A stretch of 64,000 nt of DNA, taken from the NCBI GenBank assembly GCA_903901975.1, contig CAIUTB010000085.1, positions 1 through 64,000 of the forward strand. Reading direction: 5' to 3'. A model generated the notes under the pieces. It made no database searches and was not told the origin of the DNA. It saw only the letters and a list, made by a program, of their open reading frames with translations. Positions 1-64,000 of the stretch are shown in pieces (within the stretch, counting starts at the first letter, position 1; each line of letters starts with the position of its first letter). This DNA comes from an uncultured Bacteroidales bacterium (lineage in GTDB: Bacteria; Bacteroidota; Bacteroidia; Bacteroidales; Paludibacteraceae). Made by a program: the position numbers and the translations under genes.

Positions 1-43
1 CGCCCAAAACTCCCCCTACCACACACAACAATATGACGTACTT

Positions 44-120
44 GTCATTCCGAGTGAAACGAGGAATCTAAAAAAGTATCATTATCACTCCGAACAAAGT
101 CCGGGATACTAAACAGGTAT
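44..120. repeat. REP-like intergenic repeat (probable)
   Basis: The stretch contains ATTCCGAGTGAAACGAGGAAT-type sequence (5-bp arms ATTCC/GGAAT around GAGTGAAACGA), followed by ACTCCGAACAAAGTCCGG. Similar phrases are, from memory, scattered between genes in many Bacteroidota genomes. Only one copy is seen here, so the repeat nature cannot be shown from this window. No gene is seen in positions 1-215. Confidence 0.35.
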
Positions 121-215
121 AAATTTCAAATTGTTTTCAACTAATGTTAGAATAATCTTTCTTTATCAGAGAAAAAATGCGAAATTTGCAGTAATCAAAA
201 AATAATAAACCCCAA

Positions 216-1406
216 ATGAAATCTAAAACTCTTTTTCTCCTTCTTTTGCTTTGCAATTCAGTGCTTGATGCTCAAAGTCTGACATTGAAAGTAAGCAATC
301 CCAACAAATCGGAGCTTAAAAATGCTCCGGTAGTCGTTGTGCTGGATAAATACAAGTCCATTCCGGCAAAAGTTCGGGAAAATCTGGCCGTTTTTGTTGA
401 CGGAAAGCAAATCAGCAGTCAGCTTGATGATTTGAATAACGATAGAATTCCGGATGAACTGGTTTTTCTGGCTGATTTGAAGGCTGGTCAAACACTTCCG
501 GTAAGCGTGAAAACCATTTCGGCGGCACAGCGCGAAAATTTTCCAACTGAAGTATATGCCGATTTAATTCTGAAAGACAAAGATGCTAAATTTCAATTCG
601 TAAAAGAAGTTTCATCCACCAAAAATGATATGTACAACAAACTGCATCATCACGGAGTGGCTTTTGAATCAGCTTTGATTGCATATCGCATCTATTTCGA
701 TAATAAAAGCACTATCGACCTGTACGGCAAAAAGAAACAGCAACTTGAACTGGCTGCAACCGAATGGTATCCAACCGACGAACAGGCAACAGCAGGTTAT
801 GGCGACGATGCATTGCGGGTTTTTGATTTAGTGGGCGTTGGAACGGTAAAAGGCTGGAATGGAACGAAAGCCACACATATCGACAAGTTCGATAAACGTA
901 CTCAACGCATTGTTGCCATCGGAAAACTCCGAACCGTGGTGGAAAGCGAAGTGGAAGGTTGGCAATACGAGGACAAAAAAATAAAGATGACGGTGCGCTA
1001 TATTCTCTATGCCCGCCATCGTGATGCTGTATGCGAAGTTCATGCTTCGGAAGATATTGACAATCTGGCAACCGGTGTTGAAACCATTAAAGGTGGTCCA
1101 ACCTTCAGCGACCAAAAAGGATTAGTTGGCTCGTGGGGAACCGATTTTCCGGTAACCGATACAATTAAATACGAAAAACAAACCGTCGGACTGGGTGTTT
1201 TTGTTCCGCAACCTTATGCAAAAAAACAAGTGGTTCAGGGATTGAATAACCTGATTCTGATGTCTTATAAGAAAGGGGAAACCATTCGCTTTTACTTTAC
1301 TGCAGCCGCCCGCAAAGAAGAAAAAGACCCCTTTACTTCCTCCGAACAATTCTTTGCCTATTTGAAAAATTGGGGAGCAGCTTTGGAACCGGTGGTGATA
1401 AAATAA
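216..1406 (+). CDS. DUF4861 family secreted protein
   Basis: The 396-residue protein starts with a signal peptide (about residues 1-20, hydrophobic LFLLLLLC core, cleavage near DAQS). The rest matches my recollection of the DUF4861 family: an N-terminal beta-rich part with LKVSNPNKSELKNAPVVV, a dipeptide DRIPDELVF in the first third, and a conserved central part with LHHHGVAFESALIAYRIYFD and VKGWNGTK. DUF4861 proteins are often found in Bacteroidota loci for pectin or other uronic-acid polysaccharides; the biochemical role is not known to me. It stands alone here, about 21 kb from the pectin locus, and lacks the pectin operator. It ends before a hairpin that looks like a terminator. Family assignment is fairly firm, function is open. 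Confidence 0.75.
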   Translation: MKSKTLFLLLLLCNSVLDAQSLTLKVSNPNKSELKNAPVVVVLDKYKSIPAKVRENLAVFVDGKQISSQLDDLNNDRIPDELVFLADLKAGQTLPVSVKTISAAQRENFPTEVYADLILKDKDAKFQFVKEVSSTKNDMYNKLHHHGVAFESALIAYRIYFDNKSTIDLYGKKKQQLELAATEWYPTDEQATAGYGDDALRVFDLVGVGTVKGWNGTKATHIDKFDKRTQRIVAIGKLRTVVESEVEGWQYEDKKIKMTVRYILYARHRDAVCEVHASEDIDNLATGVETIKGGPTFSDQKGLVGSWGTDFPVTDTIKYEKQTVGLGVFVPQPYAKKQVVQGLNNLILMSYKKGETIRFYFTAAARKEEKDPFTSSEQFFAYLKNWGAALEPVVIK

Positions 1407-1422
1407 TTATTCATTCAACTTC

Positions 1423-1458
1423 ACAAAGACCGTTGGCATTCCTGCTGACGGTCTTTGT
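1423..1458 (+). terminator. Terminator-like hairpin after the DUF4861 gene
   Basis: Eleven-bp arms ACAAAGACCGT (1423-1433) and ACGGTCTTTGT (1448-1458) start 16 bases after the stop codon. There is no long T run after the stem, so termination strength is uncertain. Confidence 0.55.
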
Positions 1459-1492
1459 TGTATGATAACTTTCGTACCCGCTTAAAAACAAG

Positions 1493-1500
1493 TACCTTTG
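1493..1500 (+). promoter_or_regulatory. -7 box of the helicase promoter
   Basis: TACCTTTG fits the Bacteroidota TAnnTTTG -7 element. It lies 24 bases before ATG 1525. An in-frame TTG at 1498 falls inside the box, so it cannot be the start codon if this promoter is used. The -33 element is weak (CTTTCG near 1468-1473). Confidence 0.6.
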
Positions 1501-1524
1501 CCCCCACAACTAAAAAAACAACCA

Positions 1525-2916
1525 ATGACTTTTGCAGACTTAGGCATTAACGACAATATTATTCAGGCACTGGAGGGAAATAACATAACGCACCCTACCG
1601 ACATTCAGCTTCAGGCCATCCCGCATATTCTTCAGCATGATACCGACCTGGTGGCAGTGGCACAAACAGGTACCGGAAAAACGGCTGCCTTTTGTCTGCC
1701 TATTCTGCAAACCATAGACCCTAAACTTCCGAAAATTCAGGCTTTGGTACTTGTTCCAACCCGCGAACTGGGACAACAAGTCGCACGTGAATTCTTCCTT
1801 TTTTCCAAATACTTGTCGAGGGTATTTGCCGAAGCTGTTTATGGTGGTGCGCCCATTGATGACCAGATTCAAAAGCTTCAGCGAGCCACGCATGTGGTGG
1901 TGGCAACTCCGGGTCGCTTGATTGATTTATTGGAACGAAAAGCCTTAAGTCTGGAAGAGTTGAAATATCTGGTGCTCGATGAAGCCGATGAGATGATGAA
2001 TATGGGTTTCAAAACGGAGATTGACACGATTTTGAAATCCTGCAAAACGAACACGACCAAAATGCTTTTTACAGCTACCATGCCCGGCGACGTTAAACAG
2101 ATTATTCATGATTATCTGCGCCCCGATTTTACGGAGATACGCATCAATGCGGAAGAATTTGTGAATCAGAAAATCGAACACGAATACCTTATTTACAAAC
2201 AAGGGCATAAACTGGAATACCTGAAAGCATTTCTGGCAGAGCGACAAGAGCAACGGGGAATTGCATTTTGCCGTACTAAAATTGCTGCTAAGCGACTGGC
2301 AAAACAGCTCGCCGGATTTGAAGTAGTGGCCGACGCACTACACGGAAATTTAAATCAGGAAATGCGCGACAAAGTGATGCGCGGATTCAAAAAAGGTCGG
2401 ATAAATCTGTTGGTGGCTACCGATATTGCTGCCCGTGGTATTGACGTGAAGGATCTCGATTATATTATCCATTACCACCTACCCGAAAAAACCGAACATT
2501 ACACTCACCGTAGTGGACGAACAGCACGTGCCGGGAAATCGGGAATTTCAATCTGTTTAGTCAAAACAGAAGAATTAGAGGACATTAAAACACTGGAAAC
2601 GGAACTTAACATACAGTTTACAGCCCTGAGCATTCAACCAAAAGCGGAAAAACCCAGTGCTCCAATAACCATTTACGTGAATATCGGCTTTGGACAAGGT
2701 TTTACGAAAGGCAATCTGCGTGAATTTCTGGTAGAAGAGGCCGGACTGAATATGGACGATATTCAAAACATTGTGGTAGAAGATAACCGCTCGTATTTTG
2801 ATGTTCCGCAGAAATTTGAGCAACAAATATATATCAATCTCAAAGGCTTTAAACTGGCACACCGCAACCTGAAATTCAGTTTAGATGAGGAAAAAAGCAA
2901 GCGAAATATATACTAA
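1525..2916 (+). CDS. DEAD-box ATP-dependent RNA helicase
   Basis: This 463-residue helicase should unwind RNA duplexes, probably in ribosome assembly or mRNA turnover. Motifs in order are the Q motif (THPTDIQLQAIP), Walker A AQTGTGKT, PTRELGQQ, TPGRL, DEAD in VLDEADEMMNMGF, TATMP in place of SAT, ARGIDVKDLDYIIHY and HRSGRTARAG. The last 80 residues (from about PITIYVNIGFGQGF) look like a DbpA-type RNA-binding domain. I chose ATG 1525 (MTFADLG) because the alternative TTG nine codons upstream lies in the -7 box. Length and domain order are normal for Bacteroidota DEAD/DbpA helicases. It is monocistronic and convergent with the metal-efflux operon. Confidence 0.93.
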   Translation: MTFADLGINDNIIQALEGNNITHPTDIQLQAIPHILQHDTDLVAVAQTGTGKTAAFCLPILQTIDPKLPKIQALVLVPTRELGQQVAREFFLFSKYLSRVFAEAVYGGAPIDDQIQKLQRATHVVVATPGRLIDLLERKALSLEELKYLVLDEADEMMNMGFKTEIDTILKSCKTNTTKMLFTATMPGDVKQIIHDYLRPDFTEIRINAEEFVNQKIEHEYLIYKQGHKLEYLKAFLAERQEQRGIAFCRTKIAAKRLAKQLAGFEVVADALHGNLNQEMRDKVMRGFKKGRINLLVATDIAARGIDVKDLDYIIHYHLPEKTEHYTHRSGRTARAGKSGISICLVKTEELEDIKTLETELNIQFTALSIQPKAEKPSAPITIYVNIGFGQGFTKGNLREFLVEEAGLNMDDIQNIVVEDNRSYFDVPQKFEQQIYINLKGFKLAHRNLKFSLDEEKSKRNIY

Positions 2917-2925
2917 AATATGATT

Positions 2926-2960
2926 CAACTTTTCCAAAGTTTTGAACATTGGAAAAGTTG
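2926..2960. terminator. Bidirectional terminator hairpin between convergent genes
   Basis: Perfect 12-bp arms CAACTTTTCCAA (2926-2937) and TTGGAAAAGTTG (2949-2960) with an 11-base loop lie between the helicase stop at 2916 and the cusB stop at 2970. The symmetry and convergent position suit termination from both sides. Confidence 0.65.
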
Positions 2961-2969
2961 ACAATAAAA

Positions 2970-4253
2970 TTACTGGTTCATCATACTCGGCTTACCTGCC
3001 AGCTGTGCAGCAGCGTCCACACTAAACGTGCCATCAGTTACAATTTCTTCACCTTCTTTCAAGCCTCCGAGTACCACATAACTGTTACCCAACATAGGTC
3101 CAAGTTCAATTTCCCGCATCTTGAAGTTGACACCTTCGTCGGCAGATTGCTTTACATACACAATGGAGCGTTTTCCTGTCCACAAAACTGCCGAACGTGG
3201 TATAACCAACTTATTTTTGAACTCGTTCAGATTGGCTTTTACTACACCTGTTGCAAACATTTCGGGCTTTAATTTTCCGTTAGTGTTATTTATTTCTACT
3301 CGGACTTTGGCCACACGATTCACCGGATCGATAACGGGGTCGATAAACTGAATATTAGCTGAAAAGTTAGTTCCGGGCAAGGCTTGCAAGCCAAAGGAAA
3401 TAGTATTACCCACTTGGAGAAAAGGCAAATCGCTTTCGTAGGCATCAAACAGTACCCAAATATTCGTGAGATTGGCAATATCGAACAACACGCTACCTTC
3501 TGATACATGATCGCCAGTATTTACTCGCTTTGCAGTCACAATTCCAGAAGTATTGGAATACACTTCAAAATTAGTTTTTACCTTTCCTGATTTCTCAATT
3601 TGTACAATCTGATTCTCAGTAAGCATCCATTGCATCAACTTTTGCATAGCTGCGTCGTAAATCTCAGGTTGAGTTTTTTTGCTTTTGGCTGCTTCAATCA
3701 ATTCCTGCTGAGCAGTGATCAGTTCGGGCGAATATATCAGAGCGAGCAATTGTCCTTTGCGTACCGGTTCACCTGTAAAGTTCACAAATAATTTATCAAC
3801 ACGACCACCAATATGTGCTACCTGATTTTGCAACAAACGTTCGTCTGCCTGCACTTTACCGTATAACCGAACTTCTTTCGTAGGTTTTTGATAACTCACA
3901 ATAGAAGTTGTAACATTGGCCAGTTCGGCAGCTTCCTTGCTGAAATGAACTACATTTGAATCAACTTTTGCTTCACTTTGTTTCAATGGAATTAAATCCA
4001 TGCCGCAAATTGGGCATTTACCGTCTTTATCCTTCCGAATTTGTGGGTCCATAGAGCAAGTCCAGATTTGTTTCTTAGTCTCAGTTGTTTGTTGCTTATC
4101 ATTTTTTTTATCAGTTGAATGAAAGAAAAGCCAACCGAGAAAAAGTCCGGCAAGAAGTAAAAGAAGACCCTTAAGCCACGATTTGCCCCCTAACCCCCTG
4201 AAGGGGGAACTGAAGTTAGTTTCGTCTCCTATGTTTTTTTTATCTTTAATCAT
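2970..4253 (-). CDS. cusB: CusB-like periplasmic adaptor of heavy-metal RND efflux
   Basis: This 427-residue membrane-fusion protein should link the CusA-type pump to the TolC-type channel. It has one N-terminal membrane segment (about residues 25-44), then a heavy-metal-binding HMBD module (WTCSMDPQIRKDKDGKCPICGMDLIP, residues 64-89, written here in part), then the barrel-sandwich and beta-barrel regions (ALIYSPELITAQQELI, GDHVSEGSVLFDIANL, RVAKVRVEIN) and the membrane-proximal end (GLKEGEEIVTDG). I place the start at ATG 4253; a TTG 33 bases upstream is an alternative. Residues 14-23 (FSSPFRGLGG) are encoded by one arm of a REPIN-like repeat, so the cytoplasmic N-terminus appears to have been extended by the repeat. 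It is last in the operon, 45 bp after the TolC gene. Confidence 0.9.
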   Translation of the reverse strand: MIKDKKNIGDETNFSSPFRGLGGKSWLKGLLLLLAGLFLGWLFFHSTDKKNDKQQTTETKKQIWTCSMDPQIRKDKDGKCPICGMDLIPLKQSEAKVDSNVVHFSKEAAELANVTTSIVSYQKPTKEVRLYGKVQADERLLQNQVAHIGGRVDKLFVNFTGEPVRKGQLLALIYSPELITAQQELIEAAKSKKTQPEIYDAAMQKLMQWMLTENQIVQIEKSGKVKTNFEVYSNTSGIVTAKRVNTGDHVSEGSVLFDIANLTNIWVLFDAYESDLPFLQVGNTISFGLQALPGTNFSANIQFIDPVIDPVNRVAKVRVEINNTNGKLKPEMFATGVVKANLNEFKNKLVIPRSAVLWTGKRSIVYVKQSADEGVNFKMREIELGPMLGNSYVVLGGLKEGEEIVTDGTFSVDAAAQLAGKPSMMNQ

Positions 4254-4325
4254 TTTAGCTTTATTTTTATTCGTTATAATTATCAATAGTAATATTTCTT
4301 ATTCCCCCTTCAGGGGGTTAGGGGG
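4186..4325. repeat. REPIN-like inverted doublet spanning the tolC-cusB junction
   Basis: A 22-nt GC-rich palindromic unit (begins CCCCCTAACCCCC, ends TGAAGGGGG) lies at 4186-4207. Its exact reverse complement lies at 4304-4325. Each copy can fold by itself (CCCCC-TGAA-GGGGG) and the two can pair over the 96 bases between. The left copy is translated into CusB residues 14-23, the right copy into the last residues and the stop of the TolC homologue. A second doublet of almost the same total length is at 11278-11416. Confidence 0.75.
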
Positions 4326-5879
4326 CAGTTCAGGGATTATCAATCGTTTTATCAATGTTTCCGCCTTATTATATTCTAGCACTGCTTCCACCTGCTTTAA
4401 CTCATAGTCGAGCAATTGCTGGCGAATTCGCAGAATATCGCTTAAGCCGGAAGCTGAGGATGTAAATAATTTAATGGTAATATCCAGCGATTTCTTAGCC
4501 AACTGGCTTTGACTTTCATACAATTTCAAACGTCGCCCGGCATCGTAGTACTGTTGCAATGCCTCATAATACTGTGATTGCAGCATATTAGCCGTTGCCT
4601 GATAGTTTTGCTTCGAAGCCGTTTTCAAAAACTTGGTTTCTGCTTGCATAGCCTTGTATTTCTCACGATAAATGGGTAAGGTCAGCGTGAGCATGGGCAT
4701 AATCATATCCTGACCGTTCATGGCCGAAGTGGACATTTCACTTTTAGAAATAATGGAATAATTTAGTCCCACTCCCACCATGGGTAGTCCCATTTGTTTC
4801 TGCATTTTAGTGCGAGCAGTAAGCGATTGTTGCTCGTACGCCAACATGACCAACATCGGATTCCGTATAAACATAGAATCAGTAACCGACAAATAAGCAA
4901 TTACCAAGGGTTCGACTGGCAAAAACTCAACTCTAGCAACCTGTGTTTTTTGAGGACGGTTCAACAAACTATTAAAGCGCGCCATTGCCACTTGCTCTTC
5001 GTTTCTCAAAGAAGCTATATTATCTTCCAAACTTGCCGCTTCAATTTGAATCTGATATACTTCGGACAAGCCTGAAGTTATTGTTGCAGAACTCATAGTA
5101 GCCGATGAAGTTGCAGGACGGGAAGCCGTTGAAGCTCCTGAACCATCACTCATAGAATTCATACCCAAAGAAACTGAAGTCGTTGATTGAATACCATTGC
5201 CCGACATATTTCTACCTGAAACAGCAGAACTGCCACCCGTAGAACCCGACCGAAACTTTACCAAGGTAAGCCGTTCAATAGTTTTCAAAAGTTCCAGGTT
5301 TTTTTCCGAAATACGAATATTCTGACGAACCTTGTACAAATCGAACCAAACGAGCTGTACATCATAAAACACTTGTAACTTTGCATCTCTGAAAGCTTCG
5401 AACTTCATTTTTGCCATCAGACTCATTTCATCCTTTGCATTTTTAAGTACACCAAACCATGGAAACATTTGCATCAGTTTAATATCCGCCACCTGATAAC
5501 CGGCCATCAACTCCATAGGACTCAGAAAAACGCCCATTTCCAATTGCGGATCCGGCAAACTGCCTACCTGTGGCACTTTTTGCAACGAAGCCTGATATTC
5601 ATTGTATCGTTGCAAAACAGTAGGGTTATTCTTTGTAGCCAGCTCAAGATAATGCATCAGCGAATCATTCTGAGAATATATTGAAATACATGGAAATAGG
5701 AAATAGGAAATAAATAGAAATACTCTAAGACTCTTCGAAATATTTTGAAATACATGGAAATACTCACATACATTTCTATCTATTTCAAGTACATCCATAT
5801 ATTTGAAAGTATTTCTGTATGTTTCTATATCTCCTTCTATTTCTATTTTTCTATTATTATTATTTTTTTTCATTTTCAT
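4299..5879 (-). CDS. TolC-family outer-membrane channel (CusC-like) with repeat-derived N-terminus
   Basis: The protein is the presumed outer-membrane exit duct of the efflux complex. TolC features are seen from about residue 70 (LELATKNNPTVLQRYNEYQASLQKVPQVG, in part; LPDPQLEMGVFLSP) to the long helices near the C-terminus (LFTSSASGLSDILRIRQQLLDYELKQ). The export signal is the hydrophobic stretch LRVFLFISYFLFPCISIYSQ at about residues 50-69, unusually deep in the protein. The preceding 49 residues (for example KIEIEGDIETY) are encoded by the left repeat tract of the adjacent FHB element. A Ser/Gly/Met-rich insert is at about residues 218-275. The last eight residues (PPNPLKGE) come from a REPIN arm. 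ATG 5879 overlaps the FHB gene by 20 bases; ATG 5873 and ATG 5798 are other possible starts. Confidence 0.82.
   Translation of the reverse strand: MKMKKNNNNRKIEIEGDIETYRNTFKYMDVLEIDRNVCEYFHVFQNISKSLRVFLFISYFLFPCISIYSQNDSLMHYLELATKNNPTVLQRYNEYQASLQKVPQVGSLPDPQLEMGVFLSPMELMAGYQVADIKLMQMFPWFGVLKNAKDEMSLMAKMKFEAFRDAKLQVFYDVQLVWFDLYKVRQNIRISEKNLELLKTIERLTLVKFRSGSTGGSSAVSGRNMSGNGIQSTTSVSLGMNSMSDGSGASTASRPATSSATMSSATITSGLSEVYQIQIEAASLEDNIASLRNEEQVAMARFNSLLNRPQKTQVARVEFLPVEPLVIAYLSVTDSMFIRNPMLVMLAYEQQSLTARTKMQKQMGLPMVGVGLNYSIISKSEMSTSAMNGQDMIMPMLTLTLPIYREKYKAMQAETKFLKTASKQNYQATANMLQSQYYEALQQYYDAGRRLKLYESQSQLAKKSLDITIKLFTSSASGLSDILRIRQQLLDYELKQVEAVLEYNKAETLIKRLIIPELPPNPLKGE
5670..5850. repeat. Left arm of FHB element 1 (degenerate word repeats)
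   Basis: The tract is built from variants of GAAATACATGGAAATA and ATTTCTATCTATTTCAAG. The complementary words occur at 6262-6360 on the other side of the FHB gene, so the two form a degenerate inverted pair. This arm is also the coding sequence for the first 50 or so residues of the TolC homologue. Confidence 0.65.
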
Positions 5880-6252
5880 TTTTTGTAAACTTTATAAAGT
5901 TATTCAACTTTATCTGAAGATCTTTTGAAATAGATTTATACTCGTCAAAGACTTGCTGGTTTATTTTATTTCGTTCAAATAATAATTCAAGCCAATGATC
6001 AGTCGATTCAGATTGAGAAGCCCGGGCATTATAATAAAACCTGACTTTATCCAAAAAGTGAAAACGACTATATCCTTCAGCAATGTTAGCTCCAATAGAA
6101 TCCGTAGCTCTAATAAATTGGTCTCCTATAATTTTCTTCTCTTCAAAAGACATTTTAGAATAAATATCCCATGCAATTGTGGAAAGCTTCCGTGACAATT
6201 GATAGACTTGTAAATCCTTAATCGTGATAAAAGTTTTAGTTTCCATTTTCAA
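5860..6252 (-). CDS. Four-helix-bundle protein (23S rRNA intervening-sequence protein family)
   Basis: The 130-residue protein is predicted all-helical and carries the family signature near residues 46-66: DQFIRATDSIGANIAEGYSR. This matches the FHB/S23 family (PF05635, TIGR02436), first known from ORFs inside 23S rRNA intervening sequences; its molecular function is not established. The gene lies between cusA and the TolC gene, where conserved efflux operons have no such gene, and is flanked by inverted word-repeat tracts. It overlaps the TolC reading frame by 20 bases, so translation may be coupled. A second in-frame ATG lies two codons downstream. The C-terminus is a low-complexity KFTKNENEKK tail next to the repeat tract. 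Confidence 0.85.
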   Translation of the reverse strand: MKMETKTFITIKDLQVYQLSRKLSTIAWDIYSKMSFEEKKIIGDQFIRATDSIGANIAEGYSRFHFLDKVRFYYNARASQSESTDHWLELLFERNKINQQVFDEYKSISKDLQIKLNNFIKFTKNENEKK

Positions 6253-6261
6253 AATTATTTA

Positions 6262-6360
6262 ATTTTCAAACAATGTATTTCAATTGTAGAAATAATATCT
6301 TTCAATCATATTTCAATCTATTTCAATTCATTACAACTGTATTTCTATCTTATTTCAATG
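6262..6360. repeat. Right arm of FHB element 1
   Basis: Contains repeated words such as TATTTCAATCTATTTCAATTC and TATTTCTATCTTATTTCAATG-type sequence, complementary to words of the 5670-5850 tract. It runs into the 3' end of cusA, so the last residues (NTLK) and the TAA stop of CusA are made from this tract. Confidence 0.62.
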
Positions 6361-9300
6361 TATTCTCTCTCCACATGGCCTGAAACAGCGGTACCACAAA
6401 AATGGTCATTACCTGAATAATCATTCCTCCAAAAGTTGGAATAGCCATTGGCACCATTATGTCCGCACCCTTTCCGGTGGAAGTAAGTACCGGCAACAGC
6501 GCAATTACCGCCACAGCCGTAGTCATCATAGCCGGACGAACCCGCTTTTTTCCGGCTTCTATCACCGCTTCACGTACTTCATGTACCGTTTTGGGTTTCT
6601 TATCTTCGAACACCTGATGAATATATGTTCCCATAATCACACCGTCGTTGGTGGCAATTCCAAACAGGGCAATAAACCCAACCCAGACCGCCACACTCAA
6701 ATTTATCGGGTGCATTTGGAACAGATCGCGCAGGTTCATTCCGGCAATGGAGAAGTTCAGAAACCAATCCTGTCCGTAGAGCCAAAGCATGATAAATCCA
6801 CCTGCAAATGCTACAAATACCCCAGAGAAATGGATAAAGGAAGCTGTCACCGTTTTAAACTGAAAGTACAGAAGCAATAGAATCAGCAATAAACTAATCG
6901 GAATAACTATCGATAAGCGTTCCGTTGCCCGAATCTCATTTTCGTAGTTTCCGGCAAATTTGTAGGTCACACCGGTAGGCAATTTCAATTCACCCGAATC
7001 CAACTTTTTCTTCAGCATATCAGATGCTTCGTTCACCACATCCACTTCGGCTTTGCTTTCCAGCTTGTCGAAAATGACATAACCCACCAAAAACGTATTT
7101 TCGGTTTTAATCATTTGCGCACCGCGTGTATAATTGATATCGGCAAGTTCGCTCAATGGAATTTGAGTTCCGTTCATTGCGGGAATCAGAATTCGTTTAA
7201 TATCTTCGGGATTGTCGCGCAACTCACGGGCATAGCGCACCCGCATCGGGAAGCGTTCACGTCCTTCCACCGAAGTACTCAAGGCCATACCACCCATAGC
7301 TACCTGCAGGATTTCCTGCACATCACTCACGGTCATTCCGTAACGCGCCATGTTTTCGCGGTTGAGTTTTATTTCCAGGTAAGGCGCACCCACTGCTCGG
7401 TCGTAAAACACCGACGAAGCTTTGACTGACGGAACATGCTTCAAGGCTTTTTCGAACTGCATACCGGCTTTTTCAATCGATTCTAAATCCGGTCCGTAAA
7501 TTTTCAAGCCCATCGGCGCCCGCATTCCGGTAGAAAGCATCACCAAGCGAGTTTCAATCGGCTGGAGTTTGGGAGCAGAAGTCAAGCCGGGAATATCGGT
7601 CACTTTTACGATTTCGTTCCAAATATCGTTCGGTTTTTTAATCTGCGACCGCCACTGGCGGAAATATTCTCCACCTTTATCAATAATCAAATAATCAGGA
7701 ATATTTTTAGATATATCTTGAAATACATTGAAATACATTGAAATATCAGTATAGGTTGTTTTAGAAGTAAATTCTTTATCATTTGCACTAAAATGAAACA
7801 CTTCTTTTTCTTTATCAAAAGTTATTTCCTTTATATTATTTAAATCTATTATATTTCCACCTATTTCTATTTTATTTCCACTTATTTCTATTTTGTTTCC
7901 ACCTGTTTCTATTTTATTTCCACTTATTTCTATTTTATTTCTATCAATTTCCTTTTTTATCTTTTTAGTATTTAAAATATAACTTCCATTTTTATTTGTT
8001 CTAAATCGTTCGCGATGACCTTCGTTGTTCAGAATATATTCGGAACGATAATTAATGGTATTTTCGAACATCTGCACCGGAGCCGGATCGAGCGCAGAAT
8101 TCACGCGTCCCCATTTGCCCACCGCTACTTCCACTTCTGGAATGGAAGCCAACCGTTTATCAAGTGTTTCGATATATTGCAGGTTCTTTTCGATACTAGA
8201 GTGCGGCATGCTGGTTGGCATCAATAGATACGAACCTTCGTTGAGCGACGGCATAAACTCTTTGCCTGTTCCCGGAAATGCTTTAGCAGGTGCATTCCAC
8301 CCTATCTTTTCAAAACCGGTAGCAACCGGTCCGAACAATTTATCGAATCCTTGCCAAACCAGCAATCCGAAGAATAAAGTAAAAGCAGGCAGTATCAGGA
8401 ATTTCCATTTATGAATCAATGCCGAACGCAGAATCGGTTCGTAGAAATGAACCATCGTCATTAATGCACCCAGAATAACCGCAACGATGCCCGTCACGAA
8501 CAGGAAGTTGACGAATAAGCTGTTATGCGCGCCCAATGGTAGCCACTCCATGGACAAATAATACAACGCTACCAAAACGGTTATGCCGATATTGATATAG
8601 TTTGGATATTCTTTTCGCTCTTTAGGCCAACGGTAATCCTGCAGGTTATTGATTCCCAAAGCTACCAACGCCAATGCCGGCCAAACCTGCCAGATAGCGA
8701 CGAACAATAGTCCGGCAATGATTAATCCTGCATTAAAATAGCGGCGAAGCTTCTTCGTATCTATCCGTATATCAAAAATGATATGCACCAGGGTTGGTAA
8801 CACCACGATACCAAGGATAAAAGCCGACAACAGGGCAAACGTTTTGGTAAACGCGAGCGGGTGAAACAGTTTTCCTTCGGCTGCTTCCATGGCAAAAACC
8901 GGCAAGAAGCTGACAATAGTGGTAGCGATGGAAGTCACTACCGCAGCACGCACTTCAGTTGTGGCAAGGTAAATGACATTCATCAATTCTTTACCACGAA
9001 TGCCTTTGTTCTCGGGCATTTCGAGATGCCGCAGGATATTCTCCACATCCACAATCCCAATATCCACCATCACTCCAATGGCAATAGCAATACCGGACAA
9101 GGCAACGATATTGGCATCCACATGGAAAAAATGCATTAGAATAAAAGTCATCAGCACGCCCAGCGGCAACAATCCGGCAACGATGACCGAAGCCCTAAGA
9201 TTGAGCACCAACACAATAATAACAATGATGCTAATCAGAATTTCGTGCGAAAGAGTTGACTCAAGCGTTCCAATGGTTTCTTTTATCAGCCCGGTACGGT

Positions 9301-10354
9301 CGTAAAAAGGCACAACAGTAACTTTGGAAATGCTACCATCTGCCAGTTTTTTCTGTTGTAATCCGGCCTCCATCTCTTTAATTTTGGCTTTTACATTGCC
9401 AATCACTTCCATGGGGTTAGATCCGTAACGGGCTACGACCACCGCTCCCACTGCTTCGCTTCCGGCTTTATCCAGTCCACCACGACGGGTTGCAGGACCA
9501 AAGGAAGTCCGCGCAACATCTTTTATACGCACCGGAATATTATTCCGTACTGAAACAACTGAATTATCCAAATCATCCAGACTCTTCACGTAACCGAGTC
9601 CACGAATAATATATTCCACATTATTCAGTTCTACCGTTTCTGCACCGATGTCCAGGTTACTCTTGCGGACTGCATTCATCACATCCATCACCGAAACACC
9701 AAAAGCTTTCATCGCTTCGGGGTTTACATCCACCTGATATTCTTTAGTAAAACCACCCACCGAAGCTACTTCCGAAACACCTTCGGCAGCCGACAGACTA
9801 TATTTTACGTAGAAATCCTGAATGGTACGCAATTCCTGCGGATTCCAACCACCATTGGGTTTGCCGGTTTTCGGGTCACGCCCTTCGAGCGTGTACCAAA
9901 ATATCTGACCAAGCGCCGTAGCATCCGGACCTAACGATGGTTGAATACCTTGCGGTAACGTACCGGCAGGCAACGAGTTCAATTTTTCCAGAATACGCGA
10001 CCGGCTCCAGTAGAATTCCACATTATCCTTGAAAATAATGTAGATAAACGACATGCCGAACATGGACGTACTCCGAATGGTTTTCACCCCCGGAATGCCC
10101 AGCAAGGCGGAAGTAAGCGGATAACTGATCTGATCCTGAATATCTTTGGGTGAGCGACCCATCCATTCGGTAGAAACGATTTGTTGGTTGTCACCAATAT
10201 CCGGAATCGCATCCACCGGAATCGGATCGCGGGGAATAACTCCCGTTTTCCAATTGAAAGGTGAATACGTAATTCCCATCAGCACGAAGGCAATCAGAAA
10301 AATAAAGGTAATCAGCCTGTGCTCGAGAAAATATTTGACGAGTTTGTTGAACAT
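6350..10354 (-). CDS. cusA: CusA/CzcA-type heavy-metal RND efflux pump
   Basis: This 1334-residue inner-membrane transporter should drive Cu(I)/Ag(I)-type cation export using the proton gradient. It has the N-terminal segment MFNKLVKYFLEHRLITFIFL, the porter-domain start (DAIPDIGDNQQIVSTEWMGRS, in part), TSMFGMSFIYIIF, the HME-type GVMVDIGIVDVENI segment with acidic residues in TM4, and the second membrane half from RLSIVIPISLLLILLLLYFQ. Conservation through DIWNEIVKVTDIPGLTSAP is strong. Residues about 790-893 are unlike the rest of the family: they contain four NKIEI(S/T)GG-type heptads and a segment related to the TolC N-terminal tract. I read this as repeat sequence inserted in frame in a variable periplasmic loop. 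The stop codon lies in the adjacent repeat arm. Cu specificity is inferred from neighbours. Confidence 0.93.
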   Translation of the reverse strand: MFNKLVKYFLEHRLITFIFLIAFVLMGITYSPFNWKTGVIPRDPIPVDAIPDIGDNQQIVSTEWMGRSPKDIQDQISYPLTSALLGIPGVKTIRSTSMFGMSFIYIIFKDNVEFYWSRSRILEKLNSLPAGTLPQGIQPSLGPDATALGQIFWYTLEGRDPKTGKPNGGWNPQELRTIQDFYVKYSLSAAEGVSEVASVGGFTKEYQVDVNPEAMKAFGVSVMDVMNAVRKSNLDIGAETVELNNVEYIIRGLGYVKSLDDLDNSVVSVRNNIPVRIKDVARTSFGPATRRGGLDKAGSEAVGAVVVARYGSNPMEVIGNVKAKIKEMEAGLQQKKLADGSISKVTVVPFYDRTGLIKETIGTLESTLSHEILISIIVIIVLVLNLRASVIVAGLLPLGVLMTFILMHFFHVDANIVALSGIAIAIGVMVDIGIVDVENILRHLEMPENKGIRGKELMNVIYLATTEVRAAVVTSIATTIVSFLPVFAMEAAEGKLFHPLAFTKTFALLSAFILGIVVLPTLVHIIFDIRIDTKKLRRYFNAGLIIAGLLFVAIWQVWPALALVALGINNLQDYRWPKERKEYPNYINIGITVLVALYYLSMEWLPLGAHNSLFVNFLFVTGIVAVILGALMTMVHFYEPILRSALIHKWKFLILPAFTLFFGLLVWQGFDKLFGPVATGFEKIGWNAPAKAFPGTGKEFMPSLNEGSYLLMPTSMPHSSIEKNLQYIETLDKRLASIPEVEVAVGKWGRVNSALDPAPVQMFENTINYRSEYILNNEGHRERFRTNKNGSYILNTKKIKKEIDRNKIEISGNKIETGGNKIEISGNKIEIGGNIIDLNNIKEITFDKEKEVFHFSANDKEFTSKTTYTDISMYFNVFQDISKNIPDYLIIDKGGEYFRQWRSQIKKPNDIWNEIVKVTDIPGLTSAPKLQPIETRLVMLSTGMRAPMGLKIYGPDLESIEKAGMQFEKALKHVPSVKASSVFYDRAVGAPYLEIKLNRENMARYGMTVSDVQEILQVAMGGMALSTSVEGRERFPMRVRYARELRDNPEDIKRILIPAMNGTQIPLSELADINYTRGAQMIKTENTFLVGYVIFDKLESKAEVDVVNEASDMLKKKLDSGELKLPTGVTYKFAGNYENEIRATERLSIVIPISLLLILLLLYFQFKTVTASFIHFSGVFVAFAGGFIMLWLYGQDWFLNFSIAGMNLRDLFQMHPINLSVAVWVGFIALFGIATNDGVIMGTYIHQVFEDKKPKTVHEVREAVIEAGKKRVRPAMMTTAVAVIALLPVLTSTGKGADIMVPMAIPTFGGMIIQVMTIFVVPLFQAMWRENTLK
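7690..7960. repeat. In-frame repeat insertion inside cusA, with four 21-bp tandem units
   Basis: Units of 21 bp (ATTTCCACCTATTTCTATTTT and close variants, here over 20 only as one unit shortened to ATTTCCACCTATTTCTATTT) run from 7852 to 7935. A second part near 7708-7740 has GAAATACATT three times. Both words also occur in the arms of FHB element 1. All are multiples of three and keep the cusA frame open. Confidence 0.7.
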
Positions 10355-10369
10355 AAAATCAATGTTTTA

Positions 10370-10455
10370 ATATACCAATGTGCTAATATGCCAATTAAGA
10401 AGGGCATACCAAATCATTGGCACATTGGCATATTTTTTTATTGGCACATTGAATT
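10370..10455. repeat. Gene-less inverted word-repeat tract between the CxxC gene and cusA
   Basis: Left part has CCAATGTGCTAATATGCCAA (10376-10394 region); right part has TTGGCACATTGGCATATTTT and again TTGGCACATTGAAT. The words CCAATGTGC and CCAATATGC face each other in inverted orientation, as in the FHB elements, but there is no FHB gene between them. It may be a solo or ancestral form of the same element. Confidence 0.6.
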
Positions 10456-10777
10456 ATCGGTATTTACAACAGCCGGGCAATGCATTGTAAACTGCAGTAG
10501 TTGCTTTGTACTTTGGAGTGTCATGACCTACAGCAGCCAGTTTCTTCTCAATGTCATCGCTTTTTACTTTTGCAGGATCATAAACCAGTGTAAGCATCTT
10601 GGTTTTTTCATTCCATTCTGCTTTGGTTACGCCGTCCACTTTGGCAGTTTTTTCAATGCGGGCTTTACACGATTCGCATTTGCCCGATATTTTGATTGTT
10701 TCTGTTTTAGTAGCTGCAAATGCTACTGAAGTGACTGTAAGAGCCATAATGGCTACGAATAACTTTAACGTTTTCAT
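10454..10777 (-). CDS. Secreted HMA-domain metal-binding protein (MerP-like)
   Basis: The 107-residue protein has a signal peptide (about residues 1-21, MKTLKLFVAIMALTVTSVAF) and one heavy-metal-associated domain with the metal motif GKCESC (Cys34 and Cys37), followed by the beta-alpha-beta-beta-alpha-beta pattern (VDGVTKAEWNEKTKMLTLVY, AAVGHDTPKYK). A C-terminal LPGCCKYR adds a further Cys pair. It probably binds Cu(I) in the periplasm and hands it to the efflux complex. It lies upstream of cusA in the same transcription unit, separated by an inverted word-repeat tract. Confidence 0.9.
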   Translation of the reverse strand: MKTLKLFVAIMALTVTSVAFAATKTETIKISGKCESCKARIEKTAKVDGVTKAEWNEKTKMLTLVYDPAKVKSDDIEKKLAAVGHDTPKYKATTAVYNALPGCCKYR

Positions 10778-10840
10778 TTTGATTGAATTTTATGACCCCT
10801 GCCCCAAATGGGTGTTCAAAGGTCTTGTTATTTAATTTGT

Positions 10841-11254
10841 TTATTTTAATTTGTAATGCATAATCATTTTGTCGGTTCCGTCCATGTGCCAAAACCAAAG
10901 GTCTGTAGCAGTCAGTTTATTGATAGTGTTTACATCCGACTTGCCGGCTTCGATGCCTGAAACCACAAATTGTGTTTTATTTTGCTGGAACTGCCATGCA
11001 CCGGTCATTGGATTCATGCCCATATTATCAGCATATATTACCGTTCCATCAGCTTTCAGCCTCATTTGGTATTCAGCACCTTCACTTGCCAGAATTTCGG
11101 CAGGGGTCATATCCATTCCGGCCATATTTACCGATTCAATCACCCATGTTTTATCTGTAATCAGGGTAACCGGGTCTTCACTGCATGCTGCCAGAGTGAA
11201 TCCAACCGATACCAATGCTATTGCAATAATTAATTTTGATTTTAAAGTTTTCAT
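10841..11254 (-). CDS. Small lipoprotein, possibly lipocalin-like, in the metal operon
   Basis: The 137-residue protein begins MKTLKSKLIIAIALVSVGFT and has a lipobox LAAC, so it should be lipid-anchored. I use ATG 11254 because residues before it would not form part of a signal peptide. The mature part has the pattern of short lipocalin-like proteins of Bacteroidota (TDKTWVIESVNMAGMDMTP, GTVIYADNMGMNPMTGAWQF). The Met clusters (MAGMDM, NMGMNPM, WHMDGTDKMIMHY) could bind Cu(I); this is inference from position in a copper-type operon. It is 63 bases upstream of the CxxC gene. Confidence 0.7.
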   Translation of the reverse strand: MKTLKSKLIIAIALVSVGFTLAACSEDPVTLITDKTWVIESVNMAGMDMTPAEILASEGAEYQMRLKADGTVIYADNMGMNPMTGAWQFQQNKTQFVVSGIEAGKSDVNTINKLTATDLWFWHMDGTDKMIMHYKLK

Positions 11255-11277
11255 CTTGATGTAATTTATGATGAACG

Positions 11278-11416
11278 ACCCCAAACCCCTAAAGGGGCTT
11301 AAGACCTTAATTATGAAATTTCTTTGGGGGGGTTATACGGAACTTAAAGCATTTCTACCTTAGAAACGCTTTACTAACGCACTCTTAAATCCCCCTTTAG
11401 GGGGTTTGGGGGTCTT
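11278..11416. repeat. Second REPIN-like inverted doublet
   Basis: CCCCAAACCCCTAAAGGGG (from 11279) and, inverted, CCCCCTTTAGGGGGTTTGGG (from 11391) with matching outer flanks CTTAAGACC / TCTTAAAT. Total length is about 139 bp, nearly equal to the doublet at 4186-4325, though the inner sequence differs. The right arm supplies the stop codon of the HYC_CC_PP gene. Confidence 0.7.
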
Positions 11417-11834
11417 AAATGCGAAATACACAAATGTCAGAGAGGCTGACAGCACTGGCAATATAGTTACCCGGTGGCTGGACATTGGTGTAGGTAGCAG
11501 AATTCGTATGTAGAAATTGAATTCCAATCGTTTTGGGAATATCAAACACCTGCAACAATTGGTTGGCAGAATGGTTGATTTGTAAGGTTGACGGACTGTA
11601 ATTGTTGTCCACCGCATAAAAAGACATTTCGTCCTTGCAGCAACCTTCATTGCTAACCGTCTTATCGGCAGTGCTTGATTGTTCATCCGCACACATACCA
11701 CAGCTGGCTTTCTGGTGTGTAAATGAAAGCTTAACCTGCGAAACTTCTCCTCCACAATAATGTGTAGCCAAGCTAAGATGCATCCCCGAAAGGAGTATCA
11801 ATGCAGCAAACAGGATGGAGATTAGTTTTTTCAT
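11415..11834 (-). CDS. HYC_CC_PP family secreted protein
   Basis: The 139-residue protein has a signal peptide (MKKLISILFAALILLSGMHL) and the three signature motifs of the family: HYC in THYCGGEV (about residue 25), CC in NEGCCKDEM (about residue 64) and PP in NVQPPGNY (about residue 119), plus CGMC. Members are short Cys-containing proteins of Bacteroidota commonly found with heavy-metal efflux genes; a metal-sensing or binding role is plausible but unproven to my knowledge. It is the first gene of the operon and lies directly behind a good promoter. Confidence 0.82.
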   Translation of the reverse strand: MKKLISILFAALILLSGMHLSLATHYCGGEVSQVKLSFTHQKASCGMCADEQSSTADKTVSNEGCCKDEMSFYAVDNNYSPSTLQINHSANQLLQVFDIPKTIGIQFLHTNSATYTNVQPPGNYIASAVSLSDICVFRI

Positions 11835-11871
11835 TTGGGTTTAAAACAACTGAAAACGGAATTAGTTGGGG

Positions 11872-11901
11872 CAAAAGTAGAATAAAATGAAATCAATACA
11901 A
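11872..11901 (-). promoter_or_regulatory. Promoter of the metal-efflux operon
   Basis: On the minus strand TTG (11901-11899), 19 bp spacer, then TACTTTTG (11879-11872). Spacing and boxes fit the Bacteroidota TTTG-N19-TAnnTTTG consensus. The -7 box is 37 bases before the ATG at 11834. Confidence 0.75.
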
Positions 11902-11912
11902 CTTTATTTCGA

Positions 11913-11988
11913 GTTAAAGTTTCGTAATTGGGCGGAAAGGCTGGAAAAATGATAGATTAAAGCACATTATTAAACTATTTCTTTATTA
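11913..11988. repeat. Long direct repeat A, copy 1
   Basis: About 76 bp beginning GTTAAAGTTTCGTAATTGGG and ending near CTATTTCTTTATTA. It is nearly identical to 13034-13113, apart from a few substitutions and a four-base length difference. The two copies bracket the HepT/MntA genes. No gene is seen in 11835-12131. Confidence 0.85.
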
Positions 11989-12050
11989 GACACATGCCAC
12001 AGACTTGAACCAGCGTGCGCTTTATTGAACCAAAATACGATTATAAATAC

Positions 12051-12086
12051 ATTCGGCTGAAATCCTTCGTGGAATCTCAGCCGAAT
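12051..12086. repeat. Hairpin repeat B, copy 1
   Basis: ATTCGGCTGAAATCC ... GGAATCTCAGCCGAAT forms a long imperfect hairpin. It recurs at 12904-12937 and 13766-13801. Here it lies about 45 bases downstream of the hepT stop and could end that transcript. Confidence 0.8.
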
Positions 12087-12131
12087 TTTAAAATTAGGAC
12101 ACTTTACAAAAGTTCGCCAGTATGTGTATAT

Positions 12132-12467
12132 TTACTTCAAAATCAATTCTTCTGCTTCTTGCTTTAAAACAGGCAAATGCTTAATAATGATATTCCATAT
12201 TTGAACATTTTCGATCTCATCATACCCATGAGTTAACTTATTTCTTGTGTCAACAATTTTACGAGCGTTTGAAATGGCAATTTCAGGAACTTTCTTTAAT
12301 AACGCATTTACCGCTTCACCTATTGTAATTAAATTGCGCTCAACAGCATCCTGTAATAAAAAATTGCTATCATATTCACTGTAAATCTTATTTTCTCCCA
12401 GATAATTATCGATATTTTCGATACAAATCAAGATATCTTTTAATATTTTATTCGTTTTGTTATCCAT
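12132..12467 (-). CDS. hepT: HepT-like ribonuclease toxin (DUF86)
   Basis: The 111-residue, mostly helical protein carries the HEPN ribonuclease motif RX4HXY: Arg75, His80 and Tyr82 in DTRNKLTHGYDE. In known HepT/MntA pairs the antitoxin AMPylates the Tyr to silence the RNase. I start at ATG 12467, whose codon overlaps the end of mntA by 8 bases (TATGGATAA), a typical coupled arrangement; a start 21 bases further upstream would lengthen the overlap. The pair lies between copies of repeat A. Confidence 0.88.
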   Translation of the reverse strand: MDNKTNKILKDILICIENIDNYLGENKIYSEYDSNFLLQDAVERNLITIGEAVNALLKKVPEIAISNARKIVDTRNKLTHGYDEIENVQIWNIIIKHLPVLKQEAEELILK

Positions 12468-12768
12468 AAATAGCCACTTTTGTTGCATTAATTTCTGAGA
12501 TAAAATAAGGATTTTTCAATGAACGCTCAGTCAGTAAATCAATATCACGATGCAACAAATCTTTCAACTCATATTCTAAATCCCACAAATGCCCTCCTGC
12601 ATCAACCGGATTTAAACCATCCTGAAGATTAACCAGAAAGTCAACATCGCTATCGTTATTAAACATTTCTGTTACAGCAGATCCGAAAATATAAGCATTT
12701 TTTATCTTATGTTTTTGGAGTAACTCTATTACCTTAGGTAAATAGGCCTGAATTGCAGAATTTATCAT
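12460..12768 (-). CDS. mntA: MntA-like minimal nucleotidyltransferase antitoxin
   Basis: The 102-residue protein has the nucleotidyltransferase motif GS-X10-DXD: Gly29-Ser30 and Asp41, Asp43 in IFGSAVTEMFNNDSDVDFLV. This is the usual short MntA form. It should AMPylate the HepT toxin encoded directly downstream and overlapping by 8 bases. Confidence 0.9.
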   Translation of the reverse strand: MINSAIQAYLPKVIELLQKHKIKNAYIFGSAVTEMFNNDSDVDFLVNLQDGLNPVDAGGHLWDLEYELKDLLHRDIDLLTERSLKNPYFISEINATKVAIYG

Positions 12769-12791
12769 AATTGAATTGGTTTAATTTTATG

Positions 12792-12799
12792 CAAATATA
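12792..12799 (-). promoter_or_regulatory. -7 box upstream of mntA
   Basis: TATATTTG on the minus strand, 23 bases before the mntA ATG. No good -33 at 19 bp; a TTTTG is seen at a longer spacing. Confidence 0.5.
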
Positions 12800-12903
12800 C
12801 AACCTTCTGTTTAATACTATAACAAAATCCCTGAAAAATTCTTCAAAAGAACAATGGGAGTATTACTCCAAATTAGACTCCCTATAAAGGGTTAAACTCA
12901 TTA

Positions 12904-12965
12904 AATCGGCTGAAATCCTTAGTGATCTCAGCCGATTGTATGTTTTGTGTTGGCACACATTGCCG
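12904..12965. repeat. Hairpin repeat B copy 2 plus repeat C copy 1
   Basis: Repeat B (12904-12937; AATCGGCTGAAATCC, then CTCAGCCGATT) is followed by TGTGTTGGCACACATTGC, which recurs at about 13810-13827. After it the sequence to 13033 holds no recognisable gene, only GC-richer text with GTGCGCGAGCGAGCG also seen near 13830. Confidence 0.75.
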
Positions 12966-13033
12966 CTCGGCTCCCTATAAATCGGGACAAGTTATGCCGC
13001 TTGGTTTAGCAAGAAATGTGCGCGAGCGAGCGG

Positions 13034-13113
13034 GTTAAAGTTTCGTAATTGGGCGGAAAGGGTGGAAAAATGATAGATTAAAGCACATTATTAGCTAGAC
13101 CATTTCTTTATTA
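13034..13113. repeat. Long direct repeat A, copy 2
   Basis: Begins GTTAAAGTTTCGTAATTGGG like copy 1 and ends CATTTCTTTATTA. Its last three bases are the stop codon of the DUF2442 gene, so the repeat abuts or overwrites the 3' end of that gene. Confidence 0.85.
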
Positions 13114-13365
13114 TGAAAAATCACCAGTATATAGTTTTTCAACTTGAAAAATTAAATCCCAATTTTTACCCCAAACAATGTTACCGTGATCAATATAGAA
13201 CTTTTTAAAATTCGACGGTTTAAGGTATTTATTGTATTGAGGGTGTGGATGGTTCTTAAGAAAAGTACTAAAGTCTACTTTTCGCACTGTTCCATCATTA
13301 AATCTAAGTTCCACCGATAGGTCAGAAACATAAACTGCTTGCTGGATAAATAATTGACGTGCCAT
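13111..13365 (-). CDS. DUF2442 domain protein
   Basis: The 84-residue protein matches the DUF2442 pattern: YVSDLSVELRFNDGTVRKVD then LKPSNFKKFYIDHGNIVWGK. DUF2442 genes often pair with DUF4160 genes and the pair is suspected, without proof known to me, of being a toxin-antitoxin system. It starts 7 bases after the DUF4160 stop. The stop codon lies at the edge of repeat A. Confidence 0.82.
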   Translation of the reverse strand: MARQLFIQQAVYVSDLSVELRFNDGTVRKVDFSTFLKNHPHPQYNKYLKPSNFKKFYIDHGNIVWGKNWDLIFQVEKLYTGDFS

Positions 13366-13372
13366 GATAAAT

Positions 13373-13675
13373 TTAGATTTTCTTTTTAATGTTTGTGCAT
13401 CTAATTTGTTTTTTCAGAACAAAGAAATTAATCCATTTTTCAATGATATTGGTTTCGTATTTACGGATAAATTCTTCTGCTGTTCTAGCATCTTTCTCCC
13501 TAAGTAAATCCACGCCTTTTTTAGCTGTGCGACGAATCTCTTTAAGCTCACCGTTTTCCATTATCAATTCAAATATCGTTTCGCAATCTCCTAAAGCAAC
13601 ATGAACATGTATTGGCTCATGCTCATTAGAAAAAAAGTAGAATATTAATCCGAAGTATTCAAATATTTTGGGAAT
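13373..13675 (-). CDS. DUF4160 domain protein, no standard start codon
   Basis: The conserved part is IFEYFGLIFYFFSNEHEPIHVHVALGD, shown in part, typical of DUF4160, followed by a helical C-terminal half. The frame is open up to 13822, but a good promoter sits at 13707-13737 inside that extension, and residues encoded upstream of it come from repeats B and C. Family members usually begin MPK or MPT; here the matching position (13675) is ATT CCC AAA. So either ATT is used or the start has been lost by mutation. The first coordinate given rests on this reading. About 100 residues, normal length. Possible toxin or antitoxin partner of the DUF2442 protein. Confidence 0.7.
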   Translation of the reverse strand: MPKIFEYFGLIFYFFSNEHEPIHVHVALGDCETIFELIMENGELKEIRRTAKKGVDLLREKDARTAEEFIRKYETNIIEKWINFFVLKKQIRCTNIKKKI

Positions 13676-13706
13676 AACGCAATTTACTTCTGTTGAAATG
13701 ACAATA

Positions 13707-13737
13707 CAAAGATAGATGTTTTTGAAATATAAACAAA
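13707..13737 (-). promoter_or_regulatory. Promoter of the DUF4160-DUF2442 pair
   Basis: TTTG (13737-13734), 19-bp spacer, TATCTTTG (13714-13707) on the minus strand: a full match to the Bacteroidota consensus. It places the transcript start near 13700, which excludes the far upstream ATG at 13822. Confidence 0.78.
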
Positions 13738-13765
13738 AATCACGTGGAAACTCTTTTGAAAAAGA

Positions 13766-13862
13766 AATCGGCTGAAATCCTTCGTAGAATTTCAGCCGAT
13801 TGAGTGTCCTGTGTTGGCACACATTGCAAATGTGCGCCAGCGAGCGAGCGCAAACGTGTTAA
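13766..13862. repeat. Hairpin repeat B copy 3 plus repeat C copy 2
   Basis: Repeat B at 13766-13801 has arms AATCGGCTGAAAT / ATTTCAGCCGATT. Repeat C (TGTGTTGGCACACATTGC) follows, and here continues as a near palindrome GGCACACATTGCAAATGTGC and then CAGCGAGCGAGCGC. It separates the DUF4160 pair from the T9SS gene. Confidence 0.78.
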
Positions 13863-13872
13863 TAGAATGTTA

Positions 13873-14775
13873 TTAAAGTTTTACAAACTTTTTTAGGCAA
13901 ACATTATCTTTGCCTGAGAATTTTATGAAATAGATTCCTTTTTCTAAGTTTCCAAGATTCAATTCAATATTTTCTCTAAAATTAATCTTTGTATTTTCTA
14001 TGAGTTTAGAGTTGCAGGTGTAGATTTCAAAAAAATCATAACTTGAATTTCCTATGTTTATATTTAATTTGTCTTTTGTTGGAATTGGGTATAATTTGAT
14101 TTCCTCCAGTTTGCTCTTAACTTCCGGAACATTTACTAACCATCTGGAACATGGACAGTCTTCAGAATTTGTTGCCTCCCTATTAAAATATAGAATATGC
14201 TCATCCCTAAAACAACCAAAATAAGTTGATGAAGCATCTGTTGGAATGTCTGGTTTAAGTGGATTTAACAAGCCAAATCTAACTACACTGCCAATTCCTT
14301 CTATCCAAATATCATTCATATAATACATAGAAGTTGTCAGATTCCATATTTTTCTTTGTTCTCCATTTAACTCAATAGTTCCTATACTATTCACAACTTT
14401 ATAATATACAGTTTGAGGATTTCCAGACTCTTTACCATAAAAGATTGTGTCGCCTACATTCAATGAAAAATCATACAAGACAACTTCCTTATAATAATTT
14501 CTATAATATATTCTTTTTGTCAATGTGTCTTCCCGAATATAGCCAGTAATAGGTTTGTATCCATTTTGCTCGACATAAACTTCGATATATTTTTTATTAT
14601 CAAAAGTTGTAGTATCTCCCAATGAATAAATTGATTGAAATTCATATGGGTATCCCATTCGCCCTGTGGTTAAAGAATTCCAAAAGGCATTTGATTTAGG
14701 GAACTTCGCATAACCATTAGAGTAAATAGAAACAACACACAGCATTACCAAAAACAGAGTCAAAGTTTTTTTCAT
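13873..14775 (-). CDS. Secreted protein with T9SS C-terminal sorting domain
   Basis: The 300-residue protein has a signal peptide (MKKTLTLFLVMLCVVSIYSN) and ends with a type A sorting domain of about 75 residues (IKLYPIPTKDKLNINIGN, then LEKGIYFIKFSGKD and KKFVKL). The middle has no fold I recognise; it contains a single CPC motif (EDCPCSRW). A TAAATTTG -7-like box is at 14831-14824. It probably ends at the cell surface. Function unknown. Confidence 0.8.
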   Translation of the reverse strand: MKKTLTLFLVMLCVVSIYSNGYAKFPKSNAFWNSLTTGRMGYPYEFQSIYSLGDTTTFDNKKYIEVYVEQNGYKPITGYIREDTLTKRIYYRNYYKEVVLYDFSLNVGDTIFYGKESGNPQTVYYKVVNSIGTIELNGEQRKIWNLTTSMYYMNDIWIEGIGSVVRFGLLNPLKPDIPTDASSTYFGCFRDEHILYFNREATNSEDCPCSRWLVNVPEVKSKLEEIKLYPIPTKDKLNINIGNSSYDFFEIYTCNSKLIENTKINFRENIELNLGNLEKGIYFIKFSGKDNVCLKKFVKL

Positions 14776-14929
14776 AATATTGTTCTTTTAAGTTTGTATA
14801 TGAGTAAATATGTTTTTTTGCTCCAAATTTAATAATTGTTTTTTAATTTAAACTGATTTATGTAAAAAAAATTCTTATTGGAGTAAAAAGAAGCGCGAAC
14901 TCTCGTCCGCGCTCTCACTAATTTTACTC

Positions 14930-15130
14930 TTAATTTGTTGCAGCAGGAGCATCGCCACCTTTCTTTCCCTTTGCCCGGCGGATTGAAACGGTATTGTCGT
15001 AGCCTTCGATACGTTTGTTCAGTTCGGTCACAAAACCGGCATAAGCAGCTTCGCCTTCCACCACGATAAGTGCGTTGAGGCGTTCCACCAACTGACGATA
15101 GATTAAACATAATTCATCCCGAACAAATCT
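14930..15130 (-). pseudogene. C-terminal remnant of a DUF6261 family gene
   Basis: In the minus frame ending with TAA at 14930-14932 about 65 codons encode YRQLVERLNALIVVEGEAA, then AYAGFVTELNKRIEGYDNTV and a basic tail. This resembles the C-terminus of DUF6261 proteins (recognised from memory). There is no start codon: a stop at 15131-15133 closes the frame upstream and the first 150 or more residues are missing. The codon use is richer in GC than the AT-rich neighbours. Confidence 0.6.
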
Positions 15131-15165
15131 TTAATTTAGTTGTTTAGGAAGTAAAACTTATTCAA

Positions 15166-16044
15166 ATGTCGAAAATTCGCAGTATAGAACGTATTCTACC
15201 TCCGCCTCCGGCTCACATGGTAGGCGATGGTTTCAGGGTACATAATTTTTTTCCGGGAAATGGTCAACTGGGTTTACAGCGGATGAGTCCTTTTTTTTTG
15301 ATGGATTACGGTGCAAAAGTTGATTTTCCACCCACCGATACGCCACGAGGTGTAGGTGTTCATCCGCATCGTGGTTTCGAAACCGTGACTATTTCTTATC
15401 ATGGTAAAGTGGCTCATCACGATAGTGCCGGAAACTCCGGAGTAATTGGCGAAGGCGATGTGCAGTGGATGACAGCGGCTTCGGGTGTTTTGCACAAGGA
15501 ATATCACGACCGGGAATGGAGCAAAAAAGGCGGCATGCTGCAAATGGTTCAACTTTGGGTAAACCTGCCTGCCAAACACAAAATGGATTCACCAAAGTAT
15601 CAGCCGATTAAACGGGAAGAATTCGGAAAATTTATACTGCCCGATAATGGAGGAACTATTGAAGTAATTGCCGGAAATTACAAAGGAACAACAGGTCCTG
15701 CATCCAGTTTCACTCCCATCGAAATGTATAATGTGCGTTTACAGCCAAACAGCGCTGTAAGCCTTTCTCTACCTGAAAATTACAATACAGGATTTCTGGT
15801 TATTGAGGGTGAAATTACCATCAGTAACAAAACCATTAAATCCGACCATTTTGTGCTGTTTGCAAACGATGGTACTGATATTGAAGTTAAAGCTGAAAAT
15901 GAGGCAATTGTGTTGATTTTGAGCGGTGAGCCGATTAACGAAGCGATTTTTCCTTATGGTCCGTTCGTAATGAATAGCAAAGAAGAAATCATTCAGGCAT
16001 ATACTGATTTTGATAATGGCTTGTTTGGTTATCTTGAAGATTAG
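15166..16044 (+). CDS. Pirin family bicupin protein
   Basis: The 292-residue protein shows the N-terminal pirin cupin with metal ligands in VGVHPHRGFETVTI, HHDSAGNSG and GVLHKEYHD, and LQLWVNLP-type sequence (MVQLWVNLPAKHKM). The C-terminal cupin runs from about residue 165. Pirins are iron-binding nuclear or bacterial proteins, some with quercetinase activity; the natural substrate here is unknown. Full length for the family. It is followed by the aconitase gene after 130 bases, with a separate -7 box, so it is probably a separate unit. Confidence 0.92.
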   Translation: MSKIRSIERILPPPPAHMVGDGFRVHNFFPGNGQLGLQRMSPFFLMDYGAKVDFPPTDTPRGVGVHPHRGFETVTISYHGKVAHHDSAGNSGVIGEGDVQWMTAASGVLHKEYHDREWSKKGGMLQMVQLWVNLPAKHKMDSPKYQPIKREEFGKFILPDNGGTIEVIAGNYKGTTGPASSFTPIEMYNVRLQPNSAVSLSLPENYNTGFLVIEGEITISNKTIKSDHFVLFANDGTDIEVKAENEAIVLILSGEPINEAIFPYGPFVMNSKEEIIQAYTDFDNGLFGYLED

Positions 16045-16126
16045 AGAATTTAACTAATTAACTGTCTATTATTTTAAAAAAAATACTAAAAAAATTTCAT
16101 AACTGCACAGAATAGCAAATTTTGTG

Positions 16127-16134
16127 TATATTTG
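16127..16134 (+). promoter_or_regulatory. -7 box of the aconitase promoter
   Basis: TATATTTG, 39 bases before the aconitase ATG. The -33 region is poor, with CTG 21 bp upstream. Confidence 0.55.
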
Positions 16135-16173
16135 TCCTTGAAACAATTTCAAATTGATTAAAAATACAAAAAT

Positions 16174-18426
16174 ATGGTATTTGATGAAGAGATGATTCAC
16201 AGCATATATGCTGGAATCCCTGAAAAGATTAAACAAATTAAGAAAAAACTTCAACGTCCGCTTACTCTCACCGAAAAAATTCTATATACACACCTTGCAA
16301 AGGACGAACCCATAGAAGATTATACTAGAGCTGTTGATTACGTAAATTTTTCACCCGACCGGGTAGCGATGCAGGACGCAACGGCTCAAATGGCCTTGCT
16401 ACAATTAATGAATTCCGGTCGCAAAACCGTTGCCGTACCTTCCACCGTTCATTGCGACCACCTGATTCAGGCTTATGCCGGTGCAACTACCGACCTTCAA
16501 ACTGCCAACGATACCAACCGCGAAGTATATGATTTCCTGAGTGCGGTTTCCAATAAATTTGGAATTGGATTTTGGAAACCCGGAGCAGGAATTATTCATC
16601 AGGTGGTGCTTGAAAACTATGCATTCCCCGGTGGAATGATGGTAGGAACAGATTCACACACCGTAAATGCCGGTGGACTTGGTATGATTGCGATTGGCGT
16701 AGGTGGTGCAGATGCTGTTGACGTAATGGCCGGAATGCCCTGGGAACTGAAAATGCCCAAAATAATTGGAGTAAAACTGACCGGAAAACTTTCGGGCTGG
16801 ACTTCAGCAAAAGATGTTATTTTGAAATTAGCCGGAATTCTGACTGTAAAAGGTGGAACGAATGCTATCGTTGAATATTTTGGAGAAGGAGCTGCTTCAC
16901 TATCAGCAACCGGAAAAGGTACTATTTGTAATATGGGTGCTGAAGTCGGTGCCACTACTTCTGTTTTTCCATTCGACGAAAAATCGGCTGCTTACCTCGA
17001 AGCTACCGGACGTGCATCGATAGCTAAACTGGCACTTCAAAACATCGAACACTTACAGGCCGATGCAGAAGTACTCGCAAATCCTGAAAAATACTACGAC
17101 CGCATAATCGAAATTGATTTAAGCACGCTCGAACCTTACGTGAACGGTCCGTTTACGCCTGATTTGGCTTATCCTATTTCGGAATTTGCTCAAATCGTAA
17201 AAGAAAAAGGCTATCCACAAAAAATGGAAGCCGGATTGATTGGTTCGTGTACCAACTCGTCGTACGAAGACCTTACCCGTGCAGCTTCCATTGTAAAAAA
17301 AGCCAAAAAAGACGGCCTCCAGGTGCAGGCTCAATTTATCATCAACCCGGGTTCTGAACAAGTTCGTTATACCGCCGAACGCGATGGTGTGATTGCCGAA
17401 TTTGAATCGGTTGGTGCTGTGGTTATGGCGAATGCCTGCGGACCTTGTATCGGTCAATGGAAACGAGAAATTGACATTCCTGACCGTTCAAACTCCATTA
17501 TAACTTCATTCAATCGCAACTTTGCCAAACGTGCCGACGGTAATCCAAACACACATATTTTTATCGGGTCGCCCGAAATTGTATCCGCACTTACTATCGC
17601 AGGAGACCTTTGTTTCAATCCGTTGACAGATACCTTGCTAAATGATAAAGGAGAAAAAGTAAAATTACAAGAACCAATCGGATTTGAACTGCCACCAAAA
17701 GGCTATGCTGTGGAAGATGCCGGTTATATTGCTCCACCGGCTGATGGAAGTAAAATTGTGGTAAATATCAATCCCACTTCAAAGCGTCTGCAAATACTGG
17801 AAGCGTTCAAAGCATGGGACGGCAAAGATTACCTGGATCAACCACTTTTAATTAAGGTAAAAGGAAAATGTACAACCGACCATATTTCCATGGCAGGTCC
17901 CTGGCTCAAATTCCGTGGACATTTGGACAATATTTCGGATAATATGCTGATTGGTGCCGTAAATACATTCAATGATAAAACGAATGCCGTGCTTGATACT
18001 GAAAGTGGAGAATACATGGCTGTTCCGGCTTTGGCACGTAAATTCAAGACACTTGGGATCGGTTCTGTTGTTGTAGCAGAAGAAAACTATGGTGAAGGTT
18101 CAAGTCGTGAACACGCAGCCATGGAACCACGCTTTTTGAATGTGAAAGCCATTTTGGTGAAATCATTTGCACGAATTCACGAAACAAATCTCAAAAAACA
18201 AGGCATGTTAGCTTTGACTTTTGTCGACAAAAACGATTATGACAAAGTGCGAGAAGACGATAAAATATGCATCCTTGGCCTGACAAGTTTCGCTCCCGGA
18301 AAAAACCTGACTATTGAGTTAAAACATTCTGATGGCACGAATGAACAATTTGAGGTTGTTCACACTTATAATAATGCACAGGTTGAATGGTTTAAAGCCG
18401 GAAGTGCATTGAATGGATTAGTATAG
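16174..18426 (+). CDS. Aconitate hydratase
   Basis: The 750-residue enzyme converts citrate to isocitrate in the cytoplasm. The three [4Fe-4S] cysteines are visible: Cys359 in GSCTNSS, Cys422 and Cys425 in NACGPCIG. Other conserved parts are [28 protein letters not shown] and the swivel-domain motif [16 protein letters not shown] near residues 634-649. The size and the [17 protein letters not shown] pattern fit the mitochondrial-like aconitases of Bacteroidota. It is the first gene of the acn-gltA-icd group that provides 2-oxoglutarate. Confidence 0.96.
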
Positions 18427-18430
18427 TAAG

Positions 18431-18690
18431 TTCAGGTTGAGTAGGAAATTAGGTTGATTTGAATTGGTTGAATTGGTTGAATAGGTTGAATAAGTTGATT
18501 GGGAAATTAGGTTGATTAGGAAATTAGCTTGGATTAGTTGAGTAAGAAATTAAGTTGAATTAGTTGTAACTAAATCAACTTAATCAACAAATAACTTAAT
18601 CTAACTTAATCTAACTCAATCAACAAATAACTTAATCTAACTCAATCAACAAATAACTTAATCAACTTAATCTAACAAACTAATAAAAAT
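18431..18690. repeat. Left tract of FHB element 2
   Basis: The tract consists of GGTTGAATTGGTTGAATAGG-type words up to about 18570, then switches to the opposite orientation (AATCAACTTAATCAAC, ATAACTTAATCTAAC). The words match the right tract (19140-19190) in inverted orientation. The two halves can also pair with each other around 18570. It fills the 273 bases between acn and the FHB gene; no other feature is seen. Confidence 0.75.
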
Positions 18691-18699
18691 ACAGGATCA

Positions 18700-19137
18700 A
18701 TGAGTAATTTTTACGAGTTGGAGGTTTGGAAACAATGTCGGGTATTTAGGAATGATATTTCAACTGTTTCAAAGACTTTTCCGATTGAAGAAAAATATAA
18801 GTTGGTAGATCAAATAAAACGTTCGAGCCGTTCAACAACAGCCAACATTGCCGAAGGTCATGGACGTTATCATTTTCAGGAAAATATTCAATTCTGCCGA
18901 CAAGCAAGAGGTTCATTGTCAGAGACACTCGATCACTTGATTTGCGCATTAGATGAAGAATATATTTCAAAAGAAGAATATCTGAATTTTCAAAAGCAAT
19001 ATGATTATTGTTTAAAACTTATAAATGGATATATACACTTTCTTCAAAATCAAAAAGATACGGATGTAAATAATAAAATAAACGAGAAAGATAAAAAACG
19101 AAAAAAGGATTCAGATGGTTTAACCCATCCAACTTAA
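18700..19137 (+). CDS. Four-helix-bundle protein, element 2
   Basis: The 145-residue protein has the FHB/S23 signature: FYELEVWKQCRVFRNDI at the start, KYKLVDQIKRSSRSTTANIA (residues about 31-50) and EGHGRYHFQENIQFCRQARG. It is related to, but clearly different from, the copies in elements 1 and 3. Residues after about 120 are a lysine- and asparagine-rich tail, and the last codons (HPT) enter the right repeat tract. It sits between acn and gltA. The 13-mer AATACAGGATCAA directly precedes and overlaps the ATG and recurs at the right end of element 3. Confidence 0.85.
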   Translation: MSNFYELEVWKQCRVFRNDISTVSKTFPIEEKYKLVDQIKRSSRSTTANIAEGHGRYHFQENIQFCRQARGSLSETLDHLICALDEEYISKEEYLNFQKQYDYCLKLINGYIHFLQNQKDTDVNNKINEKDKKRKKDSDGLTHPT

Positions 19138-19139
19138 TA

Positions 19140-19190
19140 AACCAAATCAACCTATTCAACTAAATCAACTTATTCAACTTATTCAAAATA
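19140..19190. repeat. Right tract of FHB element 2
   Basis: ACCAAATCAACCTATTCAAC followed by TAAATCAACTTATTCAACTT: the reverse complement of words in the left tract (for example GGTTGAATAGGTTGAATAAG). Confidence 0.72.
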
Positions 19191-19217
19191 ATTAACAACA
19201 TAATATAATCGAAGTTC

Positions 19218-20573
19218 ATGGAAAAAGATTTTTTAATTTACAAATTGTCTGAAACGATTAAAACCACAAGTCGTATTGACAAAGAATTATTTACACAGTT
19301 TAATGTTAAGCGCGGATTACGTAATGAGGATCACTCAGGAGTTCTGGTAGGTTTAACAAAAGTTGGTGACGTAGTTGGATACGAAAAGCTACCCGAAGGT
19401 GGATTAAAAGCTGTTCCGGGAAAACTATTCTACCGCGGAATTGACGTTGAAGATCTTGTACACGGTCTGCAAAAAGAAAACAGACTCGGTTTTGAAGAAA
19501 CAGCCTTTTTGCTTCTTTCAGGTTATCAACCAGATGCTGAAGAATTAAAAATGTTCTCAACAATTTTGAACGACGGTATGGCTTTAGACAAGAAAGCTAC
19601 CATGAACATTATTGATTTAGAAGGTGTTGATATTATGAATATTCTAGCTCGTAGTGTGCTGGAGATGTACACCTTTGACAACAAAGCAGATGATATTACC
19701 CGTGATAATTTGATTAGACAATCTATTGACCTTATTGCAAAATTCCCTACAATTGTTGCTTATGCTTATAATATTCTTCGTCATAGCCAACAAGGTCGTG
19801 TTTTACATATTCGTCATCCAAAGGAAAATGTTTCGATTGCAGAAAACTTCCTTTACATGATGAAGGGTTCTGACTGTTATACCGATTTGGATGTAAAAAT
19901 TCTTGATTTATTGCTTATTCTTCATGCCGATCACGGTGGTGGTAACAACTCTACTTTCGCTGTTCGGGTTGTAAGTTCAACTTTGACTGATACTTATTCA
20001 GCTATTGCCACAGGAATTGGATCATTAAAAGGACCGCTTCATGGTGGTGCCAACATTAAAGTAAACGAAATGTTCGATCACTTAAAAACGGCTATAAAAG
20101 ACTGGACAAACATTAAAGAAATTGACGCCTATCTGAAGAAAATGCTTAATAAAGAGGCATATAATAAAACAGGTTTAATTTATGGTATTGGTCATGCTGT
20201 ATATACCATTTCCGATCCACGGTCCTTATTGCTGAAAGAAATGGCTCGTGCTTTGGCGTTGGAAAAAGGGTTGGAAAAAGAATTTGCCTTCCTCGAGTTG
20301 CTTGACGAACGTTCGGTAAATGCTTTTATGACTTTCAAAGGCGATGATATTAACAAACAGGTTTGTACCAATGTCGATTTCTATTCAGGATTTGTGTATG
20401 AAGCAATCGGTCTTCCAACCGAAGTATTCACTCCTCTTTTTGCTATGGCTCGTATCACCGGTTGGACTGCACATCGTATTGAAGAATTGAACTTTGCCAG
20501 TAAACGTATTATTCGTCCGGCTTATAAAAATGTTGGTGAGCGCAAGGAGTTTGTACCATTAAACAAAAGATAA
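19218..20573 (+). CDS. gltA: Citrate synthase
   Basis: The 451-residue enzyme condenses acetyl-CoA and oxaloacetate. Conserved parts are PGKLFYRGIDVEDLVHGL, the active-site stretch LILHADHGGGNNSTFAVR (His236/His239), GPLHGGANIKVNEM (His275) and GIGHAVYTISDPRS. The variant is the Bacteroidota type, about 20 residues longer than the E. coli enzyme. It lies between aconitase and isocitrate dehydrogenase, with FHB elements in both gaps. Confidence 0.95.
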   Translation: MEKDFLIYKLSETIKTTSRIDKELFTQFNVKRGLRNEDHSGVLVGLTKVGDVVGYEKLPEGGLKAVPGKLFYRGIDVEDLVHGLQKENRLGFEETAFLLLSGYQPDAEELKMFSTILNDGMALDKKATMNIIDLEGVDIMNILARSVLEMYTFDNKADDITRDNLIRQSIDLIAKFPTIVAYAYNILRHSQQGRVLHIRHPKENVSIAENFLYMMKGSDCYTDLDVKILDLLLILHADHGGGNNSTFAVRVVSSTLTDTYSAIATGIGSLKGPLHGGANIKVNEMFDHLKTAIKDWTNIKEIDAYLKKMLNKEAYNKTGLIYGIGHAVYTISDPRSLLLKEMARALALEKGLEKEFAFLELLDERSVNAFMTFKGDDINKQVCTNVDFYSGFVYEAIGLPTEVFTPLFAMARITGWTAHRIEELNFASKRIIRPAYKNVGERKEFVPLNKR

Positions 20574-20576
20574 AAA

Positions 20577-20640
20577 TTAGTCTAAAGTCAAAGGACAAAA
20601 GTCAAAAGTTTTGATTTTTGTCCTTTATATTTTGGACTTA
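20577..20640. repeat. Left arm of FHB element 3
   Basis: TTAGTCTAAAGTCAAAGGAC and AAAAGTCAAAAGTTTTGA words, inverted relative to 21011-21052. An internal hairpin (AAAGGACAAAA ... TTTTGTCCTTT) directly after the gltA stop could act as a terminator. Confidence 0.75.
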
Positions 20641-20652
20641 AATAAGTTTAAA

Positions 20653-21021
20653 ATGAGAAACTTTGAAGAATTAAGGGTGTGGCAAGATGCTCGTTTATTA
20701 GTGAATGACATTTATAAAATGACTGAAGCTTGTAAAGATTATGGATTCAAAGATCAAATACAAAGAGCTGCTGTTTCGATTATGAATAATATAGCTGAAG
20801 GTTCTGAATCAGGATCGGATCCATTATTTATTCGTTAGTTGAAGATAGCAAAAGCGAGTTGTGGTGAAGTAAGAAGCATGTTATTTCTTTGTGAAGATTT
20901 ACAATAATGTTCGGTTGATACTGCCATAATTCTTAGAAACAAAACAATAATAATTTCATCATCTATTCAAAAATTAATCGAATATTTAAACAAATCTAAT
21001 AATACAGGATCAAAGTCTTAG
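20653..21021 (+). pseudogene. Four-helix-bundle gene, element 3, broken by two in-frame stops
   Basis: From ATG 20653 the frame encodes MRNFEELRVWQDARLLVNDI and then IQRAAVSIMNNIAEGSESGS, a clear FHB start, but stops at TAG 20836-20838. The same frame continues with LKIAKASCGEVRSMLFLCED, which is the expected family sequence, meets TAA at 20905-20907, and runs on to TAG at 21019. So no frameshift is needed: the gene is a full-length copy (about 122 codons) with two nonsense changes, both where a Tyr codon would be expected (FIR-Y-L and LQ-Y-C). The first 61 residues could still be made. Confidence 0.85.
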
Positions 21022-21052
21022 ACTTTTGACCTTTGACTTTAGACCTAAGACA
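21011..21052. repeat. Right arm of FHB element 3
   Basis: GACTTTTGACCTTTGACTTT then AGACCTAAGAC. The reverse complement (TTAGGTCTAAAGTCAAAGGT) matches the left arm almost base for base. It reaches to within 8 bases of the icd start codon. Confidence 0.75.
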
Positions 21053-21059
21053 ATTTTAA

Positions 21060-22283
21060 ATGAATAAAATTAAAGTAACAAATCCTGTCGTTGAACTTGA
21101 TGGCGACGAAATGACCCGGATAATATGGTCATTTATCAAAGAACAATTGATACTTCCCTATCTGGAATTAGATATCAAATACTACGATTTGAGTATTGAA
21201 AACCGTGATTTAACGAACGATCAGGTGACTATTGATTCAGCAAATGCTATTAACAAATACAATGTTGGTATTAAATGTGCTACCATAACCCCCGACGAAG
21301 CTCGTGTAGAAGAATTCGGGTTAAAAAAAATGTGGAAATCACCTAATGGTACAATACGGAACATTATTGGCGGAACAGTTTTCCGTGAACCGATAATTTG
21401 CTCCAATGTTCCCCGATTAGTGCCGGGTTGGACTCAACCTATTGTTATAGGCCGTCATGCTTTTGGAGACCAATACAAAGCTACTGATGTGGTAATTAAA
21501 GGGAAAGGTAAATTAAAAATGACATTTACCAACGAAGCAGGCGAAACCAAAGAGTGGGAAGTTTACAATTTTGAAGGCGATGGCGTGGCTATGGCTATGT
21601 ACAACACCGATGAATCAATCTATGGTTTTGCTCAATCATCCTTTCAGGTAGCATTGGAAAAGAAATGGCCTCTTTATATGTCGACCAAAAATACGATTCT
21701 GAAAGCGTATGATGGACGTTTCAAAGATATTTTTCAGGAAGTTTACGAAAAGGAATTTGAAGCCAAATTTAAAGAAGCTGGAATTACCTACGAACACCGA
21801 CTGATTGACGATATGGTGGCTTCCGCTATGAAATGGAGTGGTGGTTTTGTTTGGGCTTGTAAAAACTATGATGGTGATGTTCAGTCTGACACTGTTGCGC
21901 AAGGATTTGGTTCATTGGGTTTAATGTCTTCCGTATTAGTAACTCCGGATGGAAAAACGGTAGAAGCAGAAGCAGCTCATGGAACTGTCACACGCCATTA
22001 TCGCCAACATCAACAAGGAAAAGCAACTTCAACCAACCCGATTGCATCCATTTTTGCGTGGACGCGGGGGCTGGAACACCGTGGCAAATTAGACGGAAAC
22101 GATTCACTAATTAATTTCTGCCATAAATTGGAAGAAGTTTGTGTTGAAACTGTTGAAGCAGGTGAAATGACAAAGGATTTAGCCGTTCTTATTCATGGAG
22201 ATCATGTTACAAGGGAAAACTATCTAAGTACTGAAAGTTTTCTGGCTGCTATCAAACGGAATCTCGACAAAAAACTGGCATAA
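21060..22283 (+). CDS. icd: NADP-dependent isocitrate dehydrogenase
   Basis: The 407-residue enzyme oxidises isocitrate to 2-oxoglutarate with NADP. It is the homodimeric, eukaryote-like class: [14 protein letters not shown] at the start, [80 protein letters not shown] and [12 protein letters not shown]. Full length. It is the last gene of the acn-gltA-icd group and ends at a strong terminator. Confidence 0.96.
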
Positions 22284-22305
22284 TTTTTAAATCAACTTAC
22301 TATTG

Positions 22306-22340
22306 AAGCCCGAAATATTGTTGTTTCGGGCTTTTTTTTT
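22306..22340 (+). terminator. Rho-independent terminator after icd
   Basis: AAGCCCGAAA / TTTCGGGCTT hairpin followed by a run of ten T. The sequence from 22341 to 22544 holds no feature I can identify. Confidence 0.9.
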
Positions 22341-22544
22341 TACTCTCCCTTATACATCTTTTCTACCAATTATACTAGTTTATCAGAAAAAACACAAACT
22401 TTTTTTCAAGTGTCATCGCTCTTTATATTGTTGAATATTTGCTCACACAAAATTCTATATTTCTATCATGATCTACTGATTATTGTTTGATTTAGCCGAA
22501 AAAAAGTGATAACTATTGCTAATATTTAGTCTATCTCGTTAATA

Positions 22545-22608
22545 TTCGAAAAGTCCACACATAAAAACATTTTATGCACATTACTGCCGAAATTGAATTG
22601 TATTTTTG
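22545..22608 (+). promoter_or_regulatory. Pectin operator 1 and -7 box (PL1 gene)
   Basis: Half-sites TTCGAAAAGTCCACA (22545) and AACATTTTATGCACA (22566), 21 bp apart. The -7 box TATTTTTG is at 22601-22608, 35 bp after the start of the second half-site. This is the most divergent copy but keeps both spacings. Confidence 0.65.
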
Positions 22609-22634
22609 TATCCTATAATTAATACCACAATTAA

Positions 22635-25463
22635 ATGAATAATACAACAACAATGAAAAAACTCTTCATTTTCGCAATTATTTTAATGGCCACTGCACAA
22701 GTATGGGCACAGTCAGTAACTATTAATGAATCGGCTGGTTGGCTCGAATCTGCTTATGTAAAATGGCAACCTGCTACTGGTGCATCAAGCTATAATGTAT
22801 ATTACAGTGGCATGGGTATTACTAATAAACAAATTGACACGCAGCTAATTCGTAGTTATAGCACTTATTTTCGTGCTGATATATTGGGACTTAGTCCCGG
22901 AACTTATACCATTAAAGTAGCTCCGGTTATTTCGGGAGTTGAAGGAACGCCAACAACAACCGGAAATGTCACAGTTGTGGCACACGACCGTAATGGTTTC
23001 GCCTTTGAGGGCGGACATATACCAAGTGCCTATAATATGGATGGAACTCCCAAAACGGGTGCAGTGATATTGTATATTACCGAAAATACAAAAAATACGA
23101 TTTCAATGACTGTAACCGGTGCAACAGCTAATCCTTGTGTTGGATTACAAACTATATTGGACGGATTTAAAAAAGGAAAAGATACACGTCCTTTGATTGT
23201 TCGTTTTATTGGAAATATAACAGACCTTAGTTATTTGACTAATGGTGATTTGTATATATCGAATGCAAATAATGCATCCGGTTCTTTCACCTTTGAAGGT
23301 GTAGGTGATGATGCTGTGACCAATGGTTGGAGCTTTTGTCTGAAAGCTGCTGCGAACGTTGAAATAAGAAATATTGCTGCTATGAATAATAATAGTACGA
23401 ATGGTGATGATTTTGGATTACAACAGGATAATGACCATGTTTGGATTCATAATAATGAGATGTATTATGGTAACGCTGGGAGTGATGCCGATCAGATAAA
23501 AGGAGATGGTGCAATGGATATAAAAAAATCAACGTTTGTAACTGTATCGTATAACCACTTCGTTGACAATGGAAAATCAAGCCTTTTAGGTCTTAGTGAA
23601 GGAACTACAAGCGGTTTGTATGTTACCTATCATCACAACTGGTTTGACCATTCCGATTCCCGTCATCCACGTGTTCGTTTTTATTCAGTACATGTTTACA
23701 ATAACTACTATGATGGAATTGCAAAATACGGAGCCGGTTCAACTATGGGTTCATCCTTATTTGTAGAGAATAATTATTACCGTAATGCAAAACATCCGAT
23801 GATGACTTCATTGCAGGGTACTGATGTGTGGAACGAAACGACTCTAAAGAATGATCCCACCAATCTGGGAACCTTCTCGGGAGAAGCCGGGGGTACCATT
23901 AAGGCTTACAACAATACATTTGATGCTTCCATTGGAACAAATAATATGCGTTTTGTTGCTTATGCTGATCCAAATCCTGCTTATAACATTGCAGGAGTTA
24001 TAAGTTCTACAGTCGACTTTGATGCATATTTAGCGCAAACACGTGATGAGCTGGTACCAGTTACAGTGAAATCTTTCTCAGGAGCCAATACTTATAATAA
24101 CTTTGATACCGATGCAAACTTATATGTAAAAACATTAGTTCCGGATGCTCCGGAAGTTGCAAAAACCAAAACTATGGAATATGCAGGTAGAACCAATGGT
24201 GGTGATATAAAGTGGACTTTTAATAATTCGGTTGATGATGCTGCATATCTTGTAATTACAGCATTAAAAACTTTAATTACAAATTATACAACCAATATGG
24301 TTTATGTACAGGGTGAAACCAATGTAAGCGTAAACAGTCAGACACTTACCACATCTACTGACAACAACCAAACAGTTGCGAGTGGTGCAGTCATTAGTAA
24401 TATGGTTTTCACATGGGGCGGCACAGCAACCGATGCTACTGTAACAGTATTACCGGCATCAGGAATAACCTATGTAAAAGATGCTACAGCCAAAACAATC
24501 ACAATATCGGGCAGTCCCACAGCTAATGTTTCCTTCTCCATCACGACTACCGGTACTACGGGTACATCAGTAACTTTATCGGGAACTATTGCAATTTCAA
24601 GCACCCAAACACTTACACTTACATCAGCAAACAACAGCGACCAAACAGTATCAAGTGGTACTGCTATTAGTGCTATTGTTTTCACATGGGGTGGTGATGC
24701 AACTGATGCAACAGTAACCGGGCTACCTGCTTCAGGTCTTACTTTTGTAAAAGATGCTACTGCAAAAACAATCACTATTACAGGGACTCCAACGGCCACA
24801 GTTGCGTATTCATTGTCTACCGTGGGTACAGTTGGAACGGCTGTAACCGGTTCAGGAACAATCACAATGACTCCTTCGACAGCAGGAGATATGATACAAA
24901 ACTTTACAACATCGGGTAAAACAAGTACATTCTATACTATTACAGGAAATCTTTCCACTTCTCAGGGAACTGTTAGCTATTCAGGATTGACTTTGACACA
25001 GTGCCTGAAAATGGAATCGACTACAATTATTGCATTTACAACCCTGAATGCAGGTATACTAACGCTTGTTTTTAATGGTGCAGGAACTGTTTCTGTTGAT
25101 GGTGTAACCTACACTCCGGTATCCAATATCGTTACTGTTACTATTCCGGCAGGCTCTCATACTGTGAAAAAAGGCAGTACGAATAATCTTTACTATATGA
25201 GCGTGGTATTTGGAACGAGTGGGATTCAAAACGCTGAAACCAGAGAGTTTAGCATGTATCCAAACCCGGTAATAAACAACTTATATCTGACTTCTGATGC
25301 AACAATTCAGAAAGTTGATATTTACAGTCTGACAGGTATGTTGATGTTACAAAAAGTTGGTAATTTAAAAACCATTGATATGAGTCGACTGAGTAGTGGA
25401 AGTTATTTGGTAGAAGTATTTAGCAACCAAGCTGTCATCAAACAACTGATAATCAAAAAATAA
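22635..25463 (+). CDS. Pectate lyase, family PL1, T9SS-sorted
   Basis: The 942-residue secreted enzyme should cleave polygalacturonate by beta-elimination. Signal peptide to about residue 26; fibronectin-III-like domain about 27-115; PL1 beta-helix about 120-480 with DHVWIHNNEM, YNHFVDNGKSSLLG and the catalytic-region motif SRHPRVRF (about 341-348). Then come two about 85-residue putative-Ig modules (about 565-745; QTVSSGTAISAIVFTWGGDA in the second), a small beta domain, and a C-terminal sorting domain (YPNPVINNLYLTSD to QLIIKK). Either ATG 22635 or ATG 22653 (MKKLFIF) may start translation. It forms its own transcription unit behind operator 1. Confidence 0.92.
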   Translation: MNNTTTMKKLFIFAIILMATAQVWAQSVTINESAGWLESAYVKWQPATGASSYNVYYSGMGITNKQIDTQLIRSYSTYFRADILGLSPGTYTIKVAPVISGVEGTPTTTGNVTVVAHDRNGFAFEGGHIPSAYNMDGTPKTGAVILYITENTKNTISMTVTGATANPCVGLQTILDGFKKGKDTRPLIVRFIGNITDLSYLTNGDLYISNANNASGSFTFEGVGDDAVTNGWSFCLKAAANVEIRNIAAMNNNSTNGDDFGLQQDNDHVWIHNNEMYYGNAGSDADQIKGDGAMDIKKSTFVTVSYNHFVDNGKSSLLGLSEGTTSGLYVTYHHNWFDHSDSRHPRVRFYSVHVYNNYYDGIAKYGAGSTMGSSLFVENNYYRNAKHPMMTSLQGTDVWNETTLKNDPTNLGTFSGEAGGTIKAYNNTFDASIGTNNMRFVAYADPNPAYNIAGVISSTVDFDAYLAQTRDELVPVTVKSFSGANTYNNFDTDANLYVKTLVPDAPEVAKTKTMEYAGRTNGGDIKWTFNNSVDDAAYLVITALKTLITNYTTNMVYVQGETNVSVNSQTLTTSTDNNQTVASGAVISNMVFTWGGTATDATVTVLPASGITYVKDATAKTITISGSPTANVSFSITTTGTTGTSVTLSGTIAISSTQTLTLTSANNSDQTVSSGTAISAIVFTWGGDATDATVTGLPASGLTFVKDATAKTITITGTPTATVAYSLSTVGTVGTAVTGSGTITMTPSTAGDMIQNFTTSGKTSTFYTITGNLSTSQGTVSYSGLTLTQCLKMESTTIIAFTTLNAGILTLVFNGAGTVSVDGVTYTPVSNIVTVTIPAGSHTVKKGSTNNLYYMSVVFGTSGIQNAETREFSMYPNPVINNLYLTSDATIQKVDIYSLTGMLMLQKVGNLKTIDMSRLSSGSYLVEVFSNQAVIKQLIIKK

Positions 25464-25510
25464 TGAGGAACAAAAGAATATAATTTATTGCAGCGTGTAT
25501 AAGATTTATA

Positions 25511-25545
25511 AAAAAGGGAAACTATTTTGAATGTTTCCCTTTTTT
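25511..25545 (+). terminator. Rho-independent terminator after the PL1 gene
   Basis: AAAAAGGGAAAC / GTTTCCCTTTTT arms (25511-25522, 25533-25544) with a T run. Confidence 0.88.
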
Positions 25546-25616
25546 ATATTTTTATAATAGGCATTATACAAGTTGTATTTGTCTGACATATTGGATTTTA
25601 TATTTTAAAACAAATC

Positions 25617-25672
25617 AATTGAATGCGGATGGAACATACCGACAAGTCGGTATGTTCCATCCGCATTCAATT
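25617..25672. repeat. Perfect 27-bp inverted repeat
   Basis: Arms of 27 bp with no mismatch and a 2-base centre (AA). The left arm starts AATTGAATGCGGATGGAACA and ends ACCGAC; the right arm is its exact complement. There is no T run, and the PL1 terminator already lies 70 bases upstream. Confidence 0.9.
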
Positions 25673-25788
25673 CTTAAAAACATGCTAACTTATATAATGT
25701 CTAATATACTAATACAGTGATTTTTCTATTGTCACAAGTGATATAGGAAGTATGGCACCAAATTCTGTCATATTAAAACCTATATTTA

Positions 25789-25852
25789 TTCAAGTTGTAC
25801 ACATTAAAAGTCATTTTTTCCACACACAATGCATCTAATACCTGTAATTTCA
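25789..25852 (+). promoter_or_regulatory. Pectin operator 2 and -7 box (first PL9 gene)
   Basis: Half-sites TTCAAGTTGTACACA (25789) and GTCATTTTTTCCACA (25810); -7 box TAATTTCA at 25845-25852. Spacings 21 and 35. ATG follows 39 bases later. Confidence 0.75.
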
Positions 25853-25891
25853 CATCATAAATTTTAAAGCAACCCTAATAAATATTCTGCC

Positions 25892-28627
25892 ATGAAAAGA
25901 ATTTTCACTCTTTCAATCATTTTTTTGTACTTTGCCATGATTGTTTCAGCTCGAACGATGTTTGTATCGTTGTCAGGAAATGATGCTAACAGCGGAACCA
26001 TGGACAGTCCGTATCAAACAATCAATCAAGCAGTCAGTTTGGTAAAACCTGGTGATACAATTTACATCTGTGCTGGAAAATATATGCTGACTGCAGGAAT
26101 TAAGATACGTGCCGGCCAAACCGGACGTGCTGATGCCCGTATTTATATGTGGGCATATAATAAAGAGAAAGTAATTATTGACGGAAGTCAGATTCCTACT
26201 GTTGATGAGTTTTCATTTAAGCAAGCCCGTTGTATCTACATGAATCATGAAGCCGGTTATTGGCATTTCAAGGGTCTTGAACTTTGCAACGCAAAAGATA
26301 ATGGAATGAAAATGGAAGGAAGTTTCAACATCGTTGAAAACTGCAAGTTCCATGGCAATAACGATACAGGTCTTCAAATTGGCATGTATAAAGATTTCAC
26401 TATTGAAGAAACTAAATCATTACCTGCCGGCGACCCTCAGTTTAATCCCGGATACCAATTTTGTCGAGGGAATATAGTTCTCAATTGTGACTCTTATTAT
26501 AACTATGACCGTGTTTTATACAATGGAAGTGCTGATGACGGTGGCGATGCGGATGGTTTTGGGTGTAAACTATTTCCCGGTCCGGGAACAGAATATCACG
26601 GCTGTCGTGCCTGGGAAAACTCAGATGACAACTGGGATATGTACATGGTTTACCATCCGGTAGTAATTGATAATTGCCGGGCATGGAAAGCTGCTTTTGA
26701 TTCAACAGGAGCATCAACTGGTGGAAATGGAAATGGATTCAAACTTGGTGGAGGTGGTTCATCAGGTGGTGCAGCATTTGCCCAATCTGTAGGGGCTCAT
26801 CTGGTTCACAATTGCGTTTCTTTCGAAAATGCTCACAAGGGTTACGACCAAAATAACGCATACGAAGCCATGTACATTATCAACAATACCGGTTGGGGAA
26901 ATGAATACAACTTCCGTTTCCCAACTATTTTCCAGTATGGAACGATGTATATGCGTAACAATATTGGTTTCAAACCGGTAGTATTGAATCATGAATTCCT
27001 TTCGGATGATAAAACCGGCTCTCAGATTCCGAATACAGCATACAATAGCTGGACTACCATTGATGGTTGCGACCCCTATAAAGATGGAAATAAGATAAAT
27101 GGTGTGGCTGTTTCGGTAAAAGATCATTCCTCAGAGTTTAAGAGTTTGTCTTCCGATTTATTTAAAGCAGATCGTCAGGCAGATGGAAGTTTAGCTGATA
27201 ATGATTTTGCCAAACTGAAAGATGGAAGTATTTTTATAGATAAAGGGGAAATAATAAATAATCTGGCTCTTACACCATTTATTCCTGCTGCCAGCCGTCC
27301 GGTTGATTATGTTCAATTGCCCAATCTGACCATAAATTACAATGGCGTCAATGCCGATATGGGTGCTTACGAAACCGGAGTCTCGACTCAGGGAGGCCTG
27401 TTACTTATTGAAGGAAGTAATACTCAGACAGTTTATAGCGGTACAGCTATCAGTAAAATAGTTTATAAATGGAATGGAGCTGCAACAGATGTCAATATCA
27501 CAAATCTTCCAGGAGGATTAAGTGCTGTGAAAGATGCAACAGCAAAAACGATTAAAATTTACGGTAATCCTACTGAAACAGGAACTTATACAATAAGCAC
27601 AGTGGGTGGAGTAAATACTGTTATATTGACTGGAACGATAACAATAAGTATGCTGGCTCCTGCAACACTGGTTTGTAGCTCAAATAATGCAAACCAAACG
27701 GTGAATATTGGCACTGCCCTTACAGATATTGTATTTCAGATGGGCGGAGGTGCAACTGCTTTCGAGCTGACCGGATTACCTACCGGATTAAATCAGGCAA
27801 CTAATGGGAATACACTTACAATTTCAGGAACTCCTACAGTTGACGGCGCATACACTGTGAAAGCTACAGGCGGAATGTCAACATTAAGTATTACAGGAAA
27901 TATTATCCGTGTTATTCCAACCAAGGTTCTGACCGGCGACTGGTATCATATTCAGGATTCTATCAATCATTTACCTGTTGATTTACAGGGTGTTATTTCA
28001 CTTACGAATGGTTCAGACAGTTATCCTGTAGTTTGGAATCCTGGTTATTCTGAATCAGGAACTGTTCCTGCAGGATGTACCATCGGAGCTATAAATGTAG
28101 AACGAAGTGGCGGTAGTGTTACCTGGAACTTGCCAAGTTTGGTTGATTTGCAATTGAATATGTATTTCACCGGTTCAAGAACCATTAAAGTTTCATGGAC
28201 ACAGAATGGGGTAACAAATTCATGGACTTCAGCATCAATAGCAAAAGGCACATTCACAGGTTATCATTTAATGGCTCAGGCCGGAATTACAGACACCAAA
28301 TCACCAATTTCAGTAACTTTTACAAATACAGCATCCGGTGGTGGAATCCGTATTTACGACTTCTATGTAAAAGTATATGACACCCAAACTGCAGTTTCAA
28401 CTGTTCAGGCAGATAAACCTGCTTATCAACTGTATCAGACAGAATCGGCATTGATTGTTTATGGTGATATTGCTCAGCTGAAAGTTTATTCAACTTCCGG
28501 ATCAGTTGTTGCACAGTCCATGTTGTCGCAGGTAGTTAGCACGCATAATCTTAATCATGGCATTTTCCTTGTTCAGATTCAAAACAAAGCCGGACAAATC
28601 AGCACTCAAAAATTTATCAAGCGATAA
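25892..28627 (+). CDS. Pectate lyase, family PL9, T9SS-sorted
   Basis: The 911-residue enzyme has a signal peptide (about 1-20) and a PL9 right-handed beta-helix (about 21-495). The calcium site and catalytic lysine of PL9 enzymes are visible: GGDADGFGCK (about 216-225), ENSDDNWDMY (about 242-251) and NGFKLGGGG (Lys about 284). Next are two putative-Ig modules (about 500-673) similar to those of the PL1 enzyme, an unassigned beta domain (about 680-835, possibly carbohydrate-binding) and a C-terminal sorting domain. It is first in a two-gene unit with the next PL9 gene. Confidence 0.92.
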   Translation: MKRIFTLSIIFLYFAMIVSARTMFVSLSGNDANSGTMDSPYQTINQAVSLVKPGDTIYICAGKYMLTAGIKIRAGQTGRADARIYMWAYNKEKVIIDGSQIPTVDEFSFKQARCIYMNHEAGYWHFKGLELCNAKDNGMKMEGSFNIVENCKFHGNNDTGLQIGMYKDFTIEETKSLPAGDPQFNPGYQFCRGNIVLNCDSYYNYDRVLYNGSADDGGDADGFGCKLFPGPGTEYHGCRAWENSDDNWDMYMVYHPVVIDNCRAWKAAFDSTGASTGGNGNGFKLGGGGSSGGAAFAQSVGAHLVHNCVSFENAHKGYDQNNAYEAMYIINNTGWGNEYNFRFPTIFQYGTMYMRNNIGFKPVVLNHEFLSDDKTGSQIPNTAYNSWTTIDGCDPYKDGNKINGVAVSVKDHSSEFKSLSSDLFKADRQADGSLADNDFAKLKDGSIFIDKGEIINNLALTPFIPAASRPVDYVQLPNLTINYNGVNADMGAYETGVSTQGGLLLIEGSNTQTVYSGTAISKIVYKWNGAATDVNITNLPGGLSAVKDATAKTIKIYGNPTETGTYTISTVGGVNTVILTGTITISMLAPATLVCSSNNANQTVNIGTALTDIVFQMGGGATAFELTGLPTGLNQATNGNTLTISGTPTVDGAYTVKATGGMSTLSITGNIIRVIPTKVLTGDWYHIQDSINHLPVDLQGVISLTNGSDSYPVVWNPGYSESGTVPAGCTIGAINVERSGGSVTWNLPSLVDLQLNMYFTGSRTIKVSWTQNGVTNSWTSASIAKGTFTGYHLMAQAGITDTKSPISVTFTNTASGGGIRIYDFYVKVYDTQTAVSTVQADKPAYQLYQTESALIVYGDIAQLKVYSTSGSVVAQSMLSQVVSTHNLNHGIFLVQIQNKAGQISTQKFIKR

Positions 28628-28641
28628 TTAATCCATTTTTA

Positions 28642-28673
28642 TTGACAGAGAAGAGTAAGTTCTTCTCTGTCAA
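28642..28673 (+). other. Intercistronic hairpin between two PL9 genes
   Basis: Thirteen-bp perfect arms TTGACAGAGAAGA / TCTTCTCTGTCAA with a six-base loop in the 79-base gap. There is no T run, and the downstream gene has no operator of its own. It may stabilise or process the mRNA, or partly terminate it. Confidence 0.75.
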
Positions 28674-28706
28674 CATCTTTCTTTCAAACTTTAAATTAAT
28701 TATTTT

Positions 28707-31469
28707 ATGAGAAAACTTACATTATCCTTGCTGGGATTATTGTTTTTTGTCGGGATAATCTCTGCCCAGATTTCCGAAACATTTGAAACAGGTATGCCAA
28801 GTTCAGCACCATCTTCCGAAACGTCTGTTACACTCGCAACCGGAATCTGGAAACTGAATGGCGTTGCCGGAAAAGTTGATAATGGAAGTACCCGTGCATC
28901 CATGAATACAAATGGTTACATGATTTCTCCATCTATTGACAAACCTACAACACTGAGTTTCAATCACCGGGGTAGCGGTAGCGGAAAAATTCTCACCGTT
29001 GCAAAATCAATTGATAATGGGGCTAACTGGACTACAATCGGGACAGCAACCGTAAATTCAGCCTCTGCCTATGGTTCAGCCAATATGGCCATCAACGAAG
29101 CGGGGACTAAAGGCGTCTTGCTTAAATTCAGCTGTGGTTCGGCTAGTATTTATGTTGACAATATTGTTGTTACGACCTCAACCATGGGTGATGAACCTAC
29201 TCAGCAAGCCTCCATTACTGCAGGTGAAGTGACAGGCTCATCGATGAAAATCATCTTTAGTAAAGGAAATGGAACAGGTCGTTTGTTAGTTTATTCAAAA
29301 GGAACTGCTGTGACCTGGTTACCTGTTGATGGCACTGCTTACCTGAATTTACCGAAATTGCTCGATACGAATGTAATGGCAGCATATGTAGGAAATGATG
29401 ATAAAGTGGTTGTTACAGGGTTGGAAGCTGGAGAAACCTATTATTTTGCTATTTTTGAATATAACGGAACAAATGAAAATAGCAATTATCTTACTTCTAC
29501 AGTCGGTCGACTTTCGCAACTAACCATGCAGGTGGCAAGTATTAGCATTAATCCATCAGTGATCAATTTCGGTGCTGTTAGAACCGGCACATTTAGCAAA
29601 AGAAGTTTTTCGGTTTCAGCGAAATATCTTTATCCAACTGATGGAAATGTAACACTTTCAGGTTCTTCCGACTTTCTGATTTCAACTTCTTCATCAAGTG
29701 GTTTCGGTACTTCGGTTAATTTACCTTACACTGCAAATACACTAAGTACAGACACCATATATGTTCAATTTTCGCCAACAACACTACAATCCTACAGTTA
29801 TAATCTGACTTTGACAGGCGGTAGCGCTTCCGCTCAATTACAACTTCTGGGAACAGGTTCAAACACCGATTCAAAAGTGTATTATATTGCTCCAACCGGT
29901 AGCGACTCGGGCGAAGGAACATTCGATTCACCCTGGTATAATCTTCAAAAAGCCAATGATGCTGCCTTGCCCGGAGATACAATTATTTGTCGTGGTGGAA
30001 CGTATCATCCCAATATAATGAAAGATGGAACAAAAACAACGGTTCGACTTTACACTGTGGCCACAGCAGCCAAACGTATAACCATCAAAAATTATCCGGG
30101 CGAATTTCCAATTTTAAACTTCAAGGATCAGCCCAAACAATTAAACATCAGGGGTATTCAGCTCAACGGAAGTTACTATCATATTTTTGGTATACATATT
30201 ACCCAGGCCGGTGATAACGGAATAAAACTGGAAGGAAATCATAATATCATTGAGAGATGTACTTTCAGCTACAACGATGATGGTGGTATTCAACTCGGAT
30301 TCGGACATGTATTTTCTGATACAAACTCCGGAGTTTCAAAGAATGACGGAAGTTATTGCTGTTACAATGATATTATTGATTGTGATTCATACCTGAATTA
30401 CGATATGGATACTAATGGTGGCGATGCGGACGGTTTTGCCTGCAAAATGCATAACGGTATGGGCAACCGCTTTATCCGCTGCCGTTCGTGGGACAATTCC
30501 GATGATGGTTGGGATTTATATGAAACCGACTATGCGGTTAAAATTATTGAGTGTTGGGCCTGGGGTTCAGGACGCGCAGAGAATTTTGGATGGACCAATG
30601 ATACCGGCTCTTTCCAGGGAAATGGGAATGGCATCAAAATGGGTGGAAACGGTACCGGAGGTTCGTCGGAAGGTATTCACGAAGCCTGGAATTGCGTTGC
30701 GTTTAATTGTGACAAAAGCGGTTCTGTAAAAGGTTTTGACCAGAACAGTCATAATGGTGGTGAGATATTGGTGAACTGTCTGGCGTTCGGTTGTGGATAT
30801 GATTTTATGTTTGAAAAATCGGCATCAAACTGTGAATATTACAACAATGTTTGTTTTGGAAATATCGAAATAGCCGGTGGTATTAATAGTAATAACGCTA
30901 TGTTGTCGACTTCAGATAAAGCCTGGACAAACGTTATTCGTGGATTTGGAGCTTCAGATTATGTTAGTCTGAGCGAAGAAGACGCTAAAGCTCCTCGTGG
31001 CGCAGATGGAAGCATGCCTGCCAAATTTGGCAGACTAAAATCAGGAAGTGTTTTGATAGACAAAGGTCTTTGGAAGAATATTCCATACAGCAACGAATTC
31101 CCCTGGTTGAAACAAGAAGTTTACGGTGCTGGTCGTGATTTAGGTCCGTACGAATTGCAGGAAGGTCCGATAAATACCGGATTGCAGGTGATTATGAACA
31201 TGAACGCCAAAATGAACCTGTCGGTTACTCCTAATCCTTGTGTGAACGAAGCTGTGCTAAAATTCAGTGCTGATAATTCCAGTCGTGCAACAATAAATAT
31301 TTGTAATCTCAATGGTCAGATTATTTCCAAAGCGTTCGAAGGACAAGTCGACTCAGGTGTGGAATATTTTATTCCGGTATCGGTTTCGTCACTCAAAAAT
31401 GGCATTTATTTGTGCCAGTTAGTTGTAGGCAATACAAACAAAACAAGCAAAATTATAGTGCTTCGATAA
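28707..31469 (+). CDS. Pectate lyase, family PL9, second copy, T9SS-sorted
   Basis: The 920-residue protein has a signal peptide (about 1-21), an N-terminal beta-sandwich resembling surface-anchor domains (about 25-155), a fibronectin-like region (about 165-275), an ASH-like domain (SISINPSVINFGAVRTGTFS, about 278-388) and the PL9 helix (about 395-830). PL9 residues: GGDADGFACK (about 571-580), DNSDDGWDLY (about 596-605) and NGIKMGG (Lys about 642). A sorting domain follows. The domain set before the helix differs from the other two PL9 enzymes, which suggests different substrate regions or placement. Cotranscribed with the first PL9 gene. Confidence 0.91.
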   Translation: MRKLTLSLLGLLFFVGIISAQISETFETGMPSSAPSSETSVTLATGIWKLNGVAGKVDNGSTRASMNTNGYMISPSIDKPTTLSFNHRGSGSGKILTVAKSIDNGANWTTIGTATVNSASAYGSANMAINEAGTKGVLLKFSCGSASIYVDNIVVTTSTMGDEPTQQASITAGEVTGSSMKIIFSKGNGTGRLLVYSKGTAVTWLPVDGTAYLNLPKLLDTNVMAAYVGNDDKVVVTGLEAGETYYFAIFEYNGTNENSNYLTSTVGRLSQLTMQVASISINPSVINFGAVRTGTFSKRSFSVSAKYLYPTDGNVTLSGSSDFLISTSSSSGFGTSVNLPYTANTLSTDTIYVQFSPTTLQSYSYNLTLTGGSASAQLQLLGTGSNTDSKVYYIAPTGSDSGEGTFDSPWYNLQKANDAALPGDTIICRGGTYHPNIMKDGTKTTVRLYTVATAAKRITIKNYPGEFPILNFKDQPKQLNIRGIQLNGSYYHIFGIHITQAGDNGIKLEGNHNIIERCTFSYNDDGGIQLGFGHVFSDTNSGVSKNDGSYCCYNDIIDCDSYLNYDMDTNGGDADGFACKMHNGMGNRFIRCRSWDNSDDGWDLYETDYAVKIIECWAWGSGRAENFGWTNDTGSFQGNGNGIKMGGNGTGGSSEGIHEAWNCVAFNCDKSGSVKGFDQNSHNGGEILVNCLAFGCGYDFMFEKSASNCEYYNNVCFGNIEIAGGINSNNAMLSTSDKAWTNVIRGFGASDYVSLSEEDAKAPRGADGSMPAKFGRLKSGSVLIDKGLWKNIPYSNEFPWLKQEVYGAGRDLGPYELQEGPINTGLQVIMNMNAKMNLSVTPNPCVNEAVLKFSADNSSRATINICNLNGQIISKAFEGQVDSGVEYFIPVSVSSLKNGIYLCQLVVGNTNKTSKIIVLR

Positions 31470-31587
31470 TAACTAATTGTTTAATACTATTTTTTCTTGC
31501 TTAAGTTGCAATAAATGCTGTCCTAAACAAAACGGATATCCTTTTTGTATGGAAACCTTATATAAATTCATGTTTTATAGCCAGTAA

Positions 31588-31651
31588 TTTAATCACTACA
31601 CACAAAAAGTCATTTTCTCCACAAGCTATAGATACAGGAACTCTAATTTTG
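31588..31651 (+). promoter_or_regulatory. Pectin operator 3 and -7 box (third PL9 gene)
   Basis: Half-sites TTTAATCACTACACA (31588) and GTCATTTTCTCCACA (31609); -7 box TAATTTTG at 31644-31651. The box overlaps an in-frame TTG at 31649, so the start must be the later ATG 31694. Confidence 0.75.
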
Positions 31652-31693
31652 CGTCATAATCAACTTAGTATCTATAATTTAAAATCACGATTA

Positions 31694-34180
31694 ATGAAAA
31701 GAAGAATTTTTACTTTTATTTGTGTAACCGGACTTTTATTTGCTTTTGCCCAAACAAGTCTGGCCGCTATTTTTTACGTTTCGACTACCGGTAACGATAC
31801 AAACAATGGCCTAACCCTTAGTACTCCCTTTGCCACTGTATATAAAGCCGTAATGATGGCCAATCCGGGTGACCTGATTTATGTTCGTGGGGGGACTTAT
31901 ACCTGTGCAACCCGGGTAAATCTGTCGAAAAGCGGAACAGCTACTCAAATGAATTTCCTGTTTGCCTACCCCGGTGAAAAAGTCAAACTTGATTTCTCGT
32001 CGATGATACTTGCCGATAGCAATCAAGGCATTCAGATTTCCGGTGATTACTGGTACGTAAAAGGCATTGAAGCTTTTGCTGCAGGTGATAACGGTATGCT
32101 GATTCAGGGCGGAAACTATAATATCATTGAAAATTGTATCTTCGACGAAAACCGCGATGCCGGTTTTCAGGCAAAAGGAGGTGCATCATACAACAAAATA
32201 ATTAACTGCGATTCATATTATAACGCCGACCCTGCAACATCCTATGGAAATGCAGATGGTTTCTCCATAAAGATTGATCCTGGTACCGGCAATTATTTCT
32301 ACGGCTGCCGTGCCTGGTGCAATTCTGATGACGGTTGGGATGGCTATCTGAAATGCCTGGATGCCGTTCCACCCATGCCCGATGATATGACTACCACCCT
32401 GGAAAACTGTTGGGTATTTAAAAGCGGTTATCTGAAAGATGGAACAAAAGGACCGGGTAATGGTAACGGATTTAAAACCGGTGGAAGTGGTACTACACCA
32501 GACCAGCGTCACAACCAGATTCTGATAAACTGTCTTGCTTTTGGCTGCAGCAATAAAGGCTTTGATCAAAATGGGAATATGGGTTCTTTATCGATGCTAA
32601 ATTGTACAAGTATCAGCAATGCATCAGGAAATTACATGTTTAAAACTGCTTTGGCTACAGGAAAAACAGTAACAGTTGAAAATTGTATATCACTCCAGCC
32701 AAGCGGAACAAAAACAGGTTTTTCTACTACCAATACCCAGGTTTTTGCAACTAATACTTTTGCCATGAAAGCAAGTGATGGTTCTGAAGCAAGTAATTTT
32801 GCAACCACTGCCGATTTTCAAATTTCTGATGTGGCAACTGGTTTTACTCAATGTACAGCCGCCCGAAAAGCAAATGGAAGTTTACCCGATATTACTTTTG
32901 CTCATTTAGCTGCAACAGCAACAAAGGAAATTGATGCCGGTACCTCCATCAGCAATTTCCCCTACCTGGGCATTTCTCCTATTCCTTTTAATGGAACGAA
33001 ACCGGATATTGGTTGTTTCGAAACCGGTGCTAATCTCATCCCATCTTATACTCTAACCGTAAATAAATCAGGTTCAGGCACAGTTACTTTAGACCCTGCC
33101 ACCGGTCCCTATCAAAGAGGTCAGGTAGTTAGCATGATTGCCACAGCTGATGCCAATAATAAGTTCACGGGTTTCAGCGGTGATGTGTCTGCTAGTTCTA
33201 AAATTGCAACCATCGTTATGGATGGCAATAAAACCCTAACCGCTAACTTTACTTCAACTGCTCAGTATACACTGACTATTCATGTGGTTGGAGCAGGTTC
33301 AGTTTTGTCAAACCCGGTAAATACAGGAGTTTACGATGCAGGAACAGTGGTTTCGTTGAATGCTATTGCTACGACCGGAAATCTTTTCTCTGATTACAGT
33401 GGTGATTTAACCAGCGGAACAAATCCGTCGACCATTACGATGGACGGAAATAAAACCATTACAGCTACTTTTATTCCTATTTTTGCTGCCGATTGGAATA
33501 CCATACAGGCCGAAACCGGAACACTGGTAAACGCCACTTCAAAAACGGATCATGCATTCAGCGGAACCGGTTATATCGACTTTACAAATGGCGCTGCGGA
33601 TGCTGCAGTTAGCTTGAATGTGCCGGTAACCACTGCCGGATGCTACGATGTGAATATTTTCTATGCCGGCATTGAAGATCGACCAATGAATGTATATGTA
33701 AACGGAGTTCTGTGGGCTAATCCGGCTTGTCCAAACCCGGGCTCGTATGATGTTTATGCCTATGCTCCGGTTGTTCTCTCGCTGAAATCAGGTGCAAATT
33801 CAGTGAAATTCACCGGACCTGGCGCAAACGGAGGACCAAATTTTGATCGCATAGAGGTGAAGAAAGCTCCCCGGACCGGCAGCTGTTCACCTTCAGTTCC
33901 AAATGCTGTGAATCCCGTTTATGATTTGATTCAGCATCTTGAACTGAATCCGAATCCGGTAAATGAAACAACTACCCTGACTTTCAAATCGGAAAATAAT
34001 GCAAATGGAAAATTATCCGTATATTCGCTGACCGGAAAACTGGTATTTGAAGAAAACTATCATTTCACGGTAGGTGCAAACCAGAAAGTTCTTGACTTCA
34101 GCACCTTGAACAAAGGCTTATATATTGGCAAATTGCAGGTTGGGGATGAAATGCAATCGGTCAAAATCATGAAAAAATAA
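31694..34180 (+). CDS. Pectate lyase, family PL9, third copy, with CBM and T9SS signal
   Basis: The 828-residue enzyme starts MKRRIFTFICVTGLLFAFAQ (signal peptide to about 25). PL9 helix to about 450 with GNADGFSIK (about 185-193), CNSDDGWDGY (about 208-217) and NGFKTGG (Lys about 259). Two InlB-B/divergent repeats follow (YTLTVNKSGSGTVTL, and about 65 residues later YTLTIHVVGAGSVLS), then a CBM35/CBM6-like domain (about 597-725: WNTIQAETGTLVNATSKTDH to GPNFDRIEVKK), then a sorting domain. The operator's -7 box fixes the start. First of a three-gene unit. Confidence 0.91.
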   Translation: MKRRIFTFICVTGLLFAFAQTSLAAIFYVSTTGNDTNNGLTLSTPFATVYKAVMMANPGDLIYVRGGTYTCATRVNLSKSGTATQMNFLFAYPGEKVKLDFSSMILADSNQGIQISGDYWYVKGIEAFAAGDNGMLIQGGNYNIIENCIFDENRDAGFQAKGGASYNKIINCDSYYNADPATSYGNADGFSIKIDPGTGNYFYGCRAWCNSDDGWDGYLKCLDAVPPMPDDMTTTLENCWVFKSGYLKDGTKGPGNGNGFKTGGSGTTPDQRHNQILINCLAFGCSNKGFDQNGNMGSLSMLNCTSISNASGNYMFKTALATGKTVTVENCISLQPSGTKTGFSTTNTQVFATNTFAMKASDGSEASNFATTADFQISDVATGFTQCTAARKANGSLPDITFAHLAATATKEIDAGTSISNFPYLGISPIPFNGTKPDIGCFETGANLIPSYTLTVNKSGSGTVTLDPATGPYQRGQVVSMIATADANNKFTGFSGDVSASSKIATIVMDGNKTLTANFTSTAQYTLTIHVVGAGSVLSNPVNTGVYDAGTVVSLNAIATTGNLFSDYSGDLTSGTNPSTITMDGNKTITATFIPIFAADWNTIQAETGTLVNATSKTDHAFSGTGYIDFTNGAADAAVSLNVPVTTAGCYDVNIFYAGIEDRPMNVYVNGVLWANPACPNPGSYDVYAYAPVVLSLKSGANSVKFTGPGANGGPNFDRIEVKKAPRTGSCSPSVPNAVNPVYDLIQHLELNPNPVNETTTLTFKSENNANGKLSVYSLTGKLVFEENYHFTVGANQKVLDFSTLNKGLYIGKLQVGDEMQSVKIMKK

Positions 34181-34217
34181 AAACACGGGTGCTCAGATAG
34201 CACTTATTTAAGAAAAA

Positions 34218-35963
34218 ATGTATTTTTCAAAAATAAAATCTCTTCGTAAAAGACAGTACATAGGATTATTCTTCGGAATAGTCCTATGTACTGTTTCTGT
34301 TTCCGGACAAACGAACTATTATGTTTCTTCCACCGGCAATAATTCCAATACCGGAAGTCAGGTTGCGCCCTGGTTGACCATTCAATCGGCTTTATCTCAT
34401 CTTAAAAGTGCTGATACACTGAATATAATGAACGGTATCTACAACGAGAAGTTAAATGTCCCGATTTCCGGAATTAGCATCCGGAATTATCAGAATCAGA
34501 CTCCAATAATTGATGCAACAGGCCTAACATCGCAGATTCCAATTCTGAAATTAACCAATATTTCGAATACCATTATTGATGGACTTGAACTCCGAAACAA
34601 CATCATGATGGATGCGCAGGGAGTACTTGTGGACGGTAATTGTCAGAATATCACGATAAAAAACTGCAAAATTCACGATATTCATTTTTCATCCAATGTC
34701 AGTGCAACCGTAAACTCTAATACCAATGCACAGGGAATAATTGTGTATGGGAGTAATGCCACAACGGCTATTTCAAACCTTAAAATACTGAATAATCAGC
34801 TTTATAATTGTCGGCTGGGTTACAGTGAGGGGTTGGCTGTAAATGGAAATGTTTCAGGATTTGAAGTTTCGGGGAATTCGGTTCACGACCTGACAAATAT
34901 AGGAATTGATATCATCGGATTCGAAGGCACTTCCGCCAATACAACTTACGATCAGGCCAGAAACGGAATTATTCGTAATAATCTCGTTCATCATTGCGTA
35001 TCTGCCTATGCCACTTCAGGCGGTTTGTATGTCGACGGTGGAAAAAACCTTATCATTGAAAACAATACATCCTATCATAATGGCTACGGCATTGAAATCG
35101 GGTGCGAAAATGCCGGAAAAACAACCGATTCCATACTGGTACGAAACAATGTGTTTTACGACAACGAAGTATGTGCCATTGCTTTGGGTGGTTGGAATTA
35201 TCCCAAATCAGGTAAAGTCAGTAACTCCGTTTTTAGAAACAACAGCTGTTACTACGACGATTACAGCAAATCCGGAAACGGTGAAATCTATCTCTCGTAT
35301 AGCGAAAATTGTACTATAGAAAATAATATATTTTTTACTACCACTGCCAATATGCTTTCTTATGCGGAGTTATCACAACCGGGTTTGAATTTCAATTATA
35401 ACCTGATTTATTGTGCAGCTGCTGCAGTAAATCTCAGTATCGACTGGAATAAAAAATCCTACAGCGATTATATATCATTTGTTGCCGGTACCGGAACTAA
35501 TAAAAATTCCGTTTTTGCCAATCCACTCTTTGTAAATGCCAACATTACGAATCCCGATTTTCATCTGTTCAGTTCTTCAGCGGCAATCAATGCAGGAAAT
35601 CCGGCTACTATTCCAGCAGTTGCTGAACTTGATCTGGATGGTCAAAACCGTAAGAATGGAGTAATTGATTGTGGTGCTGATGAATATTATGCTCCTAATG
35701 GGATTGAAGAAAATCACGTCACAACAAATTTATTTACAGTATTTCCAAATCCGGCTTGTGGAGAAATTAGCATCCAAAGCAGCGATGCTAATATGAAAAA
35801 TATCCTGGTTTATGACCGAATGGGTAAGCAGATTGGTATTTACAGGTTGGAGAACAGTAAAAAACAAATTGATGTCTCTGCTTTTCAAAAGGGAATTTAT
35901 TATCTGGTTGGTTTTGATAAATCAATGAATCAGGTTGGCACACAAAAACTAATTTTAGAATAA
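34218..35963 (+). CDS. T9SS-sorted right-handed beta-helix protein
   Basis: The 581-residue protein has a signal peptide (about 1-31, hydrophobic IGLFFGIVLCTVSVSG) and a beta-helix made of repeated N-N-x-I/V turns (NTIIDGLELRNNIM, NLIIENNTSYHNGYGIEIG, CTIENNIFFTTT). It starts YYVSSTGNNSNTGSQVAPWL like the lyases but lacks the PL9 DADGF / SDDxWD residues, so it is not a PL9 enzyme. It could be a lyase of another family or a sugar-binding beta-helix. A sorting domain (VFPNPACGEISIQSSDANMK) ends it. It lies 37 bases after the third PL9 gene. A very stable hairpin lies in its signal-peptide coding region. Confidence 0.85.
   Translation: MYFSKIKSLRKRQYIGLFFGIVLCTVSVSGQTNYYVSSTGNNSNTGSQVAPWLTIQSALSHLKSADTLNIMNGIYNEKLNVPISGISIRNYQNQTPIIDATGLTSQIPILKLTNISNTIIDGLELRNNIMMDAQGVLVDGNCQNITIKNCKIHDIHFSSNVSATVNSNTNAQGIIVYGSNATTAISNLKILNNQLYNCRLGYSEGLAVNGNVSGFEVSGNSVHDLTNIGIDIIGFEGTSANTTYDQARNGIIRNNLVHHCVSAYATSGGLYVDGGKNLIIENNTSYHNGYGIEIGCENAGKTTDSILVRNNVFYDNEVCAIALGGWNYPKSGKVSNSVFRNNSCYYDDYSKSGNGEIYLSYSENCTIENNIFFTTTANMLSYAELSQPGLNFNYNLIYCAAAAVNLSIDWNKKSYSDYISFVAGTGTNKNSVFANPLFVNANITNPDFHLFSSSAAINAGNPATIPAVAELDLDGQNRKNGVIDCGADEYYAPNGIEENHVTTNLFTVFPNPACGEISIQSSDANMKNILVYDRMGKQIGIYRLENSKKQIDVSAFQKGIYYLVGFDKSMNQVGTQKLILE
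34253..34294 (+). other. Stable UUCG-capped RNA hairpin inside a signal-peptide coding region
   Basis: Nineteen-base arms (left ACAGTACATAGGATTATTC, right GAATAGTCCTATGTACTGT) close a TTCG loop with C-G as the closing pair. All positions pair, one as G-U. It starts 36 bases after the ATG at 34218. Confidence 0.85.
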
Positions 35964-35971
35964 ATTCCGAT

Positions 35972-37450
35972 ATGCTTAAACAACGATATTTCCTTCTGCT
36001 TATTCTGAATTTAGGAATCATATCCATGCTTTTTTCAGCAACCAACGACCCCTATTCCAAACGTATGGCCGATGCACAGATAAGTCGAAGTGGAACCATC
36101 CTAAGCTGGGATTATCCTAACGGTTTATTTGTAGAATCTATTCTGAAATATTACAATAAATACGGTGGCAGTAGCTATTATAATTATGCACTGAACCATG
36201 CCAAAGCAGTCATAAATACTTCGGGCAAAATTGCAAGCGGCTACAGTTTTACAGCTTACACGCTCGACAATATCAATCCCGGACAGTTTCTGATCCAGAT
36301 TTATTCAACAGAGAAATCAAGCCAGTACAAAATTGCATTAGACAGCCTTCGCAAGCAATTGACCAAACATCCCCGCACCAACAATTCTGCCACCGGTGGT
36401 TTCTGGCACAAAGGATCTTATCCGAATCAAATGTGGCTCGATGGGCTGTATATGGGAACACGTTTTTACGCCAATTACGAAAAAACCTTCAACAACGGAA
36501 CTTCTTACGACGATATTGTCAATCAGTTTGTGCTGATTCACAGTAAAACCTACGACCCTGTTTATCAACTCAATTATCACGCCTGGTCTGCAACAGCAAG
36601 TGATGCCAATTCATTTTGGGCAAATCAATCAGCACCATTTCCGGGTTGTTCCAACCAATTCTGGGGACGCGGTATGGGCTGGTATGCTGCGGCTTTGGTA
36701 GATGTGCTGGAAATTCTTCCTGCCAATTATGCCCGCCGACAGGAACTCGTCGATATACTGAATCAGGTGGCAGCCGGTATTAAACGCTGGCAAGACCCTG
36801 TGAGTGGATGCTGGTATCAGTTACTGCGTTACGATGGCACGTTGACTTCCAACGGAACACATAATTTTCTGGAATCTTCGGCGTCCTGCATGTTTACGTA
36901 TGCGTTACTGAAAGCTGTCCGTCTGGGATTGATTTCCAAAATAGATTATCAGACCACAGCCATTAAAGCCTATCAGGGCATTCTGACCAATTTTATTACT
37001 GCTGATGCCAATGGAGTGTTGTCGCTCAATCAGATTTGCAAATCCGCCGGACTTGGACCGTCCACCAGTCCCATCCGCGATGGTTCGATAGATTACTATC
37101 TGAATGGAAGCGATGCCGGTGTACTGGTTTCCAACGATTTAAAAGGTGTGGGACCCTTTATTCTGGCCAGCCTGGAATATGAAATCTGGCAGGAAACTTC
37201 AACAGGCCTTTCAGAACTAAAACCCAATCAGTTCCTGATTACAACTCGTAATAATATTCTGACTATTCACTCGCTTACAAATCAGCTGCTTTCTACTGTC
37301 TCAATCTATAATTCTCAGGGAATTGAGCTCAGGCATTGGCAGGGTAGCAAAATAGCTGAATTAAATATCAATCTACCCACGAATTCAGCTACTATTTATT
37401 TCCTGCAAATTAATGATAGAGATTTTAGGAAAGTGTTTTTGAGCATTTAA
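35972..37450 (+). CDS. GH105 unsaturated rhamnogalacturonyl/galacturonyl hydrolase, T9SS-sorted
   Basis: The 492-residue protein is an (alpha/alpha)6-barrel hydrolase that should remove the unsaturated uronic acid left at the non-reducing end by pectin and rhamnogalacturonan lyases. Family marks are the catalytic Asp in QMWLDGLYMG (about Asp156), NQFWGRGMGWYAAALVD and RWQDPVSGCWYQLL. Signal peptide about 1-23. The last 80 residues (FLITTRNNILTIHSLTNQ to KVFLSI) look like a divergent sorting domain. Most GH105 enzymes are cytoplasmic or periplasmic, so surface export is unusual. It starts 8 bases after the beta-helix gene and is last in its unit. Confidence 0.9.
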   Translation: MLKQRYFLLLILNLGIISMLFSATNDPYSKRMADAQISRSGTILSWDYPNGLFVESILKYYNKYGGSSYYNYALNHAKAVINTSGKIASGYSFTAYTLDNINPGQFLIQIYSTEKSSQYKIALDSLRKQLTKHPRTNNSATGGFWHKGSYPNQMWLDGLYMGTRFYANYEKTFNNGTSYDDIVNQFVLIHSKTYDPVYQLNYHAWSATASDANSFWANQSAPFPGCSNQFWGRGMGWYAAALVDVLEILPANYARRQELVDILNQVAAGIKRWQDPVSGCWYQLLRYDGTLTSNGTHNFLESSASCMFTYALLKAVRLGLISKIDYQTTAIKAYQGILTNFITADANGVLSLNQICKSAGLGPSTSPIRDGSIDYYLNGSDAGVLVSNDLKGVGPFILASLEYEIWQETSTGLSELKPNQFLITTRNNILTIHSLTNQLLSTVSIYNSQGIELRHWQGSKIAELNINLPTNSATIYFLQINDRDFRKVFLSI

Positions 37451-37501
37451 ATACTCCCGAAAAATCCTCAATCAGTTACATTCTTTTTGTTATAAGCATC
37501 G

Positions 37502-37640
37502 ACCATCGCATACGAGGCTAATTGACGATCGCATACGAGGCTAATTGACGATCGCATACGAGGCTAATTGATTATCGCATACGAGGCTAATTGATTATCG
37601 TATAGCTTGCTATTCAACGGTCGCATACCTGGCTATTTCA
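37502..37640. repeat. Tandem array of a 23-bp unit, about six copies
   Basis: ATCGCATACGAGGCTAATTG plus GCx-type ends repeats with a 23-bp period at 37505, 37528, 37551, 37574; copies at 37597 and about 37620 are degenerate (ATCGTATAGCTTGCTATTCA, GTCGCATACCTGGCTATTTC). The first four are nearly identical, with GACG or GATT between them. There are no spacers. Confidence 0.9.
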
Positions 37641-38092
37641 ATATTAATTCAAAATCCCTAAAATTTTGCCTTACTAAAGTTAGCTTCATTCACTGTCTTC
37701 AATTATCGCTTAAGGCACACTTAAGTTAGTGATTAAGATCCCACTATGATTTCTGTTGAACTAAGGCTACGATTATGCTGATATACAAAATTTGAATAGT
37801 CGGGAACTTAGTATTCCAACTCCTCCCTTTTCATTTTCTTCGCACACAACACTCATGACCAAGGCAGCTGTATCGGATATCCCGGACAGAACTTGCAGCA
37901 ATTCAACTATTCTTTTCGTAACAAACGAGAAAAAATTTAATTACTGCCAATTTATTTCAATATGTATAACTTGATTTCCCTGCTTTTCGTAAGTCTGAAA
38001 GGACTTCCACGATAAATTAATCAAGCGTATTTTCTTCACAAACAGCATCTTAACAAGTTCAAGCGTGAAATTGTAGTAGAAAATACAGCCAC
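37641..38092. other. Intergenic stretch without recognised features
   Basis: The sequence between the tandem array and operator 4 holds no coding region I believe in. A 60-codon TTG-initiated frame at 37792 lacks any recognisable features. Confidence 0.6.
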
Positions 38093-38156
38093 GTCAATTT
38101 TTCTCCATCTTCAGTCATTTTTTGAACATCTGACATTGTTTTACTAGCTATTTTTA
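38093..38156 (+). promoter_or_regulatory. Pectin operator 4 and -7 box (large surface protein)
   Basis: Half-sites GTCAATTTTTCTCCA (38093) and GTCATTTTTTGAACA (38114); -7 box TATTTTTA at 38149-38156. One of the clearest copies; spacings 21 and 35. Confidence 0.82.
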
Positions 38157-38209
38157 CAGCCTTGAAATCTATCAAAATACTAAAATATAATCTTTTAAAT
38201 TTAATGGTT

Positions 38210-41200
38210 ATGAAAAAAGAAATTACAAAATTGAACCGTAGGCTCATAATGGGTTTATTGGTGGGAATTGCAATTATTAGTGTCAGCACAAGTTTAAATG
38301 CTCAAGTCGCACCTACTGCTCAAACATTACCCTATTCTCAAGATTTCAGCGGTTTAGCTGCAAGCTCTACAACTTTTCCCGCAGGTTGGAATGTTTGGAA
38401 AATATCAAATGCACCTACTACTTCATATCCAACCATTGCTCCATCTTCCACAGCAAGAGCTTTGACTGCATCTGCAACTAATGCAACAAATAGTAGTGCA
38501 GCCTACAATTACGGTGGTTCATTAGGTTGGTTTAGCTATAATGGTAGTGCTGATTTAGCATTAGTCCTAGCAATTAATACTACAGGAATCACTGGAGTAA
38601 GTGTATCATATGAAATTTCCACTGTAAGAATACCAGGTACAATTCAAGAAAAATGCCAGTTGCAATATGGAACATCTGTAACAGGAACTTTTACTGGTGT
38701 AAATAATACAGAATATACAACAGTAACAACACCTACTCAAACTACGGGAGGTCCTACTAAACAAGGATCTATTACAATTACAGTGACATTACCATCAGCT
38801 TGCGATAATCAGTCAGTAATCTATTTGAGGTGGGCGGATGCTTATATTGGTTCAACCGCACCAATACAAACAACTGCTCCTTCTTTTACTTTAGACAATG
38901 TCTCTGTATCTCAGGCTTGCCCTACGCCATATAGCTTTACGCTTACATCTTTAGCTGGAACAAATGCTCAAACACCATGTATCAATTCTCCAATTACAAA
39001 CATTACTTATTCTTTAACCAATGCCACTGGTGCTAATGTAACGGGATTACCAACCGGAGTGACTGGTTCATACAGTGGAGGAACGGTTACCATTAGTGGG
39101 ACTCCTTCTGTTTCAGGAAATTTCACATACACTATTACTCCTTCCGGAGGTTGTGGCTCTGCTACAACAACTGGTACGATAAATGTTTCTGCAAACACTG
39201 CAAATCCTGTTATTACTTCAACATTGTTATATAATGGAGATACTTCTGTTTCAGGTACAAGTTCAGAGGCAAATGGTACAGTTGTTACAGTATATAAAAA
39301 TGGAAGTACTTCTATTGGTACTTCAACAGTTAGTAGTGGTGCTTGGTCGGCTACAGTAAGTGCCTTAACAACAGGTGATCTCATTACTGCTACAGCTACT
39401 GCAACAGGCAAATGTGTCAGTTCTTCATCGAGTTCAGTAACAGTTGCATCAAATAGCACTCCAACTTTAGGTTGGACAAGTGGTTCGACAACTCAAGCTG
39501 TAACTGTTGGTTCTGCTATTGGAAGCATATTATACACCTGGGGTGGCTCAGCTACAACATCAAATGTCGTATGGACAGGAAGCTCTTCGAGTATACCTTC
39601 AGGAATTAATGAAACAAAAAGCAGTCCTACATTAACTATTGCAGGTACACCAACCCTTCCCGGAACCTATAACTATAGTGTAACTTCTACCGATGGAACA
39701 AATACTTCAACTCCTGCATTGACCGGAACGTTAACCGTAAAATTAGCGACACCAGATGTTACATCTGGAGCAATAACTCCTAGCAATCAGGGCTTCACTG
39801 CTCAATGGGCAGCTGTAAATAATATTACAAATTACACGTTGAAAGTTTATCTGGGGGCAACTGTGGTTTCTACAATTTCTTCTATCAGTTCATCTGCAAC
39901 CAGTCAAGCAGTTACAGGCTTAAGTGCGAATACTAGCTATACTTATACCGTAACAGCCATTGGCGATGGTAGTTTAATTCCAAACTCTAATGAATCTGCT
40001 GGTTCTGCAAGTGTAAAAACCTTAAACACAGCTAAAGCTATTACTGTATTTTCCATTACTGGACAAGCGGGTTCAACAATTAATGGAACAAATATTTCTG
40101 TTGTAATGCCTTATGGAACAATTGGGACAAGTTATGCTCCATCAATCACACAAACGGGTGTGAATATTTCTCCAACCGGAGCTCAGGATTTCAGTTCTCC
40201 TGTACAATATACAGTAACCGCAGAAGATGGTTCAACTCAGATTTATACGGCTACAGTATCACTTGGTTCTACAGCAACCGATTATTTTCGCACGAAAGCA
40301 ACCGGCAACTGGAATGACAATACGAAATGGCAATCCTCCCCAAATTCAGGGACAGATTGGTATGATGCAACATTATATCCTGATGCCAATGCGACTTCTG
40401 TAAGTATTTCACATAATGTAACTTATGCAGGTACTCCATCTTCAGTAGGCAATGTAACTGTAAACTCAGGCGTAACCCTTACAAACACAACAACATCAAT
40501 TGCTGTGGCTTCCGGACAAACTCTGACTATTGCAAGTGGGGGAACTTTGGATAATCAAGCCAGTACAGGAGCAACAATTACTGCAGGGAGTGGAAGTATT
40601 CAGGTTAATGGAACTTATAAAATGACTGCTGTTAATGCAAGTGGATCTGTAATATCTTTGACAAATATAAATTTCAACGCACCTACAGCGGGTGTATCAG
40701 GTTCAGGAGGAACATTATATATAGGCGGAGCAGCTAATTTTCGAATTCCTTCAACAAATAATTACAACATTGAATGGGCATCATCTGCTAGTAACACGTT
40801 AGTCAATGTGACTGGAAGCAATACAATTTCCGGAAATTTAACAATATCAAACGCTGTCGTACTTAATATGGGCACAGGTGGAACAGGTAGGTCTTTAACT
40901 ATCAATGGCGATTTAATTTTATCAGGTGGAGGTTCGCTGAATCCATTAGGTAGTCCGGGAGGATCTGCTACTCAATCAGCAACAATCAATGGAAATGTAT
41001 ATTTATCAGGAGCTTCAAAACTATATGCCGCTGCTCTTACAGCTTCAGCTGGAGTAGGAACTTTGAACATAAAAGGAAATGTATACATTCAAAATCCATC
41101 TACAACAGTAGCTATTGGTAATGGAAACTCTTCTTATGGCACTCTTAGCTTTACTGGTGGGAGTCAACAACATACCATTACAGTTAATTCTTCTGTAACT

Positions 41201-43126
41201 TCAAGTCAATATACTGTTGGTGATTTTACACTTAACGATGCTAATGGATTAGCTTTGGGAAGTGATTTAACTATTGGTGGTACAGCCACACTTACAAATG
41301 GTACACTAACTGTTGGAGCACACACTTTAGCTCTTAACGGTCCTGCCATTGCCGGTACTGCAAGCAATCTGTCTGCTGGTGGAACTTCTTCCATTTCGAT
41401 TGGTGGTTCATCCATTGGAGTAAATATTCCGTCCAATATTACCACTTTGAATAATTTGACGCTGAATAATTCAAATGGTACAACCTTACAGGCTGGTTTA
41501 ACTGTAGGAGGAACCCTTACTTTAACTTCAGGTGCATTAGCCACAGGATCTAATACGATGACTTTAAATGGAGCAATATCCGGCTCAGGAACTATAAATA
41601 CAGCAACAACCGGTACATTGGCTTTTGGAGGTACTTCCGAACAAACACTTGCTGCAGCCAATCTAACTTCAGGCGCAGTAAATGTACTTACTGTAAAAGC
41701 CAATGCAAAACTGACAACAACAGGAAGTATAACTGCAACTACTCTCAATATTTTAAATGATGGGACAAGTGCTGGAACAGGGACATTAAAAGATGTTGCC
41801 GGCACATTAGCAGCATCCCAGACCAATGTTTCTCAATTTATTTCCGGAGGCCGAAACTGGTATCTTTCAAGTCCGGTAACAGGTGCAACAGGTTCGGGAG
41901 TGTTAGGAACATCAACTGCATCCACAAAACCAATCTGTTTTGACTGGTATGACGAATCAAAAGGCTCTGCGTCAGGTTGGACTACTCAAGCGTCAACACT
42001 TACACCTGCTCTGGGATATGTTGCAATAAACTCAACTATTACTCCAAGTACAGATGGAACACTGACTTTTAGCGGAGCACTGAACACAGGTTCAATACCG
42101 CTAAATTTAACAACTAGTTCCACTACGAATTATGTCGGTTATAATTTGGTTGGAAATCCATTTCCTGCATATTTAGATATTAGCAATTTAGCAGGCAATT
42201 CCAATTTAGTGGCAAGTTATTGGTATCGTACATATAAATCAGGAGGGTATGTATTTGATAGTGAAAATTTACCCAGTGGATTAGGCACCAGTTTAAGCGG
42301 TCTGCAAATGACAGGAAAAATACCACCTTTGCAAGCTTTCTGGTTGCTGGCTAATAATGCATATTCTTTCTCATTTTCAAGTGCTAATTGTGTTCATCAG
42401 GACAATACAAATAATAAATTCAGAGCACCTTCGACGGTTAATGCTACACAACAAGTATTGCGTATACAGGTTTCAAATGGAATAAACAGCGATGAAGCGA
42501 TTATTTATTCGAATGCAGCTGCCTCCAATACCTATGATGCTTATGATACACCCAAGATGTCGAACAACAATGCTGTCATTCCTGAAATCGCAACGATAGT
42601 TGATGGTCATACGCTGGTTATCAATGGATTTAATACTATTCCGGTTAATACCGAACTACCCTTGTTATTTACTACTGCTCAGCAAAACAGCTTTAGCATC
42701 AAAGCATCTCAGTTCAATAACTTTGATGCCGGAACTCAGCTTATCCTGAAAGATTATGCTGACCCGCTTAACCCAATTTTGACCGATATTAGTAATGGCA
42801 ACAGCTATTCATTTAGTTCAGGGATTACAACAAATAATAGCAGCCGTTTTGCGCTGATTTTCAAAGCACCTTCAATTGCTACCGCTATTAACCAAGGAAA
42901 CAACGATAAGGTTTGGATTTCGACCAATGTCAACAACCAGATAATGATTAACGGCAATACAGGTACAGCTTCAGTGACAGTTTACAACGCTCTTGGTCAG
43001 AAGATATATTCAAATACGCTGACTTCAAACCTGAGTGTACTGAACACTTCACTTTGTTCCGGACTGTATGTGGTTAGCGTTACAACTGAAGGAAAAAGTA
43101 TTAGTAAAAAAGTAATTATTGATTGA
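38210..43126 (+). CDS. Very large T9SS-sorted surface protein (adhesin-like)
   Basis: The 1638-residue protein starts at ATG 38210 (MKKEITKLNRRLIMGLLVGI); an in-frame TTG at 38162 would begin right at the expected transcript start. Parts in order: jelly-roll-like N-terminal domain (to about 250), putative-Ig modules (PTLGWTSGSTTQAVTVGSAI), a fibronectin-III domain (TPDVTSGAITPSNQGFTAQW), a cadherin-like/DUF5018-like stretch, then a long Thr/Ser/Asn-rich stack of short beta-strand repeats (about 700-1210) like a beta-solenoid, and a C-terminal region with a sorting domain (VWISTNVNNQIMINGNTG to KVIID). No catalytic motif is recognised. By context it may bind pectin or hold cells on the plant material. 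Confidence 0.85.
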   Translation: MKKEITKLNRRLIMGLLVGIAIISVSTSLNAQVAPTAQTLPYSQDFSGLAASSTTFPAGWNVWKISNAPTTSYPTIAPSSTARALTASATNATNSSAAYNYGGSLGWFSYNGSADLALVLAINTTGITGVSVSYEISTVRIPGTIQEKCQLQYGTSVTGTFTGVNNTEYTTVTTPTQTTGGPTKQGSITITVTLPSACDNQSVIYLRWADAYIGSTAPIQTTAPSFTLDNVSVSQACPTPYSFTLTSLAGTNAQTPCINSPITNITYSLTNATGANVTGLPTGVTGSYSGGTVTISGTPSVSGNFTYTITPSGGCGSATTTGTINVSANTANPVITSTLLYNGDTSVSGTSSEANGTVVTVYKNGSTSIGTSTVSSGAWSATVSALTTGDLITATATATGKCVSSSSSSVTVASNSTPTLGWTSGSTTQAVTVGSAIGSILYTWGGSATTSNVVWTGSSSSIPSGINETKSSPTLTIAGTPTLPGTYNYSVTSTDGTNTSTPALTGTLTVKLATPDVTSGAITPSNQGFTAQWAAVNNITNYTLKVYLGATVVSTISSISSSATSQAVTGLSANTSYTYTVTAIGDGSLIPNSNESAGSASVKTLNTAKAITVFSITGQAGSTINGTNISVVMPYGTIGTSYAPSITQTGVNISPTGAQDFSSPVQYTVTAEDGSTQIYTATVSLGSTATDYFRTKATGNWNDNTKWQSSPNSGTDWYDATLYPDANATSVSISHNVTYAGTPSSVGNVTVNSGVTLTNTTTSIAVASGQTLTIASGGTLDNQASTGATITAGSGSIQVNGTYKMTAVNASGSVISLTNINFNAPTAGVSGSGGTLYIGGAANFRIPSTNNYNIEWASSASNTLVNVTGSNTISGNLTISNAVVLNMGTGGTGRSLTINGDLILSGGGSLNPLGSPGGSATQSATINGNVYLSGASKLYAAALTASAGVGTLNIKGNVYIQNPSTTVAIGNGNSSYGTLSFTGGSQQHTITVNSSVTSSQYTVGDFTLNDANGLALGSDLTIGGTATLTNGTLTVGAHTLALNGPAIAGTASNLSAGGTSSISIGGSSIGVNIPSNITTLNNLTLNNSNGTTLQAGLTVGGTLTLTSGALATGSNTMTLNGAISGSGTINTATTGTLAFGGTSEQTLAAANLTSGAVNVLTVKANAKLTTTGSITATTLNILNDGTSAGTGTLKDVAGTLAASQTNVSQFISGGRNWYLSSPVTGATGSGVLGTSTASTKPICFDWYDESKGSASGWTTQASTLTPALGYVAINSTITPSTDGTLTFSGALNTGSIPLNLTTSSTTNYVGYNLVGNPFPAYLDISNLAGNSNLVASYWYRTYKSGGYVFDSENLPSGLGTSLSGLQMTGKIPPLQAFWLLANNAYSFSFSSANCVHQDNTNNKFRAPSTVNATQQVLRIQVSNGINSDEAIIYSNAAASNTYDAYDTPKMSNNNAVIPEIATIVDGHTLVINGFNTIPVNTELPLLFTTAQQNSFSIKASQFNNFDAGTQLILKDYADPLNPILTDISNGNSYSFSSGITTNNSSRFALIFKAPSIATAINQGNNDKVWISTNVNNQIMINGNTGTASVTVYNALGQKIYSNTLTSNLSVLNTSLCSGLYVVSVTTEGKSISKKVIID

Positions 43127-43218
43127 TTTTTTTCTCATGTCTCCCCTACTCTGAAATAAAGCTAAGGAGAATGAGTAAAGCGGGATAAATTCTACTAACA
43201 ACTATAAAACTAACACAT

Positions 43219-43386
43219 ATGAACACTGAAAAACATAAATACATCGCACCTCAAATAGAGCGCATCGAGCTTGATAATGAGATAGCACTTCAACTTGAAT
43301 CCACCCCTCCACCGGCACCGGGAGAAACTAAACTTCAAGCACCGGAGTATTTCAACTACGATCCATATAAGACCAATTTGGGTTGA
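43219..43386 (+). CDS. Small conserved-looking 55-residue protein
   Basis: ATG 43219 opens a 55-residue frame: MNTEKHKYIAPQIERIELDN, then EIALQLESTPPPAPGETKLQ and APEYFNYDPYKTNLG. It is 92 bases after the adhesin stop and just before a terminator, so it ends that transcript. There is no signal peptide or Cys. I recall similar short proteins with the APQIERIELDNEI-LESTPP pattern in other Bacteroidales but know of no function or family name. Possible roles are a chaperone or regulator for the large protein. Confidence 0.72.
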   Translation: MNTEKHKYIAPQIERIELDNEIALQLESTPPPAPGETKLQAPEYFNYDPYKTNLG

Positions 43387-43391
43387 ATTCT

Positions 43392-43429
43392 ACAGGAATC
43401 CTTTTCATACAGGGATTCCTGTTTTTTTT
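43392..43429 (+). terminator. Rho-independent terminator after the 55-residue gene
   Basis: ACAGGAATCC / GGATTCCTGT hairpin followed by eight T, starting 6 bases after the stop codon. Confidence 0.92.
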
Positions 43430-43456
43430 AATCCATATACTGATTTTTCGGTTCTT

Positions 43457-43520
43457 GTCAATTTTTCAACCTTAAAAGTCAATTTTTGCACATGGAGCAT
43501 TTGTATACAACGTATATTTA
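43457..43520 (+). promoter_or_regulatory. Pectin operator 5 and -7 box
   Basis: Half-sites GTCAATTTTTCAACC (43457) and GTCAATTTTTGCACA (43478); -7 box TATATTTA at 43513-43520. Confidence 0.8.
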
Positions 43521-43785
43521 CATCGACAAATAAAACATAAAAAAAACATCAACCATTTCAAATTTAATTCTAATAAAAAAAACAAAACTCTTTTATTTTT
43601 TCATCCTGCATTCTGAAATAATAATTTAAAAATGATTAATTTTGGTCTATCAATTTATTGGTAATCCAATTTATAACATTTTTTTTGCTTCTTTTTTTGA
43701 AAAACTGTCTATATTTGCCAAGAATAATAAATATACATACTTTATACATCTATTTAAAAAAATTATTAACCCTTAAAAAAAAATC
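43521..43785 (+). other. Long AT-rich leader with a possible second promoter
   Basis: About 260 bases separate operator 5 from the next start codon, against about 40-55 bases after the -7 box in most other units. It has a TATATTTG -7-like box at 43710-43717 and a 10-codon ATG frame at 43632. No other feature is seen. Confidence 0.5.
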
Positions 43786-46700
43786 ATGAAGAAAATTACT
43801 ATTACGCTACGGTATTTAGTACCGATGTTTATCCTTTTACTCTCAGTAAACGGACTTATGGCTCAACAGCTTATTGGAACCTTTCCCACCATGGATGGTG
43901 GATTTGAAGGAGAAGCAGCCTCTGGAACAGCCCTTGTAGGAACTTCAATTGCTACTGGTGTTCAAAGGACTGATTGGACTTGTGGAACTGCAAGTTACGG
44001 CACGGTACAGTCTGCTACACCTCGTACTGGTTCTAAATATATTAACTTTAATCTTACATCAACGACTAAACGAATACAATCCCCGACAGCTGCAAATGGT
44101 GCAATTGTTGGTGGTTCAACTTACATTGTTCAGTATTATTACAGGACAGCCAGTACAACAGCACCTGGTGGAGGTGCTCATACTATAGGGGCCAGTTCAG
44201 ATGGTACAAGTCCAACATCAACTATGAGCTACACAACAATTACCTCATTAGCTGCAACTAGTGGTATATGGACAAAAGTAACTGCTACTGTGACTGCTAC
44301 TAGCAGCACACCAAGCCCGAAATATGGCTACATCTGTGCATTCCGTACAGCTACAGCTATGGCAGCTGCAATGGATATGGATGATTTTGTTGCATATGCA
44401 GGGTCAACAGTTGATGTTACTGCCCCCGATGCACCAACCGCACCTAGTATACCTTCACCGGGAGCCACACAAATGACCATATCCTGGACAGCAGCAGTTG
44501 TTGGAGCTGGCAATGGAGTTGATGGTGGTGGTTATATGGTTGTACGTGGATTAGCTGATCCTGCTACTACTCCGAATGCGAATGGTATTTATGCAGTTGG
44601 AAACACGGTGGCTACCGGAGAACAGGTAGTCTATTTAGGAACAGGTACTTCGTTTAATGATACCGGACTTACACCTTCTACCCCTTACTATTACCGGATT
44701 TACTCTGTCGATAAAGCGTTTAATTATTCAACACCCGTAACGGTTAATGCTACTACAACAATACCAAGTTATGCTGCAGAACCAACTGCACAGGTGAGCG
44801 GTTTAAGTTTTAGTCCGGTTTCTTCTACCGGTTTTACTATTAACTGGACTCCGGCCGTTTCCGGTAGCGGAACAAACCATTTAGTAGTTGTTAAAGCTGC
44901 TTCAGATATTACTGCCGATCCGGCAGATGGATCAAGTTATACCGCTGACCCTGCATTTGCAACCGGAAGTGCAATTGGTGGTGGAAAAGTAGTATATAAT
45001 GGTACCGGTAACTCAGTAATTGTTACTGGTCTTTCAAAAGCCATTATGTATTATCTTCGTATTTATGATTTTAATGGAACAGGCGGGTCTGAAAATTATT
45101 TAGTTACTGGTCCAACTTCAGGTAGTCAACTTGCTTCTCCTGGTGAAATTTCTTCAACTGGATTAAATGTAGGAACTGTTTCTTATTCTACCGGTTCAGC
45201 TTGGGTGGGTGGCGTAGTTCCAACTCGATACGATAATGTAACCATTGTATCGCCAGATGTATTTAACGTAGGTTCAACACAAGCTTGTTATAATCTTACT
45301 ATTCAATCGGGAGCTAAAATAGCAGCTGCAAGTCAACAATATTTAGATGTTTATGGCACAAACTTAACATGTAACGGTACATTGGGAGATCCTTCAAATA
45401 CTGTCTCATTATTGTATCTTGAGTTTGGAGGAAATCTTAATATTAACGGTTCAGGAAGTATTTATCCCTGGAAATTACGCCCAATTACTGGTTTAACAAA
45501 TATAGGAGTAACTTTCGATGCCAATGTATCATTAACAATGACAGGAACAACAATGATATTTGATAATGTCGGAAATGATAATGTATACTTCACTGTTAAT
45601 TCTCCCCGAACGTTGAGTATCGCAAATAACTTTAACACCTGTTCTTCTTCAGCCACACAAAGTACTTCCAATAATACTCTTACAATAAACAGCGGTGCAA
45701 CAGTAAATGTAGCTGGTGTTTTAAATACGAATGAGGTTGTGGGTAAAACTTATACAGCGAATATAAATGGGACATTAGCCGTAACAGGCACTTCTACGCT
45801 TTCCGGTACCAGTGGCGGTGGCGTTGCTACTTTTAATATAAATGGAACATATACGTCTACCGGAAATTTTAACGTTACACCTTCGACTGCTGCTGTAGCT
45901 CCGGTTATTAATGTAGGAAGCACAGGAACAATAACCGTAAGTGGAACTGCTGATTTCTCAAACACAAGTCTTTTGGGATATATAGGTAATGCGCCTTCTA
46001 CTACTGGAGGAACTTTCTCGCTTGGTACGGGTGGAACAATTAATATCGCAAACGCTAGTGGTTTAGAGCCCGTTGCCGGACCAATCCGCACTACAACCCG
46101 TAACTTCAACACTGCTGCCAATTATTCATTTGTCGGTTCCTCAGCTCAGGTTCCCGGTAGCGATTTTCCAGCAACTGTAAACAATCTGACTATCAACAAT
46201 GCTGCCGGGCTTAGTTTGGGTTCAAGTACTACTGTAAGCGGCACATTAGCACTAACAAGCGGTAAAGTAACCTTAGGAGCAAATGACTTAACTATTGGAA
46301 CTGCCATTTCGGGTGGATCGGCTACAAGTTATATTGTTACAGATGGAGCAGGAAAAGTAACTGCACCTGCTGCTATGGCAGTTGCAACTTTGATACCAAT
46401 CGGAGCTTCTGCAACCAGCTATGACCCTGTAAGTGTTACACCAACAACTGCAAGTACTTTTGCGGCAAGGGCTTATACAACTTTATCAGGAACTGCTGTT
46501 TATGGGGTACGTTACAATCCTAAAGAATGGGACATTACTCCGGCTGTTGCATCTTCTACATTAATTGCATTGACACCATCCAACCTGGTTGAAGCTATTA
46601 CCAGTCCGGTTATTGGTCATTACCTAAGTGGTGCTTATGTTAACAATAATACTGTAACTGTAATAGGCAGTACATACTCAGGTACTTTCGACACTTTTTC

Positions 46701-46968
46701 ACCCTTTGTAACCGGTGCAAATATTGACGTAACTGCCATAACAAATGCTGTTGATAATGCTGTAAATGCTTATGGGCTTGCGGGTCAACTTATCGTAGAT
46801 GGCACGTTAGCAGGTGATATGATTTCGGTTTACGGACTGAATGGTCAAACAATTACGAATGTAAAAGCAATTAGCAACCAAACCCTATTGAATCTGACTA
46901 AGGGAATGTATCTGGTAAAAGTAAAATCTCAAAAAGATAGCAATAATTTCAAAGTTGTTTTGAAATAA
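43786..46968 (+). CDS. Large T9SS-sorted surface protein with fibronectin domains
   Basis: The 1060-residue protein has a signal peptide (about 1-27, ending LMAQQ), an N-terminal jelly-roll-like domain (about 30-210), two fibronectin-III-like domains (APSIPSPGATQMTISWTAAV; GLSFSPVSSTGFTINWTPAV), a Thr/Asn-rich beta-solenoid-like region (about 480-900) and a C-terminal sorting domain ending KVVLK. It resembles the 1638-residue protein in its second half. No catalytic motif is recognised. A single-gene unit between operator 5 and a terminator. Confidence 0.85.
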   Translation: MKKITITLRYLVPMFILLLSVNGLMAQQLIGTFPTMDGGFEGEAASGTALVGTSIATGVQRTDWTCGTASYGTVQSATPRTGSKYINFNLTSTTKRIQSPTAANGAIVGGSTYIVQYYYRTASTTAPGGGAHTIGASSDGTSPTSTMSYTTITSLAATSGIWTKVTATVTATSSTPSPKYGYICAFRTATAMAAAMDMDDFVAYAGSTVDVTAPDAPTAPSIPSPGATQMTISWTAAVVGAGNGVDGGGYMVVRGLADPATTPNANGIYAVGNTVATGEQVVYLGTGTSFNDTGLTPSTPYYYRIYSVDKAFNYSTPVTVNATTTIPSYAAEPTAQVSGLSFSPVSSTGFTINWTPAVSGSGTNHLVVVKAASDITADPADGSSYTADPAFATGSAIGGGKVVYNGTGNSVIVTGLSKAIMYYLRIYDFNGTGGSENYLVTGPTSGSQLASPGEISSTGLNVGTVSYSTGSAWVGGVVPTRYDNVTIVSPDVFNVGSTQACYNLTIQSGAKIAAASQQYLDVYGTNLTCNGTLGDPSNTVSLLYLEFGGNLNINGSGSIYPWKLRPITGLTNIGVTFDANVSLTMTGTTMIFDNVGNDNVYFTVNSPRTLSIANNFNTCSSSATQSTSNNTLTINSGATVNVAGVLNTNEVVGKTYTANINGTLAVTGTSTLSGTSGGGVATFNINGTYTSTGNFNVTPSTAAVAPVINVGSTGTITVSGTADFSNTSLLGYIGNAPSTTGGTFSLGTGGTINIANASGLEPVAGPIRTTTRNFNTAANYSFVGSSAQVPGSDFPATVNNLTINNAAGLSLGSSTTVSGTLALTSGKVTLGANDLTIGTAISGGSATSYIVTDGAGKVTAPAAMAVATLIPIGASATSYDPVSVTPTTASTFAARAYTTLSGTAVYGVRYNPKEWDITPAVASSTLIALTPSNLVEAITSPVIGHYLSGAYVNNNTVTVIGSTYSGTFDTFSPFVTGANIDVTAITNAVDNAVNAYGLAGQLIVDGTLAGDMISVYGLNGQTITNVKAISNQTLLNLTKGMYLVKVKSQKDSNNFKVVLK

Positions 46969-46990
46969 CCAACTTTATATCTTTAATTTT

Positions 46991-47026
46991 AAAAACAGCA
47001 GAATAGTTATTCTGCTGTTTTTTTTT
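46991..47026 (+). terminator. Rho-independent terminator
   Basis: Fifteen-bp arms AAAAACAGCAGAATA / TATTCTGCTGTTTTT with a two-base loop and a T run. Confidence 0.92.
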
Positions 47027-47032
47027 GTTGTT

Positions 47033-47096
47033 GTCAAAAAATATACATTTTAAGTCTAATTTTCCACATACAATCAGAGTTCTGCTTATATCTTTA
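47033..47096 (+). promoter_or_regulatory. Pectin operator 6 and -7 box
   Basis: Half-sites GTCAAAAAATATACA (47033) and GTCTAATTTTCCACA (47054); -7 box TATCTTTA at 47089-47096. It begins only 7 bases after the upstream terminator. Confidence 0.78.
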
Positions 47097-47139
47097 CATG
47101 AATTAAATCTACTTTAGTAACCTTTAAAATTTTGCTATT

Positions 47140-49377
47140 ATGAAAAAACAATTAAGAAACTTTTTAGCCATCGCATTAGTACTTACAGCAGGTACTTCCG
47201 CAATTCAGGCAGCTGATGTTCTGTTACGACTAAACCCAAAACCCGGATCGAGTGTTGCAACCTATACCTTCAGCACTACTGATGTACTATATGCTGTTGA
47301 TGCCACAACCATGTCCGGAAGTACCAGCAATACAGTTTTTCCATCGCCTAACAATGCACGTGTTCAGCTCAAAACCATTGTTTTAGAATTGAAAAGCACT
47401 TCCGCATCCGCCATAACAGTTTGGGGCGAAAGTTCCGGAAGCACATCAACCCGAACGATTTTTCAGGTTTCGGTAGCCGATAGCTATGCAGGAACTTATA
47501 CTTTGCTGGACGATGTTACAGTTGCAGGAACAAAAATAACATCCAATATTACAGGTCAACCTACTGCTCCCGATGCTACAAATAGCAAAAGTACAGTTAC
47601 CGGTCTGAGTATTTCGAAAGGGAAATTTGTGAAAATAAGTTTTTGCACCGGTACAAGTGGAGGAGCTACGCAAAATATCAATATCAGTGGTTTTGATATT
47701 ACTCCCGGAGCAAGCTATCCTGGCATTTCAGCATTTTCTGTTTTAGGAGTTCCGGCAACCATAAATGAAACGCTAACACCTGCCACCATCACAGCCACTT
47801 TGCCTTACGGAACAAGTCTTACGGGTATTACACCCACAGTCACAATAAGTGGATCAGCTACAGCCTATACTCCAACAGGAGCTCAGGATTTTTCGGCAGG
47901 AGCTGTAAATTATACAGCTACCGATGGGTCTAATAATACCGTTTATACGGTGACGCTGAGTGTTGCTGCATCAATTGCCGCACCGATCATAACAACTCCC
48001 GCAAATAATAATCAATGGGTAAAAGCCGGTTCTGCTATAACGGATATTCCATTTACGCTCCAAAATTCGATTGGAGCTAGCATCACAGGATTACCAAGCG
48101 GATTAACTACGGTCTACGATAACGGCACTTATACCATTTCCGGAACTGTCGATGCCTCTGTGACACCCGGCAATTTTAATTATTCCGTAAAAGCCACACC
48201 CATTGTAGGTTATACTGGAAGCGATATAACAGCCAGCGGCACTATTGCAGTTAAAAATATTACCGCCACCAATATTCTCTATCTGGCCACCGATGCTACT
48301 ACAGCAACGAATGATTTATTCCTGGCTCAGTTACTTTCAAAATCAAATTATTTTGTAACTAAACGAGCTGCTCAAGCCAGTTTTACAGGTAATTACGATG
48401 CTTATGACTTAATTGTGCTTCACGAATCACTGACAGGTGGCGACGCAGCTACTTCAGGTCATGAACTAAATCTGATTAAAACCGCTGATAAACCTATTCT
48501 GAATACCAAATCTTATTTCTATACTTCCGGAACATCTGCACGTTGGGGATGGGGAACTCCGACTAACGGAAATTCAGGAAAAGGAATTATAGCAGTTCAG
48601 CCCTCGCATCCCATATTCTCCGGTATTACGCTGAGCGATAGTATATATATTTATAATACACTGACTTCAAAAAACGTTCAACCTGTAACTGCCGTTTTGA
48701 TTGGGGGTTATCAGATTGCGAAGGTAGCCGGAGGAATTGCAATCCATGATTTACCAGCTTCTATTCGTTTAGGAGCTGGGAAAACGTCGAAATACCTGAT
48801 GATTAGTTTGCTTTCGGGCAAATACAACGACCTGAGTGCCGATGGCTTGAAATTACTGGATAATGCAGTTCAGTATTTGCTTTCAGGAACTCAATTTGTA
48901 GCCCCAAGCCTCGAAATTAGTTCATTTAAGATTGACACAGCCAATGCTACAATTATTCATAATCCGGCAACAATTTCAGTTCTTTTACCCATTGGAACTG
49001 ATCTGTCAGCCCTTCAGCCAACTATTGTATTAAGCGGAATCGGAACAAGCGTAAGTCCGGCATCGGGTGTGGCAACTAACTTTACAAACTCTGCACTTAC
49101 TCCGCTAAATTACACGGTAACTGATGGCATTAATTCGAAAGTGTATACCACAAGTATTTCAACCCTTCCTTCGGGTTTTGCTCAACCTTCAATGGAAGGA
49201 TTATACTTTGACGGTCAAGTAGTTCACAACAAAAACCAAACATTTTTACTAGTGTATAACGCTATCGGAATTCTTGAAGCATCTACAACCCATAATATTG
49301 ATACAAAACAGTATATCAATGGGATTTATTTCGTAAAATGCGACTCCGGTTGTTTGAAAATTGTAATTAAAAGATAG
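47140..49377 (+). CDS. T9SS-sorted surface protein with ThuA/GATase-like domain
   Basis: The 745-residue protein has a signal peptide (about 1-25), a beta-sandwich (about 26-200), a DUF5018-like module (ISAFSVLGVPATINETLTPA, about 205-280), a putative-Ig domain (about 285-375), then an alpha/beta stretch (about 380-590: ILYLATDATTATNDLFLAQL, YDLIVLHESLTGG, PILNTKSYFY, HPIFSGITLSD) that looks like a ThuA or class-I glutamine amidotransferase-like fold, then another DUF5018-like module and a short sorting domain ending KIVIKR. I see no catalytic Cys-His pair in the alpha/beta part. Function unknown; its operator puts it in the pectin regulon. Confidence 0.8.
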   Translation: MKKQLRNFLAIALVLTAGTSAIQAADVLLRLNPKPGSSVATYTFSTTDVLYAVDATTMSGSTSNTVFPSPNNARVQLKTIVLELKSTSASAITVWGESSGSTSTRTIFQVSVADSYAGTYTLLDDVTVAGTKITSNITGQPTAPDATNSKSTVTGLSISKGKFVKISFCTGTSGGATQNINISGFDITPGASYPGISAFSVLGVPATINETLTPATITATLPYGTSLTGITPTVTISGSATAYTPTGAQDFSAGAVNYTATDGSNNTVYTVTLSVAASIAAPIITTPANNNQWVKAGSAITDIPFTLQNSIGASITGLPSGLTTVYDNGTYTISGTVDASVTPGNFNYSVKATPIVGYTGSDITASGTIAVKNITATNILYLATDATTATNDLFLAQLLSKSNYFVTKRAAQASFTGNYDAYDLIVLHESLTGGDAATSGHELNLIKTADKPILNTKSYFYTSGTSARWGWGTPTNGNSGKGIIAVQPSHPIFSGITLSDSIYIYNTLTSKNVQPVTAVLIGGYQIAKVAGGIAIHDLPASIRLGAGKTSKYLMISLLSGKYNDLSADGLKLLDNAVQYLLSGTQFVAPSLEISSFKIDTANATIIHNPATISVLLPIGTDLSALQPTIVLSGIGTSVSPASGVATNFTNSALTPLNYTVTDGINSKVYTTSISTLPSGFAQPSMEGLYFDGQVVHNKNQTFLLVYNAIGILEASTTHNIDTKQYINGIYFVKCDSGCLKIVIKR

Positions 49378-49418
49378 TTTTTTTTTCATAATAGTTTGAA
49401 TAGAGATTTATGATTGAC

Positions 49419-49450
49419 AAAAGCGTGGCGTAGTGATACGGCGCGCTTTT
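49419..49450 (+). terminator. Terminator-like hairpin
   Basis: AAAAGCG (49419-49425) and CGCTTTT (49444-49450) with a GC-containing partly paired loop. Confidence 0.6.
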
Positions 49451-49503
49451 AATTTATTTTTCAAGAACTTCGAAATTGAAAACTGTATTTTTTATAATTT
49501 GGT

Positions 49504-49567
49504 GTCAATTTTTCCCCTCATTTGGTTGTTTTTTGAACAAAGAAAAAGCAATATTCATCTATTTTTG
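49504..49567 (+). promoter_or_regulatory. Pectin operator 7 and -7 box (CE8 gene)
   Basis: Half-sites GTCAATTTTTCCCCT (49504) and GTTGTTTTTTGAACA (49525); -7 box TATTTTTG at 49560-49567. Confidence 0.78.
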
Positions 49568-49623
49568 TGACTTGAATAAATAGTATTTCGAGAATCAGGT
49601 TATTTACTTTAAATTATTTTTTT

Positions 49624-52600
49624 ATGAAAAAATTACTTTTAATCTATTCATCTTTATTAGTCATTATAGCTATTCATGCTCAGACTGAACAAATAATTAG
49701 TACTGAAAATTTTCAGGGTTGGACAAATTTCACTGCATCTACAGCTTCGCCGAATAATACGGTTTCGAAGTCTACGATTCTCACCAACGAAACCCTGACT
49801 TACACAATGTATGGAATATCAGTTGCTAACACCGGTTATGCCGCTAGTGCAAACACAACCTTACTTTCTGCAGGTTACCTTAAAGCAGCAAAGACAACAG
49901 AGGTTACAACGGGTACCATGTCAATAATTACAAGTGCTTTAAACTCGATTACCAAAATCACAATCGGAGAATGTGCTACCGGTTCCAGTCGGGGTTTTAT
50001 TGTATGGAAAAAGGCTAGCGCTGATGCTGACTGGGTTCAACTTTACAATACTGCTATAAATCCAAGCTCCGGAATTGTTGCAACTATCCCCATAACCGGC
50101 AATCAAACAAATGTGCAGTTAAAATTCACAAACCTTGCTCCCACACAAAATGCCTACCTGAATGATTTGACAATTTATGGAATGGTTTCTGCTCCTGCCC
50201 CACCAACAGTCAGTTCTCTAACTCCTGCAACCAATTCAAATATTCCGGTAAGTGGAACAGTTAGTGTGGTTTTTTCCGAAAATATAACCCGCAATAGTTC
50301 TAACGATATAACGATTGCAGGTGTAAGTATTCCCGAATCAAATATAAATATAAGTGGCTCAACAGTGACTATAAGTTATTCGGGATTAAGTACCGATAAT
50401 AGTTATGTATTAAATATCCCGGCAGCAGCATTCAAAAATGGAGCAGGAACTCCTACTGCCGTTGCTACAACAGCAACTTACAAAACACCGGATACAATCG
50501 TACCTACATTGACTAAAATGTCAATCGGGAATGGGTCAACACTTCCCGTAAATGGGTTTATATCACTGGTTATGAGCGAACCCTGTATAGCCGGAGCAGT
50601 TTCAATTACGTTGGGTTCAAAAACTATAACAGCTGCTGTTTCGTCGTCGAACAGCAATTTATTGTATATCAATTACAGCGGACTGGCTTTTGATACGGAC
50701 TATACAGTAACGATACCTGTCAATTCAATTACCGACATATCCGGTAATTCCTCTGCAGGAACCACTGTAACCTTCCACACGGAAGTGGATGCGAAAGGAA
50801 CTCAATTGTGCAGTTTCACACCAGATGCAACATCAATTCCGGCCAGCAGTTCCGGAACTGTTACACAAACTATCAATGGCTACACGATTAGTTTTGACGC
50901 AGTACTGAGTGCAGGAACCCGCAGTGCTTCACCTTATACCTATGCTTTCAAAACAAACTCTGTAACCTTACCAACACTTCCTTCGGTGGGCGAACTGACA
51001 TTCTACATTCAAAGTGGTGGTGGCACATCGCAACAGGAGTATTATATCCAAAAACTGGCAGCCGATGGTGTAACCTGGAATACCATAGAAACCTTTATTT
51101 TGGGAAATAATGATAAAAACACGGTCAAATCAGCAGCGGCACAGTCGTCAGTACCAACTACTTTACGTTTGATGTACAACAGTTCTAACCTCTGGTTTTA
51201 TACTATAAGTGCATCGGCCTTTACACTCAATGGTCCGGTTGATGATGGATTAGCTCCGAGTGTAGTTTCAACTGTTCCTACAGCTTCAGCATCCAATGTA
51301 GTTATCAATGGCAATATTAAATTAGGTTATAGTAAAAGTCTGGTTATGGGATCGGGAAATATCAGCCTGAATGGCGTGACACTTTCGCCAGGAGTAATAG
51401 GTGCTAATGTTAGCTTACCGTATGCCAATCTCAAATATTCAACATCCTATACACTGAATGTGCCTGCAGGAGCATTTAATGATTTATTCAGTCGACCTTG
51501 CCCTGCTTTTTCATTGACATTCAGCACTGTTGCAAAACCAGCAGTAACTCCAAAAGTATTTGACTTTGTGGTAGCACAGGATGGCTCAGGTAATGGAACA
51601 ACCATTCAATCTGCTTTCGATGCTGTGCCGCTGAATAATGCAAGTCCGTTCCTTATTTTTGTGAAAAACGGAACGTATAACGAATATTCGTCACTTGCTT
51701 CTACGAAGGATAATGTGAGTCTGATTGGTCAAAGTCGTGATGGAGTGATTATTACCGGTAGTCATTACAGCGGATTAGGTGGCTATACAACTTCAACTTG
51801 TCAGACAGTCGAAATTCTGGCAAAAAATCTGTATTGCGAAAATATTACTATGCAAAATACAGCTGGTGTAAATGCAGGTCAGGCAGTTGCATTGAAAGTA
51901 TATGGCGATAAAAATGTATTCAAAAATGTAAAATTACTTGGGTATCAGGACACCCATTTGACATCAAATATCGGAACGGATCGTCAGTATTATCTGAATT
52001 GTGATATTCGTGGCTCGGTTGATTTTATTTTTGGAAACGGTGCTTGTTTCTTCGATAATTGTCTGTTGTATATGCAGGACAGAGCTACTGCCGATGTGGT
52101 TTGTGCTCCGGCAACTGCTGCTTCAAATAGCTACGGCTATGTTTTCAATAATTGCAGCATCGATGGGGCAAGTTCACAGGATGGTATTTATGATTTGGGG
52201 CGTCCCTGGCAAAATTCGCCACGGGCTGTTTATCTGAATTTGAAAATGAACATTCTGGCTGCTTCAGCCGGTTGGATAAGTATGAGTAGCATTCCGGCTT
52301 TGTTTGCAGAGTATGCAACTGTAAATGCTGCCAATAACCCGTTAAATCTCACATCAAGAAACACTTCGTTTTCATATACCGATGCAAGCAGTAACCTGAT
52401 TACAGGCAGTAGCCCGACAGCCATTCTGAGTGCTACCGATGCAGCCAATTATACCCTGACTAATGTGTTGGGTGGTGCCGATTCGTGGGATGCAAGTGTG
52501 AAACCTCAAACCACAGCTTCGCCTGGAAATGTGGCAGTTACCAATGCTAATCTGACTTGGGATGCGGTAGATGGTGCTATTTGTTACATTGTAGTGAAAA

Positions 52601-52977
52601 ATGGTCAGATAAACAGCACAACTACATCTAATTCTGTTTCGGCAACAATTGGAGCTTACGATGTGATTGCCGTTTCTCAATATGGTGCCTTAAGTGCCAA
52701 AAGCAGCCTGTCTATTAGCGATTTAGGAACAGGATTGACCGGAAGTACTGCCAAATTACCTGCCCTGAAATCAACCCTCATTCAGCAATCAATTGAAATT
52801 ACAAATTCCGAGATGTTAAATTCAGTCGAACTACTATCACTGAACGGACAAATGATTCAGAACTTTTCAGGAAAAAGTTCCAGCTTTAAAGTGAATAATT
52901 TATCATCAGGTTTTTATTTGCTCAGCATGCATTTAATTGATGGCACCCGAATTTCAGTGAAATTTATAAAAGAATAA
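49624..52977 (+). CDS. Pectin methylesterase, family CE8, T9SS-sorted
   Basis: The 1117-residue enzyme should remove methyl esters from homogalacturonan, making it a better lyase substrate. Signal peptide about 1-20; N-terminal beta-sandwich to about 190; SbsA/Big5-type Ig domains about 195-290, 290-390 and 545-640, with another beta domain between; CE8 beta-helix about 643-890. CE8 motifs: GYQDTH (about 773-778), GSVDFIFGNG with the catalytic Asp (about 797-806) and LGRPW (about 858-862). A sorting domain ends at KFIKE. Single-gene unit behind operator 7. Confidence 0.93.
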   Translation: MKKLLLIYSSLLVIIAIHAQTEQIISTENFQGWTNFTASTASPNNTVSKSTILTNETLTYTMYGISVANTGYAASANTTLLSAGYLKAAKTTEVTTGTMSIITSALNSITKITIGECATGSSRGFIVWKKASADADWVQLYNTAINPSSGIVATIPITGNQTNVQLKFTNLAPTQNAYLNDLTIYGMVSAPAPPTVSSLTPATNSNIPVSGTVSVVFSENITRNSSNDITIAGVSIPESNINISGSTVTISYSGLSTDNSYVLNIPAAAFKNGAGTPTAVATTATYKTPDTIVPTLTKMSIGNGSTLPVNGFISLVMSEPCIAGAVSITLGSKTITAAVSSSNSNLLYINYSGLAFDTDYTVTIPVNSITDISGNSSAGTTVTFHTEVDAKGTQLCSFTPDATSIPASSSGTVTQTINGYTISFDAVLSAGTRSASPYTYAFKTNSVTLPTLPSVGELTFYIQSGGGTSQQEYYIQKLAADGVTWNTIETFILGNNDKNTVKSAAAQSSVPTTLRLMYNSSNLWFYTISASAFTLNGPVDDGLAPSVVSTVPTASASNVVINGNIKLGYSKSLVMGSGNISLNGVTLSPGVIGANVSLPYANLKYSTSYTLNVPAGAFNDLFSRPCPAFSLTFSTVAKPAVTPKVFDFVVAQDGSGNGTTIQSAFDAVPLNNASPFLIFVKNGTYNEYSSLASTKDNVSLIGQSRDGVIITGSHYSGLGGYTTSTCQTVEILAKNLYCENITMQNTAGVNAGQAVALKVYGDKNVFKNVKLLGYQDTHLTSNIGTDRQYYLNCDIRGSVDFIFGNGACFFDNCLLYMQDRATADVVCAPATAASNSYGYVFNNCSIDGASSQDGIYDLGRPWQNSPRAVYLNLKMNILAASAGWISMSSIPALFAEYATVNAANNPLNLTSRNTSFSYTDASSNLITGSSPTAILSATDAANYTLTNVLGGADSWDASVKPQTTASPGNVAVTNANLTWDAVDGAICYIVVKNGQINSTTTSNSVSATIGAYDVIAVSQYGALSAKSSLSISDLGTGLTGSTAKLPALKSTLIQQSIEITNSEMLNSVELLSLNGQMIQNFSGKSSSFKVNNLSSGFYLLSMHLIDGTRISVKFIKE

Positions 52978-53048
52978 TCGACTTTTAAGTGTCAAAGTTG
53001 GAGTAATATTCTAAATGGACCTTCAGTTTAACATAACAATGAATTAAA

Positions 53049-53113
53049 GTCAAAAAATCCACGGATATACGTCAATTTTTGAACATTTTAACCAAACTAA
53101 AGTTCTATTTTTG
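53049..53113 (+). promoter_or_regulatory. Pectin operator 8 and -7 box (susC unit)
   Basis: Half-sites GTCAAAAAATCCACG (53049) and GTCAATTTTTGAACA (53071), here 22 bp apart; -7 box TATTTTTG at 53106-53113, 35 bp from the second half-site. Confidence 0.8.
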
Positions 53114-53157
53114 TTACGTGAAAATTTATAATCATTAATCAATCTAATACAAAAAAA

Positions 53158-56100
53158 ATGAAAGAAGCAAAATTTCAAAAAAGGCTATTTTTCAATCGGT
53201 TTTTAGCTGTCATGGTGGTTGCAATTCTGGCAATTGTTACTGTCAACGCTCAGGTAAAAGCGGTTACCGGTGTAGTAAAAGACGCTTCCGGCGAAACCAT
53301 TATCGGTGCATCCGTAGTGCTAAAAGGGTCGAAAGTAGCAACCATTACCGATATTGATGGAAAGTACAAACTGAATGTTCCTGCTGATGGGAAAACATTG
53401 GTGGCATCGTACATTGGCATGGAAACTCAGGAAGTAGCCATTAAAACAAACATCATGAACATAACACTTCATCCGGTTGATAAATCGCTCGATGAGGTAG
53501 TGGTAATTGGATACGGTACTCAGCGGAAGAAAGATTTAACCGGTTCTATATCTACCGTGGGTGAAAAGGAATTAAAAGACATTCCGGTATCAACCGTAGC
53601 AGAAGCATTAACCGGAAAAATGCCCGGTGTACAGGTAACAACAACTGAAGGTTCGCCCGATGCTGAAATAAAAATCCGTGTTCGTGGTGGAGGTTCTATT
53701 ACCCAAAGTAATACTCCCCTATACATTGTTGATGGTTTTGCCAAGGATGACATTAAAGATATTGCTCCATCCGAGATCACAGATGTGACCGTATTAAAAG
53801 ATGCTTCATCCACTGCTATTTATGGATCGCGGGGCGCCAACGGAGTAATGATTATTACAACTAAATCCGGTGCACAAGGCAAATTGACACTTAATTACAA
53901 TGGGTATCTTGGAATTAAAGAAGTTTCTAAAATACTAGACGTGTTAACTCCGTACCAGTTTGCTCAGAAACAATATGAAAGAGCCGTTTGGAATAATGCA
54001 ATCCCGGGCGATTATGAAACTTATTTTGGTAGTTTCAACGATATGAATTTATATAACGATATGAATGCTACCAACTGGCAGAAACAAACTTTTGGCAGAA
54101 CCGGTTTCACTCAAAATCATAATGTTTCACTTTCCGGAGGCAAGAAAAAACTTACTTTTAATGTAAATTACAGTCATATTGATGATAAAGCTATTATGGT
54201 TTTATCTGATTATCACCGGGATAATATTAGTGCAAAAATTAATGCTAAACCATTGAACTGGCTTAAAGTTGATTTGTCGGCACGTTATGCCGCTACCGTT
54301 ATAAATGGTGGAGGTGCAAATGATCAAACCGGATTGGAAAAATCAACCTCCGATTCCCGTGTGAAAAATGCGGTTCTTTATCACCCAATTCCATTGAAAA
54401 ACCTGGTAGCTCAGGATGATAACGTGGATGCAGGTTCTACCGTGAGTCTGTACTCACCCATTCAACAAGCACAAGATAATGACCGCTTTCAAAATACAAA
54501 AGATTTTAATGTAAACGGAGGCCTGTCAATAAATATTACTAAAGATTTGGTTTTCAAAACTAATGTGGGATATACTAAAACCAATAAAACGGATAACAGG
54601 TTCTGGGGTTTATCTTCTTATTATGTAACAACTGGCGGGGCAACTAAACTGAATAATGCAGCTGCTCCTACAGTTTATATGAGTTCGATTAATACCAGCA
54701 TTTTACAAAATACGAATACATTAAACTACACAAAAAAGAATTTTCTACCTGAACAGAATATATCTGTTTTGTTAGGTGAAGAAAGTTATAATAGATCTAC
54801 CGATACAAATTCAAAAAATGTGGAAGCATTACCGGTAAGTTATACTTCGCAAATTGCCTGGGATAGTATTCAAAATGGAACCGTAAAATTTCCAAATCAT
54901 TTTTACGCTCCTGATAACAGATTATTGTCATTCTTTGGGCGGGTGAACTATGAAATTAAAGACAGGTATTTACTTGCTTTGACATTCAGAGCTGATGGCT
55001 CAAGTAAATTTTCCGGGAAAAATCAATGGGGATATTTTCCATCGGTTTCAGCCGGTTGGAGAATTTCAGAAGAGTCGTTTATGAAAGATGCTCAGGATTG
55101 GTTGTCAAACCTGAAAATAAGAGGAAGTATTGGTCAGTCAGGAAATAACAATATTGATAATGCTGCATTTTGGCGTAACTATACAATTCAGGCTAATAAT
55201 TATCTTCCTGTTTCCATGCAAACAGCATTTTTCTCAGCAGGTACTACTCTGGCTAATAAAGACCTGAAATGGGAAACTACAACTACCCGTGGTGCAGGAC
55301 TGGATTTTGGATTCTTTAAAAACAGATTAAGCGGTTCAATTGAACTTTATTCGAACACTACCAGCGACGTTTTAATGTCAATGTCCATAGGCGGCGTGGG
55401 TTATGCCACTCAATGGCAAAATGTAGGTCAAACTTCAAATAAAGGAGCTGAATTAAATTTAAATGCAGTACTGGTTCAAACAAAAGATTTTAATTTATCA
55501 GTCGGATTTAATATCAGTGCCAATGTAAACAATGTCGATAATCTCGGAGGTTTAAGCAGTTATCCGTTTAACGAAGCCTGGACGAGTATGACGGAAGGTT
55601 CAAACAGTTTCGTAGTATCTCCGGGTAATCCGGTTGGTTTAATCTACGGTTATGTAAATGATGGAATGTATGCTGCCGATGATTTCATGTACAATGGAAC
55701 AAAATGGGTAAGGAATGACACTAAATATAATACAGTAGTAACTCTTGCTGATGGTGTAACTAAAATATATAAAGATAAAGATGGCAATATTTTTGCTGAT
55801 AATAGTGCTATTGATGGGTTAAGTTACGGACCGGGTGGTATGAAACTTAAAGATGTGAATGGTGATGGTAAAATAACTGATGCCGATCGTCAACTAATTG
55901 GAAATACCAATCCGAAACATTATGGTTCATTTACGATTAATGCCAGCTACAAAGGCTTTGATTTCAGTACAAACCTGAACTGGGTTTATGGTAACAATAT
56001 TTATAATGCAAGTAAAATTGAATTAACCTCATTGAATTATAAAGATCGTAATATGCTTGCACTTGCCGGTAATTCGTATACTCAGATTGACTGGAAAACC

Positions 56101-56457
56101 GGAACCCAGATTACCACTAACCCTGACCTTTTGACAGCGATGAATACAAATGCAAGTATTTGGGCTGCCCCAACCGGACGCTATGCCGTCACTTCGTGGG
56201 CAATTGAAGATGGTTCGTTTCTACGATTGAATAATTTGACTTTAGGCTACACTTTAGCAGCTAAATTGACAAAAACATTTTATGTACAAAAGCTTAGATT
56301 CTATGCATCGGGCTATAACTTAATTTGTTTGACAAAATATAGTGGATATGATCCCGAAGTTGATTCACGTCGTACAACACCGGCTACCCCTGGTGTAGAT
56401 TATTCAGCTTATCCCAAAAGTCGTTCATACAATATTGGTGTTAACATAACCTTTTAA
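53158..56457 (+). CDS. SusC-like TonB-dependent outer-membrane transporter
   Basis: The 1099-residue importer should take up pectin oligomers together with the SusD homologue. Signal peptide about 1-32; carboxypeptidase-D-like domain (VTGVVKDASGETIIGASVVL, about 36-110); TonB-box region (DEVVVIGYGTQRKKDLTGSI); plug with VRVRGGGSI-like sequence (IRVRGGGSITQSNTPLYIVD) and AIYGSRGANGVMIITTK; then the beta-barrel to the C-terminal SYNIGVNITF. First gene of a four-gene unit; 14 bases before susD. Confidence 0.95.
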   Translation: MKEAKFQKRLFFNRFLAVMVVAILAIVTVNAQVKAVTGVVKDASGETIIGASVVLKGSKVATITDIDGKYKLNVPADGKTLVASYIGMETQEVAIKTNIMNITLHPVDKSLDEVVVIGYGTQRKKDLTGSISTVGEKELKDIPVSTVAEALTGKMPGVQVTTTEGSPDAEIKIRVRGGGSITQSNTPLYIVDGFAKDDIKDIAPSEITDVTVLKDASSTAIYGSRGANGVMIITTKSGAQGKLTLNYNGYLGIKEVSKILDVLTPYQFAQKQYERAVWNNAIPGDYETYFGSFNDMNLYNDMNATNWQKQTFGRTGFTQNHNVSLSGGKKKLTFNVNYSHIDDKAIMVLSDYHRDNISAKINAKPLNWLKVDLSARYAATVINGGGANDQTGLEKSTSDSRVKNAVLYHPIPLKNLVAQDDNVDAGSTVSLYSPIQQAQDNDRFQNTKDFNVNGGLSINITKDLVFKTNVGYTKTNKTDNRFWGLSSYYVTTGGATKLNNAAAPTVYMSSINTSILQNTNTLNYTKKNFLPEQNISVLLGEESYNRSTDTNSKNVEALPVSYTSQIAWDSIQNGTVKFPNHFYAPDNRLLSFFGRVNYEIKDRYLLALTFRADGSSKFSGKNQWGYFPSVSAGWRISEESFMKDAQDWLSNLKIRGSIGQSGNNNIDNAAFWRNYTIQANNYLPVSMQTAFFSAGTTLANKDLKWETTTTRGAGLDFGFFKNRLSGSIELYSNTTSDVLMSMSIGGVGYATQWQNVGQTSNKGAELNLNAVLVQTKDFNLSVGFNISANVNNVDNLGGLSSYPFNEAWTSMTEGSNSFVVSPGNPVGLIYGYVNDGMYAADDFMYNGTKWVRNDTKYNTVVTLADGVTKIYKDKDGNIFADNSAIDGLSYGPGGMKLKDVNGDGKITDADRQLIGNTNPKHYGSFTINASYKGFDFSTNLNWVYGNNIYNASKIELTSLNYKDRNMLALAGNSYTQIDWKTGTQITTNPDLLTAMNTNASIWAAPTGRYAVTSWAIEDGSFLRLNNLTLGYTLAAKLTKTFYVQKLRFYASGYNLICLTKYSGYDPEVDSRRTTPATPGVDYSAYPKSRSYNIGVNITF

Positions 56458-56471
56458 TAAATCATACTATA

Positions 56472-58322
56472 ATGAAAAAGAAAATATTTAATTTAATTGT
56501 TGTAGCCTTTGTCATTGCATTTTCATCTTGTAATGATTATTTAACGGTTTCAAGCAACTCTTTGTTAAGTGATGATCAGGTATTTAGTCAACCGGATTCG
56601 ACCAAAAAAGCAATTGCAGCTATTTACGAAATATTTGGTGAAAACAACTCTTATCGTAATCGATTGTGGCTGCAACTGGGAGTAAACACTGATATTGAAT
56701 ATCGTTCAGGCTGGTCTTCAGGTGCAGCTTTGACTATTTCCAAATCAGATGACTACATTGCGCTTTATAGCCCGACTTCTACTATGCCGGATGGTTACAG
56801 CAATAACGATGCAGCTAATCCATGGAGTAGAATTTATCAGGCCATTGAAAGATCAAATCTGGCAATTGCCGGAATCCGTAGTTATGGAAAGCCTGCTGCA
56901 GGAAATGATATGGGACATTATTTAGGTGAAGCGCTTACGCTTCGTGCTTACTTCTATTACGATTTGATTAAATGGTGGGGTGATGTTCCGGCACGTTTTA
57001 CACCGGTAATAACAAGCACTATATATTTAGCAAAATCAAACAGAGATACAATTTACAATCAGATAATTAAAGATTTGCAGGAAGCCTCTACAATACTTTA
57101 TAGTGGCAATACTGCGCTTACTAATACAACACAGCGGATTAGTCAGGATGCTGCCAGAGGGCTTTTAGCACGTATCTGTTTATCGGCAGCCGGTTATTCT
57201 CAACGTACGCTCGGAACTAACGATGCACAAGTGATTGTTACAGTGTCTCCCGACAGACAAAAGGAACTTTATACTATTGCCCGGGAAGCTTGTAGAGATA
57301 TTATTAATGCCGGAATCTATAAACTTGATCCAAGCTTTAAAAATATTTTTTACGAACAATGTCAGGATATTACAACTCACGGACGTGAAACTATCTGGCA
57401 GTTGCCTTACAATATGGGATTACGTGGTCGTATGGTTTATAATCTTGGTTTACCTCGCGATGCCGATGGTAAGAATAATACGGTGGCTGTTGGTGGTCAG
57501 TTTAAAATAACACCTAGTTTCTTTTACGATTATAACTCAGGTGATACCCGTCGGGATATAACTGTTACACCTTATAATGTAAAAAAGAATTCAACTCTTG
57601 GTGTGATGGAACAGAATCTTTCGTCGGGTGTAACCGGATTCAATATTGCCAAATGGCGTGCCGAATGGGTTAAAACTCCTGTATCAGGAACTGACGATGG
57701 CGTTTCACCTATCGTTTTACGTTATGCCGATGTGTTACTTATGTTTGCTGAAGCCGATTTATTTCTGAATGGAAATGAAGGAACTGAAAAATTCAATATG
57801 GTTCGCCGTCGTGCATTTAATCAACCCTTGGCTGTGGCTTCTTCGTATGATTTGCCATTAACGTTGGATAATATCAAACAGGAACGTGCCTTCGAATTTT
57901 GCGGTGAAAATATCCGTAAGTATGACCTTGAACGTTGGGGAGAATTGAAATCAAAAATGGATCAGGCAGCTGCAAATATGCGGGCTTTACGCGATGCGAC
58001 AGGTAAATATATAACTATTCCGGGTACCATTTATTACAAATACACAGTGGATAACACTATCTCAACCGGCGAACGGGTATTAACTATTTATGGATTAAAT
58101 CCGGGAGAAACGGATGATAAAACAGTAACAGATGTTGCAGGAGCCTGGACTAAAAAATTATGGACAAGTGCTATTAGTGGTTCGGATTATTATTTAAGTG
58201 AAAACTTTATTACACATATGTATGTAGGTAATCCGGATAAAAAACAACTTTTACCGATTATGCATCAGATTATTAGTGTTAGTAACGGATCGTTGACTAA
58301 CGATTACGGATACGATAACTAA
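56472..58322 (+). CDS. SusD-like surface glycan-binding lipoprotein
   Basis: The 616-residue protein has a lipobox (AFSSCNDYL, Cys about 20) and the usual SusD arrangement: N-terminal TPR helices (YLGEALTLRAYFYYDLIKWW) and RagB/SusD C-terminal half (VLRYADVLLMFAEADLFLNG, IKQERAFEFCGENIRKYDLE). It should bind pectin oligomers over the SusC pore. Confidence 0.95.
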   Translation: MKKKIFNLIVVAFVIAFSSCNDYLTVSSNSLLSDDQVFSQPDSTKKAIAAIYEIFGENNSYRNRLWLQLGVNTDIEYRSGWSSGAALTISKSDDYIALYSPTSTMPDGYSNNDAANPWSRIYQAIERSNLAIAGIRSYGKPAAGNDMGHYLGEALTLRAYFYYDLIKWWGDVPARFTPVITSTIYLAKSNRDTIYNQIIKDLQEASTILYSGNTALTNTTQRISQDAARGLLARICLSAAGYSQRTLGTNDAQVIVTVSPDRQKELYTIAREACRDIINAGIYKLDPSFKNIFYEQCQDITTHGRETIWQLPYNMGLRGRMVYNLGLPRDADGKNNTVAVGGQFKITPSFFYDYNSGDTRRDITVTPYNVKKNSTLGVMEQNLSSGVTGFNIAKWRAEWVKTPVSGTDDGVSPIVLRYADVLLMFAEADLFLNGNEGTEKFNMVRRRAFNQPLAVASSYDLPLTLDNIKQERAFEFCGENIRKYDLERWGELKSKMDQAAANMRALRDATGKYITIPGTIYYKYTVDNTISTGERVLTIYGLNPGETDDKTVTDVAGAWTKKLWTSAISGSDYYLSENFITHMYVGNPDKKQLLPIMHQIISVSNGSLTNDYGYDN

Positions 58323-58378
58323 GCCAGACTGATTTGATTAAGAATTTAAAAAATCAAACAACATTAAATTATTGTACA

Positions 58379-60046
58379 ATGAAAAAAGTAAAAAACATAT
58401 CGTTAAAGGCAGTATTCATCTTAATTGGAGCACTCGAAATCCTGAATTCATGTGTTGATGAACAGGAATTGAAAAATCTGCCATACCTGTTCCGACCGAT
58501 TAATTTCACAGCTACACCTAACAGCACTTCTGAAACTTTTAGTTGGGCTAAAGTAGATAGTGCAACTTCTTATACATTAGAAGTTGGGCTTGACAGTGCC
58601 ACATTTATAGTGCCTGCTTTTTCTGTTACTGTTACTGGATCAACCTATACCAAAGATTACGATGGGATAACATTTTTGGCTAATACTGAATATTATGCAC
58701 GTATCAAAGCCAATGCCGGTGATGCGTTGAAGAACTCAAAATTCAATGCTATTTTCTTTAAGTCAGCCAAAGAAAATTTGTTTATCGGATATGGAGCCAA
58801 CAATAATACCCGAAATATCTATAGTGCTTACATGACAGCACCTAACACATTGGATATTAAATGGAAACCGAATTCAAATGTAACAAATTTAACTCTATCC
58901 GGAACATCTTATCCTATAACTTCAGATGAAGCAATTGCAGGAGAAAAAGTGATAACGGGCTTAGCAAATTCAGTTTGGAGTGTTGCAATTTTCAATGGTT
59001 CAATACAACGGGGATCAACTGCAGGTGTTGTTGAAGGGGATGTAATTATTTCAACACCCGGCGATATTTCTGCAGCTATTACCAGTGCCACTTCAGGTCA
59101 GGTTATTTTGCTCATTGGTGGCCAAAATTACACAATAGGTAATATTGAATACAAATTCAGTAAAAACGTAAAAATCAGGAGTACATCAGTTGTAAATCGT
59201 TCAGTTGTATCAATGACTGCATTAGTAGGAACAGCTCCTACCTCGACCAGTGCCATGATGAGTGTTGTTGGATCTTCAGCTATAGACAGCCTGGTTTTTG
59301 AAAATATAGATTTTACGGGATTTTGTGACAATAATACTGCTGCTACTAAAATTGGATATCTGTTTAGTAATAAAACAGCTTGTACTGTGGGAAATATTAA
59401 GTTTAGCAACTGTAACATTCATAATTTAGGAAATACACCAATGCGATTGTCAGGTGCTGTAAATCAGATTATTTCAAATTTAACATTCAACGGTTGTATA
59501 ATAAATGAAATTGGATTTGGGAGTACCTATGCCATTGTAAATAGTAACTCTGCTGATTATATAAACAATATTAATTTCCTGAATTCAACAATCTATAATT
59601 TCAAAGGATCGTTGGTTTTAAGAACCGGAGCCACTGTTTCAACAACTGGTTATACTCTTAATTCGATTAACGTTTCTAATTGTACTATCAATCAAGGAAT
59701 GCAGGACGGAGGTTCCGCAAGATATTTATTTGATATAAATTTATCAGTTTTTCCATCTAATGGCGGAGTGACGATTAAGAATAGTATTTTTGGTCAGTCA
59801 GGTGCTGCTTTGGGTGCAAATGGTTTTCGTGCTACTATAGTCCCTGCTATAACCGGAAGTTATTATACAAGTGATTATGTGGATGATCCAATTCCTGCAG
59901 GTGTAACCAGCACATCTATTAAATCGAAATTGACCTCCTATTCCGGTGCATCTACTAGTTTGTGGAATGCTCCAACAAGCGGCGATTTTAAATTATCAGA
60001 TACAAACTTTGCCGGGAAAGGTACAGCTGGTGATCTTCGATGGTAG
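58379..60046 (+). CDS. Surface lipoprotein with DUF4957/DUF5123-like beta-helix
   Basis: The 555-residue protein starts at ATG 58379 (MKKVKNISLKAVFILIGALE); a TTG 45 bases upstream is less likely. Lipobox LNSC near residue 22. An N-terminal fibronectin-like part (FTATPNSTSETFSWAKVDSA) is followed by a second beta domain and a beta-helix with IDSLVFENIDFTGFCDNN-type turns, matching DUF4957/DUF5123 proteins found beside SusCD in pectin loci. It probably acts as a surface glycan-binding protein. Third gene of the susC unit. Confidence 0.82.
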   Translation: MKKVKNISLKAVFILIGALEILNSCVDEQELKNLPYLFRPINFTATPNSTSETFSWAKVDSATSYTLEVGLDSATFIVPAFSVTVTGSTYTKDYDGITFLANTEYYARIKANAGDALKNSKFNAIFFKSAKENLFIGYGANNNTRNIYSAYMTAPNTLDIKWKPNSNVTNLTLSGTSYPITSDEAIAGEKVITGLANSVWSVAIFNGSIQRGSTAGVVEGDVIISTPGDISAAITSATSGQVILLIGGQNYTIGNIEYKFSKNVKIRSTSVVNRSVVSMTALVGTAPTSTSAMMSVVGSSAIDSLVFENIDFTGFCDNNTAATKIGYLFSNKTACTVGNIKFSNCNIHNLGNTPMRLSGAVNQIISNLTFNGCIINEIGFGSTYAIVNSNSADYINNINFLNSTIYNFKGSLVLRTGATVSTTGYTLNSINVSNCTINQGMQDGGSARYLFDINLSVFPSNGGVTIKNSIFGQSGAALGANGFRATIVPAITGSYYTSDYVDDPIPAGVTSTSIKSKLTSYSGASTSLWNAPTSGDFKLSDTNFAGKGTAGDLRW

Positions 60047-60085
60047 TTTTCAACCTTAACATAAAAAATTTAAATTTCAAAAGGA

Positions 60086-61723
60086 ATGCGGTTATTAAGA
60101 AAGATATTGTTATCTGTTGTAAGTTTGGTTTTAGTTTCGACCTATGTGGAAGCTAAAAAAGACTATAACTATTTGTATGAAAATCTGCCATTTCCAATGC
60201 AGAAATTGGAAGCACCTGTGTTTAAAAATAATACCGTTTCTGTATCCGATTTTGGAGCTAAAGGTGATGGGATTATGCTTAACACCGAAGCCTTCAGTAA
60301 AGCTTTTGATGAACTTTCGAAAAAAGGAGGAGGTAAACTTGTTGTACCTGCCGGAGTTTGGTTTACAGGCCCTATAGAGCTGAAATCAAATATCAATTTA
60401 CATCTGGACAAAGGTGCATTGATTCTGTTTTCACCCGATTTCAATTTATACCCATTAGTAGATGGTAGTTTTGAAGGATTGGAAACTAAACGTTGTCAAT
60501 CGCCTATATCAGCTCGTAATGTAGTTAATGTGGCCATTACAGGTGAAGGTTCAATTAATGGTTCGGGTGAGGCCTGGCGACCGTTGAAAAAAGCGAAAGT
60601 TACCGAATCTCAATGGAGAAAAGTAATTAAGTCAGGTGGTGTGCTTAAGGATCCGACATATTGGTATCCATCCAAAGGTTCGATAAAAGGCCAGACAATG
60701 AGCGAAATGAATGTACCTAACGGAAAACTAACCGATGTTGAATGGCTTGAAATTAAAGATTTTCTACGTCCGGTAATGATTAACTTTATTGAATGTAAAA
60801 ATGTATTGCTTCAGGGTGTTTTATTCGAAAATTCTCCAAGCTGGAACATACATCCATTATTATGTACCAACCTGATTATCGACAATATAACCGTTCGAAA
60901 TCCGAGCTATGCGCAAAATGGCGATGGAATTGATATCGAATCCTGTAAAAATGTATTGCTTATTAACAGCAATTTTGATGTGGGCGATGATGGAATTTGT
61001 ATTAAATCAGGAAAAGACGAAGAAGGTCGCAAACGTGCTCGTCCGACAGAAAATGTGATTGTAGATAACTGTAAAGTTTTCAAAGCACATGGCGGATTTG
61101 TAGTTGGAAGCGAAATGTCGGGTGGCGTTCGGAATATATCGGTGAAAAATTGTCAGTTTCTGGGTACAGACGTTGGCTTACGCTTCAAAAGTAATCGCGG
61201 TCGTGGAGGTTTAGTCGAGAATATTTATATCAGTGATATTTACATGTTCGACATAGCGACCGATTCATTCCTGTTCGATTTGTATTATGGTGGAAAATCG
61301 GCTACCGAATCACTGGAAGATGGAGACGAAACGCAAACAATCGTTCAGGTTCCTGCTGTAACGGCTGAAACTCCCTCATTTCGTAATATATATGTAAAAA
61401 ATATCGTTTCCCGCAATGCCCGCAGAGCCATGTTCTTTAATGGTTTACCCGAAATGAATATCACCAATATCAATGTTGAAAATGCTATCATCACTTCGCA
61501 ATACGGTGCTGTAATTAGCGAATCAGACGGAATAAAATTTAAAAATATTCAAATTTTTCCTCAAACCGGAGCTGCTTTAACGCTACAAAATGTAAAAAAC
61601 TTTGATCTGAAAGAATTTAAATATCCGGATTCCTTGCTTGAAGTGGTGCGAATTACCGGTAAATCGAAGAATATTCAACTTCCGGAATGTATTCAGAAAC
61701 AAAAGATATTAGGATTAAATTAA
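60086..61723 (+). CDS. GH28 polygalacturonase-type hydrolase
   Basis: The 545-residue enzyme should hydrolyse galacturonan or rhamnogalacturonan fragments. Signal peptide about 1-23, no sorting domain, so probably periplasmic. GH28 motifs: NGDGID (about 278-283), DVGDDGICIKSG (Asp pair about 302-303), AHGGFVVGSEMSGG in place of GHG, and RFKSNRGRGG (about 366-375). N-terminal VSVSDFGAKGDGIMLNTEAF is typical. Last gene of the susC unit. Confidence 0.94.
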   Translation: MRLLRKILLSVVSLVLVSTYVEAKKDYNYLYENLPFPMQKLEAPVFKNNTVSVSDFGAKGDGIMLNTEAFSKAFDELSKKGGGKLVVPAGVWFTGPIELKSNINLHLDKGALILFSPDFNLYPLVDGSFEGLETKRCQSPISARNVVNVAITGEGSINGSGEAWRPLKKAKVTESQWRKVIKSGGVLKDPTYWYPSKGSIKGQTMSEMNVPNGKLTDVEWLEIKDFLRPVMINFIECKNVLLQGVLFENSPSWNIHPLLCTNLIIDNITVRNPSYAQNGDGIDIESCKNVLLINSNFDVGDDGICIKSGKDEEGRKRARPTENVIVDNCKVFKAHGGFVVGSEMSGGVRNISVKNCQFLGTDVGLRFKSNRGRGGLVENIYISDIYMFDIATDSFLFDLYYGGKSATESLEDGDETQTIVQVPAVTAETPSFRNIYVKNIVSRNARRAMFFNGLPEMNITNINVENAIITSQYGAVISESDGIKFKNIQIFPQTGAALTLQNVKNFDLKEFKYPDSLLEVVRITGKSKNIQLPECIQKQKILGLN

Positions 61724-61741
61724 AAAATCCATTTAGCATTA

Positions 61742-61776
61742 AAACATAAGGGCAGATCATTTCTGCCCTTATGTTT
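61742..61776. terminator. Terminator hairpin after GH28
   Basis: Fifteen-bp perfect arms AAACATAAGGGCAGA / TCTGCCCTTATGTTT with a five-base loop. Confidence 0.88.
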
Positions 61777-61778
61777 AT

Positions 61779-62163
61779 CATATTCTGCAAAACTCTCAGA
61801 CAGAAAAACCAATAGATTTGAGATTAAGTTACAATCCTATAAATTTCTCTTTAACAGCTTCACTTCTTTCAGTATTTAAGAATATTAGTATAGGTATGGA
61901 TAGCTGTAGCAAGTGTTAGAACCTAATCACCTTCCAAATACTTTGTTTTCTTAGGGTAAAAACAACTAATTGAAATAAAAATGATTGTGGTTTAATATAT
62001 AAACTAAGAATTCATTTAACTAAAGTCAATTTAAACACAATCACAAAAGAGCAATGAATTGATTATGTGGATAAAAAGCTATCAAATTTAAACTTTACGT
62101 AAAACGGGCATTACCCGAAGATAACACCCGTTTGAAAAAAGAGAAATGATATAGGAACTTTAC
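61779..62163. other. Convergent intergenic region
   Basis: No gene is seen. A 7-bp AAACGGG / CCCGTTT hairpin with an 18-base loop at about 62102-62133 lies 31-62 bases past the stop of the minus-strand gene and may terminate it. Confidence 0.5.
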
Positions 62164-62988
62164 TTAGATCGAAAATTTCAAAGAATCATTTGTTCCAGTT
62201 ACTCGAACTACATAAATTCCCTTTTGAAAATTTGTTGTTGCAATATTGGTTTTTGAAGTAGCCACTTTTTTGCCTAATACATTATAAACGTCTATATCCA
62301 ACCCTTTTGTATTTAAAACTTCTGAACCGTTGAAACTTACACCTTTATCAGCAAGAACTGCATTGACAGCTGTATGTATATCATAATTGGTTGCCGATAA
62401 CAGACATAAGTTTACTGAAGAATTACCGAAAACATATAAGGTTGCGGCAGGACCTGTGTAGTTAACAGTTGCATCATTTAATAAACCTGTTCCGGCAGGG
62501 AAATCCAGTTTTCCAATAAAAGTTGTTCCATCTGTTACAAAGAGGGCTCTTGCAGATGCATTAGATCCGGTTACACCTATAGCATATATGGTACTATTGC
62601 CAAGAACTTTGAAGCTTAAATAGCGTTGAGTAGGCATGTTAAATGTTCCCGGGGTTACATCAGCGGGAAGTGCACCGGTATATCCTGCACCATTGAACTG
62701 AAATCTGTTCGCAAAAGAGTAGCTTCCAAAAGTTTTTGGAGAAGCATTAACTCCACCCATATTTAAATTTGTTGCAAGACCAGTTATTAATAACCCATTA
62801 ATATTTACGGGAAAAGCAGGATTTCCTGTGGTACCATCGCCGATACCAATTCCACTTGTTAGGGGAAAAGCAGCTGAAGTAGCTGCGAGTGTTGGATCAC
62901 CTCCTAAATTCCATACTTTAGTTGCCTGTGCATTAACTGCAATAACTGCCATGAATATCATGGCTGATAATAGTAATGTTTTTTTCAT
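62164..62988 (-). CDS. T9SS-sorted secreted protein of the pectin regulon
   Basis: The 274-residue protein has a signal peptide (MKKTLLLSAMIFMAVIAVNA), a beta-rich Gly/Asn/Thr middle (KVWNLGGDPTLAATSAAFPL; FQFNGAGYTGALPADVTPGT) resembling N-terminal domains of Bacteroidota pectate lyases, and a sorting domain (LDIDVYNVLGKKVATSKTNI to SLKFSI). No catalytic domain is seen, so it may be a stand-alone pectin-binding protein. It is divergent from the sensor gene and carries operator 9 on its own strand. Confidence 0.82.
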   Translation of the reverse strand: MKKTLLLSAMIFMAVIAVNAQATKVWNLGGDPTLAATSAAFPLTSGIGIGDGTTGNPAFPVNINGLLITGLATNLNMGGVNASPKTFGSYSFANRFQFNGAGYTGALPADVTPGTFNMPTQRYLSFKVLGNSTIYAIGVTGSNASARALFVTDGTTFIGKLDFPAGTGLLNDATVNYTGPAATLYVFGNSSVNLCLLSATNYDIHTAVNAVLADKGVSFNGSEVLNTKGLDIDVYNVLGKKVATSKTNIATTNFQKGIYVVRVTGTNDSLKFSI

Positions 62989-63033
62989 AATAAATTAATT
63001 TTAAATTGTTTGAAGATTTATTTGTTTATAGTG

Positions 63034-63097
63034 CAAATATAGACTTTAAAAACAAATCTGATGTGGAAAAATAATTTGAATATGTGTAATTTTTGAC
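63034..63097 (-). promoter_or_regulatory. Pectin operator 9 and -7 box (minus strand)
   Basis: On the minus strand GTCAAAAATTACACA (from 63097) and AATTATTTTTCCACA (from 63076), 21 bp apart; -7 box TATATTTG at 63041-63034, 35 bp from the second half-site. The opposite strand orientation with unchanged spacing supports a real site. It also lies 87 bp before the sensor ATG. Confidence 0.82.
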
Positions 63098-63147
63098 GGA
63101 AGAGTGAAAAACAGGCTTATAAATGTCAGTTTGAACAATCAATTTCT

Positions 63148-63155
63148 TATTTTTG
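63148..63155 (+). promoter_or_regulatory. -7 box of the sensor gene
   Basis: TATTTTTG, 28 bases before the ATG. No operator at the 35-bp position, so the sensor is probably not controlled like its targets. Confidence 0.55.
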
Positions 63156-63183
63156 CGTAGGAATCCACTTATTAAACAATGTC

Positions 63184-64000
63184 ATGAAAAAGTTTCTTAT
63201 TATTAGTAGTAGTTTATTATTATCAATTATAGGTTCTGCTCAATATCACTTTTCATTCTCACACTATACTTCTGATAATGGTCTGTCGCAAAACAGCATT
63301 ACCGCTGTAATGAAAGACCATAAAGGTTATATGTGGTTTGGTACACGCGATGGATTAAACCGCTTTGATGGTTATAACTTCACTTTGTTCAACTCCAAAC
63401 CGGACAAAAAGTTATCAATATTAAGTAATCGTATTTTGACAATTAAGGAAGACAAATGGGGTTCTGTCTGGGTTAAAACTTACGATGAAATAATTTACAG
63501 ATTAAATCAATCAACAGAAGAATTAACCAGAATTGAAAAAGGAAATGGCGAGTTGCTCAATGATAAAATCCGTGATATTTATACTTTCGCTTCAGGCAAT
63601 GTGTGGCTTTCGACTTTCGACAATTGCTATTATAAAATTGAAACAAACGGACTAACTCAAAAACTCACAGTTAAGCTATTCAGTCAAAAGAATAATTCAT
63701 TAGCTAATAATTCCGTAAAAACAATATTTGAAGATCAGGAGTTGAATACCTGGTTTCTTTCGCAAAACGGATTACGTTGTCTCGAAAAATCGGGGAAAGT
63801 ACACGATTACTTTAATATGCAAGCGTTTTACACTTTCAACGAGAACGACAAAAGAATTATTTTTTCATCAGAAGGCAAACTTTATCTGTTCGAAAAAAGA
63901 AGCAAAACTTTTAAGATAATTGATTTAAAAGGTAATATTATTGTAACTAAAATTGCTGGTTTCAATTCAAGTAACTATATACTCGCCACTCAGGGAAAAG
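63184..64000 (+). CDS. Hybrid two-component system sensor (HTCS), partial, cut by window end
   Basis: The 272 visible codons start MKKFLIISSSLLLSIIGSAQ (signal peptide) and continue with the periplasmic beta-propeller of HTCS regulators: SHYTSDNGLSQNSITAVMKD, HKGYMWFGTRDGLNRFDGYN, then repeats with GSVWVKTYDEIIYRL, NVWLSTFDNCYYKI and NTWFLSQNGLRCLEK. In this family the propeller senses an oligosaccharide and is fused to a histidine kinase, receiver and AraC-type DNA-binding domain, which should lie beyond 64000. Its place beside the pectin locus makes it the likely activator acting at operators 1-9; that link is inference. Confidence 0.88.
   Translation, partial: MKKFLIISSSLLLSIIGSAQYHFSFSHYTSDNGLSQNSITAVMKDHKGYMWFGTRDGLNRFDGYNFTLFNSKPDKKLSILSNRILTIKEDKWGSVWVKTYDEIIYRLNQSTEELTRIEKGNGELLNDKIRDIYTFASGNVWLSTFDNCYYKIETNGLTQKLTVKLFSQKNNSLANNSVKTIFEDQELNTWFLSQNGLRCLEKSGKVHDYFNMQAFYTFNENDKRIIFSSEGKLYLFEKRSKTFKIIDLKGNIIVTKIAGFNSSNYILATQGK

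Follow-up and report, generated by a model that had tools for sequence, protein, structure and literature searches.

The PF05635 family, whose members are four-helix-bundle (FHB) proteins, is named after the intervening sequences (IVS) of 23S rRNA. No role is known for PF05635 proteins, nor is the FHB known as a nuclease. The likeness to the rRNA IVS (S23p/PF05635) proposed in the initial annotation of the locus described here was borne out, as both share the Pfam family, an ORF between inverted terminal repeats, sense orientation within a transcribed unit and ORF-less short forms at the same sites. The elements described here differ from the rRNA IVS in lying between protein genes of operons and not in 16S/23S rRNA, and in having locus-specific, protein-linked words with dispersed short forms. 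In Coxiella, tandem GACAGAT heptamers lie upstream of the S23 ORF of the IVS and excision by RNase III has been described, and a Xanthomonas PF05635 protein is a homopentamer (PMC4990558).

REP/REPIN-RAYT systems are also similar in that, in the part of the source available (PMC3116915), copies of an inverted repeat class specific to the gene lie on both sides of it, such repeats are also scattered as inverted doublets and singlets, and each class is paired with a protein. Unlike in RAYT loci, the gene between the arms belongs to PF05635 and is not a tyrosine (Y1) transposase, and unlike REP, the FHB repeat is a tandem heptad array and not a palindrome. Tandem 7-nt units have been published as cyanobacterial STRR, Xanthomonas GGGAATC, Nostoc GGGGA(T/C)T and Geobacter metallireducens elements. 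In the parts of these papers available, Xanthomonas arrays most often have four units, and inverted pairs are reported for both Xanthomonas and Geobacter, and in small number for Nostoc PCC 7120; the heptamers lie in sense just after stop codons or in antisense before ORFs, mostly between co-oriented genes, with their origin unexplained and the FHB gene unmentioned (PMC2670836, PMC4692102, PMC2700814). The comparison made here was with cyanobacterial plasmid FHB loci and one other Geobacter. The initial annotation regarded elements of this kind as undescribed; this did not hold for the repeats, as the same heptamer grammar is published for cyanobacteria, Xanthomonas and Geobacter, and it stood for their link to the FHB, no paper tying FHB genes to heptamer arms having been found in a partial coverage of the literature.

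The diversity-generating retroelement (DGR) accessory protein bAvd (PF22296) is a related four-helix bundle. Of four proteins tested, those of loci L001, L004 and L009 pass the PF05635 but not the bAvd cut-off (L001 matches PF22296 at 2.8e-5, below the cut-off), and only that of L013 passes bAvd; the other FHB genes of the window's own genome pass PF05635. Unlike at the arm-bearing FHB loci, no heptad arms are present at L013, the bAvd locus, or around six copies read in genome G372 that are DGR-like (family assigned by likeness).

Three FHB elements in operon gaps

The window, that is, the whole 64,000-nucleotide stretch analysed, is from an uncultured Bacteroidales bacterium. The initial annotation placed three FHB genes, each enclosed by inverted word tracts, in gaps of its operons, and both the genes and the tracts were recovered there (Table 1), with PF05635 profile matches at C85:5902-6219 (minus), 18715-19029 (plus) and 20665-20967 (plus). 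The third gene had not been recognised as a broken copy, its reading frame being interrupted by a TAG and a TAA. The upstream tracts of elements 2 and 3 are small hairpins in themselves, composed of an arm and an inverted arm. The 3' tract of element 1 continues into the tolC-family ORF at its 5' end. The hairpin inside cusA has the word GAAATA in common with element 1; a relative of it is present in genome G007, and the other relatives read have a short hinge there. Rfam gave no match in the window, where the neighbours are protein genes, and no rRNA was detected at the FHB loci scanned with seven conserved rRNA oligonucleotides (up to 4 substitutions) or, at three loci, by Rfam.

Table 1. 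Coordinates of the FHB elements and related features in the window
Feature	Position	Strand	Remarks
FHB gene 1 (PF05635)	5860..6252	-	cusA / tolC-family gap (names by likeness)
Element 1, 5' arm	6265..6367	-	coding sense GAGAATACATTGAAATAAGATAGAAATA...
Element 1, 3' tract	5672..5858	-	TATTTC words on coding strand; itself partly inverted
ORF-less word hairpin	7700..7975	-	in frame inside cusA; tracts 7718-7745 and 7845-7960
FHB gene 2 (PF05635)	18700..19137	+	acn / gltA gap (names by likeness)
Element 2, 5' tract	18436..18691	+	GGTTGAATAGGTTGA arm, then inverted copy of same arm
Element 2, 3' arm	19122..19198	+	AACTTATTCAACTTATTCAA; overlaps FHB ORF end
FHB gene 3, broken	20653..20967	+	gltA / icd gap (names by likeness)
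Element 3, 5' arm	20577..20627	+	TCTAAAGTCAAAGGACAAAAGTC plus inverted part
Element 3, 3' arm	21009..21051	+	GACTTTTGACCTTTGACTTTAGAC; stops 8 nt short of next start codon

Heptad arms and their link to the FHB protein

Arms were scored by local alignment of the upstream flank against the reverse-complemented downstream flank. All 11 FHB genes above the PF05635 cut-off in the window's own genome have inverted arms, with scores of 31 to 74, compared with a median of 20 for mismatched pairs; every one of these loci exceeds the mismatched 95th percentile (28), and six exceed the 99th (43). The twelfth gene, bAvd-type L013, scored 18 and lacks such arms. Across four groups (the window's order, other phyla, Gammaproteobacteria and cyanobacterial plasmids), matching inverted arms were found in 180 of the 236 FHB loci with usable flanks, a score that mismatched arm pairs attain in 2 to 3%, and 56 loci were without a clear arm pair. 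Among the cyanobacterial plasmid loci, 7 of 11 read exceed the mismatched-pair 95th percentile. This listing of FHB genes with their flanks, a check that the initial annotation had proposed, confirmed that the occurrence of FHB genes within inverted, locus-specific word tracts is real and general.

The same annotation had weighed its proposal against two circumstances, FHB genes at fixed syntenic places without tracts and tracts equally common elsewhere. Some FHB genes are indeed syntenic, yet their arms are present. As for other places, 13 of 3460 overlapping segments scored at least 30 in a 400-kb sample of G016, a complete genome from the genus of the window's host, versus 76 of 99 FHB loci; on the other side, tracts of one word occur at 18 places in G016, none of them within the 400-kb sample. 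The reading that tracts are absent away from FHB genes was overturned by genome-wide word counts. In a word-sharing matrix, 36 of 100 diagonal scores top all off-diagonal scores in their own row and 38 exceed the off-diagonal 99th percentile, the matrix being muddied because loci have word classes in common.

A period of 7 or 14 fitted best for 129 of the 180 arm pairs, as in STRR-type repeats, which are tandem arrays of a 7-nt unit. Self-match at shift 7 was 0.61, 0.61 and 0.79, compared with 0.24 to 0.37 at other shifts except 14. The upstream arm contains little C in its sense strand (8 to 12%). Of 183 arms, 102 have a heptad tract of 28 to 42 nt (median lengths, 31 and 34.5 nt), and an arm comprises about four to six heptad units. 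The 5' arm starts a median of 0.5 nt from the upstream stop codon, and the 3' arm ends 12 nt ahead of the next ATG. Both neighbours are co-directional, with the FHB gene in sense, in 153 of 165 cases, versus 182 of 285 background triples. The two arms are approximately 80% complementary (5374 of 6686 aligned columns).

Among non-syntenic pairs the word tracks the FHB, the observed correlation being reached in 0 of 2000 permutations. Words were shared by 5 of 5 pairs with at least 80% FHB identity, 65% of 34 pairs at 70 to 80%, 22% of 253 at 60 to 70% and 2% of 2126 at 50 to 60%. At fixed sites, each arm was compared with its own partner and with the partner arm of the ortholog; its own partner was the closer of the two in 79 ordered pairs and the more distant in 24, with 11 ties, and the two arms of an element change together. 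The suggestion that arms are remade or diverge by word stood in that words differ between FHB clades, and has to be qualified in that both arms change together. The FHB is under purifying selection (median dN/dS, 0.11; 32 pairs), and in-frame stops are present in 3 of the 11 FHB genes of the own genome and in more elsewhere. Covariation of FHB residues with the word points weakly, and as a lead only, to the segment that follows NIAEG (residues 52 to 62 in L001).

Dispersed words and site turnover

ORF-less (mini) and solo-arm forms exist besides full elements. GTTACRAG x3 was found 81, 44, 24 and 15 times in four genomes known to hold the cognate FHB clade and 0 to 10 times in the other 19; 5 of the 18 places of the dispersed word in G016 were read by eye as doublets. 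For GACRACRG x3 there were 114 and 76 matches in two genomes with a cognate FHB. Exceptions were G021, with 30 matches and no cognate among four of its five FHB loci, and G001, G018 and G022, with only 6, 7 and 1 matches despite having FHB loci with this word (two of these loci fragmentary or broken). The word of Geobacter AOG1 occurs at 11 places outside its own FHB locus and at none in six of seven other genomes. CAAGARYC failed, with 280 matches in G005, where none of the three loci read out of four is cognate, and only 6 to 60 in the predicted genomes. Dispersal with the cognate gene agreed for three of the four words tested (GACRACRG with exceptions) and failed for one, a partial likeness to the word-protein pairing of REPIN/RAYT.

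Empty sites and minis were identified at four operon gaps; empty sites are common, and some gaps are a few nucleotides long without any tract. One gap may hold different FHB clades by species (L059 and L100; L042 and L073), and the same gaps also carry GxxExxY genes, whose arms favour a 9-nt period, ORF6N genes and CCCC-type inverted elements. The view of the element as a unit is upheld, as the arms go with the FHB clade and empty and mini forms show turnover at sites. No transposase was found between the arms. Exact junctions and target duplications are not definable because relatives are too diverged, and recent movement is not evident because no non-syntenic FHB pair among the loci compared exceeds 86.5% identity. 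A host function would also agree with the age and synteny of some elements. Two candidate cases of movement were rejected: six copies read among the 11 FHB matches in 1.5 Mb of G372 are bAvd-like genes of repeated, armless DGR-like cassettes, and identical FHB genes on two Calothrix plasmids belong to a stretch of about 3.6 kb that both plasmids have in common. A tblastn search with one query (1e-5) gave no match in 50,697 phage records.

Nature of the elements

The data show the anatomy and heptad grammar of the elements, their sense orientation and behaviour as units, the joint change of their arms, purifying selection, the empty, mini and solo forms, and the dispersal of three words in genomes where the cognate gene is present. 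The reading that we favour, with moderate confidence, is of an IVS-like, probably mobile element whose FHB ring would recognise its own heptads. One locus would represent one element, a PF05635 gene between two tandem-heptad arms, of which the left has little C in its sense strand and the right is the inverted counterpart of the left. Spanning from the upstream stop codon to just before the next start, in sense within a co-directional pair, it would be read from the host operon. The FHB is the most likely specificity factor for its own word, at about five 7-nt units per arm; solved relatives form five-membered rings, and 2rld and 2gsc (the latter being XCC0516 of Xanthomonas campestris) have five chains each in the PDB. 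The element and short ORF-less versions of the same word (arm-loop-arm and solo arms) would spread to other genome gaps, probably via host enzymes because the FHB is not known to be a nuclease, and the 23S rRNA IVS may be a class member that landed in rRNA.

The arms could instead be kept as a long stem in operon mRNA that is cut out by RNase III, leaving the insert harmless and the FHB a passenger or RNA-binding helper. The protein family and plan match the rRNA IVS, including the excision and tandem heptamers of Coxiella (PMC4990558), sense orientation is nearly strict and complementarity between the arms is about 80%, but folding in the mRNA, as anticipated in the initial annotation, was not supported as a selected property: arm mismatches showed no G-U asymmetry (287 wobble-compatible versus 303 incompatible transitions), and word order is often interchangeable, being kept in 32% of 68 elements at p<0.05 with alignment-chosen segments that bias towards order. 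Since a stem also needs neither a heptad rule nor protein-linked words, we consider this account rather improbable. An operon-embedded host regulator that binds RNA or DNA, with heptads as operators and dispersed tracts as its regulon and not mobile copies, is consistent with the low dN/dS, syntenic persistence in several species, the closeness of heptads to stop and start codons and the annotation, in the available part of the source, of similar Geobacter heptamer families as putative global regulator sites (PMC2700814). Such a regulator is nonetheless unlikely given that the same gap is taken by different FHB clades, depending on the species, and also by GxxExxY and ORF6N genes, that empty sites are common and that in-frame stops are not uncommon in FHB genes. 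Already disfavoured, and very improbable, is a passive account in which the tracts are slippage repeats of the ordinary kind in operon gaps, with small, unrelated genes landing there by chance; the other genes and CCCC-type elements in the same gaps would fit it, but the word is linked to the FHB clade across non-syntenic sites, the heptad rule holds in FHB arms across phyla, GxxExxY arms prefer another period and empty gaps can lack any tract.

A broader form of the mobile-element reading is offered more tentatively. It would define a cross-phylum mobile class without a transposase, in which a non-catalytic FHB ring reads its own word, with about one 7-nt unit for each subunit and five for each arm, words change in step with the protein, and the element and its ORF-less derivatives colonise operon stop/start junctions via host machinery; rRNA IVS, STRRs, Xanthomonas GGGAATC and Geobacter heptamers would be members or debris.

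PF05635 carries the name of the rRNA IVS, yet the neighbours of the loci read here are protein genes, and operons tolerate small inserts of the FHB class exactly at stop/start junctions. Orphan heptamers, for which no origin is agreed and which have been reported separately for cyanobacteria, for Xanthomonas and for Geobacter, may be explained by FHB elements, and a protein-linked heptad grammar unites these published repeats with FHB genes. The elements provide a compact protein-word pairing for study, and the loci look like selfish elements of a widespread, unrecognised type, from which seven-letter repeats that have long lacked an explanation may derive.

Inverted arms at FHB genes in and beyond the window

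PF05635 matches were found at all three places where the initial annotation had put four-helix-bundle (FHB) genes in the window, with two stops breaking the ORF of the third, and the inverted tracts it had described around each gene, differing in word between loci, were seen at all three. A PF05635 profile search of the host genome (3.97 Mb, 170 contigs) gave 13 matches, 11 of them above the cut-off; the 13 represent 12 genes, as one gene accounts for two matches. Each locus was scored by aligning its 350-nt upstream flank locally with its reverse-complemented 350-nt downstream flank. All 11 host genes above the cut-off carry locus-specific inverted arms, scoring 31 to 74; the twelfth, L013, encodes the DGR accessory protein bAvd and scored 18.

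Across the host genome and its relatives, leaving out seven loci with flanks under 200 nt, the median arm score was 39.5 (100 loci) versus 20 for mismatched loci. Scores of at least 30 were obtained at 76 of 99 FHB loci versus 13 of 3,460 overlapping background windows from 400 kb of G016, a complete genome of the host's genus; none of the six such background places inspected was a tandem-word tract. A free-spacing rescan of the same 400 kb found further inverted repeats, including one (L113) whose word resembles an FHB arm in genome G011. The FHB arms of two G011 loci, L440 and L442, are made of GGGCTTCGCCG and GATATTTGCCTTCGGCG words.

The other-phyla set comprised the best 80 of 576 loci matched by one conserved motif and, with organism names as deposited, spans Bacteroidota, Proteobacteria, Planctomycetes, Gastranaerophilales, Clostridia, Omnitrophota, Cloacimonadota, Acidobacteria, Uhrbacteria, an archaeal MAG and others. 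A score of at least 30 was reached by 56 of its 77 loci with usable flanks versus 1.9% of mismatched pairs. Among Gammaproteobacteria, 77 of 369 genomes contained an FHB match, and 23 of the 30 loci examined scored at least 30 versus 3.0% of mismatched pairs. Eleven loci on cyanobacterial plasmids (25 records read) scored 29 to 63; seven exceeded the mismatched-pair 95th percentile, which is high (37) because the words there are alike, and the other four were weaker. Three plasmid FHB genes (L460, L461 and L465) lie within CRISPR gene sets, twice between cas6 and cas4 and once between cas10 and cmr3. With 20 additional loci of the host's genus read, matching inverted arms were present at 180 of 236 FHB loci (95/120 in the window's order, 55/76 in other phyla, 22/29 in Gammaproteobacteria and 8/11 on cyanobacterial plasmids), a count from which L013, three duplicates (L012, L153, L496) and all loci with flanks shorter than 150 nt are excluded. 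The observation is real and extends far beyond the window.

Genes of the GxxExxY family (PF13366, PD-(D/E)XK-like) also lie between inverted word arms (L261 and L274 in the mutA-mutB gap, on host contigs C114 and C104, and L285 to L314), scoring at least 30 at 16 of the 26 loci whose flanks were usable versus 5% of mismatched pairs; their period is 9 nt, not 7 nt. The layout seen at FHB genes recurs in this second family. Ten similar FHB-fold genes (L526 to L535) occur in G372, a 1.5-Mb genome of the class of G042, all within some 215 kb on the assumption of a circular contig. The six copies read lie in near-identical DGR-like cassettes, by eye with variable-region-like DNA before and an RT-like ORF after, and heptad arms were absent from these six.

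Features located by coordinates
Feature	Sequence	Position	Observation
CCCC-type inverted elements (such as CCCCCTAACCCCCTGAAGGGGG)	Window	4184-4327; 11279-11411	Other species have them in their gltA-icd and sdhA-sdhB gaps
Element 1 word tract	Window	5672-5879	Start of tolC-family ORF falls within it; by eye, appears to encode the protein's signal-peptide-like N-terminus
23-bp repeat array, GACGATCGCATACGAGGCTAATT	Window	37501-37635	About 4-6 copies, downstream of ORF ending at 37450
GATATTTGCCTTCGGCG-type pair without FHB	L113 (G016)	10573-10812	

Heptad grammar and cohesion of arms and gene

The degenerate-word arms of the initial annotation are real, and heptads provide a sharper rule than it described. 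The best self-match shift was 7 or 14 in 129 of 180 arm pairs (including 22/22 in Gammaproteobacteria; 51/78 and 41/56 in two separate counts), 8 in 26 and 9 in 12. Mean arm self-match at shift 7 was 0.61, 0.61 and 0.79, versus 0.24 to 0.37 at remaining shifts other than 14, and the C content of the upstream arm was 8%, 9% and 12%. In 48 of 91 left arms and 54 of 92 right arms the heptad tract spanned 28 to 42 nt, or four to six units (medians 31 and 34.5 nt). Measured to the nearest same-strand ORF of 60 codons, the distance between the upstream stop codon's end and the start of the 5' arm had a median of 0.5 nt (153/176 within -20 to 50), and the 3' arm ended a median of 12 nt ahead of the next ATG (126/173 within -20 to 50). 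Both neighbors were codirectional at 153 of 165 loci, with 20 further loci incomplete, compared with 182 of 285 background triples taken from G016.

At loci without common neighbor genes, word similarity tracked FHB similarity (Spearman -0.144 with distance, 4,447 pairs; 0 of 2,000 permutations as low). Words were shared by 5 of 5 pairs at FHB identities of at least 80%, 65% of 34 at 70 to 80%, 22% of 253 at 60 to 70% and 2% of 2,126 at 50 to 60%, a tabulation that includes the duplicate L153. The arms thus travel with the gene, and the wording drifts fast. In ordered pairs at fixed sites, an arm was nearer to its own partner than to its ortholog's partner arm in 79 cases, further in 24 and equal in 11 (nearer to further, 22:11 above an FHB identity of 0.8, 39:12 at 0.65 to 0.8 and 18:1 below). 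Within one element, the arms keep matching each other despite word drift; one locus, L057, has differing words on its arms. Among intact genes, FHB dN/dS was 0.03 to 0.31 (median 0.11, 32 pairs).

Operon gaps and dispersal of words

The gene names cusA, tolC, acn, gltA, icd, sdhA, sdhB, mutA and mutB were assigned by likeness. The gltA-icd gap holds a full element in six species (the host's, L127, L130, L135, L136 and L141). Hairpins without an ORF occupy it in other species, with a similar word in L124, L138 and L144 and with other words in L126, L128, L133, L134 and L129, the last on a contig that stops short of icd. CCCC-type inserts are present in L125, L131 and L132. Between acn and gltA, a full element is present in the host and L133 and ORF-less arms in L136; the remaining 18 readable gaps are 26 to 182 nt. 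The 20 readable sdhA-sdhB gaps include four with FHB, five with a CCCC-type insert and eleven of 1 to 26 nt, three of which (L235, L241 and L250) have one TTGTAAC unit each, resembling the word of filled sites: possibly a footprint, possibly a seed. The mutA-mutB gap is 2 nt in L264 and L267. Five species carry FHB elements there, four have GxxExxY genes (the host among them, with two loci), two have an ORF6N-type gene, and G016 has a solo arm; Pfam was run on one GxxExxY and one ORF6N-type protein, and PF13366 was also obtained in a further search. Different FHB clades occupy one gap between species (L059/L100; L042/L073). Within cusA, an in-frame ORF-less word hairpin adds about 75 and 90 residues in the host species and G007 relative to G016; a short hinge takes its place in the 14 other cusA-like genes read from 13 relatives and in a plasmid-borne one from Parabacteroides.

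Searches for three tandem units of GTTACRAG (up to two mismatches) gave 81 matches in G018, 44 in G016, 24 in the host and 15 in G022. The corresponding FHB clade is known from these four genomes; the other 19 gave 0 to 10 matches. The element itself accounts for four of the matches in each of G016, G018 and G022, leaving 11 in G022, about level with G006 and G011 (10 each; FHB loci there partly read). As a control, the pattern read backwards matched 54 times in G005 and 8 times in G007; the remaining 21 genomes had no match. Eighteen of the places in G016 were read, 5 being mini-hairpins by eye and 13 solo or composite. Three units of GACRACRG matched 114 times in G011 and 76 in G004, both with a cognate FHB (L036, L434), and 30 times in G021, where the four of five FHB loci read included no cognate; counts were low in G001 (6), G018 (7) and G022 (1) despite same-word FHB loci (intact, fragmentary and broken, respectively), and 0 to 8 in the remaining genomes. 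Its backward pattern is no valid control, because the word reads much alike backwards. For three units of CAAGARYC, the peaks predicted in G001, G009, G014, G018 and G020 were not found (8, 14, 32, 6 and 60); the peak was in G005 (280), with 38 in G002, 37 in G007, 23 in G012 and 21 in G017. G005 is one of the two genomes with a mutA-mutB ORF6N-type gene; these genes (L262 and L266) adjoin a 3' arm resembling this word. The word of Geobacter AOG1 (L177) occurs at 11 places outside its element, some of the eight read resembling degenerate hairpins, and in seven other genomes at one place in one and none in six.

Known systems and mode of action

A REPIN-like dispersal holds with some of the words and not with CAAGARYC. 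To 23S intervening sequences the likeness is one of kind, but the elements here sit in operon gaps. In the excerpts available, the Coxiella insert has tandem GACAGAT heptamers, variable in number between strains, ahead of its S23 ORF and is excised by RNase III (PMC4990558), and CPR bacteria have 23S_rRNA_IVP ORFs within rRNA inserts and ORF-less inserts at shared sites (PMC11270868). Excerpts on heptamers describe 186 GGGAATC tracts in X. campestris, four units being commonest, with 70 convergent two-tract cases, lying sense close after stop codons or antisense before ORFs (PMC4692102, which states that heptameric repeats lack detailed literature); 49 heptamer elements plus paired classes in G. 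metallireducens (PMC2700814); and STRR, hairpins of 7-bp repeats whose function is given as unknown (PMC2670836). FHB genes go unmentioned in these excerpts of the three accounts.

Given the sense orientation, an RNA role of the arms is possible. RNA pairing was unsupported in the arms of 141 elements, in which 287 transitions were wobble compatible and 303 incompatible; with no wobble excess, a DNA-level role, the arms being inverted recognition sites, fits better. The PF05635 relatives 2rld and 2gsc have five chains per PDB entry, and the available text of PMC4990558 describes a Xanthomonas protein as a toroidal homopentamer of four-helix bundles. The agreement between five subunits and some five heptads suggests that each subunit of the FHB ring would take one heptad. 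One repeat unit per ring subunit is the manner of TRAP. The best reading, which we regard as somewhat likely, combines mobility with recognition of the words by the protein.
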